Source: Hyphomicrobiales bacterium
GTDB taxonomy: Bacteria; Pseudomonadota; Alphaproteobacteria; Rhizobiales; Xanthobacteraceae
Reading direction: 5' to 3'
Length of the DNA: 64,000 nucleotides
Assembly (NCBI GenBank): GCA_017305665.1
Contig: JAFKKH010000023.1
Span: forward strand, 1 to 64,000
The notes under the pieces were generated by a model. That model searched no databases, was not told the DNA's origin, and saw only the letters and a program-made list of their open reading frames with translations. The position numbers were made by a program, and so were the translations under genes. This document shows positions 1 through 64,000 of this stretch, piece after piece (position 1 is the first letter of the stretch; each line of letters begins with the position of its first letter).

Positions 1-186
1 CAGCGAACACTTCAATGCGCGGTGACAACGGTCGTCTTATGTCGTCAGAATGGTCGTCCATTGTGAGCACCCTTCCAGAAGATGACTCTTCTAGCGGTGC
101 TCTCATGACTCCGCACAAACAATCCAGAGGGCCTCGGCGCTACGCTTACCTTTGATGGTGGTGCTACGCGCATTGAAGGGTGGCGC
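1..186. other. short non-coding or degraded stretch
   Basis: No intact gene is visible. From about position 121 the + strand is open and runs without a stop into the IS66 tnpB fragment that follows. The part before 117 has stops in that frame. It is probably debris of the same insertion sequence. Confidence 0.4.
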
Positions 187-360
187 GTGATCGGCCCGAC
201 CGGCGCAGTCCGCGTGATGGTGGCGACTAGCCCCGTCGACTTCCGCAAAGGTGCCGAAGGGCTCGCTGCCCTGGTGCGCGAGACCATGACAGCAGATCCA
301 TTCTCGGGCGCCGTTTATGTATTCCGCGCCAAGCGGGCTCTTTTGGCACGGAACACATAA
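187..360 (+). pseudogene. tnpB: IS66-type TnpB (Orf2) N-terminal fragment
   Basis: The frame encodes the start of an IS66 accessory protein TnpB, with the family motifs PVDFRKG and YVFRAKRA. Intact TnpB is about 110-120 residues; here only about 55 remain before a TAA at 358-360. The GTG at 187 is a guess, because the frame is open further upstream to about 121. The truncation point coincides exactly with the YVFRAKRA region, where it meets an oppositely oriented tnpB fragment. TnpB is required for IS66 transposition, so this copy is dead. Confidence 0.7.
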
Positions 361-479
361 AGCGCACCATCGAACGGATCCGAGCCGGCATCGCGCACAA
401 GCGCAACCAGACCATCGATACCCTTGCGGAAGTCGACCGGATGGCTGGCCGGGAACACCTTCACACCAGAAGGGATCAT
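315..479 (-). pseudogene. tnpB: second IS66-type TnpB N-terminal fragment, inverted
   Basis: The minus-strand frame starts with MIPSGVKVF, contains HPVDFRKGIDGLVALVR and YVFRAKRA, and stops after 54 residues. It begins at an ATGA overlap with the stop of the tnpA-like frame upstream, the normal A-B order of IS66. It differs in sequence from the plus-strand tnpB fragment, so these are two different elements. The last about 45 bases overlap the other fragment as an imperfect palindrome, as expected if two homologous tnpB genes recombined in inverted orientation. Confidence 0.75.
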
Positions 480-825
480 GCCGAACGAACCGCGCGGATC
501 ACCCGCTGCAAGTGCGCCTCGTCGATATCCACGCCGGCGCGCACGGCGACCTCGCCAATCGCAATCTCGATCACGGCGTAGGGCACACGCAACACCGCTG
601 CTTCGCAGTTCGGGTGTCGCGTGCGACAATGCCGCTCGGCCCGAGCATCACAACGCCATGCGAACAGCTGTGATGGGTGGATGCCGATCCGACGGGCGAT
701 CGCCGAGACGCTCGCACCAAGCTCCACCGCTTCTGTTACAACCTGCCCCTTGGACTCGTCCGACCAGCGTCGGCGAAGCTGGCGCGCGGCGCACCCTCAA
801 GACGGTCGGCAACCGCTTCAATCAT
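476..825 (-). pseudogene. tnpA: IS66-type TnpA (Orf1) with a frameshift
   Basis: This is the IS66 Orf1 helix-turn-helix protein. From an ATG at 825 the frame reads MIEAVADRLEG. About 50 bases later the family sequence (RRRWSDESKGQVV) continues in another frame, so one frameshift is present near 775-785. The rest (ARRIGIHPSQLFAWR, then EIAIGEVAVRAG and QRVIRAVRSA) is intact and ends at 476, overlapping the tnpB start. The tnpC transposase that should follow is missing. Confidence 0.75.
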
Positions 826-941
826 ATGAAAGGTTCTAGTTCCAGAACCAGGTGCAGACACAGAACCTCACATCGGCTCACAAACTCAACAGCCGATCAA
901 CCACTCCGCCAGATGGCGGTTCCCTTGCCGCTTACCCCATA

Positions 942-2510
942 TCAAAGATCTCCTTTCGGCCACCAAGGCCGCATGCTGTTGAATGCGCGGAATAGAGGAC
1001 GCCGCATCAGGTGATGTCGCGTCATCAACCTATTCTCAGGCTCGGCCTCTGTCAGCTCAAACCAGCGGCGCTCCGAAACCAAACCCAGAATTGCATTCTC
1101 TCCTACATAGTCCACAGCACTGCTGGCATCATCGGCTTTTAATATCCCGGTCTGGATCAGCTCAATAATTCGATCCGGATCGGTATCTTCTAGATACTTG
1201 TAATTTGTAGTCGAAACGCAAGTAACGGCGTCAACATATTGCGGAACACGATAAGCAATCGTGTAGCAAAATCGGAGCGTGCGACGGGCAATCTCCTCGA
1301 ATCGAACGGTCTCCGGTTGAGAGTCGATCGGCCGTGTCGCGCTAAGTTCAACAACGTTATTGGCAGACTCCACGAATCCTGCGGCCTGATATTCCGACGG
1401 TGCCAAAGCGATAATCCGCTTACCGATAATGCCCGCCTCAATAGCTGCACTACCACCCGCAACGACGACAATGTCAGCCTGTTCAATCAGACCCAACGTG
1501 CTCGTCCGGTCATTGCTTGGAATAAAGGAAACACCGCGCTTCTGCGCCCAATCACGATAATACTCTTCCGCCCTGATACCAGTACGTTGACCAATCCGCT
1601 CGCTCCAGTTTGGGTGCGCCCGAAGAACTATATCTTGCGGTTTCAGGTCAAAATGAGAGATCAGTGCATCATAGGCCTGCGTGCGGCCCTGCCATCCGTC
1701 TGCGCGATCCGGGTGTCCCCAAACCTCGCTGCGGCTTCCGGGAACTAGCAATACTTTATAGCGACCATTGGCGGGCCACTCCTTATGTAGAGCTGAAGTG
1801 TTATAAGCTCGCCATTCTTTGCTGTTCGATCGGTTAAATCGCGCCGCTACGATGGTAGCAGCTCGACGCGCTTGGACAGGCGTTAGCGGAACATCGCACC
1901 ACTCTGCCGCCAACCGGCTGATCGATCGCAAACCAAGACAGCTCTCGTCGGGCAATAATTGCAATCCATCACCAAACCAAGACCTCTCCATCGAGATATA
2001 ACGGACTCCGGTGTCCTTCGCCGCCTCGAGAATTCCCCGGGTTGCATCCATACGACCGTTAAACGCTATAACAGCATCTAAGCGCTCGCGTTGGATCCAA
2101 ATCTTCGCTGCTTCGTATCCAATCGCTGCGGCGACATCGAGGTTCGCCTTTAGCGTAGAAAATTCGGTGGTCGCGAGATCTTCATCTGATTCAAATCGAC
2201 CAATCGTGCAGGCGCTCGACGCGCCCCATCCTCGCGAAACGAAATCGGCTCGACCCGTTGTATCCGAAACTTGTCCTATTGCCGTCACGCCACGGGCCTC
2301 GTAAGAGCGCACACCGGCGAACCGACAGGCTGCGCACTCGATCAGTGCGTGCCGCTGCGGTCGAAGTTCGCGTGTATAGCAGCTGGGTAAATCAGAATCG
2401 CAAGTGAGAAATCGCACTTCGTGCGCAGCACGACGCACTAGCTTTGCCAGAAAGGCAACATGTTCTACATGCGGGCGCCACGAATAAATGGAGGAAAAGC
2501 CGATACGCAT
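942..2510 (-). CDS. capsule-type glycosyltransferase-like protein
   Basis: A protein of about 522 residues that resembles the capsule polysaccharide biosynthesis or UDP-glycosyltransferase/GT-B fold group. The N-terminus (MRIGFSSIYSWRPHVEH) suits a Rossmann-like first strand. A C-terminal half with VLLVPGSRSE, the YRDWAQKRGV area and DIVVVAGGSAAIEAGIIGK fits the donor-binding half of a GT-B enzyme. I chose the ATG at 2510 over one eight codons upstream because AAGGAAAG lies just before it. It is the last gene of a minus-strand run after the flippase and polymerase genes, so a role in assembling the polysaccharide repeat unit is likely. Donor and acceptor cannot be told from sequence. Family assignment is by eye. 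Confidence 0.6.
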   Translation of the reverse strand: MRIGFSSIYSWRPHVEHVAFLAKLVRRAAHEVRFLTCDSDLPSCYTRELRPQRHALIECAACRFAGVRSYEARGVTAIGQVSDTTGRADFVSRGWGASSACTIGRFESDEDLATTEFSTLKANLDVAAAIGYEAAKIWIQRERLDAVIAFNGRMDATRGILEAAKDTGVRYISMERSWFGDGLQLLPDESCLGLRSISRLAAEWCDVPLTPVQARRAATIVAARFNRSNSKEWRAYNTSALHKEWPANGRYKVLLVPGSRSEVWGHPDRADGWQGRTQAYDALISHFDLKPQDIVLRAHPNWSERIGQRTGIRAEEYYRDWAQKRGVSFIPSNDRTSTLGLIEQADIVVVAGGSAAIEAGIIGKRIIALAPSEYQAAGFVESANNVVELSATRPIDSQPETVRFEEIARRTLRFCYTIAYRVPQYVDAVTCVSTTNYKYLEDTDPDRIIELIQTGILKADDASSAVDYVGENAILGLVSERRWFELTEAEPENRLMTRHHLMRRPLFRAFNSMRPWWPKGDL

Positions 2511-2570
2511 CTTTCCTTGCAGCAGCCTCCACAATGTGAAACTGATCGGTTCCGCTATGAGCGTCTACCG

Positions 2571-3920
2571 CTATAAACCTAGCCTGTCGTAACCGGCTTT
2601 CATCCTACTCAAGATATCTTGCCGGGTGCCGACCTTCCAAGACTTTGTAGCCCAAAGCGAAAAGAAAAATTTACACAGCGGACTTGCCAACGCCAAGAAC
2701 AGCGCTAGCCAGGCGACCTGCAACAGACCTATCTTTGAGATTCCGGAAGGTAAAACCACCACGAATAGCCAAAGCGCGAATCCGGTAAGAAAACCCGAGA
2801 TGTCGGCGGAAATGATCAGCTTTTCCTTCTTGATAACGATTAGGTAGCTGGACCAAAAGTCCGAGACTCTAATCACCGATACAGCCAAAGCAATTGGTAA
2901 AATAGTGATCGTCTCGCCGTAAGCGCTAAAATATTCCGATATTAGCGTTCGCAGTATGTAAAACATGGGTACGGCAGCGAAGCCGCCAAGAAACAATGTG
3001 ATAACAATTGCTACAAGCGCCAATCGGAACGTTGCGAAGAGACCAACTTTGGCCATACTGTGGGCCAGGCTGGGAAACAAGGAAGCATTGAGAATGCTTT
3101 GAATTGACTGGGCGCTAGTACCCACAGTCGCAATAAAGGCGTAAGCCGCAAACGCAGATTGTGACAATAGACTTGCAGCAAACCAACTGTCAGCACTGAG
3201 GATAAGAAAGCTAAGCGCTGAAACCAGCAGCAGTGCCCGTGAGGTACGCCAGTCGATGCTCGTTACATGACGTGCTGCAAGAATATATGAATGTGACCAT
3301 TTGTACTTGGCAACTTGTACGAACGGACGCATAATCAAAAAGCTGCCGATCCCGGTAACTATCGCTTCAATTAACAAGGTTGCTGCGGCGGAATGCGTTA
3401 TCATCGCAACTGCTACAGAAAGTAAAACGACGCCAACGGCACGGACTAGATTCTCGAGTGAAAAGCGAAGTGGGTTAAGCCGACTTCGACTTTCTACTGT
3501 CGCCGTTAAGAAGAGCTGCTGGGATAGACCATTCGCCGCGGAGATGATGGCTTCCCATGGGGTAAGCTTGACATATGGACCAACCAAAAGCGCAATAGCA
3601 GCGAATGGTAGAAGCAACACAAGCGCAACTAAGATATTTTGCGCAAGAAGTATCCGACCAGCTTGCTCTCGACCAGTTGCGAAATAGGACGGTAATTCTC
3701 GCTGAAGAAGCGGGTAGAGACCCAACACCCCGATCATTAAAAAAGCGGAAGCAATCAGAAGCCCCGCGCTAAAAGCTGCAAACTCTTCGGGCGAAAAGAC
3801 GTGCGCCATCACCACACGCCGCACCATCATCAAAATCAGCGCTATCGCCAAAAGTGGCACGTACAAGACCTGCCGGGACCATAATTTTTGGAGCAAAGAT
3901 GGCATTTCTCGCAACCTCAT
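2571..3920 (-). CDS. Wzx-like polysaccharide flippase
   Basis: A very hydrophobic protein of about 449 residues with around a dozen predicted membrane segments, typical in size and layout of the MOP-superfamily flippases that move undecaprenyl-diphosphate-linked repeat units across the inner membrane. Recognisable traits are an N-terminal amphipathic start (RQVLYVPLLAIALILMM), an FSPEEFAAFSAGLL motif region after the first helix, and paired helices throughout. The ATG at 3920 has AGGA five bases upstream and is preferred over the longer frame from 4049. It lies between the Wzy-like and glycosyltransferase genes on the same strand, the usual company of wzx. Sequence of this family is poorly conserved, so the call rests on topology and context. 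Confidence 0.7.
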   Translation of the reverse strand: MRLREMPSLLQKLWSRQVLYVPLLAIALILMMVRRVVMAHVFSPEEFAAFSAGLLIASAFLMIGVLGLYPLLQRELPSYFATGREQAGRILLAQNILVALVLLLPFAAIALLVGPYVKLTPWEAIISAANGLSQQLFLTATVESRSRLNPLRFSLENLVRAVGVVLLSVAVAMITHSAAATLLIEAIVTGIGSFLIMRPFVQVAKYKWSHSYILAARHVTSIDWRTSRALLLVSALSFLILSADSWFAASLLSQSAFAAYAFIATVGTSAQSIQSILNASLFPSLAHSMAKVGLFATFRLALVAIVITLFLGGFAAVPMFYILRTLISEYFSAYGETITILPIALAVSVIRVSDFWSSYLIVIKKEKLIISADISGFLTGFALWLFVVVLPSGISKIGLLQVAWLALFLALASPLCKFFFSLWATKSWKVGTRQDILSRMKAGYDRLGL

Positions 3921-4229
3921 TCGAATCCTAAAGCACCCGGAACCAATGGAAGGAACCGGCACCAGTGAAAGGAAAAGAAGGGATGTGACTTTATTGATCG
4001 CGCTCTCACGGGTACTTGAGGTATTTCCCGCAATTGCCTTTCTGCACACCGGCGGAGCACAAACTTTTCATTGCATTCTGTCAATATGACTTGAATACAT
4101 GGCGTCTCCAGCAGAGAACAAGGGCTCGAGCGTGAGGCATCCAAAAGGACGCGCCATCTATCATCGATCACACAGAGCGCAACCGCCGCGATTTCTGCGC
4201 CTGTAGCAGTCGGTGCCTTGAACCGCGTT

Positions 4230-5519
4230 TCATGCTTCCTCAAGTCGCGGAGCCGCTCTGCGCTGTCCGACCCGAAACATCGCCAAAGGTATAATCACGA
4301 ATCCAAAGCATATGAACGGGAACGCCATAATATCAACGGCGAACATTAAAGGTGAAAGATATGCAATGATATATATCGCGCTGGCGGCTCCAATCACGAA
4401 GACACGACCAGGAAACACGCGAAGAGCGACCATGGCGCCCCACATAGCAATGCCTAACAGCACGCCTGTTGCTAACATCACAGGAAGCCCGAAGTCGTGA
4501 TATAAAGCTCCCGGTAAAGAGGGGAACCGACCGGAAAAGTCCGTCTGCCCTGCTCCGCCTAGATGAATGCCGACCTTGGACAATAGTTCTCGAGGACCAC
4601 TGAATAACAGCAAAGAGTCAGAATCTGATCGTGTAAGCAAGCCCGCAAATGTAAAAGCACTATGCGTTGCGTACATTACCGCAATGGCAAGAACGCCGCT
4701 GATTTTGCCGATTTCCCCCGGTTGATCGGTTGTCGGCAGCAGAATGCTTCGCTTTACGCCGAGATAAGATTCAAAACTTCGAGCATATTGTTGGGGAGAC
4801 ATATTGGAGGCGTCGGCACGACATACAAAGACGTAGAGTATAAATCCGATGGCAATGGCTCCAAGCGCAACAGACATACCGAGATCCACCTGTCGCAAGC
4901 GCGGACACCCACCAAGGGCGGTTCGGATGCCGATCATGGCCAGTACGAAGGTTCCGAACAGCATGATTGTTGATCGGCTGGCAGCCAGTTCCGACTGTAC
5001 CATGAGTAGAAGGAAAGCTGACGACATAACGACCCAAAAAAGCTTCCGTGTAACGTCCCACATCATAACCACTGCAACGGGAACAAAAAACGTGTAACCA
5101 AAAAGTTGGCCAATGACACTGAAAGGCGAAGAAACGCCACTTCTTAATAGTCCCAATTGGGTCATTTGCTCCCGGGCGATACACGCTCCATGCGTGTAGT
5201 CGATTCCCTGAATCATCCGATCGATGAAGAGGCTGACAAGAGCGATCGCAGAGATTCCAAGCCCCGAAAAGATAAGAGCCAGGCCATGTCGTTCCAGCCG
5301 CGGCAAAGAAAGTCTCGTTGGCCACGGCCCAATTTGAGACGAGGAAGGCAATAGCAGCAAAGGCGCAGAAACGAAAACAACAAAAGCAAGCTCGTAGACA
5401 ACCGCGCGGGAAAAATTCGGATAGCGCGATATTGAACCGCTAAGCGCCAGTAGAAAGAAGTAGCTCGCCCAAATACCCCAAAACGGCCACCAGGGGCCGC
5501 GCCTCAACGTCCACTCCAT
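4230..5519 (-). CDS. Wzy-like O-antigen / oligosaccharide repeat-unit polymerase
   Basis: A polytopic membrane protein of about 429 residues with roughly ten to twelve hydrophobic helices and one large loop in the middle (around FVCRADASNMSPQQYARSF to SGRFPSLPGALYHDFG), as in Wzy polymerases that join repeat units in the periplasm. Repeats such as FSGRFPSLPG and LYHDFGLPVML before the last helices resemble the oligosaccharide repeat-unit polymerase group. The ATG at 5519 has an AGGGAG site upstream and is preferred over the start at 5585. Position next to the flippase supports the call. Wzy proteins diverge strongly, so specificity is unknown. Confidence 0.65.
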   Translation of the reverse strand: MEWTLRRGPWWPFWGIWASYFFLLALSGSISRYPNFSRAVVYELAFVVFVSAPLLLLPSSSQIGPWPTRLSLPRLERHGLALIFSGLGISAIALVSLFIDRMIQGIDYTHGACIAREQMTQLGLLRSGVSSPFSVIGQLFGYTFFVPVAVVMMWDVTRKLFWVVMSSAFLLLMVQSELAASRSTIMLFGTFVLAMIGIRTALGGCPRLRQVDLGMSVALGAIAIGFILYVFVCRADASNMSPQQYARSFESYLGVKRSILLPTTDQPGEIGKISGVLAIAVMYATHSAFTFAGLLTRSDSDSLLLFSGPRELLSKVGIHLGGAGQTDFSGRFPSLPGALYHDFGLPVMLATGVLLGIAMWGAMVALRVFPGRVFVIGAASAIYIIAYLSPLMFAVDIMAFPFICFGFVIIPLAMFRVGQRRAAPRLEEA

Positions 5520-5760
5520 ACCGGGGCTCCCTGATAGAAACGACCAGTGCGGGTATCGTGGACCACCCCTCAGTTTGTCAACCAAAATCCTAGCTAAAAA
5601 GATGCTCTATAAGCCTAGATCATAAGCCCAGATCAAATGGGGAAATCAGCTGGTGAGCTCTCGATTGTTCCGCTACCTTCACTCGCTCGGCCTTGTATAG
5701 ACTTGGGATATTCTCTAGACGACCGCAAATGTCGCAACTGACAACCAACCGTCTCCAACA

Positions 5761-7770
5761 ATGATTTTTCCGGCATCTCAAAGTCAAGATCGGCGTGGAA
5801 TCGATTTTACTTCGCTCTACCTGGCATCCGCGACCACGCTTTCTATGAGCTTTTCTCTGGCGGCTATCGCTTTCTACTGGCGTATCGAGCTTGGGACCAA
5901 CAACTCGCTTGTTGTGCTCCCGCTCTTCTTGCTTGCGGGAGCACTTATGCTGCTGCCGGCGCTGCTCTATTCGTCTGTAAGATTACCCCAGAACTTGACC
6001 GCATCCTTGCCAATTATCGCAGTTATTTCGCTTTGCGCGCTTGTTTGCGCGGCGGGTCACTTTGTACTGGCGCAAGCGGCCGTTTATTTTGCTTTGTTTG
6101 GAATCTGGTTTAGTGGCATTCGCATGCTGGCAACAGCTAACATTGCGCGGCGACATTATATCGCTGCTATCGTGCTCGGGCTTTCTTTGGGCACATTTTA
6201 TTCTTTCATCATGAATACCGGCAATTTGGCGAACGTATTCACGCCAGAGGCCGCCGTTTTGGGTTTGGCACACGTAGACACGTTGTTCCATTCCGCACTC
6301 GCGGCGCTTTTCTCTCGCTATGGCATCGTAAGTACCGGCCTTGATGGTCTTGTAGCGTTTCCTTACCACGCGCTAAGCCATCTGTTATTTGGCTGTATCG
6401 CACTTTGGCTTAACGTTCCCACCACCTACATCTATGCGTTCGCCTCTCAGATTATTGGAGCTCCGCTCCTTATCCTATCGACGTGCTTCGCTGTTTTCGC
6501 ATTATGGCGCCCGACAGAGGGAAGCAGGGCCCCCTTGGCGCTTCTTATTTTTCCACTGACATTCATCTCAATAGTCGAAATAAAGGATTGGCATTCGTAC
6601 CTTTTGTCAGAATCGTACCTATTCGCCCTTAGTTTATTTCTGCTGACAATCCCTCTCCTGCAAAAGCTATCACAATTTCAATATGTGCTTGAATCGCCCA
6701 CGTGCCTTCTTGGCACGATAATCGCAACACTGGTGGTTACAGGAACCAAGGTATCCGTTGGATTCGCTCTAGCCCTCGGCGTCGCTATAAATATTTGTAT
6801 GCAGGTTCTGCCGAAAAGGACTTTCGTTTGTTTAGTGCTTGCAGGATTCCTTTCAGGATGCAGCTTTCTTCTTTGGTTGTTACTGGGAGACAATTCATCA
6901 AATGGCCTTTTCGGATTTTGGATTTTCCCAAAAACTTACCCGTTGGTGGCTTACCTCAACATGGGAGTAACCGCTCTAGGGATTGGGTTCCTTGGAATGC
7001 GGGCCTCTATCGCCATCCATCAACAGCGGATTACTACCAATTTAGCACTGATCGCTCTGGCCCTCTTCCTTCCGACATTGGCCCTGAATGGGCGAGCAGG
7101 TGGCCAATACTATTTCATTAACATTGGTGTTTGGATCGCCGCTGTCGCGATTTGCGGACTTTTTGTTTTACCATCGGTCAACCGCATGAACCATGTTACT
7201 GCAATGACCTTCATAGCGGGAGCAGTGTTCGTCATTGCATCCGCTATCACGCCGCAGAAAAGGGAAAGCGTAAATGCCTTTTTCGAGCTGATCGCAAAAA
7301 TTGAAGATGCCGCATTTAAGGCAGCGCATCCGGGGCAATCTAGTAATAGATCTGTCTTCGTAGTATCCGCCGCTCCCGATATTGTTGCGAAACTGCGCGA
7401 TGTTCCGAAAGACATTGCAGGGACGTACGTTGATCGACTACGCCGTACGATAAGCAACCAGCTTTCCAGCGGACGAGAACGAGTGGCTCTTTTCATTCCG
7501 CCTACAGATACAGAATTCTGGAATTTACAGAAAGACTGCCGCGCGCGAGGCTTTCTTTTTCCAGCGCTACTCGGCATTCCAATGATAAACGGTGTACCAT
7601 CAAACTGCCGAGAAACCGCATATAGCTTCAGGTCATACAGTATAAAAGCCACAAATCGTGAAATGCAAGATCAAGAGCTTTGCCAGAGAGCGCAACAAAT
7701 AGGGATCGATAGAGTTATAAAAGTAATATCGGACAAGGTAGTACATACTCTCGACTGTTTACGAAAATAG
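5761..7770 (+). CDS. large polytopic membrane protein, glycosyltransferase-C-like candidate
   Basis: A 669-residue protein not recognised with certainty. About the first 500 residues are a series of ten or more hydrophobic helices; the last about 160 residues are soluble and contain an AHPGQSSNRSVFVVSAAP stretch and five cysteines. Such a layout (membrane N-terminus, periplasmic C-terminus) occurs in GT-C type glycosyltransferases and in polysaccharide-modifying membrane proteins. It stands alone between divergent neighbours, with its own about 175 bp upstream region. The GT2 enzyme with membrane tail and the SMR-like transporter nearby would supply and flip a lipid-linked sugar, so this protein could be the periplasmic transferase. 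That is inference. Confidence 0.4.
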   Translation: MIFPASQSQDRRGIDFTSLYLASATTLSMSFSLAAIAFYWRIELGTNNSLVVLPLFLLAGALMLLPALLYSSVRLPQNLTASLPIIAVISLCALVCAAGHFVLAQAAVYFALFGIWFSGIRMLATANIARRHYIAAIVLGLSLGTFYSFIMNTGNLANVFTPEAAVLGLAHVDTLFHSALAALFSRYGIVSTGLDGLVAFPYHALSHLLFGCIALWLNVPTTYIYAFASQIIGAPLLILSTCFAVFALWRPTEGSRAPLALLIFPLTFISIVEIKDWHSYLLSESYLFALSLFLLTIPLLQKLSQFQYVLESPTCLLGTIIATLVVTGTKVSVGFALALGVAINICMQVLPKRTFVCLVLAGFLSGCSFLLWLLLGDNSSNGLFGFWIFPKTYPLVAYLNMGVTALGIGFLGMRASIAIHQQRITTNLALIALALFLPTLALNGRAGGQYYFINIGVWIAAVAICGLFVLPSVNRMNHVTAMTFIAGAVFVIASAITPQKRESVNAFFELIAKIEDAAFKAAHPGQSSNRSVFVVSAAPDIVAKLRDVPKDIAGTYVDRLRRTISNQLSSGRERVALFIPPTDTEFWNLQKDCRARGFLFPALLGIPMINGVPSNCRETAYSFRSYSIKATNREMQDQELCQRAQQIGIDRVIKVISDKVVHTLDCLRK

Positions 7771-7992
7771 ACGTCTTGGTCCCAACTTGTCCCTGATTTG
7801 AAATGATAGTTTTCGATGCGCAAGAGCAGGTTTGCCGAGAAGCGATGACATCGAAGTTCAGAAGCAGCATGCATTTGGACTTCGCCGAACGCCGCAAGCA
7901 TCGGCTCACCGATATTGACACCGGCGCGTGTCATGCTCGCACCTCGTCGGAATACACCTTATGCAATGAATCTAAACAAGACGATCTCTGGA

Positions 7993-8889
7993 TCAGAAAT
8001 TCTTAGGCGTCGCGTACGCAAGTCGACGCACTTCGGCGGCGACACTTGCCAGATAGTCTCTGTATTCGCAGGCAGGCATGCGTGCCAGCAACGCATCGAA
8101 CTGCTCCAGCTTGAGAAACCCTCGCACCAAGGCCGCTTCTTCCGGACAGCCGATTTTGACGCCCTGGCGACGCTCGATGGTCTGCACATAAGCTGATGCA
8201 TCCTGTAGCGCACTGCTCGTCCCCGCATCGAGCCATGCAACGCCGCGGCTGAGTCGACGCACGAGAAGTTCATCTCGCTCAAGGTAGACTCGGTTGACGT
8301 CTGTAACCTCGAGTTCGCCACGCGGCGAATGATTCAGCGACTTGGCGATGCCGACAACCTGGCTATCGTAGATGTAAATGCCGGGAACGGCGTAACTGCT
8401 ACGCGGATGAGTGGGCTTCTCCTCCAACGAGTTGGCTCGGCCAAACTGATCGAACGAGACTACACCATAGTTGCCCGGATTCTGGACGTGATAGGCAAAG
8501 ATCATAGCACCGGATTTGAAATCCTTTAGTGCCCGCGGAAAGGCGTCGCCGCCAAAGAAGATATTGTCGCCCAACATCAGGACGCAATTCTCGCCCGCGA
8601 TGAAGTCCTCGGCGATCAGGAATGCTTGGGCGATCCCTTCAGGGCGCGCCTGCTCACGATAGACGAACGACAGTCCCCACTGGCTGCCGTTACCGAGCAG
8701 TCGCTCGAACCGCGGCAGGTCGTCGGGCGTCGAGATAATGCAGAACTCTCGAATACCGCCGGCGACCAGCACCGTAAGCGGATAATAGATCATCGGCTTG
8801 TCATAGACCGCCTGCAGCTGCTTGCATACGATAGACGTCAACGGATAGAGCCGGGAACCCGTACCCCCCGCAAGTATAATTGCTCTCAA
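7993..8889 (-). CDS. rmlA: glucose-1-phosphate thymidylyltransferase RmlA
   Basis: Makes dTDP-glucose from glucose-1-phosphate and dTTP, the first step of all dTDP-6-deoxyhexose pathways. The nucleotide-binding signature AGGTGSRLYPLT is at residues 7-18, followed by KQLQAVYDKPMIYYPL and LGDNIFFG, all canonical RmlA motifs, and the length (298) is normal. It is divergent from rmlB, with about 200 bp between the two starts that must carry both promoters. Together with RmlB and the WecE-type aminotransferase it gives a complete route to a dTDP-4-amino-4,6-dideoxyhexose. Confidence 0.95.
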   Translation of the reverse strand: MRAIILAGGTGSRLYPLTSIVCKQLQAVYDKPMIYYPLTVLVAGGIREFCIISTPDDLPRFERLLGNGSQWGLSFVYREQARPEGIAQAFLIAEDFIAGENCVLMLGDNIFFGGDAFPRALKDFKSGAMIFAYHVQNPGNYGVVSFDQFGRANSLEEKPTHPRSSYAVPGIYIYDSQVVGIAKSLNHSPRGELEVTDVNRVYLERDELLVRRLSRGVAWLDAGTSSALQDASAYVQTIERRQGVKIGCPEEAALVRGFLKLEQFDALLARMPACEYRDYLASVAAEVRRLAYATPKNF

Positions 8890-9087
8890 GCGGCGCCTCG
8901 CATCTCGACAAAAGGATTGGCGCTATTGTCTCCCGGACGCTCCGTCCATACAAGACCCCGGCCCCAGCCCAATGGGTCGCTAGGCAACGATAACCGTTGT
9001 AATCCGTGAGGACCATCCATTGACGCTCTCCACGAGGCGCACTATCACCGCTTGGCTTGTCTAGGCTCGGGCGGCTCAGGAACCTCG

Positions 9088-10233
9088 ATGCAAACCGTTC
9101 TCATCACCGGCGGCGCCGGCTTCATCGGTCAAAACCTCGTCCATGCCTGGCGAGCGGCGCGCCCGGAGGACCGGCTTGTTGTGGTCGACGCCTTAACCTA
9201 TGCCGCAAACCTCCGCAGCCTCGAGCCATTGATCGCCGAGGGTACTATCACTTTCGTAGATGGTGATATCCGCAACATGACGCTTTTGCAGCGCCTATTC
9301 GATGAGCATCGCTTTCTGCGAGTCGTGCATCTTGCAGCGGAATCGCACGTAGACCGGTCGATCGACGATCCTGGTGTATTTCTGCAAACCAACGTGCTCG
9401 GTACATTCACTCTTCTCAAGACGGCATTGGACGCTTGGCGCGCCGCGTCTCTGCTCGACCGAGCTCGCCTCCTGCACGTATCGACTGACGAGGTCTATGG
9501 ATCGCTTGACGCTACGGACCGAGCATTCTCGGAACGTTCACCCTATCGCCCGAATTCACCCTATGCGGCGAGCAAGGCAGCCAGCGATCATATCGTCCGC
9601 GCCTATGTCATGACGTACGGCCTGCCCGCGCTGATTACCAACTGTTCGAACAACTATGGGCCGTTTCAACACCCGGAAAAACTGATTCCCCTCATGATCA
9701 TTCATGCCCTGGAGGGCAAAGCGTTACCTATTTATGGCGACGGCTCCAATGTTCGCGACTGGTTGCACGTTTCCGATCATTGCGCAGCCCTGATGAAGGT
9801 GATCGACGGCGGGCGCACTGGCGAGACCTACAACATCGGGGGGGATAGCGAACGCAGCAACCTCGAAGTCGTCAACCTGATCTGTGAGATCATCGACTGC
9901 GCGTTCGCTGCAGATTCGACGCTTGGGTCGCGGTTTCCGTCATGCCCGGCGGCGACCGGGCGATCATGCCGCTCTCTCGTCAGTTTCGTGGAGGATCGTC
10001 CCGGGCACGACCATCGCTACGCCGTCGATATCTCCAAACTGACAGTTGCGTTAGGTCACACAACAACCACGCCGTTCGAGGACGGCTTGACGCAAACCGT
10101 GCATTGGTACTTGCAGCAGGAAAACTGGTGGCGCGATGTCACCAGCGGAGCTTATCGGGCCTGGATCGACAGGAACTATCGCCGCCGTGGTAAGGTCGGC
10201 GAATCACAACCAGTAGCCGAAAAGGTCGACTGA
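9088..10233 (+). CDS. rmlB: dTDP-glucose 4,6-dehydratase RmlB
   Basis: Converts dTDP-glucose to dTDP-4-keto-6-deoxyglucose with bound NAD. An extended SDR fold is clear: GGAGFIG near residues 8-14, the TDE motif near 133-135, and the catalytic YxxxK (Y159, K163). HLAAESHVDRS and YGPFQHPEKLIP are RmlB hallmarks. The ATG at 9088 with AGGA upstream is chosen over one twelve codons earlier. About 25 residues near 290-315 (two cysteines, SCPAATGRSC) look like an insertion compared with the usual protein. It is followed 50 bp later by the aminotransferase gene on the same strand. Confidence 0.95.
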   Translation: MQTVLITGGAGFIGQNLVHAWRAARPEDRLVVVDALTYAANLRSLEPLIAEGTITFVDGDIRNMTLLQRLFDEHRFLRVVHLAAESHVDRSIDDPGVFLQTNVLGTFTLLKTALDAWRAASLLDRARLLHVSTDEVYGSLDATDRAFSERSPYRPNSPYAASKAASDHIVRAYVMTYGLPALITNCSNNYGPFQHPEKLIPLMIIHALEGKALPIYGDGSNVRDWLHVSDHCAALMKVIDGGRTGETYNIGGDSERSNLEVVNLICEIIDCAFAADSTLGSRFPSCPAATGRSCRSLVSFVEDRPGHDHRYAVDISKLTVALGHTTTTPFEDGLTQTVHWYLQQENWWRDVTSGAYRAWIDRNYRRRGKVGESQPVAEKVD

Positions 10234-10282
10234 TCGTGTGTGAAACTCTCACAAACCACCAAACGCCGATCGGCAGTGAACC

Positions 10283-11437
10283 GTGGATAAAGCTGTGACC
10301 ACCGACCGCATTCCGTTCAACAGGCCTTATGGGGTGGGTACCGAGCTTGGTTACGTGGCGCAAGCCCATGGCAATCGCCACCTGTCAGGCGATGGGGCCT
10401 TCACACGCGACTGCCATCGCTGGCTTGAAGACCAGACAGGCACCGCGAAGGCCCTGCTGACTCATTCGTGCACCACGGCGCTGGAGATGGCCGCCCTGCT
10501 TCTCGACCTGTCGCCGGGGGACGAGATCATCATGCCCTCTTTCACATTTGTATCGACGGCAAATGCCTTTGCGATGCGCGGAGCGATCCCCGTTTTTGTC
10601 GATATCCGCGGCGATACACTGAACCTCGATGAGACCTTGATCGAGGCTGCTATCACGCCTCGCACCCGTGCCATCGTTCCGGTACACTATGCCGGAGTAT
10701 CTTGCGAGATGGAGCAGATCCTCGAGATAGCAAGGCATTTCAACCTCGCCGTTATTGAGGACGCCGCACAGGGTCTAATGGCAAGATATAAGGGTCGGCC
10801 GCTCGGTGCGATCGGCGCCCTCGGCAGTCTGAGCTTCCATGAAACCAAAAACATCCAGTCCGGTGAAGGCGGTGCGCTGCTCGTCAACAATCCCACAATG
10901 ATTGCTCGCGCCGAAATACTGCGCGAGAAAGGTACCGACCGCACCCGGTTCTTCCGCGGCGAGGTAGACAAATACACATGGCAGGATATCGGTTCGTCAT
11001 CGCTGCCGAGCGAGATCACGGCTGCGTTTCTTTGGGCACAACTTGAAGCGGCGGAACGGATCACCGCCGAACGGCTCGCGCTCTGGCGACGTTATCATGA
11101 ACTATTAGCTCCGCTGGAGAAGCGCGGCCTGTTGCGTCGCCCCATCATTCCGGCAGGCTGCGACCACAATGGTCACATCTATTACGTGCTGCTGGCCTCG
11201 ACCGTGAACCGCCAGCCCGTGCTGGATAGACTCAAGGTGGACGGTATCGGCGCCGTTTTTCATTATGTGCCGCTGCATTCCTCGCCGGCCGGCAAGCGGC
11301 TCGGGCGAAGCAATGGCAATCTGAGGCGCACGACATCGCTCTCACAACAACTGGTGCGACTGCCTATGTGGATCGGTCTAGGCGAGGTTCAGCAGCAGAT
11401 GGTCGTCGACCGCCTAGCAGCCGCCCTTCAGAAATAA
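10283..11437 (+). CDS. wecE: dTDP-4-amino-4,6-dideoxygalactose transaminase (WecE/RffA type)
   Basis: A PLP-dependent sugar aminotransferase (DegT/AryC1/StrS family) that would turn the RmlB product into dTDP-4-amino-4,6-dideoxygalactose (Fuc4N) using glutamate. Long stretches match the E. coli WecE pattern I know: IPFNRP at the N-terminus, GDEIIMPSFTFVSTANAF, VPVHYAGVSCEM, IEDAAQG, and SFHETKN with the Schiff-base lysine at K189; the C-terminal AVFHYVPLH also fits. The length (384) is normal. It lies in an operon-like position behind rmlB. Distinguishing the galacto (WecE) from the gluco (VioA, DesI) product is by similarity only, but the WecE match is strong. Confidence 0.9.
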   Translation: MDKAVTTDRIPFNRPYGVGTELGYVAQAHGNRHLSGDGAFTRDCHRWLEDQTGTAKALLTHSCTTALEMAALLLDLSPGDEIIMPSFTFVSTANAFAMRGAIPVFVDIRGDTLNLDETLIEAAITPRTRAIVPVHYAGVSCEMEQILEIARHFNLAVIEDAAQGLMARYKGRPLGAIGALGSLSFHETKNIQSGEGGALLVNNPTMIARAEILREKGTDRTRFFRGEVDKYTWQDIGSSSLPSEITAAFLWAQLEAAERITAERLALWRRYHELLAPLEKRGLLRRPIIPAGCDHNGHIYYVLLASTVNRQPVLDRLKVDGIGAVFHYVPLHSSPAGKRLGRSNGNLRRTTSLSQQLVRLPMWIGLGEVQQQMVVDRLAAALQK

Positions 11438-11542
11438 AATGCGCCGAGGGTTCAACGCAAGAGCGCCTGTTGAACAGCCCTATCGATCAAAGCATGGTTC
11501 AACATCCGTTGATCACGGTATGATTGTGTGTATCATAGGGAA

Positions 11543-12097
11543 ATGATCTTAAATCTCCCGCTTCTCGGCAACCGCGATTACGTCAACGGCGCTACTATTT
11601 TTGATGCCATTGTAGAATATGTAACCCCGAGCTTCCCCTTCACTGTGAGGTTCAATTCGCTCATCCACGGCGCGGTGGAGATTGCACCGATCAGAAACGA
11701 CAAGACGGCGAACGGATTGTTGACATTTTCGTCGAACGGAGAGGCTAAGAAGTATGGACTTTTCGAAGCACCGTCGACTCGCATCGAGCGAGTTCCTTAC
11801 GATGAAGCACCGATTTTCGCTTCATGCCGCGTCGAAAGTGACAAGGTATTGTCTCGTTCTGACGGAGTTTCAACCATCTCTCGTTTTATCGTTATGTACA
11901 AAGCTTTGATGAAAAACAAATTTCCTGATGCGAAAGGAAAATGGTTGTTCACAGGTGCAACTGTGACTGCATGGCCAGCATCAGGGGACGAGCTTTGTCT
12001 GCAATTTGCCGGAGCATCCGGAACGCGAATAGTACGAGCGCGAGCCCTTATTGATGGAAGAGAGGTATCTCAGATCCTGTTTTCCCTGACAGTATGA
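11543..12097 (+). CDS. unrecognised ~184-residue protein (paralogue of the broken gene at 16233)
   Basis: No known family was recognised. It shares a set of motifs with a second, frameshifted gene at 16233-16792: LPxLGxRxYVxGxTIxD at the start, FPxxVRF, a GLF/RxPxDE block in the middle, AKGKWxFxG, and FSL at the C-terminus; both are about 185 residues. There are no membrane helices or signal peptide, so it is probably cytoplasmic. Aligning the paralogues favours the ATG at 11543. Both copies flank the ACP / KAS III / acyltransferase group and the aminotransferase, so a role in making or handling the carrier-bound acyl group (for example a hotdog-fold dehydratase or thioesterase) is a guess from context, not from motifs. 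Confidence 0.6.
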   Translation: MILNLPLLGNRDYVNGATIFDAIVEYVTPSFPFTVRFNSLIHGAVEIAPIRNDKTANGLLTFSSNGEAKKYGLFEAPSTRIERVPYDEAPIFASCRVESDKVLSRSDGVSTISRFIVMYKALMKNKFPDAKGKWLFTGATVTAWPASGDELCLQFAGASGTRIVRARALIDGREVSQILFSLTV

Positions 12098-12184
12098 GGC
12101 GAACCACTTTTTGTTCGATGCAAGTCGTCAGGGTAGTGTAATACTCGCTTCAAGTAGCTACTATCTTCGGGAGCTCAAAAGCGT

Positions 12185-13102
12185 CTAAACGGCTCGGCCG
12201 ATCACAACACGGCTCCCGCCTACAGGCCAGCGCATTCCGGCCAAAGTCGCGGCAACCTCGGCGCGCAGGACGACCGCGAAAGCTTTGTTGACAAGGGCAT
12301 TCACTGCAAACTCGCGATCCACTCGCTCTTCATCCAACCTGCGTTTATCCTTGAACCGGCTCGCGGCCATCAACGGCAACAATAGCGTTGTGAACGAGGA
12401 TGAAAACAGGATCTCGAAGCCGTTGCGGCGAAACTTCTCCTCGAGTTCGCCCCTTCGGTAGCGTCGCTCGTGATGCGCCTGGTCGTCCGCACTGCTCCAC
12501 AGCCACGGATGTTGCGGAACCGTGACCATGATGCCCCCCCCCCTTAGCGTAGCTCTTCGAAGCCCGCGAAGCACGGCCTCATCGTCCGCAATGTGTTCGA
12601 TAACGTCGAATGCCCCGGTCAGATCGAATGTGTCGATGGCCGGAATATCCCGCGCATCCATCTGCACGAATTCCACGTGCTCCGGCAGCCGCCTTCTCGC
12701 GTGGGCGAGTCCGGACGGTTGAAGCTCTGAACCAACGATGCGTTCCCATCGCCGCGACGCGTCGACGGCCCGCAACACGGCCCCGTTGCCGCAACCGATT
12801 TCGAGAAACCGCCGCGCGGCGGGAAAAAATTTGTTGAGAAGCCCGACGATCAACTCGTTACGCGCGACGAACCAGAAATGAGTCGCTTCTATCTCGGCGA
12901 GAAAGTCAAAGCGCGCCGGATCAAAACCGCTGACGGTATTGGCGAGATCGGGCGCAAACATCGGAATGCCCTCGCCTTGCGGAACGACATGCCCACATGC
13001 AAGGCATCGCCCACCGGGGGGCCATATCGGCTGGCCAGCCGTAACGGGTTCGACCGCACGACAAATAAGGCATCGCCTCTGGGAAGCGGGAAAATCTGTC
13101 AC
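12185..13102 (-). CDS. class I SAM-dependent methyltransferase with N-terminal zinc-finger-like part
   Basis: A protein of 305 residues. The first about 45 residues hold CLIC and CLAC pairs, a small zinc-binding module seen on some methyltransferases of polysaccharide loci. The methyltransferase core follows, with the SAM-binding motif FLEIGCGNGAVL, the acidic VGSELQPSG strand and FDVIEHIADDE. HHERRYRRGELEEKFR is typical of the Methyltransf_11/23 type. It overlaps the stop-start of the upstream GT2 gene by 4 bp (ATGA), so the two are translationally coupled. The acceptor, sugar or acyl, is not known; methylation of a surface sugar fits the context. Confidence 0.75.
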   Translation of the reverse strand: MTDFPASQRRCLICRAVEPVTAGQPIWPPGGRCLACGHVVPQGEGIPMFAPDLANTVSGFDPARFDFLAEIEATHFWFVARNELIVGLLNKFFPAARRFLEIGCGNGAVLRAVDASRRWERIVGSELQPSGLAHARRRLPEHVEFVQMDARDIPAIDTFDLTGAFDVIEHIADDEAVLRGLRRATLRGGGIMVTVPQHPWLWSSADDQAHHERRYRRGELEEKFRRNGFEILFSSSFTTLLLPLMAASRFKDKRRLDEERVDREFAVNALVNKAFAVVLRAEVAATLAGMRWPVGGSRVVIGRAV

Positions 13103-14136
13103 GCGCGCCGCACCGGCGCGGAAGTTTTTACGGACGCGTCACTGAGGGTTTCGTCTGCACTCGCCTCATAGCTTGTGCGCACATAATACGTCGGCCGTTG
13201 CTCTCCGAGCTGAATGATGCGAATGAGATATTCCCCGATAATGCCCAGAGATAACAGAATCGCGCCTCCCATGAAGAGTTCGATGACGACAAGCGATGTC
13301 CAGCCTGGCGCATATCTTGCCGATATCAGACGATCCGCAATCAGATAACCGCCAATAACAATCGCCAAAATGGCAAATCCCGCACCTGCCACTGCGACCG
13401 CACGCAGCAAGAGGGGCGAGTTGTTGAAGAGCAAGTGCGAGAACATATTCAACCGTTTTACAAAACCGAGGTTGGACCGTCCATCCATTCGCGGTGCGTG
13501 CGAGGCATGAACGGAAACAATGTCCCGGCTGACGTGCAAGAAGAGCGCGGGCAAATACGGATGCCGATAATGTGACCGCAGCATCATGCTCACGATTTCA
13601 GATCGAAACATGATGAAGGGCGAAAACCGGATATTGCGAGGCGTGCCCAGAACTTTGAAATCGAACCAGTTCTTAAGGCGGCTGGTGAGACGCTGCGACA
13701 ACGTGTGATGCCGCTCGCTGAACGGAAAATCCGCCGCGACCGCATCATGGTCACGCATCGCGGCAAGCTTCGGAATATCCTCGGGCTGATGCTGCAGATC
13801 ATCATCCATGACAATGATCCAGCGTCCACGCGCATGCGCCATACCGCACAGAACGGCCGCCGTACGGCCGAAATTGCGGGTGAATTGGAAAGCCTTGACG
13901 GGGGCACCGTCAGCCGATTTCACGATGGCAGGCCATGTCTGCGAATCGGGAGACGCGTCGTCGACCGCAACGATCTCGTAAGAAGCTCCCATCCCGGCAA
14001 AAACGTCGCTAAGCAAACCGATCAGCTTTCCGATCGTCCGGGAGCTGTTGTAACAGGGAATCACAACCGAATAGGTCGGCCGACCGTCGCCAGGTGACGG
14101 CGTGTCGCTAACCCGATCGCTTCGCTGCGTAAGCAA
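13099..14136 (-). CDS. family 2 glycosyltransferase with C-terminal membrane helices (ArnC/GtrB/DPM1 type)
   Basis: The N-terminus has YSVVIPCYNSS and an acidic DxD-like MDDDLQHQPED motif typical of GT2 enzymes that load a sugar onto undecaprenyl or dolichyl phosphate. Two hydrophobic helices (residues about 240-265 and 280-305) follow. The length (345) fits. The only in-frame start is a TTG at 14136 lying inside the ACP gene (29 bp overlap), suggesting translational coupling. An ArnC-like enzyme together with the SMR-type transporter at 17650 would give the lipid-linked sugar and its flippase. Confidence 0.85.
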   Translation of the reverse strand: MLTQRSDRVSDTPSPGDGRPTYSVVIPCYNSSRTIGKLIGLLSDVFAGMGASYEIVAVDDASPDSQTWPAIVKSADGAPVKAFQFTRNFGRTAAVLCGMAHARGRWIIVMDDDLQHQPEDIPKLAAMRDHDAVAADFPFSERHHTLSQRLTSRLKNWFDFKVLGTPRNIRFSPFIMFRSEIVSMMLRSHYRHPYLPALFLHVSRDIVSVHASHAPRMDGRSNLGFVKRLNMFSHLLFNNSPLLLRAVAVAGAGFAILAIVIGGYLIADRLISARYAPGWTSLVVIELFMGGAILLSLGIIGEYLIRIIQLGEQRPTYYVRTSYEASADETLSDASVKTSAPVRRA

Positions 14137-14338
14137 GTATTTTTCCTATTGAGTTTGCCTGATCCAGATCTTCGTCCGGCACCACGAGGCCGTGCTTCTC
14201 CTGCAGGCCGAGCAGAATAACCGAATGATCCAAAGAATCGATGCCGCTCTTGTCGAATTCAGACTCCAAGCCAAGCGTCGAGACATCGAACCCGGGCACG
14301 GATTCAGCTATAACGCTGCGGACATCACTTTCATTCAA
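14108..14338 (-). CDS. acyl carrier protein
   Basis: A 76-residue free-standing ACP. The phosphopantetheine attachment serine is in GIDSLDHS (S35), with the usual acidic surroundings. It sits in a run with a KAS III upstream and overlaps the GT2 gene downstream, so it is a dedicated carrier of this locus, not the housekeeping AcpP (which is normally next to fabD/fabG/fabF). It would carry the acyl chain made by the KAS III and used by the LpxD-like transferase. Confidence 0.9.
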   Translation of the reverse strand: MNESDVRSVIAESVPGFDVSTLGLESEFDKSGIDSLDHSVILLGLQEKHGLVVPDEDLDQANSIGKILAYAAKRSG

Positions 14339-14353
14339 ATCGAACCTCCCTGG

Positions 14354-15280
14354 TCAATGACCGGCTCTCCTGAGAATTGCGCTCGCGATGCTTAGGCCGA
14401 CACCGAATCCGGATATCAGAACCGTGTTGTCGTCGGCGCAAACGTTACGTGCGAATGCGACCGGAACCGACGAAGAAACCGTATTGCCGAAATCCGTAGC
14501 GTCGAAAGCTGCCCGGCCATTTATACCAAGCCTTGCGGCTATTGTATCGACAATGAATTTGCTGCCGTGATGCAGCACAAAGCGGTCGATATCGTCGAGC
14601 GTGATGCCATTCGACTGGGCCGTTCGCCGGATGCTCTCCGGAACAGCGGTTGCGCAAAATTCGAAAACAGCCCGGCCGTTCATGTGCAGCAATCCGTTGT
14701 CCCGCACGATCAACGCATCGCGCTTGTCACCCGTCGTCACGAAATCGAAGGTCTCAGCTTCCCAGACTGGATCTTCTCCGAGCAAAGTTACGCTCGCGCC
14801 GTCTCCAAACAGCAATGCCGTGTTGCGATCACTGCGATCGATGATCTTTGAATATGGGTCGGCCGTGAAAAGGAGGCCACAGCGGAGTCTCTGACTTTGC
14901 ATTGCGGCAGTCACCACAGACAGCGCGGCCACGAAACCTGAACATCCCAAACCAATATCAAAAGCGAGGCATCGCGGAGGAAGCCCAAGCTTCGCATGAA
15001 CGATCGCGGACGTGTGAGGCAGTCCGTGCCCGTCGGGATTCTGGGTGACCACGACAACGCAATCAACGTCGGCAGGATTTACCGTTCCGCGCGAAAACAA
15101 ATTTTTCGCCGCCGCAACGCACAGGTCGGAGGTTTCCTGCCCTTCACCACTCAACGCGATCGATTTCACTCCGAGCTTGTCATTGATGAACGAGTCGGTC
15201 AGCGCGAATTCGCCGGCGCGCGTAAAGTTGGAGACGCGCCTCTCCGGTAGATAGTATGCGATATCGATGATGCCGATCAC
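14354..15280 (-). CDS. 3-oxoacyl-ACP synthase III (KAS III, FabH-like)
   Basis: A thiolase-fold condensing enzyme of 308 residues. The catalytic triad is visible: cysteine C113 in GLGCSGF, histidine H237 in VLHHGS, asparagine N266 in FGNTVSS. FabH-type enzymes condense an acyl-CoA with malonyl-ACP to a 3-oxoacyl-ACP. The neighbouring ACP gene (15 bp downstream) and the acyltransferase upstream indicate a special short acyl group for sugar decoration rather than general fatty acid synthesis. KAS III genes occur in amino-sugar acylation loci such as the viosamine island of Pseudomonas syringae, which I cite from memory as an analogy. Confidence 0.85.
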   Translation of the reverse strand: MIGIIDIAYYLPERRVSNFTRAGEFALTDSFINDKLGVKSIALSGEGQETSDLCVAAAKNLFSRGTVNPADVDCVVVVTQNPDGHGLPHTSAIVHAKLGLPPRCLAFDIGLGCSGFVAALSVVTAAMQSQRLRCGLLFTADPYSKIIDRSDRNTALLFGDGASVTLLGEDPVWEAETFDFVTTGDKRDALIVRDNGLLHMNGRAVFEFCATAVPESIRRTAQSNGITLDDIDRFVLHHGSKFIVDTIAARLGINGRAAFDATDFGNTVSSSVPVAFARNVCADDNTVLISGFGVGLSIASAILRRAGH

Positions 15281-15293
15281 TTGTGCACCAACA

Positions 15294-16232
15294 TCAAAAT
15301 GATCCCATCGTTCGCAGAGGACGACCCGGATTGCCGAAAATCTTCGAATCCGCGGGCAGATCTTTTGTCACCACGGCGCCTAAGCCAATGCGCGAGCGAG
15401 CGCCGACGGCAATCTTGTCCCTGACGCTGGCATTTGCAGCGACTAGAACATTTTCGCCCATGATGACGCGCCCGCAGATCACGGCTCCCGAGGTGATCCA
15501 GCACTTTTTTCCGATGACAGCGTTATGCCCGATGTTCACAAAATTACCGATCTTTGTGCCTGACTCGATAATGGTATCGTTGAGAATCCCCCGCACCACC
15601 ACGCAATGCGCACCAACTTCAACGTTATCGCCGAGATCGGCGATACCCAGATGCGGAAGCCCGAACCATTCCTCGCCGGCATCGCGATAGTAGGCAACTC
15701 CCGACGAGCCTATGACCGTGTGATCCTGCACCACACACCCGCTGCCGATACGGCAACTATCGTGAATCGTAACGTGACTTCCGATCCGCGTGCCCTCTCC
15801 GATCGACGCGTACTCGCCAATGACACAAAAGGGCCCGACCGAAACACCGGTCGCGATCCGAGCAGTTTTCGCAATCACAGCGTGCTCGCTTATAGTCGGC
15901 GCATCCGGTGGAAACAAGGATTCGAGCGCTCTCGCAAACCACCGGCGCGGGTCGATCGTGACGATGCAACAGCCGCCCACGGTCTTAAGAGGATCTGTCG
16001 TCACAACGACGACACCAGGCGTTATCATGGCCGAACACGCCTGCATGAAGATCAGACTACCCGATGTCGCATTTTCCGGCGCGGCCACGGACCGGACAAC
16101 CATATCGAGATCGCCGACGGTCTCCGACACGGGGATGCTACTCGCAGTCAGGAGAGCCGCCACAGAACAGGGGCGACCTACAGGACGTGGAAAGGAAACG
16201 GCCTTCGCTCGCATTGCATTGAACTTTCGCAC
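15294..16232 (-). CDS. LpxD-like left-handed beta-helix acyltransferase
   Basis: A protein of 312 residues. About the first 110 form an LpxD-like globular domain (VVVVTTDPLKTVG). From about residue 115 hexapeptide repeats begin (ISEHAVIAKTARIATGVSVG and onward) and run to the end, including NFVNIGHNAVIG, where a catalytic histidine is expected, and GNPGRPLR at the C-terminus. LpxD uses acyl-ACP to N-acylate a sugar nucleotide. With the ACP and KAS III next door this is the likely enzyme that N-acylates the 4-amino group of dTDP-Fuc4N or a derived sugar. It starts with GTG directly after the stop of the upstream gene; an ATG six codons later is possible. Confidence 0.75.
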   Translation of the reverse strand: MRKFNAMRAKAVSFPRPVGRPCSVAALLTASSIPVSETVGDLDMVVRSVAAPENATSGSLIFMQACSAMITPGVVVVTTDPLKTVGGCCIVTIDPRRWFARALESLFPPDAPTISEHAVIAKTARIATGVSVGPFCVIGEYASIGEGTRIGSHVTIHDSCRIGSGCVVQDHTVIGSSGVAYYRDAGEEWFGLPHLGIADLGDNVEVGAHCVVVRGILNDTIIESGTKIGNFVNIGHNAVIGKKCWITSGAVICGRVIMGENVLVAANASVRDKIAVGARSRIGLGAVVTKDLPADSKIFGNPGRPLRTMGSF

Positions 16233-16792
16233 TTAGGCCGATGTCAGAGAGAAATAGATTTTTCCGGTCGATCGTCCGTCGGCTGTGATGATTGAGCGAA
16301 CCGGCTTGGTTCCCAGACCGCCGTCGAACTTGACTCCAACCGATCCACAATCGTTGGGCCAAGCGCCGGCATCGAGACCCGCGAACCACCACTTTCCCTT
16401 TGCGGCTGAGAAAGCGGTCGCCATCAGCACCTTGTTCATGACCACAACCTGAGAAATGAAAGACACCGACGGGTCACGGACCGACCCGACCGCCTTCTCC
16501 TGCCTCTCAAAGTTCGCAGCGATCGCATGCTCGTCAAACGGAACGCGGCGTTCGTCACCATCCCTGGCCACGTCGAACAATCCAAGGAAAGCCCGCTTGC
16601 TGTCCTCCTGTGTACCGTCACGTTGGGCTTCTCAACCGGCTCGCGGCGTACAGCCAGCGTCTCTATGACGGGCGCCTGAAATCGAACTTCAGGCGGAAAT
16701 CCCGGCTGAAATTCGACCAATATCATGTCAACAATCGTCGTTCCGTGAACATAGTTTCTGTCACCGAGATACGGCAAGATTATTGTTTTCAT
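16233..16792 (-). pseudogene. paralogue of the 11543 gene with one -1 frameshift
   Basis: Starts MKTIILPYLGDRNYVHG, matching the start of the protein at 11543. Around 16602-16615 the matching sequence (LFDVARDGDERRVPFDE onward to AKGKWWFAG and IYFSLTSA) continues in another frame. The whole stretch is 560 bases, one short of a codon multiple, and the joined product is about 186 residues, the same size as the paralogue, so a single-base deletion explains it. It is the first gene of the minus-strand acylation run. It could be a real pseudogene, a sequence error or, less likely, a frameshift site. The intact paralogue may supply the function. Confidence 0.7.
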
Positions 16793-16996
16793 TTCAGATT
16801 CGTAATAGAATCACAGGGTCTCCGCAAGGGCCGGAGACGAAGGGGTCGCACCCCTCTTCGGAGCAGGATGCTCGGTTCGAGACAGCTCATGGGACGATCC
16901 ATACGGGAGTTCGGCCATAAAGGGGTTTGACGGCTTGTTCGTAACGCGGTTATTCGATAGGTCTTGCATCGTTGAAACCCAGCGAGAGCAAGCAAA

Positions 16997-17623
16997 TTGG
17001 CTCAAAGAATCACCGGGATTTACAGCGCAATTACTGTCCCCACAGTATACAAAGCGTTGATGTTTGCGCTCGGCACGCCCCGATCGAAGAGCCGTTATGT
17101 CAACGAGGTGCTGAAGCCCCACCCGAACATGAAAATGCTCGACGTCGGATGCGGACCCGGGCACATTCTGGATTATCTTCCACCCCTTGAGTATACTGGT
17201 ATCGACCTGAATAGGAAACACATTGCATTCGCTACTGAGCGGTATGGAAACCGTGGGCGATTTATGGTCGGCAATGCAGCCGACGATCTCAAGCAGGAAG
17301 CTGGCGCTTTCGACATTATCAACGTGTCGGCATTGTTGCATCACATGTCCGATGATGAATGCACGTCACTGTTTCGGGCTCTGAAACCTCTCCTCAAGCC
17401 GAATGGTCGCATCCTCACGTTCGACAATGTCTGGCTCCCGAAGCAAAGAGCCATCGCGAAGATGATCAACTCGCTCGACTCCGGTCTCAACATCCGGACA
17501 CCCGAAAGCTATATTCTCCTGACAGACGGGCTGTCGCTCGACGTCGAGACCAAGGTCTTTCACGACTTGCTTCGCATACCATACGATCACTTCGTGATGA
17601 TCTTGACCAATCGTTCCGAATAG
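16997..17623 (+). CDS. class I SAM-dependent methyltransferase
   Basis: A protein of 208 residues with a typical UbiE/Methyltransf_11 core: MLDVGCGPGHILDYL for SAM binding, YTGIDLN for the second strand, FDIINVSALLHHM, and a late strand PNGRILTFDNV. The only start in frame before an upstream stop is a TTG at 16997, with a weak ribosome site. It is transcribed divergently from the acylation run, and its gene is followed 26 bp later by the SMR-like gene. It probably methylates a sugar or the acyl part of the glycan; the substrate cannot be told. Confidence 0.8.
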   Translation: MAQRITGIYSAITVPTVYKALMFALGTPRSKSRYVNEVLKPHPNMKMLDVGCGPGHILDYLPPLEYTGIDLNRKHIAFATERYGNRGRFMVGNAADDLKQEAGAFDIINVSALLHHMSDDECTSLFRALKPLLKPNGRILTFDNVWLPKQRAIAKMINSLDSGLNIRTPESYILLTDGLSLDVETKVFHDLLRIPYDHFVMILTNRSE

Positions 17624-17649
17624 CTATCACATCGTCGACCAAGGAGGCT

Positions 17650-18015
17650 CTGATTAGGGTCATCTTCACGTTGCTGACCTCGGCAACCCTCGTGGTTTAT
17701 TCCAACTTGGTTGTTAAGAGCCGGGCCTCTGCACATTCCCTCAATCCGAACGACGGGATCACAAAATTCGTCTGGTCGATGCTTCTTGATCCGTGGATGT
17801 GGACTGCAGCGCTTGCGACTGCGACTGCAATGTTCCTTTATATCCTGACGATCCGCCACACCGAAATTACGTATGCGCAGCCAATCCTCGCTCTAGTTTT
17901 CGTTGTAACCCCGATCATGTCTTACTTTATCCTGGGTGAAGCATTGTCTGCGCTCCGGCTTACTGGCATCGCTTTCATCGCGCTTGGAATTCTTTGCGTC
18001 GCACAATCTGCGTGA
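17650..18015 (+). CDS. SMR/EamA-like small membrane transporter (ArnE/F-like), unusual start
   Basis: About 121 residues with four hydrophobic helices, ending in the EamA/SMR-like YAQPILALVFVVTPIMSYF and LRLTGIAFIALGIL. Such proteins include the ArnE/ArnF flippase for undecaprenyl-phosphate-linked aminoarabinose. A strong AAGGAGG ribosome site is at 17641-17647, but there is no ATG, GTG or TTG in frame at a proper distance: the candidates are CTG at 17650 or ATT at 17653. The next in-frame methionine is inside a membrane helix. Gene order after the methyltransferase and before the ligase, and the GT2 enzyme nearby, support a role in flipping a lipid-linked sugar. Confidence 0.65.
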   Translation: MIRVIFTLLTSATLVVYSNLVVKSRASAHSLNPNDGITKFVWSMLLDPWMWTAALATATAMFLYILTIRHTEITYAQPILALVFVVTPIMSYFILGEALSALRLTGIAFIALGILCVAQSA

Positions 18016-18242
18016 ATCTACCCCCCAACAAGACTTTACTCTAGCGCATCCAACCGACGCTCAAAAAGGCTGCGAACTGCAAGAACACCCACGCGATACG
18101 CAGTCTTACAAAGCCGATTGCGTTAACTTGCGAAAGAGTGGAAGAGCCGAACGCTTGGTAATTACGGCGGTAATGTTGCTTAGAGGTATAACATGGAGCA
18201 TCTCAGGGACAATACGACAAGCGCCAGACATGGAAGACCGAG

Positions 18243-19520
18243 GTGACTGAGATTGGCGCACCGCACGCGCTCTTCCGTCGAATCGCCGGCAATGGTGCCA
18301 TCCAACATCGCCTTCGCACGGCAGACATCGCCGCCATGGCAATGGCTGCATCGCTACCTTGGTCGACGACGGTATTCGGAATTTTCACCGTCCTATGGTT
18401 CATCTGCCTGATCTATGCCGCCGACGGGCAGCAATTCGCCGAGACACTGCGACGCCCAGAGTGCTTCCTCCCTATTGCGATCTTCGCCCTTGCTGTTGCC
18501 GGGATGTTCTGGTCGGATGCTCCATGGGCAGCGCGGGTCCATATCGCTGGAACGATGGTCAAATTGCTCGCAGTCCCGCCCCTGATCTATCAGTTCGAAC
18601 GATCCGAACGCAGCGCAGCGGTCTTCTTGGTCTTCCTCGCGTCATGCACGGTTCTGCTCGCTCTCTCCTGGATCAATTGGCTGGAACCGCGGACTATTCT
18701 TTTCAAGGCTATTATACCCGGCGTTCCCGTCAAAAACTGGATCACGCAGGGCGTGGAATTCGTCTTGTGTTTTTTCGGAAGCCTTGCACTGGCGATCATC
18801 AAGTGGCGCAACGACCGGCATTACACATCGCTCGGTTTTGTGTTGATCGCACTTTGCTTCTTGCTCAATATGATCTTCGTGGCAGCGGCATCGCGCACGT
18901 CACTGGTCTCGCTTCCGCTTCTGATGGTCGTCGCGACATTCCGTTATCTTGGTTGGCGCCGAGCCGTTCCCCTGTATGGCGTTATTGTCGTTGTGATCTG
19001 CGCAACGTGGTTTGCATCGCCAGCTCTCCGCGGCCGGCTCGAAAGCATTCACGACCAATACGCGCAGTATGCCGATCACGGAAAAATTACATCCGTTGGT
19101 CTGCGGTTGGAATACTGGTCCAAGGCGCTTCAATTCATCCGCACTGCGCCCTTCGCCGGTCACGGAACGGGCTCGATACGAGGCCTGTTTGCGCGGGATG
19201 CGATCGGAAAGACGATAGTCGCCGATCAGATCGTTGCCAATCCGCACAACCAAACGCTCTACTTTGCGATCGAGTGGGGCGTAATCGGAATCATCTTGTT
19301 GTGGGCGATGTGGATCGCACACTTTCTGATGTTCACGGAGATACGCTGGATTTCCTGGCTCGGGATCATCGTGGTGAGTCAGAACATTTTCGACTCTCTT
19401 TTCAACTCGCATATTTCCGACTACGTCGAAGGCTGGATTTACGTGATGGGCGTCGGCGTCGCGGCCGGCATGATTTCCAGGTCTCGCAAACCGGCTTCTC
19501 CAGCAGTGATTCCGATTTAA
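18243..19520 (+). CDS. O-antigen ligase / polymerase family protein (WaaL-like)
   Basis: A 425-residue membrane protein with about ten helices and a large periplasmic loop near residues 250-340. The Wzy_C-type motif region is present: RLEYWSKALQFIRTAPFAGHGTGS and NPHNQTL before the next helix. Members join finished O-antigen to lipid A core or polymerise repeat units; because a Wzy-like gene is already present, the ligase role is favoured. The start is a GTG at 18243. Its last about 75 bases are duplicated imperfectly at 20048-20120. Confidence 0.8.
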   Translation: MTEIGAPHALFRRIAGNGAIQHRLRTADIAAMAMAASLPWSTTVFGIFTVLWFICLIYAADGQQFAETLRRPECFLPIAIFALAVAGMFWSDAPWAARVHIAGTMVKLLAVPPLIYQFERSERSAAVFLVFLASCTVLLALSWINWLEPRTILFKAIIPGVPVKNWITQGVEFVLCFFGSLALAIIKWRNDRHYTSLGFVLIALCFLLNMIFVAAASRTSLVSLPLLMVVATFRYLGWRRAVPLYGVIVVVICATWFASPALRGRLESIHDQYAQYADHGKITSVGLRLEYWSKALQFIRTAPFAGHGTGSIRGLFARDAIGKTIVADQIVANPHNQTLYFAIEWGVIGIILLWAMWIAHFLMFTEIRWISWLGIIVVSQNIFDSLFNSHISDYVEGWIYVMGVGVAAGMISRSRKPASPAVIPI

Positions 19521-19524
19521 TCCC
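19451..19524 (+). repeat. repeat copy 1: 3' end of the ligase gene
   Basis: This segment, which covers the last codons of the ligase gene, reappears in the same orientation at 20048-20120 with about 85-87 per cent identity by eye. The second copy is non-coding for the ligase and marks a tandem duplication or an old recombination. Confidence 0.75.
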
Positions 19525-19857
19525 TCCCTTGGCTAGGCCGAATGGAGGCCGGACCTCACCTGCGCATGAGTCATACGTTTTGCGGCGGTGTCCGCCTCTT
19601 GTAACCGGTTGGCAGTTCCGACTAGACTCAGGTTTCCAAGGGCGCTTTCATCTGCCGACCTCCTCAGAAGCGATTCCGTGAGCCCGCCGGGTACACTGTC
19701 CCCCGGGCCCTTGGCCTCCCCCCATCCTTCGCAAATCGTAGTGGAACCGCTCATCCGGGACCTTGCCGCCTCGTCCTAGGCGGGCACAAAACATCCGTCG
19801 GCGGTCTGGCGGTGACGGGTAATATCCTCCGCCAATTCGCAAAAGCCTGCATGGCAC
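19525..19857. other. stretch without a recognisable gene
   Basis: About 330 bases after the ligase. Both strands have only short open frames with no motif I recognise. It probably holds remnants, since it lies between the two copies of the ligase 3' end. Confidence 0.4.
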
Positions 19858-20085
19858 TTATTTCAAAAGGCGCACGCCAGGTCCGGCGCCATTTTTAGCA
19901 ATGAACCTGACCCCGGCGCTTTCGAGCGCCCGCTGAATAGCCGCGGCCGCGGCCCGGGAAATGTCCCGCCGGGATTTCTCGAAATCGACAATCGTTAACA
20001 GTCCGAGCCCCGCGAGATCGACGAGTTGCGGCTGAGTGAGGTCAAGGCGTCGGCATCGCGGCCGTCTGATTTCCAGGTCTGGCAA
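19858..20085 (-). pseudogene. XRE-type regulator with replaced 5' end
   Basis: A 75-codon frame. From about residue 13 it follows a small rhizobial XRE family (DLTQPQLVDLAGLG, TIVDFEKSRRDIS, ESAGVRFIAKNG, GPGVRLLK). The helix-turn-helix family normally begins with an IRAARALL-like first helix. Here the first about 12 codons lie inside the duplicated ligase 3' end (20048-20085) and read differently. The gene therefore seems to have lost its own start by recombination and may be inactive, although the frame is open. Confidence 0.6.
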
Positions 20086-20120
20086 ACCGGCTTCTCCAGC
20101 AACGACATCGATTTGATCCC
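20048..20120 (+). repeat. repeat copy 2 of the ligase 3' end
   Basis: Imperfect direct copy of 19451-19524 with one single-base gap and about eight to ten mismatches. It overlaps the 5' end of the minus-strand XRE-like gene. Confidence 0.75.
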
Positions 20121-20208
20121 GTCCTAGTGAGGCCGACGTCGCCTCCGCATTGAGTCGTACGTGTGCCTTGTCATAGACAGCATGGGACCGCTGGTCGATC
20201 GGCGCGCT

Positions 20209-20344
20209 TTATCGTGGAGGCTGTTGAGCGGCCGAGCGGAGCAGATCGAACCACGCCTTGTTGCCAATGAGCGGGCGGACGCCGAAGTGGAATGCCTCGT
20301 GCAGCAGTGAGGCCGTCACGTCTCCGCCGGACCGCAAAATTGGG
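20209..20344 (-). pseudogene. remnant of an unrecognised gene
   Basis: A short minus-strand frame with protein-like content (VTASLLHEAFHFG, then RPLIGNKAWFDLL) ending in TAA. HEAFHFG resembles an HExxH zinc motif with one change (HEAFH). It lacks a clear start and is probably a decayed piece. Confidence 0.3.
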
Positions 20345-20467
20345 CGCTACGAGGCGGATCATCATTCATAGTCTGTGGAGAAGATAGGATTCGCGTCTGA
20401 GCACGCGGCGAAGTCCATAAGCTCATTCTGCTTCATGGATGGTGTATCCCAAGTTTTGGAGAGCGTG

Positions 20468-20701
20468 ATGCCCAGAGTCAAATCATCTCAGTTGCAGCGC
20501 ATGTCAAAGCTTGACCGCTTTTTCGGTGACGCGCCGTTGGTCGGCGACGAGACGCAGGAGGAGTACGATGCGTTTCGCGCCAAAACTCTCAGCACGTTGG
20601 CTGCGATCAAGGAAATCGAGCGTCGCAACGAAGAAGCCGCAGAGCAACTCAAACGAGCCACGCGTATGATCGAGGGTGAATTCAAGCAGGCTGCGGAGTA
20701 G
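20468..20701 (+). CDS. small protein of a rhizobial paired-gene family, possibly shortened
   Basis: A protein of 77 residues from an ATG at 20468 with GGAGAG upstream. SKLDRFFGDAPLVGDE followed by an acidic stretch resembles the N-terminus of small Bradyrhizobium proteins that I recall as usually longer (about 150 or more residues). The C-terminal half is charged and coiled-coil-like. The following broken gene is its usual partner. The middle of the family appears to be missing, so an internal deletion is possible. Function unknown. Confidence 0.45.
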   Translation: MPRVKSSQLQRMSKLDRFFGDAPLVGDETQEEYDAFRAKTLSTLAAIKEIERRNEEAAEQLKRATRMIEGEFKQAAE

Positions 20702-20708
20702 TTACACC

Positions 20709-21087
20709 ATGGCCTCTGGTCGACGGATCGTCGCAAACCGGAAGAATGCGAAAAAAGCACCGGGCCTTCGTCTGAAGCCAGCAAACGACGATCGTCGAAG
20801 AACGCAGTCCAACATGGCCTAGCGAGCAGCGAATCGGCCTTTCGCAAGGACATCGAGGAATTCGCGCGACTCCTGTCGGGGGCGCCGAAGGATGCGGATC
20901 CAACGTTCGTCAGCATTGACGCCGCAGACGCGCAGATGACTCTTGTTCAGGTCAAGAAAATGAAAACCGAAGCATTGGATCGCTTCTTGAAAGGCGATCG
21001 AACATGTGATGACACCCATTGAGGAGACTGGATCGTTACGAGCAACGCGCTCTCAGACGACGCAAGCGAGCGCTTAAAGCGTTTTGA
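20709..21087 (+). pseudogene. broken partner gene ('KSTGP' family), two frameshifts
   Basis: Begins MASGRRIVANRKNAKK, the usual start of a small rhizobial family, seven bases after the previous gene. At an A6 run (near 20750) the frame is lost; with one more A it continues KKSTGPSSEASKRRSSKNA, HGLASSESAFRKDIEEF. A second shift near 21015-21020 leads to RLDRYEQRALRRRKRALKAF and a TGA at 21085. The upstream gene and this one form a known pair of unknown function. The copy is not functional as read. Confidence 0.7.
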
Positions 21088-21222
21088 TTTTCGGCAAAAC
21101 GAAGCCAATTTTGCCAGAAAAATCAAAGCAGATTTGTTGTCATGGTGGTCAAATGCGGATAAGGAGGCACTTGGTTTGTCCTCGCAATGGTTTCGCGACC
21201 ACGCCAAAGTGGACTGTTTGAA

Positions 21223-22419
21223 ATGCCCTCTCCCCACGCCTCCCAGGCCCTCTCCCGCTTCACGGTTCTCGATCTCACCCGCGTCCGCTCCGGACCGACG
21301 GCAGTGCGGCAACTGGCGGACTGGGGCGCCAACGTCATCAAGATCGAGGCGGTTCCGGACGAGGCCGCCGGCAGCGAGCAACTCGGCGGCCCGCGCCATG
21401 GTTCCGACTTCCAGAACCTGCACCGCAATAAGCGGGCGATGACGCTGAACCTGAAAGACCCAAAGGGCGTCGCGGTGTTCAAGCGGCTGGTCGAGAAGGC
21501 CGATGTCGTGATCGAGAACTTCCGCCCCGACGTGAAGACACGGCTCGGCATCGACTACGACAGCCTGCGCAAGATCAATCAGCGTATCGTGTACGGCAGC
21601 ATTTCCGGCTTCGGGCAGGACGGGCCCTACCATAAGCGGCCAGGCTTCGATCAGATCGCGCAAGGGATGGGCGGGCTGATGTCGATCACCGGCGAGCCCG
21701 GCCGCGGGCCGATGCGGGTCGGCATTCCCGTGGCCGACCTCACCGCGGGCCTTTTCTGCGCCATGGGCATCCTGACGGCGCTGCTCGAGCGCGACGTGTC
21801 GGGCGAAGGCCAGTGGGTGCAGACGTCGCTGCTGCAGGCGCAAATCTTCATGCTGGACTTCCAGGCCTCGCGATGGCTGATGGAAGAGCATGTACCGAAG
21901 CAGGCGGGCAACAATCACCCGACCAGCATCCCGACCGGCGTGTTCAAGACCTCCGACGGCTACATCAACATCGCCACCGCCAGCGGCAAGATCTGGGAGC
22001 GGCTGGCGCATGCCATCGGCGCGTCGGAGCTGATCGACAATCCCGACTACAAGACCGCGCCCGCGCGCTCCAAGAATCGCGACGTGCTCAACGCGGCGAT
22101 CAATGAACGGACGGCCAAACGTACAAGCGCGGAATGGGTCGACGAGTTGAACAAGGCCGGGGTGCCCTGCGGTCCGATCTATTCGGTCGATCAGATGTTC
22201 GCGGACGAACAGGTCAAGCATCTCGGCATCGCGCAGGACGTGCCCAATGCGGAGAACCGCAAGATCAGACTCGTCGGCCAACCGGTGACCCTCTCGCGCA
22301 CGCCGAGCAAGATGGCGTCCAGGCCGCCGGAAGTGGGCGAGCAGACCGACGAGATTCTCGGCGAATTCGGCTTCAGCGACGAGGAGATCGTCGCGTTGAG
22401 AGAGCAACGGATCGTATGA
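21223..22419 (+). CDS. class III CoA-transferase (CaiB/BaiF family)
   Basis: An intact protein of 398 residues. The N-terminus FTVLDLTRVRSGPTAVRQLADWGANVIKIE is the CaiB/BaiF signature; NKRAMTLNL, ENFRPDV, YGSISGFGQDGPY, GFDQIAQGMGG and the GQWVQTSLL region follow in the right order. The aspartate of SITGEPGRGP / VADLTAG regions marks the catalytic neighbourhood. These enzymes move CoA between carboxylic acids (formyl-CoA, carnitine, 2-methylacyl types); the substrate is not predictable. The ATG at 21223 fits the family N-terminus better than the upstream one. It stands alone among gene remnants and is intact, so it is probably the last chromosomal gene before the mobile element. Confidence 0.9.
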   Translation: MPSPHASQALSRFTVLDLTRVRSGPTAVRQLADWGANVIKIEAVPDEAAGSEQLGGPRHGSDFQNLHRNKRAMTLNLKDPKGVAVFKRLVEKADVVIENFRPDVKTRLGIDYDSLRKINQRIVYGSISGFGQDGPYHKRPGFDQIAQGMGGLMSITGEPGRGPMRVGIPVADLTAGLFCAMGILTALLERDVSGEGQWVQTSLLQAQIFMLDFQASRWLMEEHVPKQAGNNHPTSIPTGVFKTSDGYINIATASGKIWERLAHAIGASELIDNPDYKTAPARSKNRDVLNAAINERTAKRTSAEWVDELNKAGVPCGPIYSVDQMFADEQVKHLGIAQDVPNAENRKIRLVGQPVTLSRTPSKMASRPPEVGEQTDEILGEFGFSDEEIVALREQRIV

Positions 22420-23347
22420 CTGGTCGATCTTTACCAGCGACCGCATAAGAAGCGCTTGATCAGTCGGGTTTCGATGGACAGTCGACCTTTACTGGCGAGT
22501 GAAGATTGTCGCAACCAGCGAACAGATGGCTGAGAATGCCAGATGGCTCGAGGCGCAACTCTCGCCACGGAAGGTGTCGCGTTTTTCCGTCGTAACGTTG
22601 ATACGCCTTGGATATACTCCCGCCAGATTCCTTCGTCAGCGCTTCAGATCAGTGGCCGACAATTGTCCGTAGTCGTCAATTTGAGGTGACGACAGAAGAC
22701 GAAGCGGATCAATGACGCGGTTGCGAACTTGACCAGTGCTTCGTCAAATTTGATTTCTCTCTGGTTCCGGCGTCCGCAGCGTCCATAAGGCCGGCAAGAT
22801 GCGGTGCCTGTCCGGCGTAACGTCCCGCGTAGTGGACGAATTTCGATCAACACGCAATTATCACAGCACCACAATCACCGACGACTTGACTCCAGTGTCG
22901 CTCAGCATGAACTCGATACCAATCCGTACCGCAGAAGAACTCCAACCTTGCTTGCTGACGTAGCCAGCGAGGAAAAAGGGCCGCCGCGGCGCCTACTACA
23001 GGAAAACGCACATTACATTGTCTGGAAGCGTGCGAGCGGGATGCTGGTCGGCATGCTCCGCTGGATCACAGTCGGCCTCTTGCTTCCGGCTGTCATATCT
23101 ACCGTCTGGTGCCGCTGATCACGTGACCGGCTCGCGGGTAGCTGGCAGAATTCGGATGTGTGCATCCAGCGGGCGAGACGCCCCTCGGAAGAACATCCGC
23201 GCCCGCTCGCTAAGCAACTGAGCAGCAGATCGAGCATTTCCCATAACTTCATTCGCGGCAAAGCGTATGCAGAGCGATCTCAAAGAGATAGGACGAGGTT
23301 AAAAAACTATAAAACAATCTCGAAATGGTGTGGAAAACTCCATCATA
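22420..23347. other. 928-bp stretch without a recognisable gene
   Basis: Short frames only, none with a convincing ribosome site or family motif. Near its end (23280-23347) the sequence becomes AT-rich and holds the heptamer TCGAAAT at 23320-23326, which also occurs in the origin-like region at 61.1 kb. It probably includes the boundary of the mobile element. Confidence 0.5.
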
Positions 23348-23373
23348 GGGAAGCTAACTGAGGTTAGCTTCCC
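23348..23373. repeat. palindrome copy A (GAAGCTAA-N6-TTAGCTTC)
   Basis: A perfect inverted repeat with 11-bp arms (GGGAAGCTAAC and its complement) around a 4-base loop. The same 8-bp half-sites with a 6-bp spacer recur at 34298-34319 and 61038-61065. The palindrome is flanked by TCGAAAT (23320) and ATTTCGA (23380), the heptamers also found beside copy C. It lies about 110 bp upstream of a small gene on the + strand. An operator for an element-encoded regulator is the simplest reading. Confidence 0.75.
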
Positions 23374-23483
23374 TCCGCAATTTCGAGCTATCCGACATCA
23401 GGGGTTAGACTGGGTCTACCGCTCGGGCATTGGTGGCAATCGACTACATGCACCAGATCCGACTTTCACCATGGAGAATAGCA

Positions 23484-23699
23484 ATGTCGCGAAACCCGTC
23501 AAAGGCCGATATTATGGCCGCCGTTCAGAATCTAATCAAAGCCGGCCACGTTGTTGCGAGGAAGGATGACCACGGAAGAACGGTCTATCTTTCCGTGGAG
23601 GATGCACCATCGGCCGATGAGCCATTACGACGCGGACCGTTGAATAGGCAACCTGGCTCGGAAGCATCGCGCCGTCGTGACGGCCATTCGCGAAAATGA
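23484..23699 (+). CDS. small basic protein, possible winged-helix-like
   Basis: A protein of 71 residues from an ATG at 23484 with GGAGAAT upstream. MSRNPSKADIMAAVQNLI followed by GHVVARKDDHGRTVYLS resembles the recognition helix and beta-wing of a small winged-helix protein, but I do not recognise a family. The tail is basic and rich in Arg, Pro and Gly. It is the first gene after palindrome A and may be controlled by it. Confidence 0.45.
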   Translation: MSRNPSKADIMAAVQNLIKAGHVVARKDDHGRTVYLSVEDAPSADEPLRRGPLNRQPGSEASRRRDGHSRK

Positions 23700-24005
23700 A
23701 AACTCCTTTGTCGTTATACAGTCGGAGATCTGACTGCCCCCTTTCGCATTAAACACGCCCACCTCCGCCCCTTACCGACCTTCACGGAGCTACCGCTAGT
23801 TTTACCAAGTCCCAGATGTTTGACCCCGGTTTTTGATAGCGCATCCTTGTCATGTAAATCGCAAGGAGGCGGTTTTGATCGTGTAGGCCCAGTTGTATTT
23901 GCAGCGCTCGATAGCAATTTCGACGGCCTCGAGCGCGCGCCTGAGGACAGCACGCCGCAGGCATAGATATCGGTGATCTGAACAGGGTCTGTCATGCTCG
24001 TAGCC
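23700..24005. other. short stretch without a clear gene
   Basis: On the minus strand the piece near 23900-23995 reads TDPVQITDIYACGVL in one frame and then loses protein character, so it may be the start of a broken gene. No intact gene is seen. Confidence 0.35.
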
Positions 24006-24242
24006 TCAGCAGGCGCAGGGGGTTCTGATTAAATTGTGGCGAGTGAATCCGATTCCGTCCATTCGGCATGCCGGTTTCAACAGTTGACGACCTACGACCA
24101 GAGCGACAAATGCGCCGCCTAGGATCCAGACGTTCAGCAGTACGATTCCGATGCAAGCCGCCGCGATACTGAGAGACGCCAGAGAAAGTCCGAAACAAAT
24201 ATGATCTCGCAAAGATGTTCGGCCTCGACATAGCTTTTCCAA
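24006..24242 (-). CDS. small membrane protein, weakly supported
   Basis: A 78-codon frame starting with TTG, with two hydrophobic helices (CFGLSLASLSIAAACIGIVL and VWILGGAFVALVVG). No clear ribosome site. The helices suggest a real inner-membrane peptide. It lies in the same strand and gene run as the small genes at 24.3-30.1 kb. Confidence 0.35.
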   Translation of the reverse strand: MEKLCRGRTSLRDHICFGLSLASLSIAAACIGIVLLNVWILGGAFVALVVGRQLLKPACRMDGIGFTRHNLIRTPCAC

Positions 24243-24311
24243 TAACTCACGCCGCTATCTCCTCTTGCTTTGTCGTCGCCGCCCGATCATCCAGGAGACC
24301 CACATCTCAAG

Positions 24312-24539
24312 CTACCTGACGGCCGCCTCTAGTCCCGCTGCCACGGCGCAGGTAGCGCCGACGAGGCGAGCAAGCATGATCTTCTGTTCCTTCGATGCCC
24401 ACCGTTCGGCTTCTTCATCTCACAGGCAGCGCAACACCGCCGGCGCCGCTGAGGTGCGGCTCATCACGCTCTCTTTTTTAGGGTTGAGATCCACTGTATC
24501 GGATTCAAACGCCTTTCGGCTTGCGATGTCGCGGCGCAT
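24312..24539 (-). pseudogene. small gene with an in-frame TGA
   Basis: From an ATG at 24539 with AAGGAAG upstream the frame reads 39 residues to LRCL, then TGA at 24420-24422, then continues in the same frame with protein-like sequence (DEEAERWASKEQKIML, ARLVGATCAVAAG) to a TAG at 24312. The total would be about 75 residues. CGA or TGG to TGA would explain it. Function unknown. Confidence 0.45.
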
Positions 24540-24823
24540 GTATCTTCCTTTTGACGTCATCCGAACCGTATGCGTTGTCGAGGTCATCGACGATTTCATG
24601 CGCTGTGTCGCTGAGATTGCACCGATCGGTTTCATTGCTCGACTAGTCGCTGGCCCCCTTGCTACCAGTCGGCGACAAAAAGAACCGGATCGTCGAACCT
24701 GACGCTGCGACTGCCGTCGACCCTCTTGAGCGGAGCATCGCGTCTGACGCGATATTCGAGCGCGGCAGGCATCGTCACTTCTCCAATCCCGCGAGCATGC
24801 GGCTCGTAACCTCATCCGTCTTG

Positions 24824-25045
24824 TCAGATGCCCTCCGTCACCGCACCTCCGTCGGCGATCAGGCCTTCAGCGACTATTCGATAGACGTCAATGACCTGTC
24901 GTCCACCTTTAGTGACGAACGACAGCAATTGCTTTGAGAGGCCAGCGGTGCTCGCCATCGCGGTCAGCCACCGTGGGCCGCCAAGTAGCCGGCCCACTTC
25001 GATTATTCGACGTGCGCGGGGGCTGATTTTAGCCTCAGCCATCAC
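24824..25045 (-). CDS. small helix-turn-helix protein
   Basis: A protein of 73 residues. SPRARRIIEVGRLLGG then WLTAMASTAGLSKQLLSFVTKGGRQVID fits a small helix-turn-helix DNA-binding domain (the AGLSKQLLS turn). It overlaps the upstream gene by 4 bp (ATGA), so the two are one operon. A regulator of the mobile element is likely, but the family was not identified. Confidence 0.6.
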   Translation of the reverse strand: MMAEAKISPRARRIIEVGRLLGGPRWLTAMASTAGLSKQLLSFVTKGGRQVIDVYRIVAEGLIADGGAVTEGI

Positions 25046-25473
25046 GCAACCGTGTACCGGTCATTGTCATCCAACGCTGATGCGATTGCTGAAAGCGCAT
25101 CGTGGGCGTCGTCAGTCATGCGTCCGACCATGTTTCTTCCGTCCCAATCCACGGAATGGCCCGCTATCACTCGGTCGATCAGCACCGCGAGCTCGCCGCC
25201 CGCGCTCAGGTCATTGCGCAAAGCATCGACATCGACGGTGCAGTCTCCATCCATGGAGCTCGCCAGCGACCACACCAGAGTGCGCCCGTAACATTCATCC
25301 GGCGGTGCGCCATCGCCGCCGTGATACGAGCGCTTGGTCACCATCACGTCGCCCTCCTGGTCGATCATCAGCAGAGCGGCCTCGTAGTAGCGCGCCGGAG
25401 AGTGATCCAGCACGATTTCGCTTGGTACAGCATCGGCGTATCCGGTTGCGGTCTTAGTTGCGGCGGTGGTCAT
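25042..25473 (-). CDS. hypothetical protein of the mobile element
   Basis: A protein of 143 residues from an ATG at 25473 with AGGAGAAG upstream, favoured over an ATG 17 codons before. It is acidic, without membrane segments; PARYYEAALLMIDQEGDVMV and SIDWD-like VDWDGRNMVG are the most structured parts. It overlaps the HTH gene that follows. A half copy of the palindrome (TTAGCTTCCC, 25571) lies about 100 bp upstream. No family recognised. Confidence 0.65.
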   Translation of the reverse strand: MTTAATKTATGYADAVPSEIVLDHSPARYYEAALLMIDQEGDVMVTKRSYHGGDGAPPDECYGRTLVWSLASSMDGDCTVDVDALRNDLSAGGELAVLIDRVIAGHSVDWDGRNMVGRMTDDAHDALSAIASALDDNDRYTVA

Positions 25474-25570
25474 CTGCTTCTCCTGTTGTAGGCGCGAGAA
25501 CATCTTCGCGCGGCGAATGCGCAAGACTCATCTGATTCACGTCGGCTTAAATCAAGAGCGCGATCGCGCG

Positions 25571-25580
25571 TTAGCTTCCC
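25571..25580. promoter_or_regulatory. half copy of the GAAGCTAA/TTAGCTTC palindrome
   Basis: TTAGCTTCCC, identical to one arm of the three full palindromes, stands directly after a GCGATCGC palindrome (25560-25567) and about 100 bp upstream of the minus-strand gene starting at 25473. The other arm is not recognisable. Confidence 0.35.
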
Positions 25581-25792
25581 AACGGCGTTAACCATGGCGC
25601 GTGGACGAGGGAAAGTTTTCGCCAGAAATGCCATTGGCGCGCGATGACGAGGAAAATTCGACAACGAATTCAGTATTGCCTCAGACTTTCACTCAAACAT
25701 TGAGGGAAAGTCTGAGGTAAAGTCTGCGATTTGCGAGGCATTTCGTTTTCCCCGCAATTCTAAGATCTATTGTTGGTGATTCAGTTCGGAGC

Positions 25793-26053
25793 GATGACGC
25801 CCTTCTCCGCGACAAAAATTCACGTGGCGTCGAGCTCGATACGGCTCCGACGCTTGATGACTGGCGCGCGAACATGACGGACGCGTACGGTAAATTCCGG
25901 ATGCATCTCTCCGGTGAGGTCTCAGACCATCTGTCCATTGCAGATGGACATTGCGCGACGTCCGCGGACTGGCTGGATCCGCCTGCGGCGACGTCAGCGC
26001 GATATCTAGCGGCTGGCGACAACGCCCGAATCGGCTCAGACGTTCCAAGATGA
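25793..26053 (+). pseudogene. partial paralogue of the gene at 63344
   Basis: The + strand frame has LSGEVSDHLSIADGHC, TSADWLDPPAATSARY and ends with TGA at 26051. The intact protein at 63344 has LSGEVSGHPSIDNGHC and TSAVVWLDPKERWARTTS at the same relative place. No proper start codon lies in frame here, so the 5' end is probably lost. It overlaps nothing on its own strand. It is one of two links between the 23-34 kb and 57-64 kb parts of the mobile element. Confidence 0.6.
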
Positions 26054-26253
26054 CGCTCTATCGATGACGAAGTTCTGGTAGGAACTGCGTCATATGCAGA
26101 CTCACTGACGAACCGGATACTATCGATCCGCTCGGCGGTGAGTTGGATTCGAGCAAATCGCTCGTAGATCATCCTATTTGTCTCAGACCCAACACGTTTC
26201 TTAATATCTGCGAAGGAAATTTCGTCCTGCTGAACGTCAACATGACGCGTCAT
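26054..26253 (-). pseudogene. N-terminal piece of an unrecognised gene
   Basis: Reads MTRHVDVQQDEISFADIKKR, then RMIYERFARIQLTAERIDSI, with convincing protein character for about 66 residues. Past 26053 the same frame is only the antisense of the + strand paralogue fragment. The gene seems to have been cut by a convergent junction at about 26053. Confidence 0.4.
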
Positions 26254-26283
26254 ATAAAACTCAATGCCGCCCGCCCCCGTACA

Positions 26284-26388
26284 TTAGGCCAACTCGTGCG
26301 ACGTGGCCGAGAATAACGAGTTGTAACGACGTTCGACCCGGGTCGATATCACCAACTTCGTCTTGTACTTCTTGTCGATGAAAAGCAT
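26284..26388 (-). CDS. 34-residue small protein, weakly supported
   Basis: An ATG at 26388 preceded by GGAGGAG-like sequence begins MLFIDKKYKTKLVISTRVER. Basic, with beta-strand-like alternation. It would be the distal gene of the run after 26406. Too short for a family call. Confidence 0.35.
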   Translation of the reverse strand: MLFIDKKYKTKLVISTRVERRYNSLFSATSHELA

Positions 26389-26405
26389 CTTCAGGCTCTC
26401 CTCCT

Positions 26406-26681
26406 TCAATGCAATCTCGGTCCGGTCGCCGCGACGCGCTCGCGGCCAGCGTCGTTGATCGAGAACCCCCTGAACCACGTACCCTCGCAATCGGTCTCTA
26501 ACTCGATCTGATCGACGTATCCGGTGTCGATCAGCGCCTTCGCGTCCGCGGAGTTAACGGAAACGTCGAACATGCTGGTCTGTCGGAATGTGCGAAACCA
26601 CCAATCTGTCCGCCCCTCGAAAGTCTGCGACAGCAGCTCGGCACCATCGTTGAGCTTTCGCAGCATGTCATCGATGTCCAT
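26406..26681 (-). CDS. small hypothetical protein
   Basis: A protein of 91 residues: MDIDDMLRKLNDGAELL, FRQTSMFDVSVNSADAKALI, CEGTWFRGFSINDAGRERV. No family recognised; the composition is normal for a soluble protein. Its ATG follows the stop of the upstream small gene by three bases, so it belongs to the same operon. Confidence 0.6.
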   Translation of the reverse strand: MDIDDMLRKLNDGAELLSQTFEGRTDWWFRTFRQTSMFDVSVNSADAKALIDTGYVDQIELETDCEGTWFRGFSINDAGRERVAATGPRLH

Positions 26682-26684
26682 GGC

Positions 26685-26882
26685 TCATGCTCCCCTGCCC
26701 TGGCGCCGCATCCTGGTGACGACACCCGGCGTCGCCCGCAATCTCCGCTCAGACACAGGCTCGACTGTTCCACAACTGGCCGATCTCGGCATCGCGGAAG
26801 CCAATGCGTGCTGCGGATGGTCGTTCAGACACCAGAACGTGCACTTGTCGGCGTGCAGTGCTTTTTTGAACGAAGTCGTCAT
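26685..26882 (-). CDS. small cysteine- and histidine-containing protein
   Basis: A protein of 65 residues beginning MTTSFKKALHADKCTFWCL, with HPQHALASAMP after it. Its ATG overlaps the stop of the upstream gene (ATGA at 26879-26882) and its stop lies directly before the next ATG, so it fits the tight operon. The Cys/His spacing (CTFWC) might bind metal. Confidence 0.45.
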   Translation of the reverse strand: MTTSFKKALHADKCTFWCLNDHPQHALASAMPRSASCGTVEPVSERRLRATPGVVTRMRRQGRGA

Positions 26883-27154
26883 CGCGAACGGCAATCTTGC
26901 AGCAGGTGGCGACTTCGTACCTGAGGCCCAGGGTGACGGTGTGGGCCATCATCGCCTCTGCCGCCGTCACCTACTTGCATGAGAGCGTATCCGTCCGATT
27001 GAAGGAGGCGCACGAATTGCCGCATTAGATCGTTCACCCGATCAGCATGCTGGTTCGCGGCAGCCTCGATAGCATTCACAGCGGCGGCCGGAAGCGAGGC
27101 GATGGCGGCTGTAGCCGCAGCGCCGGCGACAAGTTGTCGATGACCAACGATCAA
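26879..27154 (-). CDS. small Ala-rich hypothetical protein
   Basis: A protein of 91 residues with an Ala-rich N-terminal helix (LVAGAAATAAIASLPAAAV) then ANQHADRVNDLMRQFVRLL. The C-terminal third is Arg/Gly-rich. ATGA overlaps at both ends place it in the operon. No family recognised. Confidence 0.55.
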   Translation of the reverse strand: MIVGHRQLVAGAAATAAIASLPAAAVNAIEAAANQHADRVNDLMRQFVRLLQSDGYALMQVGDGGRGDDGPHRHPGPQVRSRHLLQDCRSR

Positions 27155-27366
27155 TTCAGACTCCTTTTCAACCCATCAACCACCTGAGGACTTCTACCAA
27201 CCTGAGCGGAGTTCTGCTCGCCGGCTTCCGACACCGAAGCGGCAACGCCCGATGTGTCGACGATCTGATCGGCGACAGAATAAAAGGCCATCGCCGCGCC
27301 GATGTTCATCAGGGCTGCAGGATCAGTCAGGTCTTCCAACCCGAAAGATTCGACGAACACCGCCAC
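27151..27366 (-). CDS. small hypothetical protein
   Basis: A 71-residue protein with a GTG start: FGLEDLTDPAALMNIGAAMA and VADQIVDTSGVAASVSEAG. It overlaps the next gene by 4 bp and the end of the broken gene upstream by about 40 bp. Function unknown. Confidence 0.55.
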   Translation of the reverse strand: MAVFVESFGLEDLTDPAALMNIGAAMAFYSVADQIVDTSGVAASVSEAGEQNSAQVGRSPQVVDGLKRSLN

Positions 27367-27557
27367 CTCCGGATCGCCGCGAACCGCTCCATGGAAACAT
27401 CGCGCTTTGGGTCGAATTTCCCGCTGAACGGCCTCGGAAGGATGTCATCTGAAATGCGCTGAGCGATTTCGTCCGTAGAGGTCCCGGTCAGTTTCGATAC
27501 CTTATTGAACTATCGACCAGCGCCATCAGGGACGTCGATTGAAACAAATACCTTCAA
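27327..27557 (-). pseudogene. small gene with an in-frame TAG
   Basis: A TTG start at 27557 has a perfect AGGAGG five bases upstream and overlaps the previous stop (TTGA). The frame reads KVFVSIDVPDGAGR, then TAG at 27510-27512, then continues in frame: FNKVSKLTGTSTDEIAQRIS, PRPFSGKFDPKRDVSMERF. This looks like an intact protein of about 75 residues with one nonsense change (CAG or TGG to TAG). Confidence 0.5.
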
Positions 27558-27772
27558 TTCAGCCTCCTCTTCGCCGCGATCTGCTCGACCTGCCAGGTCT
27601 GGAAATCCATCGCGTCGTCGGGATGCAGGTAGATGTCGACGCCCGGCGTCGAGAGAGCCCGGCTGATGCACGCGAGGTTCGATAGCGATCCCATTGCGAT
27701 CGCGACGTCGCCTTGCATGACGAGCACGCGACCTCGGGTCTGGCGTGGTGAAGAGAAAATGCGTTGCTTCAT
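27554..27772 (-). CDS. small hypothetical protein
   Basis: A protein of 72 residues: MKQRIFSSPRQTRGRVLVMQ, then VDIYLHPDDAMDFQTWQVEQ. It overlaps the previous and next starts by 4 bp. No family recognised. Confidence 0.6.
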   Translation of the reverse strand: MKQRIFSSPRQTRGRVLVMQGDVAIAMGSLSNLACISRALSTPGVDIYLHPDDAMDFQTWQVEQIAAKRRLN

Positions 27773-28671
27773 CGTCTTGCCTCCTCAGCGTCGCCTGCTG
27801 ATCCGAGCCGGCCCCCGTCGCTATGCATGACGCTGTCCTGGACGTACATCGTCGTCTGATCGCCGGCCGCGGCGCTGGCGATCACGTGCAGACCGTCCTC
27901 GACGACGACCGTCGGATCGTTATGAATCATCAGCCGGACGCCGATGATGGCGGCCATGAGATCGATGAGCGGCTTGAATCGATCGCTGACATCATCGCCG
28001 CCGCGACAGGAGGCTTGCTTCAGATCAATGCCTTCCAGCTCGGCAGTCACGTGCGGCACGTTATTCGGATCACGCAGCGAAAACACGGCGCCACATGGCC
28101 CGCGGTCATCATAAAATCCACCACCGACGCAGTTGCCCATCGCGAATCCCTCGGCGTCGCGGGCGGCGTCTGATTTAAGCCAGACCCACCGCCATCCAAG
28201 CCACTCGCCGTCTAGTTCAAGCACCGCGGGCGCGCCCTCATCGTCGCGTTCGATGGCGCGGTTGTAGAGCTTCTCGGCAGCCCGCCGCATGGATTCGTGC
28301 CAGCGCGTCGCGGCGTCGATCATTTGCCGGAACGACATGCGGCGGTTCAGGATCGCGCGGTGGTGACGCGGTGAGTGGAGATGGACCTCGGCGAGCCAGT
28401 CGCATACGTGATCTATGTCGTCCGTCGATCCAGCCGACAGATCGACCACGAAAACGGGTCGCAAACCGCGAGCTTTGGCCGCGATGGCGGCGGGTTTGTC
28501 AACATCGATTCCACGAGGATCAATCGCCGAAAAATCACGGGTCACCGCGTGACCGCGAATCATGTGGTCGTGAATAGCATCATGCACGGCGGCGTCGACG
28601 TCAGCATCGCGCGAAAATTCGACGCTGCCAACGAATTCATTCAAATTCAGAATCCAGATGCGCTCGCTCAC
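27769..28671 (-). CDS. PcfJ-like protein of a mobile element
   Basis: A protein of 300 residues. The C-terminal half carries the pattern of PcfJ-like proteins found on phages and conjugative elements: GNCVGGGFYDDRGPCG (about 179-194), then SLRDPNNVPHVTAELE (198-213) and KQASCRGGDD. The first half is less conserved. PcfJ-like proteins are of poorly known function, though a nucleic-acid role is suspected. ATGA overlaps with the metallophosphoesterase upstream and the small gene downstream make one operon. Confidence 0.65.
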   Translation of the reverse strand: MSERIWILNLNEFVGSVEFSRDADVDAAVHDAIHDHMIRGHAVTRDFSAIDPRGIDVDKPAAIAAKARGLRPVFVVDLSAGSTDDIDHVCDWLAEVHLHSPRHHRAILNRRMSFRQMIDAATRWHESMRRAAEKLYNRAIERDDEGAPAVLELDGEWLGWRWVWLKSDAARDAEGFAMGNCVGGGFYDDRGPCGAVFSLRDPNNVPHVTAELEGIDLKQASCRGGDDVSDRFKPLIDLMAAIIGVRLMIHNDPTVVVEDGLHVIASAAAGDQTTMYVQDSVMHSDGGRLGSAGDAEEARR

Positions 28672-29234
28672 AGCTTCAGCCCTCCACCGCCAAGGTCTTC
28701 GATGTCGTTGCGGGCCTCGGGATCAGCCATCAGCGGCAGTGTCGCCAAGTAGTCCTTGATCTGCGCCAAGCGCAGCGGCGCGAAGCCCATCACGTCGACG
28801 CCGATGTCGCAGCTCTGCGTGTTTCCTCGCAACCGACCGTGGCTGTGGCCGTGCAGCATCAGCGCGCCCTTACGGATCTTCGGCCATTGCCTCATGCCGT
28901 AGTGGCACAGCACCACGTTCTGGCTGTCGATCGACGCATACGCGATGTCGCGCTGCGATTCCCAGGGGAGAGCCTGGGTCGCCCTGCCATCGTGGTTTCC
29001 TTTGATGAGGTGCTTGCGGCCGTTTAGCGCGGCGAACAGCTTCGGCAGCTTGTCAGCCGGGTAGTGATGCGCGAAGTCGCCGAGGTGGATGACGGTGTCG
29101 TCGGACCTGACCACCGAATTCCACTCAAGCACCATCGCCGCGTCCATCTCACGCGAGTTTGCGAACGGCCGTTTGCAAAGCTCGATGATACCGTCGTGGC
29201 CGAAGTGGGTGTCACTAATGAGATATGTTGCCAT
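28668..29234 (-). CDS. calcineurin-like metallophosphoesterase
   Basis: A protein of 188 residues with all the metal-binding blocks in order: SDTHFGHDG (D8, H10), HLGDFAHH, KGNHDGRAT, LCHYGMRQWP and LHGHSHG. This short class of phosphoesterases acts on nucleotides or phosphodiester bonds; many phages carry one. It overlaps the PcfJ-like gene by 4 bp and is one base from the end of a second, unrelated metallophosphoesterase. Confidence 0.9.
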   Translation of the reverse strand: MATYLISDTHFGHDGIIELCKRPFANSREMDAAMVLEWNSVVRSDDTVIHLGDFAHHYPADKLPKLFAALNGRKHLIKGNHDGRATQALPWESQRDIAYASIDSQNVVLCHYGMRQWPKIRKGALMLHGHSHGRLRGNTQSCDIGVDVMGFAPLRLAQIKDYLATLPLMADPEARNDIEDLGGGGLKL

Positions 29235-29235
29235 C

Positions 29236-30105
29236 TCAGGTCCCCCACTTCTGCGTCAACGTCAGATCGCGGCCGACTTCGACAACCAGTGCCGGATCGA
29301 AATCCGGGTTCTCACGCTTGCCGCCGCGCATCGGATAGCCGCGCGGGTTCGCGACGACGCGGGTCGCACCGATCATCATGTCGCGGTTGACGTGAATGTG
29401 ACCGTGCAGCCAGAGCGCCGGCGCGTTGTCGCCGTGCATCAGGGCTTCGAGATTGCTGGCATAGCACCAGTCCAGATCGTCGAACTGACGGCCCTCGTTC
29501 CGCAGCGAATAGTATGTCGGCGCGTGATGCGTCACGACCACCGTCTCACCGTCGAACGGCGTCGCCAGTGTGCGCTCGATGAACGCCCGCGACGCCTTAT
29601 GTGCGTTCACGGTGTCGCGGGGGCGTAACGTATCCTTCGATCGACCGGGATCAACCTTGATGGCTCGATAGTCGTTCATACCACGCGAGCCGCAGGCTTC
29701 TCTGACCGCAAAGTCGAACGACATGTACCCCGGCCGCGCGGAGAAATCGCTCCATAGCGTGGCGCCGATGAACCGCACGCCGTCGATTTCGGCCACCGCG
29801 TCGTCGAGCAATGTGATGCCGAGTTCGGTAGCGACCACCGGCATCTCTTCACGCTGGCACTGCCATGTCGTTTTAAGTTCCGGGCGCTTCAGATCGTGAT
29901 GCGAATAGAAGTCGTGGTTGCCCGGCACATAGATCAACGGACGGCCGCGATCCGGATACAGCGCACGCACGCGGCGCAACGCCAATGTGCCCGGCGCCAT
30001 CGCATCGCCAGCGACGACTGAGACGTCGGCATCGACGCCGGGCATCGCGTCAATTGAGTTGTCGCGAATGTCGCAATGCAGGTCTGAAACGAAATGAATA
30101 CGCAC
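29236..30105 (-). CDS. second metallophosphoesterase
   Basis: A protein of about 289 residues with the blocks FVSDLHCD, VVAGDAM, PGNHDFYSHH, VVTHHAP and LWLHGHIHVN. The GTG at 30105 has GGAGGGG upstream and puts the first block at the N-terminus as usual; the longer frame from 30201 does not. It belongs to a different subgroup from the downstream paralogue (longer insertion between GNHD and the HH motif). First gene of the long minus-strand operon. Confidence 0.88.
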   Translation of the reverse strand: MRIHFVSDLHCDIRDNSIDAMPGVDADVSVVAGDAMAPGTLALRRVRALYPDRGRPLIYVPGNHDFYSHHDLKRPELKTTWQCQREEMPVVATELGITLLDDAVAEIDGVRFIGATLWSDFSARPGYMSFDFAVREACGSRGMNDYRAIKVDPGRSKDTLRPRDTVNAHKASRAFIERTLATPFDGETVVVTHHAPTYYSLRNEGRQFDDLDWCYASNLEALMHGDNAPALWLHGHIHVNRDMMIGATRVVANPRGYPMRGGKRENPDFDPALVVEVGRDLTLTQKWGT

Positions 30106-30198
30106 GCTGAAACCCCTCCAAATCTGCCGATCGCTCGAATTCGATCGATCGACATTAAGCTTCCTTAACACGTCCTGTTCCATAATGCCACTGATAGG

Positions 30199-30219
30199 CA
30201 CACATTGTGTGTCTATAAA
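30199..30219 (+). promoter_or_regulatory. palindromic operator and -10 element before the 30237 gene
   Basis: CACACA-T-TGTGTG (30199-30211) is a near-perfect palindrome placed directly before TATAAA (30214-30219), which suits a -10 box 18 bases before the ATG at 30237. It probably binds a repressor. Confidence 0.4.
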
Positions 30220-30236
30220 GTAAGAAGGAGACCAGA

Positions 30237-30542
30237 ATGGCCGGTGACCACACCAACTTCAACCAGGGAGCCTTCACTGCGGGTGCGGTGACCGGCTCTG
30301 CCACCATTGCCGGCGCAATGGTGGCAGGCTTCAGGAACGTCGCGCATGCACGGCGTGAGCGCGCAGTGGTTAACGCCATCAGCGGCCGCGATGCACTGAT
30401 CGGATCGCTGCAGCGTCGGATCGACAAGCAGCGTGATGAGCTCGCTCGGCGTGACGCAGTGATTTCTGAGCAGGCGTTCACGATCAGAGAACTCCAGATC
30501 CGACTTCAAATGTCGAACTTGCTTCGTCAGAAGGGTCGCTGA
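30237..30542 (+). CDS. small coiled-coil membrane-associated protein
   Basis: A protein of 101 residues with a good AAGGAGA site. The N-terminal third has a Gly/Ala-rich hydrophobic stretch (FTAGAVTGSATIAGAMVAG). The rest is a charged helix with coiled-coil character (QRRIDKQRDELARRDAVIS). No family recognised. It overlaps the 3' end of the minus-strand gene that follows by 59 bp (convergent). Confidence 0.65.
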   Translation: MAGDHTNFNQGAFTAGAVTGSATIAGAMVAGFRNVAHARRERAVVNAISGRDALIGSLQRRIDKQRDELARRDAVISEQAFTIRELQIRLQMSNLLRQKGR

Positions 30543-31017
30543 TCAAACCACCGGTGCCCGGCGCAGGCCGCGGCTCCGGTGGCCATTCCACGCGCTCCAG
30601 CGGCCGCACGCTCCTGACGCCAGTCAGAAGCTCTGAGCTCCTTATATGCGCGTAAACCGCTGCATATTCAGCGCAGCCGAGCGCGAAGCACTCTTCGCGT
30701 GTCAGCCTTGGCAGCCACTCGGCGATCTTGCGCGGCATGTTCGCCGGCATCGACGCCGGCGCATCGGCCGTCAGGCTCTCCACGCACCACTGCATCACCG
30801 CCAGGGCGACTTGCTCATAGACCTTCGTCAGGTCCTCGGTCTTCGACGGCGCCGGCACGTCTTCCGTCTCAGGCGTTGCCGCCGGCAATGGTGGCACGTC
30901 AGATCCGCCGCCAAACGCGGCATCCAGCGCACGAAATGGCGCCGTCACGACGCCGCCAACCAGGCGGCCGATCGCTTTCAGACCAGCGACAATCGCCGAA
31001 AAAATCTTCTTCAACAT
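30484..31017 (-). CDS. hypothetical protein with amphipathic N-terminus
   Basis: A protein of 177 residues. The first about 35 residues form a Gly/Ala-rich amphipathic segment (KIFSAIVAGLKAIGRLVGG), followed by a Pro-rich linker and a helical domain (LTKVYEQVALAVMQWCVESL, LPRLTREECFALGCAEY). Membrane association is possible. Its 3' end overlaps the gene at 30237. Family not recognised. Confidence 0.6.
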   Translation of the reverse strand: MLKKIFSAIVAGLKAIGRLVGGVVTAPFRALDAAFGGGSDVPPLPAATPETEDVPAPSKTEDLTKVYEQVALAVMQWCVESLTADAPASMPANMPRKIAEWLPRLTREECFALGCAEYAAVYAHIRSSELLTGVRSVRPLERVEWPPEPRPAPGTGGLISDPSDEASSTFEVGSGVL

Positions 31018-31174
31018 GGCCTCTCTCCTCTGACTTCAGGGTATCGAACCTCGGAAGTCAGCAAGACCAAAACATTTTTTGTCCCACTCCCTGATTTTCT
31101 TCGCGCTTGACACGTGGCACATGATATGTCTCTTTTTAGTGTGACTTACTATTTTTATCGCTTTTTGTTTGCCC

Positions 31175-31501
31175 ATGAACCAGAGTTGCCGAGTGGCCGA
31201 GAATGCATTGAAGGAAGTCCCAGCGACGCAGGCTGGGCGCATCAAATGGGTGGCGCAGCGGCTGTATCCGCTGGGCCGGTGGCGGATGCGGATCGCAAAG
31301 GAACTCGGCATCGGCCGATCCACGCTTTATCGCTATCTTGCTCGGCGCAAAGACTGCGTCAGGGGCTTGGACGATGAACTCCGCACGCTGATGGCGCGCG
31401 AGCGCATCGCGTCGCAGTCTCGCGCTCGCAAAATCGCGAAGGCCGAGAAGGATTTCGACGCGCATCTCGCGCGCTCCGCTAACGACGGAGTGGCGAAATG
31501 A
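31175..31501 (+). CDS. small helix-turn-helix protein
   Basis: A protein of 108 residues. The core IKWVAQRLYPLGRWRMRIA then KELGIGRSTLYRYLARRK is a clear helix-turn-helix (resolvase or Cro-like). The C-terminal tail is charged. ATGA overlap with the next gene marks the first gene of a + strand operon (31175-34172). Confidence 0.7.
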   Translation: MNQSCRVAENALKEVPATQAGRIKWVAQRLYPLGRWRMRIAKELGIGRSTLYRYLARRKDCVRGLDDELRTLMARERIASQSRARKIAKAEKDFDAHLARSANDGVAK

Positions 31502-31830
31502 TTGATCTCGACGCCGTCAACGCAGACATCGGTCTTGCGTTCGACGACAACCAGGGCGCGCCATGGACCGATGCTGACATCGAACGGCTGGCCTTGATGT
31601 ACTTTTCGATGCCGCGGCCGCCGCACAGTGTGATGGCCGAGAGGATGGGCCGGACGGTCGGCGCCATGCAGACCGTCATCTCGAGAGTTGGCATGTCGAG
31701 GCCCGGCGCCAAGCTGCGAGCCTGTCTTGGCGTCGGGTGCCAAGGGCAGCGAAAATTCTTCTCGGCCGGCATCAACAACCGCATCTGCGGGCGCTGCGAG
31801 CGAGACCCGGTCATGGGGTGCGCAGCATGA
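31498..31830 (+). CDS. GcrA-like regulator with zinc-binding C-terminus
   Basis: A protein of 110 residues. The N-terminus (APWTDADIERLALMYFSMP, then MAERMGRTVGAMQTVISRVG) resembles the GcrA-type HTH that reads a charged WT-start helix and a recognition helix. The C-terminus has four cysteines (ACLGVGCQG and ICGRC), a likely zinc ribbon. Phages and mobile elements of alphaproteobacteria often carry such regulators. DNA binding is inferred. Confidence 0.6.
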   Translation: MIDLDAVNADIGLAFDDNQGAPWTDADIERLALMYFSMPRPPHSVMAERMGRTVGAMQTVISRVGMSRPGAKLRACLGVGCQGQRKFFSAGINNRICGRCERDPVMGCAA

Positions 31831-32192
31831 GGCGCCACCCGAACACTCGGATCTGGCGGCGGGTCGTGGTGACGTTCAAGATGACGACCGGCACGAAGTG
31901 GCGGCGATGCGCAGCTCTCGCGCTCGGCGTGCAGAAGACTCAGTTGCGCGCGTCGATCGACCGCACTGACCTTACGCTCGATCAGGTCGATGAGATCAAC
32001 GCCAGACTGGTGAGGCAGCTGCGCGGCTATTCGGATTGGATGACGAAGAAGGCACACGCGGCCGAGCGCACAGCGCGCGAATTCGATCACCCATGGGTCC
32101 CGGATCCACCGCCGTTGGATCCGTCGATGCCGCTATCGCCGTTCGGCGTCATGTTGAAGGAGCTTCTCGATTCAATCGCGGAGGATGCATAA
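31827..32192 (+). CDS. small HTH-like protein
   Basis: A protein of 121 residues starting with an ATGA overlap. ALALGVQKTQLRASIDRTDL and LTLDQVDEINARLVRQLRG suggest a small DNA-binding fold; the rest is basic then Pro-rich. The ATG at 31827 is chosen for the coupling. No family recognised. Confidence 0.6.
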   Translation: MRRHPNTRIWRRVVVTFKMTTGTKWRRCAALALGVQKTQLRASIDRTDLTLDQVDEINARLVRQLRGYSDWMTKKAHAAERTAREFDHPWVPDPPPLDPSMPLSPFGVMLKELLDSIAEDA

Positions 32193-32855
32193 ATGACACA
32201 ACAGTTTCGCCTTAAATTCCCGCGGCGGCCGGCGCCGATGCCGACGGTGCCCGAGCCAGTAGTATACCCAGAACCGCTCGAAGACGATGATGACGCCGTT
32301 GTCGAAAGCGAAAGCGATGCAGTCCTGGTTATCGACGATCGCAATAACGAGCTGCTCGTCTCTGAATCAGAGCAGTTGATCCACGCAATCAACGGCGTGC
32401 TGCTGCCCGAGCCGCTCGAAACTGACGACGGCTTTGTCGTGCTCGATCCGGAGCCGGTCTCGCCCGACGCGGCTGATGTGACGGCGCCATTCGGCGAGAG
32501 AGACGACGCTGTCATCGCTGCGCCGGCACAAGCCGACGACCCGTTTCCGCCGCCGCCCGACGGCTTCACACTCGTACCGGAAGAAGAAGACGACGCGCCG
32601 ATTCTCACGGAGCCGATGCCGCCACCGGCGCGGCCGCCGAAGACGTACATCGATCCGGGTTTTGAAGGCGATCTAAAAAGTTTTCTGCGATCGCGGCGCT
32701 TCTTCCCGCCACCACCGCGCGTCGGGAAGCCAGATCCTCTTGCTGCGGCGATCGCCAGCAGTGCTCCGCCGGTGGAGAGGCCGGCCCCATCGCCGGCGCA
32801 TGTCAGGTACACGAGGGGGTTCCGGATGAACCCAGACGACATCCCGTTCGAGTGA
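32193..32855 (+). CDS. acidic, proline-rich protein of low complexity
   Basis: A protein of 220 residues, strongly acidic and rich in Pro, Asp and Glu (EPLEDDDDAVVESESDAVL; PPPDGFTLVPEEEDDAP). No predicted globular domain, signal peptide or membrane helix. It could be a flexible scaffold, a DNA mimic or an inhibitor. It starts immediately after the upstream stop. Confidence 0.6.
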   Translation: MTQQFRLKFPRRPAPMPTVPEPVVYPEPLEDDDDAVVESESDAVLVIDDRNNELLVSESEQLIHAINGVLLPEPLETDDGFVVLDPEPVSPDAADVTAPFGERDDAVIAAPAQADDPFPPPPDGFTLVPEEEDDAPILTEPMPPPARPPKTYIDPGFEGDLKSFLRSRRFFPPPPRVGKPDPLAAAIASSAPPVERPAPSPAHVRYTRGFRMNPDDIPFE

Positions 32856-32860
32856 AATAG

Positions 32861-33547
32861 ATGACACACAGAAAGAAGTCGCTTCCGAAACCGGATTGCA
32901 ATGGCCTGTTCGATTCCGCCGGCGTCATCCATATCGCCGGCCGACGGGAATGCACGGTCACGATCCAGAGTGACCTGATGCTCGTCGTTACCGCAAAGGC
33001 GTCAATTCCGATCATGGCCACGCAACCGGGAAAATGGGATCCAGTGTCAATCCTTCGGTCATGCACACGTGCGCAGAGGCGGAAGGCTTACAACGTCGAC
33101 CAGACGACGGCAAATATAACCAATCCATACTGCATTGATGAGATCTTGATAGCGCGTATCATCGGCGCAAATGGCGTTAGACCTTATCTGTTTCCGCCCG
33201 AGACTCATATGGTAGTCCAACGACGTCGATCCCGTGATGCAACGAAGTTCCTGTCTCAATGGTGGGACTTACGTCTGCCTCACGAAAAAAAAGGGAAGTG
33301 GACCTTCGGGAAGCACACGTGGACTTTCATGCAATTGCTGAGGAGCCCGGGCTTGGATGCGATGAAGAAGTACGACGTCCGCCGATCACTTCAAGCCCTT
33401 AAAGACGTCGGCATTCTGCACATCGAGCTAGGCTCTCGCGGCTTTTCCAACGCCAAGTTAAAATGGACCGAGCGAGCCTACCTGCCGCCGACGCTGAACC
33501 TTTACGAGCAGGATGCGCTGGCCGATCTCGCGGCCGGGAGGTACTGA
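32861..33547 (+). CDS. hypothetical protein, possible replication/regulatory role
   Basis: A protein of 228 residues. IAGRRECTVTIQSDLMLVV, ETHMVVQRRRSRDATKF and VRRSLQALKDVGILHIELG suggest two parts, the second with winged-helix character. Composition is basic and the gene is AT-richer than its neighbours. It sits in the + strand operon, 5 bp after the acidic protein gene. Family not recognised. Confidence 0.55.
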   Translation: MTHRKKSLPKPDCNGLFDSAGVIHIAGRRECTVTIQSDLMLVVTAKASIPIMATQPGKWDPVSILRSCTRAQRRKAYNVDQTTANITNPYCIDEILIARIIGANGVRPYLFPPETHMVVQRRRSRDATKFLSQWWDLRLPHEKKGKWTFGKHTWTFMQLLRSPGLDAMKKYDVRRSLQALKDVGILHIELGSRGFSNAKLKWTERAYLPPTLNLYEQDALADLAAGRY

Positions 33548-33548
33548 G

Positions 33549-34172
33549 ATGGCAAAGATCAGCGACAAAATCCGGATATTGTCCGGCATGCGCGGCGGCT
33601 GCACCTTCGCGCACGTGCGCTCGCTCACTCACGGTCGCAGCCACTACTACGCGGAAGATGACTACCTCCGGCATCCCACCGGCCGCGAGTGGACGATCAG
33701 GTACTCGACCGTCATCTCCGCCGTCGAGGCCGGCCTGATCGATTGAGGACCAGCGATCGACTTCCATCGCGATCAGTGTAACGCCCACCTCTGGGTGCTG
33801 ACGCCGGCCGGCCAGGCCGCCGCCGCGGCGCTTCCGCCGGTCGAACTCGATGCCTTGTTCGTCACGCCGACGCCGACCCCGCCGGAGGTGCTGGAGGCCG
33901 CACGGCACAAGCGGCTGGCGGCAAAGGTCATGAAGGCGATGACATTCACCGGCGGCCGGATCCGCGGCGACTACGTCATGTTCGTCGGCGCAGGTTCGCT
34001 GGTCGGCTACAGCTACATCAGCGCATTCCGCGAGCCGCTGCCGGCCGGCGTCTTGGCTTTGCTCGCGCCGTATTGCGAGCGGTTCGTTGCCGTCGACGGC
34101 AAGGAAAGCCTGCGGATTACCCAGGCCGGCATTGCCGAGACGGCGCGACGACAGAAAGTTACGAGCGCGTAA
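33549..34172 (+). pseudogene. wHTH-like gene with an in-frame TGA
   Basis: Two open frames in the same phase are separated by one TGA (33744-33746): MAKISDKIRILSGMRGG ... VISAVEAGLID, then GPAIDFHRDQCNAHLWVLTP to a TAA at 34170. The junction reads like a winged helix ending in LTPAGQAAA. CGA (Arg) to TGA would explain it. As read it is a 65-residue protein plus an orphan 3' part of about 140 residues, with no good start of its own (GTG at 33795). Confidence 0.65.
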
Positions 34173-34244
34173 TCTTCGAAAATTCTTCGTTACAGAAGTG
34201 GGGATGTAACGGGGGGCGTCGGAAAATTGAGCGCACATGTGATG

Positions 34245-34260
34245 GCGTCACGTGTGACGC
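34245..34260. repeat. palindrome upstream of copy B
   Basis: GCGTCAC-GT-GTGACGC, seven-base arms, extended by outer GAT/ATC with one bulge. First of three palindromes in 75 bases. Confidence 0.6.
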
Positions 34261-34265
34261 ATCAG

Positions 34266-34294
34266 CAATCGCACTCTAACATAGCGTGCGATTG
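34266..34294. repeat. inverted repeat directly before palindrome copy B
   Basis: CAATCGCAC and its exact complement, nine-base arms, 11-base loop. Copy C at 61038 is likewise preceded by an inverted repeat. Confidence 0.65.
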
Positions 34295-34297
34295 TGG

Positions 34298-34319
34298 GAA
34301 GCTAAGGAGCCTTAGCTTC
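34298..34319. repeat. palindrome copy B (GAAGCTAA-N6-TTAGCTTC)
   Basis: GAAGCTAAG-GAGC-CTTAGCTTC, nine-base arms; the outer TGTG/CACA also pairs partly. Same 8-bp half-sites and same 6-bp spacing as copies A and C. It lies 3' of the + strand operon and 5' of an IS transposase. Confidence 0.75.
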
Positions 34320-34456
34320 ACAGTCTGTGAATACTGATTGAACTTTGCCCCCTCAATCAAGTCGTATAAAAATCTTAGAGGCCGACCGGAAATTAAAGTT
34401 GGATGATTTCAGCAGGTTGTGATTCTTCGAGGTGTTCGAATCCATCGGAGAAGCAG

Positions 34457-35266
34457 ATGACCTGGACCGAAATCACCCGCTGTCAGCATGACAGACGAGA
34501 GCTGCGCTATGCAAGCGATTGTACGGATGCGGAATGGGGCTGGATCGAACGGTTGATGCCAAGGCCGAGCAAAGTCGGGCGCCCGCGCAAGACTTGCATG
34601 CGATCGGTATGGGATGCGATCCAGTACATTGCGACGACGGGATGCCAATGGGCGCTTTTGCCCAGGAATTTTCCTCCCTTCACGACGATCCAGTACTATT
34701 TTTATCGGCTGCGCGACAGCGGCGTGTTGGATTTGATCAATGAAGCCCTGGTTGAAATCGCGCGCAGGCTTGCTGGGCGGGCGTCGCAATCAACGGCAGC
34801 GATCATCGACAGTCAATCGGTCAAGACGACCGAGAGCGGAGGGCCACGCGGCTTTGGTGCGGGCAAGAAGATCAAAGGTCGCAAGCGCCATATCGTCCCT
34901 GATACACAAGGAAATTTGCTGAGCGCTATCGTGCACCCGGCTAATGTTCAGGATCGGGACGGTGCGCCGGCTGTCGTCGCTTTGGCGTGTGCGAGCTATC
35001 CAACGATAGCACATTTGTTTGCTGACGGCGGCTATGCCGGCGAAAAGCTTGAAAACGCGCTCCGGAAAATCGACGGACCAACGATTGAGATTGTCAAATG
35101 TCCGGACGACGCAAAAGGATTCGTTATTATTGCCCGACGCTGGGTCGTCGAACGCACATTGGCGTGGCTCAACCGCTGTCGACGTCTTGCCAAGGATTGG
35201 GAGGCCTCCGTCACCTCGGCTGAAGCATGGCTTCAGCGGATCTCCATACGGGCCCGCGGCGTGTGA
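34457..35266 (+). CDS. IS5-family transposase
   Basis: A protein of about 269 residues. CTDAEWGWIERLMP at the start, TGCQWALLPRNFPPFTTIQYY, then IDSQSVKTTESGG (first catalytic Asp) and GRKRHIVPDTQG, DGGYAGEKL (second Asp), and VVERTLAWLNRCRRLAKDWE (Glu) make the DDE triad of IS5 elements of the IS1031/IS4811 type. The C-terminus (WLQRISIRARGV) departs from the family (usually WL.IA.IRL..RRLA), so the 3' end may be altered. I could not find terminal inverted repeats. Confidence 0.8.
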   Translation: MTWTEITRCQHDRRELRYASDCTDAEWGWIERLMPRPSKVGRPRKTCMRSVWDAIQYIATTGCQWALLPRNFPPFTTIQYYFYRLRDSGVLDLINEALVEIARRLAGRASQSTAAIIDSQSVKTTESGGPRGFGAGKKIKGRKRHIVPDTQGNLLSAIVHPANVQDRDGAPAVVALACASYPTIAHLFADGGYAGEKLENALRKIDGPTIEIVKCPDDAKGFVIIARRWVVERTLAWLNRCRRLAKDWEASVTSAEAWLQRISIRARGV

Positions 35267-35906
35267 ACACGATTTCGCGGCCCAAGGGTTTGCGACGTGG
35301 CTTTTTCAGTGGCGACACGGCCCGAAAGCAAGAAAGCCGCCCCAAAGGGCGACTTTCAGAAAATATCGTAAAATCAGATATTTAATGGCTGCGGGGACTC
35401 GCAGCAATCACACCCAAAGACTACCGCCGCTGTCGATTTCCGTTACGCAAACCCAGGACGCGAGATCGTAGCCACCCCCGAATTGACGCATCTTCAGCAA
35501 ATGTTCCGGCCTACGCTCCCCTTCCGATCGAAAGTGTAACATCGGTGGCTAGCGGAGTCTCCTGGCCGCGGTATGTCAGTTCGCCCCGTCCTCAAGATCA
35601 ATCGGCAATGAGGCGAACAGGCGCGCGAGCGCGACTTGATTGCGGAACTCTCCAATCTGCCTGTTGAGCATCCGGCCGTGACACGTTGTTTCCTGAATAT
35701 CGCGGCGCCGTGCGCCATGCTTCTGCTGGCGGACCGAGGATTCGTCCGCCGCGCTCTGCCATCGATCGACAACGATGCCCAATTGTTGGTCCAACACCTG
35801 GTACGGTTCGCCTTAGGAGGAATTGCAGCTGTCGTCGAGGCCGAGCACAGTCGCGTTTAAGGACCCATCAAGACGCTTGATGAACATGAAATAGGATACG
35901 TGATCA
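35267..35906. other. 640-bp stretch without a gene
   Basis: Only one hairpin stands out: AAAGCCGCCC-CAAA-GGGCGACTTT-like sequence at 35333-35356, a possible bidirectional terminator. Frames near 35576-35860 are short and ambiguous. Confidence 0.5.
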
Positions 35907-36533
35907 ATGAGCGACTTCATAATAAGCCACACCCTCGAGATCCTGACTGGCCTCGCTCTGCTGGTTGGAATCTTTATTGCGGTCCGTTGGCCTACGATGC
36001 CAGTCCTGCAGCGTCTCGCCGCACTTTTCTTTATCGGGATTGTCGCTCACCTGTGGGAGGAACAACGTTTTCCCGGCGGCTTCACCCAGTTGATGACGGA
36101 CAAGGTCGGCTTCACCGCGACCAATCCGCATTTCGGCGAATTGGTTCTGGCCGCGATCGTTCTCATCCTGACCTTCGTCCCACTGTTCTTTCCGCGGATT
36201 CCGTTCTTGGCGATGGCTTCGTTGCTTCTTGGAGTCCTTGAGGCGTTTGCTCACACGGCGGCAATCTGGGTATTCAAGTTGGACAAGCCTTATTCCCCCG
36301 GACTCGTGACTGCCTTGTTCGTGCTTCTGCCGCTGTCGGTTTACGGCATCTACTACGCGCTCAGGCACCGCCTGATGAACGGGCGCACATGGACGTTGTC
36401 GTTCCTTTATATGCTCGGATCGTTGGTCCTGGCACAGCAAGCGGTCGTACGCGCAAGTGGCATGCCGTATTCCGAATTTCTGCGGAACATCAAATCCAAC
36501 ATCGTTGGCAAGGGGCATACGGGCGAAATGTAG
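35907..36533 (+). CDS. HXXEE-domain membrane protein
   Basis: A protein of 208 residues with six hydrophobic helices. HLWEEQRFPGGF near residue 48 (H48, E51, E52) is the HXXEE motif that names the family; a second charged site is FGELVLAA. The family is thought to hold a metal or quinone at the membrane, but function is unknown. The start is supported by the N-terminal helix. No operon partner is evident. Confidence 0.8.
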   Translation: MSDFIISHTLEILTGLALLVGIFIAVRWPTMPVLQRLAALFFIGIVAHLWEEQRFPGGFTQLMTDKVGFTATNPHFGELVLAAIVLILTFVPLFFPRIPFLAMASLLLGVLEAFAHTAAIWVFKLDKPYSPGLVTALFVLLPLSVYGIYYALRHRLMNGRTWTLSFLYMLGSLVLAQQAVVRASGMPYSEFLRNIKSNIVGKGHTGEM

Positions 36534-36710
36534 TCTGTGAAGACAGGCACCGGAACGCTCGCGTTTGGCGCTCATCCTCGATCAGATAACCACAGTCGCC
36601 CCTGTTGCGTACTGAATTGACGTCCGCTGCCCGCCTGACTTTCAAGAAGTCGCGGTGCAGGCCATTCGTCGTTCAGTAGAGATATCGGTGACGAAGCAGA
36701 CACTTAAACT

Positions 36711-37025
36711 TTGCCAGCAATAAATCTATGTAATATCAAATGCTTATGGTGGTTTTGGTGGCGTTTGCTACCTAATATCGTGTCGATCGCGGGTCTTGCC
36801 CGCCGCCAGGCTGCGAAACTTAGGAATACGGTTGCTCGCGATCCCCAACACGTTCCAGTTGGAGAGCAAACCTTCCTCGCGAGCGAGATCGCCTATTGCG
36901 AGGCCATTGTAGCCTCGGCGCGTTCCATTCTTGCTCAACATTTCCGAGTAGTGGAGTTTTCCATCGAAGGTAAGGCGGTGGCCCGCGTCTGCGGGGCGTT
37001 TCTCTCAATCGTGGGGTCGGAATAG
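36711..37025 (+). CDS. hypothetical protein, weak
   Basis: A frame of 104 codons starting with TTG; from about residue 25 it reads SIAGLARRQAAKLRNTVARD, then EQTFLASEIAYCEAIVASA, which is protein-like. No family or ribosome site is convincing. Confidence 0.35.
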   Translation: MPAINLCNIKCLWWFWWRLLPNIVSIAGLARRQAAKLRNTVARDPQHVPVGEQTFLASEIAYCEAIVASARSILAQHFRVVEFSIEGKAVARVCGAFLSIVGSE

Positions 37026-37245
37026 CTCTACAAGATCGAACGATTCGACATTCTTCTCGCAATCACGCGCAAGCTCAGCGAGGTCTTCCTCAAACTGTTT
37101 ATAGATGTAAAGCGATTCATTGTCGTCCTCGCCTCTCTCATAGACATGAACGAAGCTCGCTCAACCCAGTGCGACGACAGCGCAGGGGTCTGTCCCGAAT
37201 ATTGGACAGCTACGGTGAAGTTATGCTCGATATTACTGCGCCGGA

Positions 37246-38077
37246 TGATCTGGATTTGTTGGTGCAGAGCACTATGCCCGTGACCCTGACAACCCGCCAC
37301 TCGAACCGGCCGAAAGCGATCTGCCGGACGCCGGCAAGCGCGAGGGCAACGCAGCACGGCGCTTCCCGCAGATCTCCAAGGAGGCGATCGCCAAGGGCCT
37401 CGATGCCATCGGCAGGCCGGAACCGGCGCTGCGGATGCGCAACTGCTGCACCAGGCTCTACAAGCACGTCCACGAGAACGGATCGCGCTTCGTCGCTCAC
37501 GAGTGTGGCGTCAGCGTATGCCCCGGTCGCGAGCGGCGCGACGCCGGGCGCCATGCCGAAAAGGTCGCAAGCCGTATCGCCAGGCTGATGGCAAAGCATC
37601 CGGGTTCGCAGTGCCTGATGCTGACCATGTCAGTCGGTCGGCCGCGCAGTGCCTGCGCATGGATTGAAGGCCGCCGTTGGCGACCTGATGCGGGATTTTC
37701 CAAAGCTGATGCAGTGCGCAGCCGTCAAGCGCGCGGTAATCGGCTGGGTCCGGAAGGTCGAACTGACCCCGCAATCCCACCAGCTGGCTCTGGATCGTGC
37801 ACATTCATGCCCTGCTGATCGTGCCGGCCAAATACTTCAGGCGCGAGAACAAGCTCTATATCGACCAGGAAAAGTGGGCGCTGCTTTGGCAGAAGCGCCG
37901 TCGCCTCGACTACAAGCCCGTCGTCGATGTGCGCATGACGCGCGCGAACCGCGCGACCTCGGCCGCTTCATCTGCACGGAAATCTACGTCTGGCGGGTCC
38001 GCGGCTTTGACGCGGATTACTTCCTGGTCGGCCGCACGTTCGACGAATCGGAAGGGAGGCTCGCCATGCCGCCATAG
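37246..38077 (+). pseudogene. decayed rolling-circle replication initiator (Rep_1 family)
   Basis: Pieces of one protein appear in successive frames: RNCCTRLYKHVHENGSRFV, then HECGVSVCPGRERRDAGRH, AKHPGSQCLMLTMSV; next AVGDLMRDFPKLMQ, GWVRKVELTP; then HIHALLIVPAKYF and WALLWQKRRRLDYKPVVDV. HIHALL is the two-histidine metal motif of HUH Rep proteins, and LWxKxLRLDYKPVVD is a Rep_1 hallmark. At least two frameshifts separate the pieces. The last about 40 codons (IYVWRVRGFDADYFLVG) are in yet another frame. A rolling-circle plasmid was once integrated here. Confidence 0.7.
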
Positions 38078-38244
38078 CATCTCCTCCGGACGCTCCGCCC
38101 GTTTCCGCTTCCTCCGCGATCTCAAGGCCGACGCGCGCGGCGCCCGCCGGCCGCGGCCAAACCCGTGACTGCGTGATTCTTCGCGACCGTAACGGCCGGG
38201 CGATCCTGTCCGGCCGCCTCCAGCCCCAGGAAAGGGCTCCCATC

Positions 38245-38607
38245 ATGAGCGACGACTATCAGCAAAAAGTCGGCCGCGGCGAGATCAGTCGCGCGCAGTT
38301 CTTGCGCGACATGCACCGCGCGAACGCCCACAACGAGCACCCGATTGGCTATCGACTCAAGGACGACGGCTTGTACGACCACGAGTGCGTGCAGACGTAC
38401 TACAAGGTCAGGGGCGAGCCGCCGCCAGTGTCACAAGTCAAGATCGGCCGCCTGGTGCGACGGACCGTCTTCCAGCTCGAAGAGGTCGGCGAGGTTCACC
38501 AGCCCCGGCCCACCAACTATGCCGATCGCGCGCCCTGGCTCTACCGGCTCCTGCATCGCGGCCTGGTCGAGACCACCGAGCAATACATGGAGTACGAGTT
38601 CGGGTGA
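38245..38607 (+). CDS. hypothetical protein next to the Rep remnant
   Basis: A protein of 120 residues from an ATG at 38245. SDDYQQKVGRGEISRAQFL, then HPIGYRLKDDGLYDHECVQ and RPTNYADRAPWLYRLLHRG. Acidic and soluble. The position directly behind the rolling-circle Rep remnant suggests it came with the plasmid. Family not recognised. Confidence 0.55.
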   Translation: MSDDYQQKVGRGEISRAQFLRDMHRANAHNEHPIGYRLKDDGLYDHECVQTYYKVRGEPPPVSQVKIGRLVRRTVFQLEEVGEVHQPRPTNYADRAPWLYRLLHRGLVETTEQYMEYEFG

Positions 38608-38764
38608 AGCTACCCGTTGCTGACACGGTATGGCTGAATCACGGAGCGACTGTTGCAATGATACCCGGCGCAATTGGCTAGCGCCTGCTTGTAGAAAATG
38701 TCCCCTCGGTCTAGGTTCCGCATGTAATAATCAGAATGAATATATTTCGGGAGCAATAGACATC

Positions 38765-39046
38765 ATGGCTTTGAGAAAAATCGTTCTATGGAGTGCCGTT
38801 CTGGCGATCGGTGGTTTTGCAGCAGCCTCCAATGCAGTTGCGGGAGGTACGGGTGCGCCAGTGCCGCAAGTACCGCAAGGAACGATCCAGTACGGCGGTT
38901 TGCATGTGGGGCAGCCGGTCAAGCCGCCCCACGTTACTTACCCTAACAATCGACCACCGGCATATTTGCAGACGACGAAACCCGGAAACGGAAATTTTGG
39001 CATGAGCGGCCCGTACATAGGGCTGAAATACATCGGAAACCAATGA
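38765..39046 (+). CDS. small secreted protein
   Basis: A protein of 93 residues with a clear signal peptide (MALRKIVLWSAVLAIGGFAA, cleavage after SNAVA or similar). The mature part is Gly/Pro/Gln-rich (GAPVPQVPQGTIQYGGL, YPNNRPPAYLQTT). Probably periplasmic or extracellular; no family recognised. Confidence 0.65.
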   Translation: MALRKIVLWSAVLAIGGFAAASNAVAGGTGAPVPQVPQGTIQYGGLHVGQPVKPPHVTYPNNRPPAYLQTTKPGNGNFGMSGPYIGLKYIGNQ

Positions 39047-39172
39047 TGTATCAGGCCATCTTTGATGGCTTCTGACGTTTGATGAATAACATTTGCCGGC
39101 GCCGCCTTTTTGCAAAAATGGAGGTTGTGACCGGCCGAATCGTTTCCGGCGAAAAAGGCTTTCGAGGACAAA

Positions 39173-40246
39173 ATGACGTGGGGGTACTTCAAGGCGTCGG
39201 CTGGGATCGCTGGTGCTTTCCTGTTGTTGACGCAGCCGGCTGCCGCTCAGTCGGCAGGCCGAACCATTCAACAAGAAGCCATCAATCGCGTCGTACAGAC
39301 CATCATCCAAAGCGTTCGCGACCAGGTCCATGATCGGAAGCTGGTGGCGCCATCCGGGCCGCTTGGATTCGCTGCCGGCGAATCGGAGTTCGATAGCCGG
39401 AATCCGTTCGCGACACAGGACATCCCGATTAGCTTCAGCGCGCTCGCCTATGCCAAGGCGCCGCCGGCTGCTCCTGGTTCAAGCTGGCTTTACGGTGCGA
39501 ACCTGACTGGTGCCGATGATGAGTCAAAGACCGCGGGGATCAGCACCTCTATTGCGACCACCACCGGTGCCTTCGACGTCACGAAGATCGGAGTCTTCAC
39601 GATGTCTGACACGCTGACGTTCATCGCGTCGGGATCCAACGCCTGGTCGCACCAGCACGGCCCTTTCTCCATCGACAATACGACGCCGTCGGTGTCGGGT
39701 ACATTATCCTACTCGAATAGCGGTTTTTCCGTGGATTTCACAAGCTTCGTCAGTTGGACGCGAAGCACGTTTCAGACTGCTCCGGCGATAGTCGTGAACG
39801 GCAATCTGCTTGGCTATACCGCGAACACCCAGTATCGGTTCGACCTTCCCTCCGCCGTGTTCATCGAACCGACGATCGGCATGACCTACACCGAGGGCTA
39901 CACCGCAAATTTCGGCACGAAGGTATCTGACACCACGGAAGTGCATGGAGGCGCGCGCGTTGGGGCCACGATGCCGTGGATGGGCTATACGGTGCAGCCG
40001 ACACTATCGGCGCTGGTCAGCCGGACTGTCGACTCAAGCGCGGCCGGTTTTCCCGGACCGATCGTTCCTGCAGGCGTGATCGGCTTCCAGGGTTCGGCAA
40101 GAGTCACAGTGATCTGGACGCCGAATTTCTCGTCGTTTGTCGAGGCCCACGCCACCGGCATGACCGGCCCAAGCGTGCCAACCCTGGGTTACAACACAAC
40201 GCGAACTGTCGGAGCCCAAGCCGGACTCCGGTATTCCTGGAATTGA
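39173..40246 (+). CDS. autotransporter-like outer-membrane beta-barrel protein
   Basis: A protein of 357 residues with a signal peptide (GIAGAFLLLTQPAAAQSAG). The C-terminal about 200 residues alternate polar and hydrophobic positions and end in GLRYSWN, as in the translocator barrel of autotransporters. The N-terminal part is short and mixed. GAGGACAAA upstream of the ATG is a good ribosome site. The barrel may be a small stand-alone porin-like protein. Confidence 0.7.
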   Translation: MTWGYFKASAGIAGAFLLLTQPAAAQSAGRTIQQEAINRVVQTIIQSVRDQVHDRKLVAPSGPLGFAAGESEFDSRNPFATQDIPISFSALAYAKAPPAAPGSSWLYGANLTGADDESKTAGISTSIATTTGAFDVTKIGVFTMSDTLTFIASGSNAWSHQHGPFSIDNTTPSVSGTLSYSNSGFSVDFTSFVSWTRSTFQTAPAIVVNGNLLGYTANTQYRFDLPSAVFIEPTIGMTYTEGYTANFGTKVSDTTEVHGGARVGATMPWMGYTVQPTLSALVSRTVDSSAAGFPGPIVPAGVIGFQGSARVTVIWTPNFSSFVEAHATGMTGPSVPTLGYNTTRTVGAQAGLRYSWN

Positions 40247-40458
40247 CGCATTCCGTCGTCACTTGCGCCGGGCGTTGCCCCTGGCGTTGTTCGCTGAATC
40301 GCCGCGCCTCTGATGTGACGAGGTCACGCGGGTGCTTTCCAGAGTGGTGCAAAATTCAAGGATTGCGCAACGGAATCTGTCAGCAGTTGCCTTCTCAAGA
40401 TGACGCTTTATTCCGCAAAACCCTTTTTTGTTGCGAAATTGCGTTGCAGAATCGCAGG

Positions 40459-40683
40459 GTGATTTACGGCTATGCCCGCGTGTCTACCTCGCAGCAAGAT
40501 CATGCTGCCCAGGTTGCGGAGCTCAACGCCGCCGGTGCGGCAAAAGTCTACGCCGAGAAAGTCAGCGGCGCGAAAACCGACCGCAGTCAGCTAAAGCGGG
40601 CGATCGCGGCGCTGGACGCCGGCGACGTGCTGCTGGTGACTCGCATCGACCACCTGGCGCGTTCGGCCCGTGAAGAGATCATA
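40459..40683 (+). pseudogene. truncated serine recombinase (resolvase N-terminal domain)
   Basis: From a GTG at 40459: IYGYARVSTSQQDHAAQVAE with the catalytic serine, AAKVYAEKVSGAKTDR, LKRAIAALDAGDVLLVTRID and LARSAREEI. This is the catalytic domain of an IS607/resolvase-type serine recombinase without its DNA-binding tail. At about 40684 it is joined to the 3' end of an oppositely oriented secreted-protein gene. Confidence 0.75.
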
Positions 40684-41456
40684 GCTGCCGTTGTTGGTGA
40701 GGCACTTGTTGTAGCCGCCGGCATTGAAGTGCCGGGTGGTGCCGTGGGGCAGAACCAGCCGACACCCTGGCCGGTGGAGGCCCGGCTGATGTCGGTGGGA
40801 CAGGGGTTGCTGGCAACGACATTCACCGTCAGCGACAATGCCACATTGGCGAATTGCGCGCCCATCGGAACCCGGCCGGTTGGTGCCATAGCATTGCAGT
40901 GTGTAGGTTGTGGTTGCCGTTGGATAAACCGTGGTCGTTCCGGCCAGGGCACCGTAGTTGCTGCTGGTGAAAGGCGTGATTGTCGAGGCGCTGCTGCTGC
41001 TGCTGCTGCTGCCGCCCAGGCTGGTGCCCCCGCCGTCACGCCGCAACTGCTTGAGCCATATGAACATGCACTGCTGTTCTGGCAGGCCCAGTTCAGCGTA
41101 ACCGGGCTGCCCGACGCAACGCTGACGCTACCGACATAGGCGTAGTTGAAATTCCAGCTATTACAAAAAAGTCCACACGAACCGGCCCGATACATGGTGG
41201 CCGCTCCCGCCGCCACGCCGTTGGCCGAGGCGCTGAAGGCGGCCGCGGGATGGCTGGCAACAATGGAGATGCACCCTGCCCCGCTGGGATCGTTGGGACT
41301 GTATGTGAAATGGGGCAAAGGCCACGCGACGTCATAGACATACCACCAGTTGCCCCAGCCCACAGCGTGCGACGCGGTAGGCAGCGCCGCAAGCAGCAGG
41401 GGCAACGCCGCGGCGAGGCCTGCGCCGTACACTCTGCCACGCTGTCTGCGCTTCAT
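40684..41456 (-). pseudogene. secreted adhesin/pilus-like gene with frameshifts
   Basis: Begins with a signal peptide (GAGLAAALPLLLAALPTASHA), then WYVYDVAWPLPHFTYSPN, FNYAYVGSVSVASGSPVTL, CQNSSACSYGSSSCG. Near 41030 (five-G run) the frame is lost; a serine-rich stretch (encoded by an AGC repeat) and TTTVYPTATTTYTLQCYG follow in another frame, then LTVNVVASNPCPTDISRAS back in the first. At least two or three shifts are present, so it is a pseudogene. The cut with the recombinase at 40684 removes its 3' end. Confidence 0.6.
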
Positions 41457-41559
41457 AAGGTCTTATGCTGCGACGGCCGAAGCCATTTCCCCGCAGGCAG
41501 CGTGTGCGGGCCGACACACGAAATAACCGCGCCGCCTGCGCGCGCGTTGAACCCATGCG

Positions 41560-41775
41560 CTACCAGGGTTGACAGGTTTCAAGACGGTTGGTCGTCGGAT
41601 TGCGGCGGAGTGTGCCCGCGGTCGCCGTGTTGCAGTCCGTACTATTCTGCGAAACCGTCACAGTGGCGGCCGACACGGCGGTGCTGGTCAAGCTGGGTAG
41701 ATAGTTCGCGCCGATGCTGAGATAGCCCCACGTCGCGGCGCCGGTCGTGAGGCTGATATAGCCGGTCGCGCGCTT
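41560..41775 (-). pseudogene. C-terminal fragment of an adhesin/tail-fibre-like gene
   Basis: Reads GYISLTTGAATWGYLSIG to LRRNPTTNRLETCQPW. The last block matches the end of the S74 protein at 49077 (MRRNPKTNRLEICQP), so the two genes share a C-terminal module. The 5' part is missing. Confidence 0.55.
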
Positions 41776-42031
41776 CCGCCCCCGCGAGCTACACAGATTG
41801 ATGGCGCTCCGCCATGGACGCAAACTACCGATGGATGAGGCGGGGGCGCGATTTCGAGCGAGGATGCTCGACACGTTTACGATGTTGGGCGCGGCGGGGC
41901 GCCGCCGCGCCGCCAGTTTTCTAACCCTTCGATGCCCCTGGATGACGCCTTTGGAGCGGGAGGGCGCAATAGAAACGACCTTCAGGGCTCACAAATTTTG
42001 GTGAGCCGAGGCGCTCGGAAATGATCTCGAT

Positions 42032-42253
42032 GTGACCGAAGCTGAGCGCGAGAAAGCTAAGATCCGTACGTTTCGAGCGGCGGGTATGACCGATGCAGCC
42101 ATAGTGGACAAGCAAAGAGCTAAGAATGCTGCCCGGAAGAAGCAAAAAGCGCCGTCAGGCCGCGCTCCATCCAAAAAGGAGTTTCTCCCCGCAGTTAGGG
42201 CAGAGGCGATCGCCAACCTGCTGCAGCCCCGCGAGCGGTGCACCGTCGCATAG
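42032..42253 (+). CDS. small basic hypothetical protein
   Basis: A protein of 73 residues with a GTG start: TEAEREKAKIRTFRAAGMTD, then KNAARKKQKAPSGRAP. Lys/Arg/Ala-rich, possibly nucleic-acid binding. Followed by a strong terminator at 42452. Family not recognised. Confidence 0.4.
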   Translation: MTEAEREKAKIRTFRAAGMTDAAIVDKQRAKNAARKKQKAPSGRAPSKKEFLPAVRAEAIANLLQPRERCTVA

Positions 42254-42258
42254 CGAAC

Positions 42259-42360
42259 ATGACGTTCGAGGTGGCGGCGTTCGGCAAAATATGCGCCGCC
42301 ATCGCCGCCGAACAGATTGGCCGATGCGCCGAGGTGATGTCTTCAAGCGCTGAGGAATGA
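42259..42360 (+). CDS. 33-residue small protein, weak
   Basis: MTFEVAAFGKICAAIAAEQI then GRCAEVMSSSAEE, ending at TGA 42358. The helical, Ala-rich content is plausible, but no clear ribosome site is present. Confidence 0.25.
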   Translation: MTFEVAAFGKICAAIAAEQIGRCAEVMSSSAEE

Positions 42361-42451
42361 AAGCGAAGAGCTAGCGCGCATCCTGCGCGCTCGAACGAGC
42401 GGGAATTCATCCTGACTGATCGAATTTGAAAAAAGGAGATCAAAGCCAACG

Positions 42452-42480
42452 GGGCGGCGGAGCAATCCGCCGCCCTTTTT
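42452..42480 (+). terminator. intrinsic terminator
   Basis: GGGCGGCGGA and its complement with a four-base loop, directly followed by TTTTT. It ends + strand transcription from the small genes at 42.0-42.4 kb. Confidence 0.85.
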
Positions 42481-42651
42481 GTTTGGCGGGCGGGATCGCC
42501 GGGTAGCGGCGCCACGGCGACCCCTGATCGAACGCACGGCCATCTCGGCGGTGAGCCGTTTCGTCCGACTGTACGGGATGATATTGCGACCCAACACACC
42601 GGCAACGTCATTCGCTCTTTAACCCTAACCTGCGCGTCCGGGAGTGTGACG

Positions 42652-42954
42652 TCAGGACTGAAACGCGGCGCCGATGAAATCGCCGTCACGCCATATCAGC
42701 CGGCACCGGCGCATCGTGCGAAAATTGTCGAACGAAATCTCGAATTCGAAAGGTAGCACATTCAATCCGGTTATGCGGATGCCGGCGCCGTGGTTGGTGA
42801 CGTCGCGGACGGTGCATGCGTGGACACCTTCATGGCCAGCAAAATATATCAGCACGCCGCGATTGATCGTCGTGCGACCGAATGCACGTCGTTCGGTCCT
42901 GGCGACGCGATCAAAAAAGACCTTTGGCAGCTGCATTTCCGTTGGCCATTTCAT
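42652..42954 (-). CDS. PilZ-domain protein
   Basis: A protein of 100 residues from an ATG at 42954 (longer starts possible to 43026). RRAFGRT near the N-terminus and DVTNHGAGIR in the middle are the two c-di-GMP-binding motifs of PilZ. Single-domain PilZ proteins act as receivers of c-di-GMP for motility or envelope functions. It is a lone gene. Confidence 0.85.
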   Translation of the reverse strand: MKWPTEMQLPKVFFDRVARTERRAFGRTTINRGVLIYFAGHEGVHACTVRDVTNHGAGIRITGLNVLPFEFEISFDNFRTMRRCRLIWRDGDFIGAAFQS

Positions 42955-43079
42955 TCCGAAACGAAGCCGCCGAGCGGAATATGATCGATCGACGGCCTCG
43001 CCAGTGTGGGCCCGGACGTAGGGCAATGTCCGGTGCGCGTAGCTTGAGACGCTCCTGAACGCGGCGCAATGAAATGCTG

Positions 43080-43110
43080 GAATTAAGCTTGATGGCGTCG
43101 AATTAAGCTT
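43080..43110. repeat. two tandem copies of GAATTAAGCTT
   Basis: GAATTAAGCTT at 43080-43090 and 43100-43110, 20 bases apart (two helical turns), upstream of the gene at 43195. Could be a tandem activator site; no known consensus was matched. Confidence 0.4.
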
Positions 43111-43194
43111 ACTCTTTCACGCTGCGATCTGGATTTGATTGACCGTCGACCGCGGTCGATCAACAACTTGACCGTCTCATGGGAGATCGGTGCG

Positions 43195-43326
43195 ATGGTC
43201 GAACTGGTTGTCTTGGTGATGCTCAGCTGTCTCTCTGCCGTGACGGCTGTGAAGGTCTACGAGTGGCGGCAGGATGTCCTCTATGGTCCCTACCTGAAGC
43301 GGGACGATCGTTACGAGGTCCGCTAA
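43195..43326 (+). CDS. 43-residue single-helix membrane protein
   Basis: From ATG 43195: MVELVVLVMLSCLSAVTAVK, then YEWRQDVLYGPYLKRDD. One N-terminal membrane helix and a short charged tail. First gene of a three-gene set with a zinc-ribbon protein and an M15 peptidase. Confidence 0.5.
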   Translation: MVELVVLVMLSCLSAVTAVKVYEWRQDVLYGPYLKRDDRYEVR

Positions 43327-43329
43327 CCG

Positions 43330-43518
43330 ATGTTGGAGCAGCCGAAGTTCAAGTTTGTTTGCGATGCCTGCGGCAGTCTGACGATCCGGATCGCCAACCC
43401 CGAGCGAGCGCTGGATACCGCGGTCGTTGAGTGCGGGCGCTGCAAGATGCCGCGCGGGACGATGGCCGCCCTTCGCGATCTCGCACGCAGAGGACGTGAC
43501 GAAAGTCTTGAGTTCTGA
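43330..43518 (+). CDS. small zinc-ribbon protein
   Basis: A protein of 62 residues with CDACGS and CGRC, a four-cysteine ribbon. Three bases after the previous gene and two before the peptidase gene, so co-transcribed. Function unknown. Confidence 0.65.
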   Translation: MLEQPKFKFVCDACGSLTIRIANPERALDTAVVECGRCKMPRGTMAALRDLARRGRDESLEF

Positions 43519-43520
43519 AG

Positions 43521-44117
43521 ATGGTCCGGCTTCTCGCCAGTGCACTGCTTTGCGTTATTTGCTCGTCCGCCCATGCCTGCGACGTCATGAGGCCGTGCTA
43601 TCTCAACGGAAGTCCTCTATTTGCCTCCAGTTTGAGCCAGGATTCGCTTTCTGGCCATCGGGCTACCGGACACCGGACACGGCGCGAAACGCACAGGCGA
43701 ATCCCGGAAGGGCTAGCAAGGGTCATGGCCGAGGGCGCAGGCAGGGCCGTTGGCATCGTCAGATCGGTCCATGGCGCATCGGCGCGCGTTGCGTCGCGTG
43801 CGACGGGCGCCTTCCAGTGCCTGGTGTCGGCGCTCGATCGGCAGGGGTATCCGATCCGGTTCATGGGCGGTTATCGCGCTCATGGGAGTGTTCGGCACTC
43901 GCTGCACCCCATGGGGCTCGCTCTCGACATCAATCAGTATGGAAGAAATAGAACACAGCCGCGAATGCCGGCCAACGAGGTCGCGCTTGCCAATAGCTGC
44001 GGTCTGATTTCGGGTGCACAATGGGCAAGCAGGGATAGTGGGCATTTCCAACTCGGCGGATGGAGCGGCGGAAACAGTCGCCGCGGAGCTCGCGGACGGC
44101 TCCACCGGCGCCGCTGA
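43521..44117 (+). CDS. M15-type peptidase (extensin-like C-terminal domain)
   Basis: A protein of 198 residues with a signal peptide (MVRLLASALLCVICSSAHAC). FMGGYRAHGSVRHSLHPMG, then LALDIN and SGHFQL carry the zinc ligands H129, D136 and H175 of the LAS/M15 family, which cuts peptidoglycan D-Ala links. Two cysteines in the mature part may be bridged. The two small genes before it are in the same operon. Confidence 0.8.
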   Translation: MVRLLASALLCVICSSAHACDVMRPCYLNGSPLFASSLSQDSLSGHRATGHRTRRETHRRIPEGLARVMAEGAGRAVGIVRSVHGASARVASRATGAFQCLVSALDRQGYPIRFMGGYRAHGSVRHSLHPMGLALDINQYGRNRTQPRMPANEVALANSCGLISGAQWASRDSGHFQLGGWSGGNSRRGARGRLHRRR

Positions 44118-44493
44118 GAGGCGAGCCCGATTTTGGTAGGCACGTGAGCTTGGAATACGGATGTTCAATCGCCGCTGGATGACGTCGACATTTTTCATCG
44201 TCCGATGATCCGCACTATTCTGATGGGGGCTGCTTTGCGTCGTCGTGGCGCATCATCCAGCTTCCAGGGATCGACGGCCACACTGAAAGCTTGCGGGTTC
44301 GGATTGAACGGACCGATCCGACTACGGCACTAACGCACCAACGCTACGTCATCGGTTCCGATGGTAATAGGCTACAAGCCGAGGTCGGTTTTCTATTTTT
44401 TTAACTACTGACTTTATGATTTCGAACTTTTTGAAGGCTATCGAAAGCACGACGATACTGACCTGGATGAAATTTGAAGGGGGACATTTTCCG
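44118..44493. other. 376-bp stretch without a gene
   Basis: No frame with protein character or ribosome site on either strand. Confidence 0.4.
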
Positions 44494-44739
44494 ATGGAAG
44501 AGAAAATCAAAATACGATGTCCGGCCTGCACGCGCATTTTCAGAGAAAAATGCACTCGTGTACGCGACGGTTCTCAAGTGAATTGTTTGAACTGCAACAA
44601 ACTCATCACTTTCAATCCGGACATCGAGGACACATTTCTTCGACGTGCCTTGAAGACTGCGAGAGAGTTGCGAGCAGCCAGGGACGTGGAGATAGCCGCT
44701 GCGGTTTATGGAACCGTCAAGCCAAAACGAGAGTTGTGA
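44494..44739 (+). CDS. small zinc-ribbon protein
   Basis: A protein of 81 residues. IRCPACTRIF and VNCLNCNKLITF form a four-cysteine zinc ribbon; the rest is a charged helix. An AAGGGGG site lies upstream of the ATG at 44494. A further short frame starting at 44736 overlaps its end (GTGA) but is poorly supported. Confidence 0.6.
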   Translation: MEEKIKIRCPACTRIFREKCTRVRDGSQVNCLNCNKLITFNPDIEDTFLRRALKTARELRAARDVEIAAAVYGTVKPKREL

Positions 44740-44996
44740 ATTCCGGCCCTGACCCAACGCGTCTTTTGTTTGGCTTCGTTCCGTCGAAGGGCCGAGCGCT
44801 TATCGTTGCCGAAGTCCAAGGGCATGGACCGATCCTTCGCCGCCCGCGCAAAATCGATGGCCGCCCTGTCGTCGGCAAGGCCGGATTTGATCCGGTGTTG
44901 AACGCCGCGGATGATTTCTGTCAATCGCAACGTGCGTCCTATTCCCATTCGACGATGCCCGGGCTTTGATAGTCCCTTACTTTAGGGGGTAGGATC

Positions 44997-45539
44997 ATGC
45001 TTCGGAATATCGCGGCCGCATGCGCCGCTTTTTTAGCCTTGATGTCTGTTGTCGCTGCGAACGCCGCTGCTCCGAAGCGCCTCTATAACAAGACCATCAA
45101 GGCCCATTGGACGGTTCAGCTTGAAACGAAGGGGCCTGATGGCACCGTCTATCGCCGTTCAATGAATGTCAGCGGACTGGTCTATGTCAGCTCGCAGGGC
45201 CGCCTGTTTATCCGTGGGACGCGCGCGGTCGGACGGAATTCGGAAACCATCAGCGCCGGTCCCGGTTCGAAGAAGTATGGCGAGAGCGCTGCGACCGCCA
45301 TGTTTCGGGGAAATCAGTTGCTGGGAACGGTCGCTGCGGCTAGCGGCGGGGCTGTGCGCACGACCATCACGTTCGATCCGTCTTTCTCGAACTGCACCGT
45401 CGACGTGGTTTATGGCAGGGGCGGTGCCGCGCGTGCGCGCTATCCCGGCATCAACGACCCGCGAAAATACGAGATGATCTCGTACCAGATCAGCAATCGC
45501 GGCTGTTCGATCAGCGAAGGCAACATCTTCGCTAACTGA
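44997..45539 (+). CDS. secreted protein of an unknown family (copy 1)
   Basis: A protein of 180 residues with a signal peptide (NIAAACAAFLALMSVVAANA). Shared with the protein at 48309: VYVSSQGRLF, MFRGNQLLGTVAAASGG, TITFDPSFSNC and a C-terminal CSISEGNIF-type end. Two conserved cysteines suggest a disulphide. Beta-rich, probably periplasmic or surface. No family name known to me. Confidence 0.75.
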   Translation: MLRNIAAACAAFLALMSVVAANAAAPKRLYNKTIKAHWTVQLETKGPDGTVYRRSMNVSGLVYVSSQGRLFIRGTRAVGRNSETISAGPGSKKYGESAATAMFRGNQLLGTVAAASGGAVRTTITFDPSFSNCTVDVVYGRGGAARARYPGINDPRKYEMISYQISNRGCSISEGNIFAN

Positions 45540-45745
45540 AACCGATCCCGGTCGATCATCCGGGTATATGGCGGCATGCGCTGAATGCGCTGACGTGGCC
45601 GTTCGGAGAACAGTGCCCGCGTCACGCCTTCCGTTATACTCGCTTGATCGTCGCCGAAAACGTGAACAGCCGCCGTTCGCCGGAAACGAGTTCGCCGCGC
45701 AGGAAGATCAGCGAGCCGCCGGCCCGGGTCATCGCGACCCAGCCC

Positions 45746-45780
45746 AACAAAAAGCCCGCCGGGTGGGACGGCGGGCCTGG
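45746..45780 (-). terminator. minus-strand terminator 1 of a tandem set
   Basis: GCCCGCC stem with GGCGGGC, then TTTTT on the minus strand. Confidence 0.75.
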
Positions 45781-45891
45781 AGTGGGGTTTTACATCCTGG
45801 ATGTCTGTCGGAAGCGGGTTTCCAACCTCGACATCAAATTCCTCGAGGACGGTGCAGGCAAGGGAATTTTTGGGGGGTGGGGAGCGGCGCA

Positions 45892-45928
45892 ACAGAAAAC
45901 CCGCCGTCGAGGGGGACGGCGGGCCTCT
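45892..45928 (-). terminator. minus-strand terminator 2 of a tandem set
   Basis: CCCGCCGTC stem with GACGGCGGG, then TTTTCTG on the minus strand. Confidence 0.75.
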
Positions 45929-46028
45929 GCCATTCTCTGATGTCCTGCCGGAATGGGGGGGCCGACCCAGCCATCAAAACCACTCGGGCCGGCGCAGGCA
46001 AGGTAGACTTTGGTGTGCGGTGTTCCTG

Positions 46029-46064
46029 CCGCAAAAAGGCCCGCCACCCCACAACGGCGGGCCG
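46029..46064 (-). terminator. minus-strand terminator 3 of a tandem set
   Basis: GGCCCGCC stem with GGCGGGCC, then TTTTTG on the minus strand. Confidence 0.75.
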
Positions 46065-46117
46065 AAGTCTTATTGGGGCAGATTGAGACGAATAGGAGAT
46101 CATCCCGTCTGGGAGTA

Positions 46118-46225
46118 ATGCCGAGGGTGGGGAAGGATTCCGGACCCGATGCATTCAAGCGCACGTCGTGGTTTGGATCGAATGATCCGGCCTATCAGGC
46201 GAGCAAGATGAAGCAAGCAGCATAG
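46118..46225 (+). CDS. 35-residue small protein, weak
   Basis: From an ATG at 46118 with GGGAG upstream: PRVGKDSGPDAFKRTSWFGS, then NDPAYQASKMKQAA. Polar and basic, plausible but unsupported by family. Confidence 0.35.
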   Translation: MPRVGKDSGPDAFKRTSWFGSNDPAYQASKMKQAA

Positions 46226-46249
46226 TCGCCGTCATCAGGATAAATAAAC

Positions 46250-46272
46250 AAACCCGGCTCCGGCGGGGTTTT
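46250..46272. terminator. bidirectional terminator
   Basis: AAACCC and GGGTTT arms around a GC-rich loop, with T runs on both sides, between a + and a - strand gene end. Confidence 0.6.
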
Positions 46273-46677
46273 CTACATTATTAGACCGAAAATCCAATAA
46301 ACACCGACTAGCATCTGAGCCGCGAATGCAGTGAAGCGAGCGCTCACCGCGGTCGCACTAGTCGACAGCAAATGGATCGTCGATTGCACGATGCGAGCGC
46401 CCAGGAGCCAAAGCGCCAAACCATCCGTGACTGCCGTCGCGCTGAGAATGATGGCCGCCATCATAATCCCTCCGAAAACCGGAAGTCCCTCGATGCAATT
46501 GGCGTGAGCGCGGGCTAGACGCTGCATGAAAGGAGATAGATTGCGGTTATCCGGAGTGAAGCCGTTCGCCGGTACCTTGCCGGAGACAACGAGATATGTC
46601 CTGATCGTCTCCATCAGGATTAGAAGTGCAAGCGTCCATGCGATAAAGCCAATCAGAGCGACTGCTGTTTTCGTCAT
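46273..46677 (-). CDS. MAPEG-family membrane protein
   Basis: A protein of 134 residues from ATG 46677 with GGAAGA upstream. Four helices; ARAHANCIEGLPVFGGIM is the MAPEG signature (eicosanoid and glutathione metabolism family). Bacterial members are of uncertain function, often glutathione transferase-like. Single gene ending at a bidirectional terminator. Confidence 0.85.
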   Translation of the reverse strand: MTKTAVALIGFIAWTLALLILMETIRTYLVVSGKVPANGFTPDNRNLSPFMQRLARAHANCIEGLPVFGGIMMAAIILSATAVTDGLALWLLGARIVQSTIHLLSTSATAVSARFTAFAAQMLVGVYWIFGLIM

Positions 46678-46734
46678 TTGATCTTCCGCGCTGGCGGGGA
46701 TTAAAAATGAAATCAAAAGTCAAGGAGGACAACA

Positions 46735-46971
46735 ATGCGGATACTTGCGGGATTAATCCTCGTCGCCGTGGAGTTGATGTCAAGCAATTCGTTCGCGAGA
46801 GCGGGAGCGAAGACCTGCAGCGCCAATCGTGCCTATTGCGTCGCCGAGGCAAAGAAGCGCGGCTGGACGAAGCCGCAGTGTGCCGAGGCGTTCAACCGCT
46901 GTATGCATACTGGAGAATGGGCCACAACGGGCCCTTATGGACGAACGGTCGGGAATGTTCAGCGCCAATAA
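46735..46971 (+). CDS. small secreted cysteine-containing protein
   Basis: A protein of 78 residues with a signal peptide (MRILAGLILVAVELMSSNSF) and a perfect AAGGAGG site. The mature part has four cysteines (TCSANRAYCV, QCAEAFNRCM), probably two disulphides. Unknown family. Confidence 0.65.
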   Translation: MRILAGLILVAVELMSSNSFARAGAKTCSANRAYCVAEAKKRGWTKPQCAEAFNRCMHTGEWATTGPYGRTVGNVQRQ

Positions 46972-47064
46972 TAATTTTGATCTCCGGCACCCCAGCCCGC
47001 TTTGCTATTGCTTTCGTGCGCGTCAAAACCTTCAATGTTCGGAACAAAAGTGGCGGAGGGCACG

Positions 47065-47439
47065 ATGCATAGAACTATAGCAATGTTGGTCGCCGTGGCG
47101 GCGTTAGCGCTCGCGGGGTGTGGCCGAGATCCTGGGCCCAAGGGCGAGACCGGTCCACAAGGTCCAGCCGGTCCTCAGGGCGCCCAAGGCATTCAGGGCG
47201 TCGCCGGTCCTCAAGGTATGGCGGGCGCGCAAGGTCCTCAGGGGCCGCAAGGGCCCAAAGGCGAGAAGGGCGATAAAGGCGATCCAGCGAAGGTGAATGT
47301 CCGGGTGGTGCAGAGCGACGGTGCCGTTAGCTGCGAAAGTAGCGAAACGCTCGTCTCAGTGTTCTGTCCCAGCGGCGGGGCCGCGGATGGTGCCAAATGC
47401 GTTACGCCGCCGGCGGTTGGTCTCTGCCTCAAGAAATAG
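47065..47439 (+). CDS. lipoprotein with collagen-like repeats
   Basis: A protein of 124 residues. [19 protein letters not shown] has a lipobox (LALAGC). Then about 18 Gly-X-Y triplets with proline and glutamine ([15 protein letters not shown]) form a collagen-like stretch, ending in a small C-terminal domain with four cysteines. Bacterial collagen-like proteins form triple helices on the surface. AG-rich upstream sequence suits a ribosome site. Confidence 0.8.
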
Positions 47440-47584
47440 AGGAGGAGTTTGGTGGATAGGCCTCAGCCAAAGTCCCGCCAAAATCTCTCGCATCCTGAAT
47501 GCGCCATTCAAGGGGCAATCCATTGTGTGGCGAGCCTTGGCGTATGTCGTCCGGCAACGTCGTGCGCCAAGGCTCTCACCCAAG

Positions 47585-47671
47585 CTAGTGCGTATGCATC
47601 GCGTCGTAAGCATGGGCGATAAAAACGGCGGCGCTGAACAGCAACAGGGCGGCGATCGCGACTTCCATCAT
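47585..47671 (-). CDS. 28-residue single-helix membrane peptide
   Basis: ATG at 47671 with AAGGGGAAG upstream: MMEVAIAALLLFSAAVFIAH, then AYDAMHTH and TAG. One hydrophobic helix. The clear ribosome site and helix support it as a real gene. The rest of 47440-47834 shows no gene. Confidence 0.55.
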   Translation of the reverse strand: MMEVAIAALLLFSAAVFIAHAYDAMHTH

Positions 47672-47834
47672 GACACTTCCCCTTATCGTTTTGAGGGGAT
47701 GTTTAGTCGGTCAACGTTTCAGCGAGGTTTCGCGGGCCCGGCAAATGGTTTCATTGCCATTATTTTGCTAATGCTGGCGCACCATGTTGGCGATGGAACA
47801 CGGCTATGCTGGCGCTCGCACGCGGTTCGCTTGG

Positions 47835-48248
47835 ATGATGAAAACGTTAGCCGTCGTCTTGATCCTACTCGTCCCGGCAGTGGAGGCTTTCGCGACATGC
47901 GGTGAAAAGGGCGGTCCGGGCTACCGCGGTCCGGATGGACATTGCGTTGGCTGGGCGGCTTTGCGTCGCGTCTGCGGCTCACCGCCATCGACGAACTGCA
48001 CTCCGGAAATGGTTGCCGAAGGAGCTGGCGCTGCCGCTGGTACGCTGCCCCCGGCCGGAGTTGCACCCGCCGCGGCACCGCCGTGGGACTGCTGTTGGCT
48101 ATGCCGGCGGCGCCTGCAATGGCTTCAGGCCCGCTTGAGGGGCACGCCTCGGTCGTCGATGGCGACGCGATCGAAGTCCACGGTCAGCGCATTCGCCTTG
48201 CCGGGATCGATGCGCCCAAAGCGATCAGCTTTGCCGGGACGCCGATAG
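47835..48248 (+). CDS. small secreted protein, 3' part uncertain
   Basis: Signal peptide MKTLAVVLILLVPAVEAFAT then CGEKGGPGYRGPDGHCVGW, RRVCGSPPSTNCTPEMV, a cysteine-rich motif common in rhizobial secreted proteins. After about residue 75 the frame overlaps the nuclease fragment that follows and loses character, so the true end may differ. Confidence 0.55.
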   Translation: MMKTLAVVLILLVPAVEAFATCGEKGGPGYRGPDGHCVGWAALRRVCGSPPSTNCTPEMVAEGAGAAAGTLPPAGVAPAAAPPWDCCWLCRRRLQWLQARLRGTPRSSMATRSKSTVSAFALPGSMRPKRSALPGRR

Positions 48249-48268
48249 GGGACTATTCCAGCGGCTGA
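48083..48268 (+). pseudogene. truncated thermonuclease-like (SNc) gene
   Basis: From a GTG at 48083 a signal-like stretch (VGLLLAMPAAPAMASG) is followed by GHASVVDGDAIEVHGQRIRL and AGIDAPK, the start of a staphylococcal-nuclease domain. It stops after about 61 residues, far short of the normal about 130-180. Confidence 0.6.
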
Positions 48269-48308
48269 TCGTTCTCGGTTGGTCGGTCGCTTTCTCCGGG
48301 GCTCGAAT

Positions 48309-48851
48309 TTAGAAAGCGTTCCCGGCGACGACACTGCATGAGAAACTGGACGCAGCAATCGACGTGATCCGGTGAATTCTCCCATCGAGACCACGGCGGG
48401 CCATCGTCTGCCCGCCGTTCCTTCCGAACCTGACCTGACCCGTGCAATTGCTGAAGCTGGGATCGAACGTCACTGTCATCTGGCCGGCGCCTGATGCGTA
48501 TCCGATGGTCGCGATCAGGGTGTTTCCCCGAAAAGACATTCCGCGCGCTTCGTGCCCCCTATTCTGCGAGGCCTCAGGAGCGTTATCGGAAATGCCGCCT
48601 CTGCGGCCGGCGGTCCATTGCGCCCGCTCAAAAAGACGCCCGGTTGAACTGACGTATATTGTTCTTCGCACATCTGAAACATGTGCGCGGTGGTCATCGG
48701 AATGAGTGGAGGCAACCGTGTATTCGATCCGGATGCTTTTACCGTACATCTGGCGTGGCGCCGGACCCGCGTGCGCAGGGAGGCTTGGCGCAAGCCAGGC
48801 GATCGTCGCGAGAGCGAAGATCAGTTTGAATTCTTGCACAACAGTCCTCAT
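48309..48851 (-). CDS. secreted protein of an unknown family (copy 2)
   Basis: A protein of about 180 residues with a signal peptide (ALATIAWLAPSLPAHAG). Shares IYVSSTGRLFE, SFRGNTLIATIGYASGAG, TVTFDPSFSNC and CSVVAGNAF with the protein at 44997. The ATG at 48851 is preferred over 48869. Opposite strand to copy 1, 2.8 kb away. Confidence 0.75.
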   Translation of the reverse strand: MRTVVQEFKLIFALATIAWLAPSLPAHAGPAPRQMYGKSIRIEYTVASTHSDDHRAHVSDVRRTIYVSSTGRLFERAQWTAGRRGGISDNAPEASQNRGHEARGMSFRGNTLIATIGYASGAGQMTVTFDPSFSNCTGQVRFGRNGGQTMARRGLDGRIHRITSIAASSFSCSVVAGNAF

Positions 48852-49076
48852 GGGTCGTCTACAGGGCATCTAAAGACACCACGAGCGCGAGGGCAATCGC
48901 TCGCGCTTAGATCTAAAGTTCTAATCGTCTGCTACTTTCTGCTTATGGGTGGGCCGACAAGCGAACGATGGAAGCGGATGATGCAACGCGCCGAAGCGGC
49001 CCATCGCCGCCGCCGGCACGCCCATCGCCGGGGCGATAGAAAGCAGAGCGGCGCGCGTGTCGAATCTCATGCGCTG

Positions 49077-50513
49077 TCAGGGCTGACAGATTTCAAGGCG
49101 GTTGGTCTTGGGATTTCGGCGCATGGTGCCGGTATCCGCCAGCGTACATGCCTCGTCGCGGCGGGAGCCGGTCGTTTCCATCTTACCGGCTTTGGTAAGC
49201 ATCCGCACCTGGGCCTTCAGCTGCTCCACCTCATCGCGGAGCGCGGCAACCTTCCGGTGTTCTTCCTGCATGCCCTGCACCATCGGAGCAATCATGCCGA
49301 TGTAATTGAGCGTCTTGGTGCCGATGGCATCATTGGCGGTAAAGACCAGGTTTGGGAACAGCGGTTCAACATCCTGCGCCACGAAACCCCATTCGATGCG
49401 GTCGGGGCGGTCGTTCATGCGGAACTGCACGGACTTCATCAGCATCAATTTGTCGAGCGCGCTGTTGAACGGCAAGGGCGTGATGTCGTGCTTGAGCCGA
49501 CGGTCGGAGGTGTCGGTGAGCACCCCGGTATAAGAGATGTCGCCGGTGACGTTGACGCCGGTGGCGCTGATAATGCCTTTGACCTCCAGCGGCGTGTTGG
49601 GATTGGTAAGGCCGATACCAACTTTGCCACTGGCATAGAGCGTGGTGACGCTGGAGAGGTTGGAGGTGGCGGAAATGCCCGGAACAGTCAGTACGCCGTT
49701 GGAGTTGAAGTAACCGGTGACCACGTTGTTGGTGGTGACGCTGATGGTCTTGGTGTTGCTGATGGCCGTCAGGCCCGTGGTGCCGCTGATGATGCGGTCG
49801 CCCGATGCAGAGCCGCCTGCACTCGAATTGCCGATGAAGTTGAAATCCTGGCCTGACGCATGGAGGCTGGAAATGCTGACGCGGCAGTCCGTGAATTTCG
49901 CGCCTCATTCAGACGATGTGACGTAGGCCTCAGCAGCAGTATAGCCTATTCCAAGCGAAGCCCCTCCGTTATAGGGCACGATGTAGTAGTCGCCGTCGGT
50001 CCAGCCAGGGTTGGCCAGATAGAGAATCCAGGCTCCATTGCCGTTGTTGGCGTCGTGGCACTTAATCGCATCTGGAAAATTAGCCGTCATCGTTGTGGTA
50101 CTCATCACGCTTTGAATCGGCAGAGCCGTCCAGCTGATGGTGCCTGCATTATAGACCAGCACGCTGCCGCTGACTTTCCCGCTCACATCGACATCGGTCA
50201 GGCTGGCCAGCTTGCTGGCTCCCGCGCCACCAAAGCTGCTGACCGCCGCGCCGTTGATGGTGCTGACCGAAATGTTGGTGGCGCTGACATTTGAGAAAGC
50301 GACTGTCCCGCTTGTGACGCGCAAGCCTGCCGATGAATCGCAGGCCATGTCGCGCCCGTCGGAAAAGCACAGACTGTTGCTGACGAGCGGTGCGGTCGGG
50401 CTAAGGGTCGCCGTGTTGACCCACTTCTGCGCATATGCGGCGCCAGGCATCGCCAGGGCGATGGCAAGCACACCGGCGCGCGCATTGTTTCTCACGCCGC
50501 CATGAAACGACAA
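49077..50513 (-). pseudogene. tail-fibre/adhesin-like gene with S74 chaperone domain and an in-frame TGA
   Basis: A signal peptide (MSFHGGVRNNARAGVLAIAL) is followed by Ser/Thr/Gly-rich beta repeats to TSSE, then TGA at 49905-49907, then GAKFTDCRVSISSLHASG in the same frame and on to TSDRRLKHDITPL, the peptidase S74 (intramolecular chaperone) domain, and a C-terminal coil. TGG (Trp) to TGA would restore a 478-residue protein. The end (NPKTNRLEICQP) matches the fragment at 41560. Confidence 0.75.
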
Positions 50514-50760
50514 GCTGTGCCGGGCAACAATGCGCCTGCCCAGCTTCGCGCCACTCGTATTGCTCCAGTGAATCGGCCCAGGCCGGATCCCGGCTCAGAG
50601 CATGGTCAACTGTCTGCTCGCGCAGGCGCGCGCTCAAGCCCTTACTGTTGTGGTGTCAAACCGAGTACCTCGTGCCGCAAACCGACAGAGGACAATGCAC
50701 TATCTCCGAACGCAGCTAAAAGCGTTCAGGAAGGCAAGACCGCATTAATTTGCGCAACTA

Positions 50761-51605
50761 GGCTCAGGACCCATTAAATTCCTTGCGAGAGCGATGGTCG
50801 ATTGATTCAATGGAGGTGTCGGGAGGCATCGCCATGGCTGATTTGTTGTTGCTGTCGGAGGCGCAGATGCGGCGGATCGAACCGTATTTTCCGTTGTCGC
50901 ACGGGATTGCGAGAGTTGACGATCGACGGGTGATCAGCGGCATCGTTTTTGTTATCAGGAATGGTCTGCGCTGGCGTGATGTGCCGCCGGGCTATGGTCC
51001 GCACAAGACGATCTATAACCGGTTCGTGCGCTGGAGCCGCCTCGGCGTCTTCAACAAGATATTCGCCGAGCTGGCGCGCAAGGGCGGCAAGCCATCCCGG
51101 CTGATGATCGACGCAACCCATCTGAAGGCGCATCGGACCGCTGCCAGCCTTTTAAAAAAGGGCCTGTTCCCCGACGTATCGGGCGCACGAAGGGCGGCCT
51201 GAACTCGAAGCTGCATGCTGTTTGCGATGGTCGGGGACGCCCTGTCATCATGCTGCTCAGCGAAGGCCAGATGAGCGATTACAAAGGCGCAGCCTTGTTG
51301 CTCGCTACGCTGCCGCCCGCCAGGCAGTTGCTCGGTGACAAAGGCTATGACGCCGACTGGTTCCGTCAGGCCCTCGCCGCGCGCGGCATCACGCCATGCA
51401 TCCCATCGAAGTCAAACCGAAAAGCGCCGATCGAATATGATCAGGTGCTCTATCGTCAGCGGCACAAGATCGAGAATATGTTCGGCAGGCTCAAGGACTG
51501 GCGGCGCATCCACACCCGCTACGACCGATGCGCTCACACCTTCATGTCTGCCATCTGCATCGCAGCCAGCGTTATCTTCTGGCTCTGATCAATGAGTCCT
51601 GACCC
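50761..51605 (+). mobile_element. IS5-family element of IS427 type
   Basis: Imperfect 15-bp terminal inverted repeats (GGCTCAGGACCCATT at the left and complement of GGGTCAGGACTCATT at the right) and TA on both sides as the target duplication. Total 845 bp with one split transposase gene. Confidence 0.85.
50834..51588 (+). CDS. IS427-type transposase in two overlapping frames
   Basis: Frame 1 (50834-51202): MADLLLLSEAQMRRIEPYF, NGLRWRDVPPGYGPHKTIY, IDATHLKAHRTAAS. Frame 2 (to 51588) contains GLNSKLHAVCDGRGRP, LLGDKGYDADWFR, QRHKIENMFGRLKDWRR. Between them TTTTAAAAAAGGG (about 51150) is a slippery run where programmed frameshifting makes the full DDE transposase, as usual in this group. Confidence 0.85.
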
Positions 51606-51625
51606 TAGATGTAACGACGCAATTG

Positions 51626-51898
51626 CTAGGCGCCTGGCGCAGAGCTGTTCAGCTGCACCCTTTGGTCCTGCAAAGCACATGCTAGCCGCCGGATGTTAAC
51701 TGGAATGAGCGCTCCATGAAGAAGCAAGATTGGAACGAGATGAAGCACCCCGGCATAACTGAGAAACGCGAAGTTGCTGCAAAGCGCGATGACTCTCAGA
51801 GCGACCATTCCACGCATGTAAAACGTCAGAAAAACAAGAACTGAGGCCAGATAGCCAAGCGAATCTACCCACCGCATGGCAGATCTCCCAACATTCAT
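51626..51898 (-). CDS. small four-helix membrane protein (YgjV-like)
   Basis: A protein of about 90 residues: DSLGYLASVLVFLTFYMRG, VALRVIALCSNFAFLSYAG, HLVPILLLHGALIPVNI. Resembles the YgjV-type inner-membrane domain. Function unknown. Starts at 51898 or 51913. Confidence 0.65.
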   Translation of the reverse strand: MNVGRSAMRWVDSLGYLASVLVFLTFYMRGMVALRVIALCSNFAFLSYAGVLHLVPILLLHGALIPVNIRRLACALQDQRVQLNSSAPGA

Positions 51899-52133
51899 GA
51901 AATTCGATTGCACTCGGCGTTCTTGCCGATAGCTAGTGTCACCCTATTAAGACTCGAAAATCATCGCCCATTGGGGTGATAGCGGCCTCGTATTTCAGCG
52001 ATCGTTGACGAAACATCGTGGGTCGCTGCAGTATCCTGGAGCAAAACTTCATAAGATTTGAATGTAATCGCAGCTCGACGATCACATTTGGGACTCCCGT
52101 GCGATGAGAAGCATCATTCCTTGGCTGTACGTG

Positions 52134-53252
52134 TCACACGCGCACTGGCAACGAGAGCTCTGATATCAAGTTCACGAGCTCAGCCTGTCTTCCGCACCCT
52201 GTCTTGGCGAAAATTTGCTTCAGGTGCGATTTCATTGTGTTGGCGCTGATCCCCAGTTCATTCCTGAGAGCAATTACCCCTTGCCCATTAGCAATCCGCG
52301 ACGCGATCCTGGCTTCAGCAGGCGTCAAATCGAACAGCGTCATGAGGATTGCGATTTCAGGCAGCGCGCGACTCTTGCGGGTAGATAGAAAGATCGCGAC
52401 AAGAGGCTGATTGCTGATACGGCGACTTCCAACGCCCAGCAAGGGAAGAATATAGGCATACGCGGCCTCTAACCGCGCCAATAACGGTACTCCCACGCCA
52501 CGCCGCCCGAGTGCAAGGTCGTTTGACGTCGCCCGCTGCAAAGCCTCCGAAAAACTCGACCGTACTGCAAGCGACCGTGTTTGGACCCGGCCGTTCCTCA
52601 CAACCAATGGACCACCGGCGGATAAAGCCTTTTCCGCAGCGGGATTGGCGAAAATCAAATGCTCCGCTCTGTCACAGATCATAATGGGTGTCGCGATACC
52701 GGAGAGAGCGCTTAAAGCTGTCTCGGCACCCCAGCGCATCCGCTCCAGCGTTTCTCCAATCATAAACGCACGCCGCAGATGGGGAGAAAGCCGCTGCACA
52801 AGCGTCATTTCATCGGCCGTAACCGGGTCGCGCTGCCTCGATGTCACAAAGCCGATCGAAATCAGTTCTTCTGCCGTGTCGGCAATCAGCGTCGTGCTCC
52901 CGTCGCGCAACCCATTTGGTTTGACCCATTCGCGATAGAAACTCGATCGCTGAAATTCTTCCTCCGGCATTAGTTGCAGTGTGGAGACTGGCGTATCGAG
53001 CATTCCGAATAATATCTTGTCTCGCATGGGAACTTGCGCCAGCTGCCGATGAGCAAGATCGTTGATTGCGGTGGCATCCCACGGCGTATGGTGAACATGG
53101 GTGATCTGAACCGTTGGTTTGTGAATAGCGACGATCGACACAAACTCGGCGCCGAGGTGTTTCCTGAGTCGATCGAGGAGATTGGGCCAAAGCAGAGGGT
53201 CGACTGCAGCGTCATAAACCTCGGTGACCAAAGCTTCGAATAGATCAGACAC
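52134..53252 (-). CDS. LuxR-family transcriptional regulator
   Basis: A protein of 372 residues. The C-terminus (DLTPAEARIASRIANGQGV, ISANTMKSHLKQIFAKTGC) is the LuxR helix-turn-helix; the long N-terminus (GAEFVSIVAI, ERMRWGAETALSALSG, PIMICDRAEHLIFANPAAE) has GAF/PAS-like sensor character. The ligand is unknown. It lies 55 bp downstream of the nuclease-like gene on the same strand. Confidence 0.85.
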   Translation of the reverse strand: MSDLFEALVTEVYDAAVDPLLWPNLLDRLRKHLGAEFVSIVAIHKPTVQITHVHHTPWDATAINDLAHRQLAQVPMRDKILFGMLDTPVSTLQLMPEEEFQRSSFYREWVKPNGLRDGSTTLIADTAEELISIGFVTSRQRDPVTADEMTLVQRLSPHLRRAFMIGETLERMRWGAETALSALSGIATPIMICDRAEHLIFANPAAEKALSAGGPLVVRNGRVQTRSLAVRSSFSEALQRATSNDLALGRRGVGVPLLARLEAAYAYILPLLGVGSRRISNQPLVAIFLSTRKSRALPEIAILMTLFDLTPAEARIASRIANGQGVIALRNELGISANTMKSHLKQIFAKTGCGRQAELVNLISELSLPVRV

Positions 53253-53307
53253 GGTAATGTTCTTATCAGCAGAGCGAGATGTCTGACAATTTTACAGAGA
53301 TTGACAT

Positions 53308-53748
53308 TCACCGCAACGGAACTTGTGACAATCGGCCAACGAGTTCCCAGAACCGATACAAGCATCCGGAGCGCGGGCCGAGGTTGAGCGTCAAGCAGCT
53401 TGCACTGGTGTTTGTGTAAAGGTTGTGACGCAATGAGCGGAGATAGCACACTCCCAACCGCACGCCGCCCTCGGGATTGAGGCAGGCGAAGTAGACGGTG
53501 CAGTGAAACAGCCGGGCGAAGCTGCGCAGCTTCCGCACCTCGTCCACCTCGAATATCAGCCCCTCGGGATAAATGGTTTTCGCCTTCACGTCGAAAGCCA
53601 CCATGCCGACGCCGGGAATGCCGACGATGTAGTCGGGGCGTTTGATTTGCCCGCGCAACGGCACCGGCACGGTCAGGGGTGATTGTTCGACATAGATGTG
53701 TGGCAGCACGGCTGCGTCGAGCCAGCGTCGGCGCAGCCGTGCTGCCAT
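53308..53748 (-). CDS. PD-(D/E)XK-like nuclease candidate
   Basis: A protein of 146 residues. RPDYIVGIPGVGMVAFDVKAK has the P-D...D-V-K pattern of restriction-endonuclease-fold proteins (D, then DxK). The part after LNPEGGVRLGV is less typical. Ahead of it is an IS element, and it may be truncated at the 5' end. Confidence 0.45.
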   Translation of the reverse strand: MAARLRRRWLDAAVLPHIYVEQSPLTVPVPLRGQIKRPDYIVGIPGVGMVAFDVKAKTIYPEGLIFEVDEVRKLRSFARLFHCTVYFACLNPEGGVRLGVCYLRSLRHNLYTNTSASCLTLNLGPRSGCLYRFWELVGRLSQVPLR

Positions 53749-53885
53749 CAGATGTGACGCAGCACAAGCGCGTGGCCGAGCGGCCTAGGCGGTGTGTAGT
53801 ACAGCAATAATCGCGTCGGCCTCATCACACGAGCCAAATGCTAACTGAGGTCCCCAAGGGGCAGGTCGAGTTTAGCGGCGCTTTA

Positions 53886-55374
53886 GCAGGCTGTTGAAGA
53901 AGTCGGTAGCGAAGCGTTTCGTATCGTGATTCTCTAGAACCAGGATTTGTCTGGAGGACGCGATGCGGGGAAGTGATGAACGGTCCGGCTCGCTTTTCAG
54001 TTATGTCGACCTGGAGGCCCGGGTTCGCGGCGACCACCCGCTACGGGTGATCCGGAACTTGGCGAATGCGGCGTTGGGCGACCTTTCTGGAGAGTTGGGC
54101 GAACTCTACACAGACTTCGGCCGCCCCTCGATCGCACCGGAGAAGTTGCTCCGGGCGATGCTGCTGCAGGCGTTTTATGGGGTTCGCTCGGAACGGCATC
54201 TGATGGAACGGATGGAGTTCGATCTTCTATTTCGCTGGTTCGTCGGGCTCGGCGTGGACGATGCGGTTTGGGACCATTCGACGTTCTCGAAGAACCGCGA
54301 CCGACTGCTTGAGGGCGAGGTTGCGGCCAAGTTCCTGAATGCGCTTTTGGCGCAGCCGAGGGTCAAGCGTCTGCTATCGAGCGATCACTTCTCGGTGGAT
54401 GGTACGCTGATTGAAGCCTGGGCTTCGATCAAGAGCTTCCGGAGGAAGGATGGTAGCGACAATGACCAGGACGGTCCGGGACGCAATGCCGAGCGCAGCT
54501 TCCACAAGGAGAAGCGATCCAACGAGACCCATGCCAGCACGACCGATCCCGAGGCTCGGCTCTACAAGAAGGGTGACGGCCAGCCGGCCAAGCTGAGCTA
54601 TATGGGCCATGCGCTGATGGAGAACCGCAATGGTCTGGCGGTTTTGGGTGGGGTCAGCCAAGCCACGGGCACCGCCGAACGGGAGGTTGCGCTTGCCATG
54701 ATCGACAGGCGCGGCGGCGCGCAGCGGATCACCCTGGGGGCGGACAAGGCCTACGACGTCACGCAGTTCGTCCACGACCTGAGAGATAGATCCGTTACTC
54801 CGCATATCGCGATTGATGGACGTCTGAGTAAGACCGGCAAGCGGCGCAAGACAGCGATCGACGCGCGGACCACGCGTCACAGTGGTTACGACGTCAGCCA
54901 GCGTTGCCGCAAACGCATCGAAGAAATCTTCGGCTGGATCAAGAGTTCCGCTGGCTTGGCCAAGGTCAAGCTGCGAGGTCGCGACCGGGTGGATGCTGTC
55001 TTCGTCCTGGCGCTTGCGGCCTATAATTTGATCCGGCTTCCCAAGCTTCTGGCGGCACCGGCATGAGCATTCGGGGCAGATGGCAGGTCGTCGAGACACC
55101 GGGCTATGACATGGCCTTGGCGAGCGCCTATATCCTGTTCAATGAGGCCGGCGGCGAATTCGCCTTCGACTGCCTCACGGGCTCTATTGATGGAGTCTGC
55201 CACGGCGATGCCGTCGAGTTCGGCTGGCAAGGAAACGACGAAATGGAGCCCGCCGAGGGGAACGGCTGGGCTGAACTGCAGGATGACGACTCACTCGAAG
55301 GAGAGATTTGCCTCATCAACGGCGACAACATCCCCTTCATCGCCCGACGTCCAAACACTTCTTCAACAGCCTGC
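53886..55374 (+). mobile_element. IS5-superfamily element with a passenger gene
   Basis: Perfect 18-bp terminal inverted repeats (GCAGGCTGTTGAAGAAGT and its complement at 55357-55374) with TA on both outer sides. Contains a transposase gene and a second gene overlapping it by 4 bp. Confidence 0.85.
53963..55066 (+). CDS. IS5-type transposase
   Basis: A protein of 367 residues. SYVDLEARVRGDHPLRVIR, then PSIAPEKLLRAMLLQAFYG, FVGLGVDDAVWDHSTFSKN, FSVDGTLIEAWASIKSFR (first Asp), ITLGADKAYDV (second Asp), RKRIEEIFGWIKSSAGL (Glu) complete the DDE motif. Its stop overlaps the start of the passenger gene (ATGA). Confidence 0.9.
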   Translation: MRGSDERSGSLFSYVDLEARVRGDHPLRVIRNLANAALGDLSGELGELYTDFGRPSIAPEKLLRAMLLQAFYGVRSERHLMERMEFDLLFRWFVGLGVDDAVWDHSTFSKNRDRLLEGEVAAKFLNALLAQPRVKRLLSSDHFSVDGTLIEAWASIKSFRRKDGSDNDQDGPGRNAERSFHKEKRSNETHASTTDPEARLYKKGDGQPAKLSYMGHALMENRNGLAVLGGVSQATGTAEREVALAMIDRRGGAQRITLGADKAYDVTQFVHDLRDRSVTPHIAIDGRLSKTGKRRKTAIDARTTRHSGYDVSQRCRKRIEEIFGWIKSSAGLAKVKLRGRDRVDAVFVLALAAYNLIRLPKLLAAPA

Positions 55375-55377
55375 TAG
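55063..55377 (+). CDS. passenger gene in the IS element
   Basis: A protein of 104 residues: MSIRGRWQVVETPGYDMALA, FDCLTGSIDGVCHGDAVEF, LEGEICLINGDNIPFIARR. Coupled to the transposase gene by ATGA. The final codons (TSSTAC) are encoded by the right inverted repeat, and the stop TAG comes from the target duplication plus one flanking base. No known transposition role; a regulator or an accessory protein is possible. Confidence 0.7.
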   Translation: MSIRGRWQVVETPGYDMALASAYILFNEAGGEFAFDCLTGSIDGVCHGDAVEFGWQGNDEMEPAEGNGWAELQDDDSLEGEICLINGDNIPFIARRPNTSSTAC

Positions 55378-55411
55378 AGCTAGAGACCACCACGGCGTTC
55401 CATTACGGCCA

Positions 55412-57094
55412 TCAGGCCGCCTGCACGCTGGAAGGGAACTTGTGCACTTCCACCTTTAGGCGAGTGCTGTCACTGGAAAGCGTCCGAGCCGCAGAAAGGA
55501 CCTGTCCCGAAGCAGCACCGGTCTCGCCAGCGCCACGGCTGACATCCGAAATGCTTTGAGCGACCTCCCCGGAGCGCTGTGCTGCCTGCTGCACGTTGCG
55601 AGCAATTTCCTGAGTTGCGGCGCCTTGTTCTTCCACTGCAGCGGCTATGGTCGAGGAAATTTCCGACATCAGGCCGATGGTAACGCTAATTTCCTGAATG
55701 GTTGCCACGGAATCCCGCGTCGCCGCTTGCATGCCTGCAATCTGTGCGCTGATCTCATCAGTTGCCTTGGCGGTCTGCGCGGCCAGCGCCTTGACTTCGG
55801 AGGCGACCACCGCAAAACCCCGGCCGGCCTCACCGGCGCGGGCTGCCTCAATAGTTGCATTTAATGCAAGCAGGTTGGTCTGCTCGGCGACTGCAGTGAT
55901 CAACTTGACCACATCCCCGATTCGGCTTCCCGCTTGTGACAGCTGGTTGATGCTGGCGTCTGTTTTCTGCGCTTGCCCAACAGCCGTTTGGGCTACTCGG
56001 CTGGCTTCCTGCACCTGACGCCCGATCTCGTTTACAGAGGAGGTGATCTCCTCGGTCGCTGCAGCGGTCGATTGCACGTTGTGGAAAACGTCTTGCGATG
56101 CTTCGGCGGCCTTTTCCGACGTTTTTCCAGTGGTCTCGGCAGTGGTAGTGAGGGTACTAGCCGCGGCCTCCAGCTCAGTCGAGGATGAGGAGAGCGACTC
56201 GATCAGCTCGCCGATAAGGTATTCAAATTCGTGGATCAGACGAGCCACCTCCTGTTGCGACCGCTCCCGCTCCGCTTGGGTCTGGCTACGCTCGGCCTGC
56301 ATTTTTTCGTTCGCAATACCATTTTGCTTGAACACAACAACAGCACGCGCCATGTCTCCGATTTCGTCCTGACGATCGTGGTGCGGGACGTCGGTGCTGT
56401 AATCGGCATCGGCAAGCCGTGCTACGGCTTTTTGCATCTGAAGGAGCGGCTTAACGGTGCGCTGGCCAAAAACGAAATAGATAATGGAAATGAAGCTGGC
56501 AGCGGCCAGGACCAGCATGACGTCGGCCAGCGTCATCATTGTGGAAGCTGCGCTGCGAGCAGCAGCGACCGCTGCAGTCGCGCGATGGTTCAGCTTGTCC
56601 TGGAATGCCTATATCAAACCCGATATCTTGGCTTTGCCTGAATTGTAGTCATCGCCATAAACGTAGCTGCGAGCTTGATCCAGATCATCTGCGGCAACAG
56701 CCTTCATGGCCTTGTCTTCGAGCTTGATGAGCGCATCGGAGTTGGCCTTGGCCTGATCAATCAAGCTCAGTTCATCCGGCGCCGCACCGAGCTCCTTCAA
56801 TCGCGATATGACACGATCGCGACTTTTGGTCTCATTCACCTCGCGCCAGTAGTTGTCGAAATGCTGTTTCTGGCCGGTCACCGTATAGGTTCGCACTTCG
56901 TCGGTCAGATAATCGGAAGCTTCCGCAAGGTCGAGCCCCAGTTGCTTGAATTCAGCCGATCGCCCAAGTGCCGCTCGCTCCGCTTCAACGTTCACCTGTT
57001 CCCGGTAGATGAAGATGCCTGTCAGAACCGATAGCACCACTGTTGCGCCGAGAGACAATTTGGCGATCGTTGCAAGCCGCATTCTGGGTTCCAC
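55412..57094 (-). pseudogene. methyl-accepting chemotaxis protein with an in-frame TAG
   Basis: One continuous frame of 560 codons with TAG at 56609-56611. N-terminus: KLSLGATVVLSVLTGIFIYR (TM1), then a ligand domain to ISGLI; after the stop AFQDKLNHRATAAVAAARSA, TM2 (ADVMLVLAAASFISIIYFVF), HAMP, and the signalling hairpin (AEQTNLLALNATIEAARAGE). CAG (Gln) to TAG would restore it. As read it gives only a short N-terminal piece. Confidence 0.8.
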
Positions 57095-57327
57095 CTTTCT
57101 GGTTTCACGAATTTTCGCTCCGATTGAGCAACTTTAGCTGTGCGCGAGATTTCCTAATTTGTGCTTAAAAAGGCGTTGTCGCCCTGCCCGCTTAAATCGG
57201 CCCGCGCATGAACATCTTTACGATTTTGCGGCGCTCTTCATAAATGCCGCTTGACGAGGCACTTCGGGTGCCAGCCTTTCCATCTCGTGCAATCGTAATT
57301 GCGACAAATCGCAAAGACGGAAGCACG

Positions 57328-57684
57328 ATGATTATTGGCGTTCTTAATCAGAAAGGCGGCGTGGGCAAAACCACCATCGCCATCAACCTGGCAGCGGTCG
57401 ACGCCCGAAGCGGGCAGCGCGTGCTGTTCATCGATGCGGACCCGCAGGGTAGCGCGCTCGCCTGGTCAACGGCACGCGAGGCCGATCCCCTGTTTACCGT
57501 CGTCGGCATGGCCAAGCCCACGCTGCACAGGGAGCTGCCGCACATGAGCGGCGACTACGACGTGGTCATCATCGACGGCGCACCGCGGGTCAGTGAACTG
57601 GCACGATCGGCCATCATGGCCAGCGACCTGGTGATCATTCCGGTACAGCCGTCGCCGTATGACGTGTGGGCAACCACCGCCTGA
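57328..57684 (+). pseudogene. parA: ParA-type ATPase, C-terminal end missing
   Basis: [20 protein letters not shown] with the deviant Walker [24 protein letters not shown] and [13 protein letters not shown] are present. After VW the frame soon ends (ATTA, stop at 57682), where ParA should continue about 90 more residues. The junction at about 57675-57685 is shared with the truncated minus-strand gene that follows. Confidence 0.75.
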
Positions 57685-57863
57685 ACCAAATCAGGGATAT
57701 CCAGTGAAAGCTGACCGGACTGGTATGCAGTGAACACCGCTTCGCGGAGTGCGCTGTCAAAGGCCGGAATCGATGGTTCGCCGCGCTCGCGCTTGCGCTG
57801 ACGGCATGCACGCTGGCGGTCGGCCGGTGAAATGGCTGTTGGTGATGCTGCGTCGTCGCTCAT
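57685..57863 (-). pseudogene. fragment of a small gene convergent with parA
   Basis: Minus-strand: MSDDAASPTAISPADRQRAC, RQRKRERGEPSIPAFDSAL, REAVFTAYQSGQLSLDIPDL. The protein character ends at the parA junction, so its 3' part is lost. Confidence 0.5.
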
Positions 57864-57937
57864 GTCGGCGACGCTGAAGGCGGACAGCTAATTAAACTAC
57901 AGCGGAATGTGACAGGTCACGCTGGCTGCGGACGCAA

Positions 57938-57971
57938 AGAAGCCCTTGCGGAGTGGTCAGCAAGGGCTTCT
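57938..57971 (-). terminator. minus-strand terminator
   Basis: Perfect 12-bp stem AGAAGCCCTTGC with GCAAGGGCTTCT, ten-base loop; on the minus strand it is followed by a TTCTTTG run. Suits the end of the gene at 58074. Confidence 0.75.
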
Positions 57972-58073
57972 CCGATTGTGCTCACAAACCTCGCCAAAGG
58001 ACCGTGACACTCAGATAAGATTGCCGCTGGTCCGGCAAGTCGCAAGAGTCAGTCGAAAATATTTTGTGACACG

Positions 58074-58484
58074 TCACCGTGAAGGTGACTCCCCGACCTT
58101 CCGGTCATCCGGCAGGAGCCGATTACGGAGCCGGCGCAGAACCAGCAGCACCTGATCTCGCGCGAAACCGCGGGCCTCGAGATCAGCCAGCGCCGCGGTA
58201 ACGAAGCCAACCTCAGCACTGGTCAGGTTCAACAAATCCGACGTCACCAGCGCAGCGACCAATGACATGCCGATCTCATGGGCCTCCGGCCGCCTTAGGC
58301 GATCGAGATCATTACGCCAGGCTGCCGTTCGCGCACGGGTCTTGGCCCGTCGGACTCGGATGTCCTCTCGCTGACGGGGTTTAACGAAGACCGTCGACGG
58401 CCGATCCGGATTCCGAAAAAGCGACGACTCCCGCTCATGGTCGATCTCGGCGACCAGCTGATCGACATCCGAAGACCGCATCAT
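58074..58484 (-). CDS. hypothetical protein downstream of the replicase
   Basis: A protein of 136 residues: MRSSDVDQLVAEIDHERES, VRRAKTRARTAAWRNDLDRL, SLVAALVTSDLLNLTSAEVG. Charged and helical, possibly DNA-binding or a partition helper. It follows the replicase gene on the same strand beyond the repeat array. Confidence 0.6.
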   Translation of the reverse strand: MMRSSDVDQLVAEIDHERESSLFRNPDRPSTVFVKPRQREDIRVRRAKTRARTAAWRNDLDRLRRPEAHEIGMSLVAALVTSDLLNLTSAEVGFVTAALADLEARGFARDQVLLVLRRLRNRLLPDDRKVGESPSR

Positions 58485-58573
58485 GATTCAGCTTCCCGCC
58501 ACATTGAACCGAGTTCCGACACTGAATCTCGATCCAGCAAGGATCAAGGCTTTCAAGGATTGATTCCAACACA

Positions 58574-58893
58574 GACCACCGATGACAGCCTCTACACACG
58601 AGACCACCGGAGCTAACAGCTGACCACCGGATCACCGGCTGACAGATGAAATGGAATAATGAAACTGGAAGACCGAGACCACCGGAAGCATGCTGACGTC
58701 GGCCTACACGATGCTTACGACCACCGGATCGCGAACACGGTCGACCGTCGACAGGCATGCTTCCGCTGGCCTGTCGGCATGATTGTGCTGCTGACAGCCT
58801 GGTGGACCTGCTGTTGAACTCGGATAATCGATATCCGGGGCACCGGAATCTACTGTTCTGATCAGCTGACACCCGGAATCGGTGTTGATGACA
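58574..58893 (+). repeat. direct repeats (GACCACCGGA) at the 3' end of the replicase gene
   Basis: GACCACCGGA occurs exactly at 58602, 58622, 58677 and 58719, with a near copy at 58574; CACCGGAAT-like words follow at 58842, 58871 and 58893. All in the same direction, part of them inside the C-terminal coding end of the replicase. Iteron-like; a candidate origin. Confidence 0.6.
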
Positions 58894-60878
58894 CCAGAAT
58901 TGCTGGCAAGGAAGGAAGCAAGAGCAGGTGAAGTGGTGATCACCTTCACCGTGGTAGGTCTTGCTTTTTCTCTATACACACCTTCGCGGAATTCCAGATC
59001 CAGTTCCGCGCAGAGGTCGTCCCAGTGTTTGTACGCCGCGGATTTGCCGACGGTACCGAGGCTCTTGATGAACTCGGTCTTATCGATCGCGCCATACTTC
59101 TTGAGCGCGACGACCATCTCCTTGCAGATGTTCCATTTGAAGACAGCGCTGCGGTGGTCGGCTGACCGCGCGAACGCCTGCTGCTGCCGTTCCTTCAGGC
59201 TCATGCAGTCGTCGATGACGTCGCGATCGCGTCCTCGGACCTTCCGCTTCCATGGCTTCGCCAGCCGTTCGATGCAGTACCGCGCCGCGAACTCGCAGCG
59301 CTTGGCCAGCAGGCGGTCGAGTGCTTCGCTGGGGCCGAGCTCGGCCTCGACGTCAGCGCGGATGCTGTCGTCGAACCAGGCGGCCAGGGTGCCGACGCCG
59401 GCCTTGGCGGCCGCCATGAAGTCGTCCTCGCGCACCGCCAGCTGCGTGCGCGCCCGCGGCTCGATCAGATGGCCGATGGTTTTCCAGGCCAGGTTCGATG
59501 GGGTCTGTGCCGGCAGGTCACCGGCGGCATCGGCGCGAATGGTCGCAGCGGCCTTGGCCAGCGAGTGCTCATCGACCTTCCGTGGCCAGCCTGGGATCGA
59601 CTCGAAGTCGGAAAGCTCGTGCCAGACGTCGTCGTTAGCGACGACCGTCGTCCAGAAAGGCGACAGCGCATTTTTCGGCTTCAGGATGTTGTGGAATGAC
59701 GGATCGGCGCCGAGCGGCAGCAGCAGCTGCGTCAGCGCCCGCTGGACGGCGTGAAGCTTCTTGATTGGCTTTGTTTTGCACCTCTTGTCGCCGCCGGAGG
59801 TGACTACGCCCGTCGACGGGTCGACGCGCTCCCAGTACGGGTCGGTCCAGACCGGGTTTTTCAGGATCCAGATCAGGTGCGGCCGGCTGAGGAAGCCGGA
59901 CGGCGTGATGCGGCCGACGATCAAGTTCGGCATGCGGTGCGGACCTAGGATCGCGAGCAGCTGGATGCGGAACTCCTCGATACGAAGCACGCTGTCGAGA
60001 TCGACGACGATGCAGCCGGCAACCTTGCGGTTCAGTTCAACATAAGGCGCGTCGAGCGCGAAGAGCTTGCAGGTCGCGTCATGCAGCGCGGCCTTGTCGT
60101 AGCCAGCGCGCAGCCCCGACGCGACCGTCGGACAAAGAGCCGCCATTCGAGCGAGGCTCGGCGACCCCAGACGCGAGCGCAGAACGCCGGCGCCGAAAAA
60201 TTCGAAGAGCCGGCCGCAGACTTCGCCGGCGACGACGGCGCCGCCGGCGTGATAGAAGCCCCACCGCAGGCGGTCTCGAATCTCTTCTTTGCGCTCGCGA
60301 GTGACGCCGGCCCACTTTTCTCGCTCCTTGAGCGCCTTGGCCGCCTCGGCTGGATCTACCTTGCCGGCGGCTATGTCTTCTGTCTTGTAGCCGGCGCGCA
60401 AGGCGCGGCGCCGGTTCTTGGCGGCGCGATCGGCACGCTTCTTCTCGTGCTCGCGGTCGGCCTTTTCCTGAGCGGCGGTTTGAAAGCCGACGAGGGCTTG
60501 GTGTTCGCTTCCTTCGATGTAGTCGAAGTGCCGGAATGCATCTTTGCTGTAAACGAGCTTGGCCTCGTCCACGACCGCTTCCAGTTCGGCCGGCTCGAAG
60601 AACTTCCGGTCATCAGGATGGACGGTCGCCTCCATGGTGATCCGGCGCAAAATCTGAACCGACTGCGCGTTCTCGCTCTCGTGCTCCAACGGCGGAGCGG
60701 CGGGGATGTCGGCCGGCTGCGTCTCAGTGAACAGCCGGTAATTCATGCGCTGGATCACGTCGCCGTTCGGATCGCGATCTGCAAGCTGCAGGTCATGCAG
60801 CTGCAGCCTCGAAAGCACGCAACATTCGTGCTCATCGAGCAGCTTTCGGCGTGACGTGTTTAACTGTTTGAAGCGCAT
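58704..60878 (-). CDS. RepA-like replicase / primase
   Basis: A protein of about 724 residues. The middle part (APYVELNRKVAGCIVVDLD, PNLIVGRITPSGFLSRPHL, IWILKNPVW, LGADPSFHNILKPKN) resembles the replicase family of ColE2-like plasmids and related phage primases (archaeo-eukaryotic primase fold). The N-terminal about 130 residues and a helical charged segment after it are of unknown role; the C-terminal part has helix-turn-helix character (SLGTVGKSAAYKHWDDL). The last about 35 residues are low quality because they cross the iteron-like repeats. Start at 60878 is preferred over 60908. It is the core of the replicon. Confidence 0.65.
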   Translation of the reverse strand: MRFKQLNTSRRKLLDEHECCVLSRLQLHDLQLADRDPNGDVIQRMNYRLFTETQPADIPAAPPLEHESENAQSVQILRRITMEATVHPDDRKFFEPAELEAVVDEAKLVYSKDAFRHFDYIEGSEHQALVGFQTAAQEKADREHEKKRADRAAKNRRRALRAGYKTEDIAAGKVDPAEAAKALKEREKWAGVTRERKEEIRDRLRWGFYHAGGAVVAGEVCGRLFEFFGAGVLRSRLGSPSLARMAALCPTVASGLRAGYDKAALHDATCKLFALDAPYVELNRKVAGCIVVDLDSVLRIEEFRIQLLAILGPHRMPNLIVGRITPSGFLSRPHLIWILKNPVWTDPYWERVDPSTGVVTSGGDKRCKTKPIKKLHAVQRALTQLLLPLGADPSFHNILKPKNALSPFWTTVVANDDVWHELSDFESIPGWPRKVDEHSLAKAAATIRADAAGDLPAQTPSNLAWKTIGHLIEPRARTQLAVREDDFMAAAKAGVGTLAAWFDDSIRADVEAELGPSEALDRLLAKRCEFAARYCIERLAKPWKRKVRGRDRDVIDDCMSLKERQQQAFARSADHRSAVFKWNICKEMVVALKKYGAIDKTEFIKSLGTVGKSAAYKHWDDLCAELDLEFREGVYREKARPTTVKVITTSPALASFLASNSGVINTDSGCQLIRTVDSGAPDIDYPSSTAGPPGCQQHNHADRPAEACLSTVDRVRDPVVVSIV

Positions 60879-60997
60879 CACTCGATCCGGGTGGCGAGGT
60901 GAGCGCATAAGATTGAGCTGGCGCCGGAAAGCGTCAAGCTCGCTCGTGAAAAAAATCGTGCAAAAACAACGGCCAAGGTGCCATCATTGGTGTGACG

Positions 60998-61036
60998 GGA
61001 CTTTGTCCGATAACCCAACTTATCAGGACAAAGTCC
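60998..61036. repeat. inverted repeat upstream of the replicase
   Basis: GGACTTTGTCCGATAA pairs with TTATCAGGACAAAGTCC (one extra A) across six bases. Each arm is itself a small palindrome. About 120 bp before the replicase start. Confidence 0.7.
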
Positions 61037-61037
61037 T

Positions 61038-61065
61038 CGGGAAGCTAAGTCGAGTTAGCTTCCCG
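61038..61065. repeat. palindrome copy C (GAAGCTAA-N6-TTAGCTTC)
   Basis: CGGGAAGCTAA and its perfect complement (11-bp arms, six-base centre GTCGAG), two bases after the previous inverted repeat. Same half-sites as copies A and B. Lies about 160 bp upstream of the replicase start, suiting an operator. Confidence 0.8.
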
Positions 61066-61078
61066 ATGACGTGCGGAA

Positions 61079-61277
61079 AATAGGTGCGGGTTCGAACCTA
61101 TTCCTGACATTTCGACTCTTTGATGATCTGAATCTCGAAATTTCAGCGTCACGCGAACGCCGGCATCGACGCCACGTCAAAAACTAAGTCATTGAAAAAA
61201 AGAGCCGCTTTCTGAATCCAACATTTCGAGAGTCGAAATATCAGTCATCGAAAATAGGTTCGGGTTCGAGCCTATTT
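61079..61277. repeat. hairpins and ATTTCGA heptamers, origin-like
   Basis: Two similar hairpins (AATAGG...CCTATT at 61079-61102 and AAATAGG...CCTATTT at 61252-61277, both with GGTTCGA-type loops) frame four copies of ATTTCGA/TCGAAAT (61109, 61135, 61223, 61233), the last two forming a palindrome around GAG. The left and right parts are inverted copies of one another. The pattern suits an origin, attachment site or operator cluster. Confidence 0.6.
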
Positions 61278-61742
61278 CTTTTTCCTCGGCCACTCTGCGC
61301 CGCCACCCTCGTCAGCGAAATCGCTTGGATCGGGCTCGTAGCCCGGCGGCAGCGGCGGCGGCTTCCAGCCTGGCGGACGCACCGGCGGTGGCGGCATTCC
61401 TCGGCGCGGCGCCGGCGCCGGTGCGCCACCGATGACTTTTCCCCACAGTTGAGCGAATGAATCCGGCGTGCCCAGAGGCGGTGCCGACGGCGCCTCGCGC
61501 TGGATCCGCCGACCACCGTGGTCAAGCAAAGGCTCGGCTGCCTGCTGGTTCACGAGCGCGATCATGCTCCGCTCGACCAGCAACGACCGCGTGATGCCGT
61601 TGTCGCCCGCCAGGCGGGTCAACTCGTCCATCAGGTCCGGATGAACCCGAATGACGAGCCTTTCGGTCCTCAGCGTGGATGGATCCTGCCGCGGACGGCC
61701 GCCGACGTTCTCGCGGGGTTTCCTTGTCGCCTTCTTAACCAT
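61272..61742 (-). CDS. ribbon-helix-helix DNA-binding protein with Pro-rich tail
   Basis: A protein of about 156 residues from ATG 61742. RTERLVIRVHPDLMDELTRL then AGDNGITRSLLVERSMI is a ribbon-helix-helix (CopG/Arc-type) fold. The rest is proline-rich and disordered (PPPPVRPPGWKPPPLPPGY). Small RHH proteins control copy number or partition. It may bind the palindromes in the adjacent 61.0-61.3 kb region. Confidence 0.7.
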   Translation of the reverse strand: MVKKATRKPRENVGGRPRQDPSTLRTERLVIRVHPDLMDELTRLAGDNGITRSLLVERSMIALVNQQAAEPLLDHGGRRIQREAPSAPPLGTPDSFAQLWGKVIGGAPAPAPRRGMPPPPVRPPGWKPPPLPPGYEPDPSDFADEGGGAEWPRKKK

Positions 61743-61825
61743 GCACAGCCTTAGTGTTTGCTTTTTAGGTCTTTCTGTTGCACCAATAACCGTCAATGAT
61801 GGCATCTTGGCACACCGGCAGTACC

Positions 61826-61951
61826 ATGGATTTCAAGGATTCGAAAGCAGCAGCACTGGAAGCCTACTGGCTCCAGACCGTGCTCGATGACCGTGCTGAA
61901 TCTGCTCCGCCACCGGCGCCCGTCGATCGGGAGGCCAGCGATGAACAGTGA
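61826..61951 (+). CDS. 41-residue small protein coupled to the AAA+ gene
   Basis: MDFKDSKAAALEAYWLQTVL, then DDRAESAPPPAPVDREASDE Q and TGA. It overlaps the start of the AAA+ gene by 11 bases, so it is translationally coupled to it. Acidic, helical N-terminus and Pro-rich end. Possibly a partner or regulator of the ATPase. Confidence 0.55.
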   Translation: MDFKDSKAAALEAYWLQTVLDDRAESAPPPAPVDREASDEQ

Positions 61952-63329
61952 TTTCGAAGCTGCCAATCTCCCGTTGCCGATCGCACTGTTGCTGCTGGAT
62001 CGATGGGATGACGCCTATGCGTATTTGCTAAATGAGACCAAGCTGACGCTGGCTGGCCGCTTCCTCGTGATGCCGGAAAGCATCAAATACGACCCCACCA
62101 TTGTGGATCGCGAGCCACTGCGACAGGCGATGCTGTTGTTCGCCGAATCCTTGGCCGGGCACGGTGAGCGCGATAGAGGCTTGCTGGCGCTGGCGTGGCG
62201 CATGCTCACGGTCGATCCGCAAAAGCCGGATACGTTCGCTGCAGTGATGCCGCCGCTGGCGTTCCTCGCGAAGCATTTCACCGACGTCACCGACACGAAG
62301 CTGCGCGAACAGATCGATGCGCGCCTGCGCGTCTGGTGGCGTGCCGCGGATGGCAAATATAAAGACTCCGATGTTTCGATGTTTCGCATCGCGGACGTCG
62401 ACACACGCCCGTCAGCGCTCTGCATCGACGATCCAGATGTCGCCACTGACAGCCCGCAGCAGCCGGAGGTGAAGGGTCCAAGTGTTGTCGTGCTGTCGAA
62501 GGCCGGCGCCGTGACGAAGGGTCTTGCGAACGACTGGAAGTCCATGATCGGCCAGGCGATCCCATTGGTCGTCTGCGCCGATGCCGCAGCCGTGCGTCGC
62601 GATCTCTACGTCGAGTATCCGCACGCCACCCAGGCTATTGACCTGCTGACACGCGACCTGCGCGATGACCAGCCCGTGCGTCTGCGGCCAACGTTGCTTG
62701 TCGGCCCGCCCGGCGGCGGAAAGTCGCGTCTCGTGCGACGCCTCGGCGAAATCCTCGGCCTCTATATGTACCGTTACGATGCCACCGCAGTTGCAGACAA
62801 CATGTTCGGCGGACTGTCCAAAGGCTGGGGGAGTGCGCATCCGTCGGTGCCTGCGCGCGCAGTTCAAACGTCGATGCAGGCCAATCCGATCGTGATGGTT
62901 GATGAGATCGAGAAGGCCGCCGACAGCACGTACAACGGCAACCTTTGGCATTCCTTGGTGCCGTTTTTAGAAAAAGAGACTTCGTCTCGATACCGAGAAG
63001 TCGGCATCGATGCTGAGCTCGATCTCTCGCACGTCAATCATGTCGCCACCGCCAACGCCGTCGACCGTTTGCCGTCGCCGCTGCGGGATCGCTATCGCAT
63101 GATCCGCGTGCCGTCTCCGACTCTGGCGCACCTGCCGGCGCTGGCCGTCCAGGTGATGCGGGATCTCGCGCGCGATGACGATGCGAGGTCTTACGACGAG
63201 CCGCTGGCCGGCGATGAACTCGACATCATCGGCCGGGCCTGGGCGCGGGAGCGGTTCTCCATGCGCAAGCTGCAGCGCCTGGTCGCCGCGACGCTCGATG
63301 CGCGCGACGCCTGCGCACCGCGGCACTGA
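61941..63329 (+). CDS. AAA+ ATPase (Lon-like/MoxR-like) of the mobile element
   Basis: A protein of 462 residues from ATG 61941. Walker A GPPGGGKS near 255-262, Walker B IVMVDE near 317-322, a sensor-1-like VATANAVDRLPSPLRDRYR and an arginine finger region after it. The Lon-like order (arginine after LRDR) suggests remodelling or loading activity. The N-terminal 200 residues are an alpha-helical domain without a known family. Followed by a run of coupled small genes. Confidence 0.75.
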   Translation: MNSDFEAANLPLPIALLLLDRWDDAYAYLLNETKLTLAGRFLVMPESIKYDPTIVDREPLRQAMLLFAESLAGHGERDRGLLALAWRMLTVDPQKPDTFAAVMPPLAFLAKHFTDVTDTKLREQIDARLRVWWRAADGKYKDSDVSMFRIADVDTRPSALCIDDPDVATDSPQQPEVKGPSVVVLSKAGAVTKGLANDWKSMIGQAIPLVVCADAAAVRRDLYVEYPHATQAIDLLTRDLRDDQPVRLRPTLLVGPPGGGKSRLVRRLGEILGLYMYRYDATAVADNMFGGLSKGWGSAHPSVPARAVQTSMQANPIVMVDEIEKAADSTYNGNLWHSLVPFLEKETSSRYREVGIDAELDLSHVNHVATANAVDRLPSPLRDRYRMIRVPSPTLAHLPALAVQVMRDLARDDDARSYDEPLAGDELDIIGRAWARERFSMRKLQRLVAATLDARDACAPRH

Positions 63330-63343
63330 ATGGAGTTGTCTAT

Positions 63344-63634
63344 ATGCACAGCGTTAAACAACTCAAATCCGATTTCGACAGCTACCTCCGCGGCGAAGGT
63401 CCGTCGGTAGTCGAGCTCGCGCCGGCGCCGCTGCTCGATGAGTGGAATGTCGTCATTTCAGACTACTGTGGCGACTATCAGTTGTATCTCTCCGGTGAGG
63501 TCTCTGGACATCCATCCATCGATAACGGCCATTGTTCTACGTCGGCTGTCGTCTGGCTCGATCCGAAAGAGCGCTGGGCCCGCACGACGTCGCGCGTGTA
63601 CCAGCTCGGCAAGCGCGCGGAGACGGCAGAATGA
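63344..63634 (+). CDS. hypothetical protein, intact paralogue of the 25793 fragment
   Basis: A protein of 96 residues: HSVKQLKSDFDSYLRGEG, then YQLYLSGEVSGHPSIDNGHC, TSAVVWLDPKERWARTTS. Shares the LSGEV...GHC...TSAxxWLDP core with the fragment at 25793. Starts 14 bases after the AAA+ gene; its stop overlaps the next start. Confidence 0.7.
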   Translation: MHSVKQLKSDFDSYLRGEGPSVVELAPAPLLDEWNVVISDYCGDYQLYLSGEVSGHPSIDNGHCSTSAVVWLDPKERWARTTSRVYQLGKRAETAE

Positions 63635-63897
63635 GCCGCGAGTACATCTGGCTGAAGTGGCGCACGCTGAAGGAGGTCGCCTCCGACGATCCGCGCGTGC
63701 TCGCAGCCCTGCGGAAGTACCACGCCGACGAGGTCATGATGGGAGCTGCGACGCAGGAGGACACGCCGGCGCAGAAGGACGCCCTGTGCGAGATGATCGA
63801 CGCGATCGCTGAGAACGGCGGTGCGATCATCAACGCCTGGACCATGCGGCCGATGACGGCGGAGCAGGCGAAGAAGTACGTGAAGGAGTCGACATGA
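63631..63897 (+). CDS. small hypothetical protein
   Basis: A protein of 88 residues: SREYIWLKWRTLKEVASDD, KYHADEVMMGAATQEDTPAQ, INAWTMRPMTAEQAKKYV. ATGA overlaps at both ends. Helical; no family known. Confidence 0.65.
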   Translation: MSREYIWLKWRTLKEVASDDPRVLAALRKYHADEVMMGAATQEDTPAQKDALCEMIDAIAENGGAIINAWTMRPMTAEQAKKYVKEST

Positions 63898-64000
63898 GAG
63901 CTTTCACGCTGCTGGAGGGTGAGACAAGCGCGCGGATGATCCGCGTGCGCGGCAACGGTACCATCATCGTACACGAGGGCGGAAGACGCAGGCTGCACGC
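63894..64000 (+). CDS. start of a gene cut by the window end
   Basis: MRAFTLLEGETSARMIRVRG, then TIIVHEGGRRRLHA; open to the end of the window. It overlaps the previous stop (ATGA). Only about 35 codons are visible. Confidence 0.5.
   Translation, partial: MRAFTLLEGETSARMIRVRGNGTIIVHEGGRRRLH

Follow-up and report, generated by a model that had tools for sequence, protein, structure and literature searches.

We describe a 26-bp palindrome that is present on related mobile islands and at which, judging from its sequence and distribution, one shared DNA-binding protein probably docks. Its sequence, its rarity, its restriction to one lineage, its recurrence at homologous positions and the conservation of its footprint are directly supported; protein binding, the direction of regulation and action in trans are what we infer. 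We give a probability of about one half to the full reading, in which one sequence-specific DNA-binding protein, common to a family of integrating, replicase-bearing elements, would recognise the dyad and control the operons of these elements and possibly islands in trans. The elements appear to belong to one alphaproteobacterial family, comprising relatives of Bradyrhizobium and Rhodopseudomonas.

The window, that is the whole 64,000-nucleotide stretch analysed, was scanned for GAAGCTAA-N6-TTAGCTTC, which matched exactly at 23350-23371, 34298-34319 and 61041-61062. Allowing up to three mismatches returned the same three dyads and no further ones in the window, compared with a mean of 0.19 and a maximum of 2 in 100 shuffles. 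The three perfect dyads proposed in an earlier note on this DNA are thus confirmed; the positions 23348 and 61038 given there are starts of longer arms, with the 8-N6-8 cores at 23350 and 61041, and the arms of copies A and C are at least 10 bp long. Also as described there, the spacing is constant at 6 bp with a varying spacer (CTGAGG, GGAGCC and GTCGAG in A, B and C), and a half copy, one exact 10-bp arm, is found at 25571-25580. The features are as follows.

23348..23373, no strand: copy A, full dyad GGGAAGCTAA-CTGAGG-TTAGCTTCCC (pattern scan)
23484..23699, plus: small ORF of 71 aa, MSRNPSKADIM..., lying about 110 bp beyond copy A; start by our own reading (sequence)
24824..25045, minus: small HTH-like protein, family A3; no Pfam, PHROG or PDB match, the HTH being a guess (searches)
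25042..25473, minus: ORF whose start is about 97 bp away from the half site, by our own reading (sequence)
25571..25580, minus: half site, exact 10-bp arm TTAGCTTCCC; flank common to L120:11142 and L166:19109 (sequence)
28668..29234, minus: calcineurin-like phosphoesterase (protein searches)
29236..30201, minus: metallophosphoesterase; relatives in 8 of the compared dyad loci (protein searches, locus comparison)
30484..31017, minus: family A5 protein, function not assigned (searches, family comparison)
31169..31501, plus: HTH protein with resolvase-type HTH_7 (domain search)
33795..34172, plus: gene with a relative in L131, its 3' end pointing towards copy B (locus comparison)
34175..34321, no strand: B block, conserved non-coding DNA of about 150 bp with copy B at its end; approximate limits (alignment)
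34188..34211, no strand: second conserved dyad of the B block, CGTTACA...TGTAACG (sequence, alignment)
34266..34294, no strand: inverted repeat CAATCGCAC-N11-GTGCGATTG, 9-bp arms, before copy B (sequence)
34296..34321, no strand: copy B, GGGAAGCTAA-GGAGCC-TTAGCTTCAC, one mismatch in the outer arm (pattern scan)
58704..60908, minus: replicase; PF03090 score slightly below the cut-off (domain search)
60999..61035, no strand: inverted repeat GACTTTGTCC...GGACAAAGTC adjoining copy C, near-identical on contig C16 (sequence, comparison)
61039..61064, no strand: copy C, full dyad GGGAAGCTAA-GTCGAG-TTAGCTTCCC, 26/26 identical on C16 (pattern scan, comparison)
61272..61805, minus: ribbon-helix-helix-like (RHH) protein, family A2, candidate binder (family survey, structure prediction)
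61887..63329, plus: AAA ATPase, PF00004 (domain search)
63344..63634, plus: DUF6634 protein (domain search)

Copies A and C and the half copy lie upstream of gene starts, as the earlier note held: an ATG at 23484 follows the end of copy A by about 110 bp, copy C starts about 130 bp upstream of the replicase ATG at 60908, and the half site is about 97 bp upstream of a minus-strand ATG at 25473 (gene starts by our own reading). The inverted repeats said to precede B and C directly are real, at 34266 and 60999-61035. ATTTCGA heptamers are likewise present near A (23320, 23380) and C (61109, 61135, 61223, 61233), but the argument drawn from these flanks is weaker than stated because the whole window holds 19.

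The source genome (5.03 Mb) contains four exact dyads on two contigs, and six at up to two mismatches. Those outside the window are C12:66673 (two mismatches), C16:27221 (exact) and C16:31857 (two mismatches), the latter two in a related element. Copy C and its C16 counterpart are identical at 26/26 positions with flanks of 80-90% identity. The bare arm occurs 13 times genome-wide versus 11 for the reversed control; nine of the ten exact-arm sites fall on C12, C16 and C43, contigs with genes of this element family that were chosen as a set after the fact and make up 8.1% of the genome. Across the family, the dyad (up to two mismatches) was found in 17/391 genomes and the reversed pattern in 0/391, although L127, G001 and some other two-mismatch sites may be due to chance. 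Among 347 genomes drawn over the order, at up to one mismatch, the source genome alone was positive, as it was for the exact 26-bp pattern in 200 relatives (1/200).

The earlier note had proposed a genome-wide search, with many scattered copies counting against its reading; few were found, and these counts rule out a REP-like repeat with many intergenic copies. That the dyad is a REP/BIME-like repeat or a product of chance is hardly credible to us. Across 257 Gb, the bare 22-bp pattern does occur in 77 stretches, a number near the approximately 60 expected by chance from 16 fixed bases (our own arithmetic), but copies are few per genome and clustered on mobile contigs, the reversed control is empty, and 7/9 stretches with GGG/CCC arms come from Rhodopseudomonas, Bradyrhizobium or Bradyrhizobiaceae. 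Ten stretches of viral contigs matched the 22-bp core, and none of these had the GGG/CCC arms at both ends; plasmid nucleotide searches that used the stretches at A, at C and at the B block of L118 as queries gave no match. In the literature, searched also by half strings, nothing among the best-ranked matches was recognised as this dyad, and no description of the replicase-RHH-AAA-DUF6634 element family was found.

The dyad is more conserved than its surroundings and often lies 100-170 bp before a gene start. It occurs before an integrase, before the replicase, behind the AAA-DUF6634 operon and in the conserved non-coding block of about 150 bp, often beside anti-phage genes; genes in the compared loci were called with our own GC3 script, not an annotator. 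For integrase family A6, a dyad is located upstream of 5/5 copies found in 43 genomes, so that several elements have this site ahead of their integration genes, as in a regulon. At four A6 loci the dyad is exactly 39 bp from a tRNA half, although identity to the first integrase is 57-60% for two of the others. The dyad before the integrase is apparently, by our own reading, well upstream of any -35-like box.

These loci bear on the main rival explanation, in which the dyad is itself the core site of an element or host tyrosine recombinase, dif/pdif-like, whose two arms would enclose a 6-bp crossover region and which would mark the borders of exchangeable modules. The 10-N6-10 arms ending in TAA/TTA, the spacers that differ between most copies and the proximity of dyads to integrases and cargo would suit such a site, as would homology that is restricted to one side in L162, L164 and L165 and to the block side in copy B, L079, L114 and L131. 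One-sided homology is, however, also expected where a site follows the last gene of a conserved operon, and the integrase loci have a separate tRNA-anticodon core, by our own reading, 39 bp from the dyad. The dyad at L122:9287 has a 5-bp spacer, and the spacer is unchanged between C12 and C16, on ground homologous on both sides. We consider a recombinase site unlikely.

Copy B is not obviously an operator, since it and its relatives belong to a non-coding block that is conserved, and convergent genes flank the site in 3/7 cases. At copy C, the intergenic DNA is strongly folded (z -6.7), with a 12-bp stem predicted at the dyad. Folding of this kind beside RHH and replicase genes, the non-coding conservation of the B block and the several scattered sites in one element, some without a promoter link, could reflect centromere-like (parS-type) or relaxosome/origin sites of the element once excised and replicating, to which the RHH protein would bind in partition or transfer. 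This seems to us quite improbable: no ParA or ParB was named among the selected window proteins scanned, where the HTH of 31169 had a weak ParB-like PHROG match; the AAA protein is of the PF00004 type; T4SS queries from one Bradyrhizobium plasmid had no match in the compared loci; and no exact arm lies between the RHH and replicase genes in the 13 loci examined.

The stem at C may also be read as an RNA or DNA hairpin serving as terminator, attenuator or processing site, and sites are found directly behind operons in L060, L160, L162 and L165. In a set of 30 sites, collected with fixed arms and thus informative for spacer and flanks only, position -1 is T in 50% and A in 33%, and the palindrome continues at least 4 bp into the flanks, with differing outer bases, at 5/30 sites, as in 0/20,000 permutations, which hints at a hairpin. 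Arm mismatches are nevertheless mostly uncompensated by our own reading (B sites from the alignment; covariation term +1.3 on the B-block alignment), which favours sequence recognition rather than a stem, and conserved half sites are unable to fold in this way. The flanks of 29 sites have no consistent T-run (five T's near L116 alone), which does not fit an intrinsic terminator with GC-rich stem and T-run. The same lack, the uncompensated mismatches and the half sites weaken any main role as hairpin or terminator, and an Rfam search of the window gave 0 matches at gathering scores. A hairpin has little probability in our judgement.

If the dyad is instead read by a shared protein, the strongest candidate is the RHH protein encoded at 61272, or else another co-travelling element protein. 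Its predicted structure contains a strand-helix-helix block (pLDDT 69-86; mean pLDDT of the protein 52); neither its sequence nor its fold gave a significant PDB match, no Pfam family matched, and Arc and CopG were among its non-significant Foldseek matches. The RHH family is present in 8/17 dyad genomes versus 0/26 controls selected for absence of the dyad, and nine dyad genomes lack it. A survey of RHH over 381 genomes is less biased than these controls, but nine candidates were scored per genome; G045, with a weak RHH match, was left out of the compared loci. Among RHH carriers also scanned for dyads, 6/14 have none at two mismatches, and three of these six (G301, G433, G437) keep an exact half site nearby. 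Families A3 and A5 each occur in 6/17 dyad genomes versus 0/26 controls, the A6 integrase in 4/17 dyad genomes, and the AAA family, at a plain threshold, in 9/17 versus 8/26 without tracking the dyad. None of these families is present wherever the sites are, and A2, A3, A5, A6 and A7 each track the dyad in part only, which speaks against any one of them as the sole binder. At L129 the dyad is immediately before the RHH gene. Half sites are conserved and single-arm sites are common; 17 RHH-AAA loci (308,636 bases) hold eight exact half sites versus a mean of 0.45 for shuffled 10-mers, one of 3000 of which, possibly the arm itself, reached eight.

The shared binder is supported by the few clustered copies, the empty reversed control, the A6 integrases, the identity of copy C beyond its flanks, L129, the half-site excess and the RHH counts against controls. 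It is weakened by the nine dyad genomes without RHH, by carriers without dyads and by A3 and A5 tracking the dyad alike, and also by the bare-arm counts, the convergent B sites, the distance of the integrase dyad from the -35, the 5-bp spacer and the palindromic flanks. The earlier proposal of one regulator over several units of one element accordingly stands as far as a sequence-specific dyad of one element family is concerned; copy B, the single-arm sites, the dyads on other islands and the genomes lacking RHH speak against the rest. In support of one element family, the two gene sets of the window (24-34 kb and 58-67 kb) also share a contig in G206, G454, G294 and G277, though not in G260.

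Beyond the window element, dyads are also present on other islands, where defence genes are often their neighbours. Genes with a known or likely defence role, by Pfam or homology, lie near the dyad in 7/23 non-own loci (L115, where metabolic genes also adjoin, L116, L118, L119, L122, L124 and L126), and weaker candidates in 3/23 (L022, L123, L127); neighbours in the other 13 were scanned in part. The cargo includes CBASS, Wadjet and TIR genes. PADLOC families numbered 254 by dyads (48 proteins) at the laxer 1e-5 versus 5 off-site at 1e-20, a comparison at differing thresholds in which the control covers 47/61 called proteins from 4/6 regions (L156 and L157 left out). Adjacency to defence genes is suggestive rather than established.

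In the proposed mechanism, a dimer would bind the full 10-N6-10 dyad, half sites would act as weaker or cooperative sites, and binding would place the element's integrase, replicase and accessory operons under the control of this protein. The same protein may act in trans on unlinked islands, which is proposed because the site is also found on such islands with integrases or anti-phage systems. More tentatively, and with considerable doubt, the dyad might be a private cis-code of one family's mobile pool, an element-borne protein reading the 26-bp palindrome on elements and on unlinked CBASS, Wadjet, TIR or other anti-phage islands, so that the state of the element would govern whether these islands are excised or expressed; defence islands would then ride on another element's switch. 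A shared regulator box would provide a sequence tag by which islands of Bradyrhizobium, Rhodopseudomonas and their relatives that are otherwise unrelated could be joined in a single network, and switching or movement of defence islands would become testable with one DNA bait. The dyad also marks the replicase-RHH-AAA-DUF6634 element family.

Several known systems resemble this arrangement. XerC/XerD dif/pdif sites are 28 bp long, with two 11-bp arms around a 6-bp centre; the dyad shares with them the 6-bp centre, the inner TAA...TTA, variable spacers and module borders, but has a 10-N6-10 core with one N5 case, arms that by eye differ from dif motifs, and near-perfect symmetry. The RHH repressors CopG, Arc, TraY and ParG are, like the 61272 protein, small beta-alpha-alpha proteins encoded beside a replicase, and their sites are short repeats; the 61272 protein, a candidate binder, differs in its long tails of low predicted confidence. 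The KorA/KorB operators of IncP plasmids are likewise dispersed palindromes of one global regulator per element, with a TTAGC core, but half-site orientation and spacing differ, and no KorA/KorB was named among the scanned proteins. Finally, in the AcaCD regulon, which spans IncA/C plasmids and SGI1, the regulator is an activator of the FlhDC family that works at the xis promoter (PMC4605294). As there, the regulator of a mobile element would bind both the helper itself and unlinked islands, in the latter ahead of recombination genes; by contrast, our dyad is palindromic and lies before int, its binder is a candidate, and the cargo is often anti-phage genes.

The dyad GAAGCTAA-N6-TTAGCTTC is present exactly three times in the window, at 23350 (copy A), 34298 (copy B) and 61041 (copy C), which confirms the three copies claimed in the earlier note. 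Allowing up to 3 mismatches revealed no further dyad there (shuffle mean 0.19). Copies A and C share the longer arms GGGAAGCTAA-N6-TTAGCTTCCC, from which copy B differs by one outer base, and the half copy at 25571-25580 is an exact 10-bp arm. The own genome (5,025,433 bases, 47 contigs) harbors four exact dyads, namely the three in the window and one on contig C16; with 10-bp arms and at most 2 mismatches six are found, the added two being C16:31857 and C12:66673, on the window's own contig. The bare arm is not commoner than its reversed control (13 vs 11 occurrences); its placement is non-random, with 7 copies on C12, 3 on C16, 2 on C43 and 1 on C4. After collapsing, 9 of 10 arm sites lie on C12, C16 and C43, which comprise 8.1% of the genome (binomial 1.5e-9, the contigs having been chosen after the fact). 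Contig C43 probably carries a third, related element, since relatives of two window genes are present on it, and one of its half sites abuts the start of a putative integrase N-terminus.

The 26-bp motif, with at most 2 mismatches, was found in 17 of 391 family genomes and its reversed control in none. An order-wide draw with 1 mismatch returned a single genome out of 347, the own genome. A public scan for the 22-bp core over all bacteria gave 77 stretches, near the chance number; GGG/CCC arms occur in nine of these, seven of which belong to Rhodopseudomonas, Bradyrhizobium or Bradyrhizobiaceae.

Dyad sites recur at homologous places among loci. Copy C lies ~130 bp, and its C16 counterpart ~100 bp, before the replicase gene; the two dyads are the same at 26/26 bases, their flanks are 80-90% alike, and the inverted repeat beside copy C is almost identical on C16. 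Locus L060 keeps an exact half site before the replicase. Dyads are also located behind the AAA-DUF6634 operon in two loci (L060, L130) and in the elements on the own contigs C12 and C16, and half sites 0.5-1.4 kb behind the AAA gene in L159, L162, L164, L165, L166 and L167. The 17 RHH-AAA loci (308,636 bases) contain 8 exact half sites, whereas shuffled 10-mers averaged 0.45 and one in 3000 of them reached 8; the exact arm is absent from ten of these loci (L129, L130, L132, L158, L160, L161, L163, L168, L169 and L170).

Other repeats were observed in these contexts. The replicase leader (60995-61110) folds into three consecutive strong hairpins (-54.4 kcal/mol, z -6.7) and resembles an origin or a copy-control region; ATTTCGAGAGTCGAAAT and AATAGGT-type repeats nearby are conserved on C16. 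A counterpart of the copy-C inverted repeat, TGTCCGATA...TATCGGACA, is found at L170:10817-10852 (genome G240), ~900 bp past the RHH start, with no dyad there. In Bradyrhizobium japonicum plasmid p1S06B, a variant palindrome, GGGAAGCCA-N8-TGGCTTCCC (L132:13918-13943), sits 7 bp behind the AAA-DUF6634 operon and is changed in both arms together.

The island integrase family A6, tyrosine-recombinase-like on our reading of its conserved residues and with PF13356 as its arm-binding domain, was found five times among 43 genomes. Every copy is preceded by a dyad, at a distance of 125-141 bp from the gene start or, for a truncated copy, 268 bp. Four A6 loci share the order tRNA 3' half, 39 bp, dyad, GTGACCCAG-like repeats, integrase. 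The tRNA halves are Tyr in three and Lys in one, with anticodons assigned by eye and only that of L123 called by ARAGORN. The dyad stands out as conserved even though the identity of two of the integrases to the first is just 57-60%. The GTGACCCAG-like direct repeats, directly before the integrase start in L120 (7770-8060), L121, L123 and L128, are perhaps arm-type sites or an operator. In genome G294, an 11-kb stretch (L122:6794-17882) with a TIR (CAP12) gene has a dyad at either end and adjoins a truncated integrase; the two dyads are in direct orientation, have identical spacers and lie in duplicated flanks.

The ~150 bp of non-coding DNA ending in copy B, the B block, is common to sites in L079, L114, L118 and L131 and to two in L122. 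It contains a second dyad, CGTTACA/TGTAACG, and lies between convergent genes at 3 of 7 sites. Another flank is common to the window half site, the dyad L120:11142 and the half site L166:19109; a dyad with a 5-bp spacer, L122:9287, precedes a homologue of the gene adjoining L120:11142. An inverted repeat, CCTCAGACTTTC...GAAAGTCTGAGG, is present at 25680-25718, near the half site and within a flank common to L120 and L166. Two transposase genes were noted in the window.

34403-35266, IS4/5-type transposase gene, 81 bp from copy B
53963-55066, DUF772 transposase gene

The dyad might instead be a recombinase site at module borders, an unlikely alternative on balance, which the N6 architecture and the one-sided homologies at dyads fit. 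A pure operator reading has the B blocks and the N5 dyad (L122:9287) against it. We infer that a dimeric protein would read each arm of the dyad, as fits the fixed arms, the mostly uncompensated mismatches within them, the single-arm sites and the preferred central bases (T at spacer position 2, 63%; C at spacer position 3, 65%; 30 sites, symmetrised). Five of the 30 sites carry a palindromic extension with differing bases, a count that 0 of 20,000 permutations matched and for which we see no explanation in protein binding alone.

The best single candidate for this binder is the RHH protein (A2, 61272-61805), given the following genome counts. It is encoded in 8 of 17 dyad genomes, leaving 9 without it, vs 0 of 26 controls chosen for being without the dyad (Fisher 1.7e-4). 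The small HTH-like protein (A3, 24824-25045) and protein A5 (30484-31017) each give 6/17 vs 0/26. The AAA ATPase family (A7) gives 9/17 vs 8/26 at the plain threshold, and its matches above 500 bits fall in seven genomes, every one with a dyad. A wider survey, with just 9 candidates scored per genome, placed A2 in 17 of 381 genomes; 14 of these carriers were also scanned for the dyad, and 8 have it. Five of the six dyad-less carriers were fetched, and in three of them (G301, G433, G437) an exact half site lies close to the RHH gene. The RHH model has a strand-helix-helix at residues 51-90 (block pLDDT 69-86, overall 52). None of its 21 Foldseek matches, Arc, CopG and TacA among them, was significant, nor was any match in a PDB sequence search.

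Anti-phage genes stand by the dyad in 7 of 23 non-own loci, plus 3 weaker cases. That dyads often adjoin such genes stays a lead, as the control is thin.

Defence-related genes at dyad loci
L119, Wadjet JetA and SMC-like protein, adjoin dyad
L116, TerB, BrxC/D and DEAD helicase, with AbiU2 on the opposite side, adjoin dyad
L124, CBASS-type E2/ThiF and SIR2, adjoin dyad
L126, SAVED and Tle1-like proteins, adjoin dyad
L122, CAP12 TIR, adjoins dyad
L115, MTES_1575 nuclease-helicase, adjoins dyad
L118, homologues of the L124 CBASS genes

The earlier note had proposed one regulator for several units of one element. We lean towards one element because the window's two gene sets, A3, metallophosphoesterases and A5 at 24-34 kb and replicase, RHH, AAA and DUF6634 at 58-67 kb, share a contig in G206, G454, G294 and G277 (~125 kb apart in the last); against this, they sit on different contigs in G260. 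No T4SS genes were matched in the loci searched with queries from one Bradyrhizobium plasmid. The proposed single regulator has partial support from the recurrence at homologous places and is weakened because none of the compared protein families occurs in all dyad genomes. The scope of the proposal, which these sequence comparisons support in part, is widened beyond one element and would take in a set of mobile islands found throughout one bacterial family.
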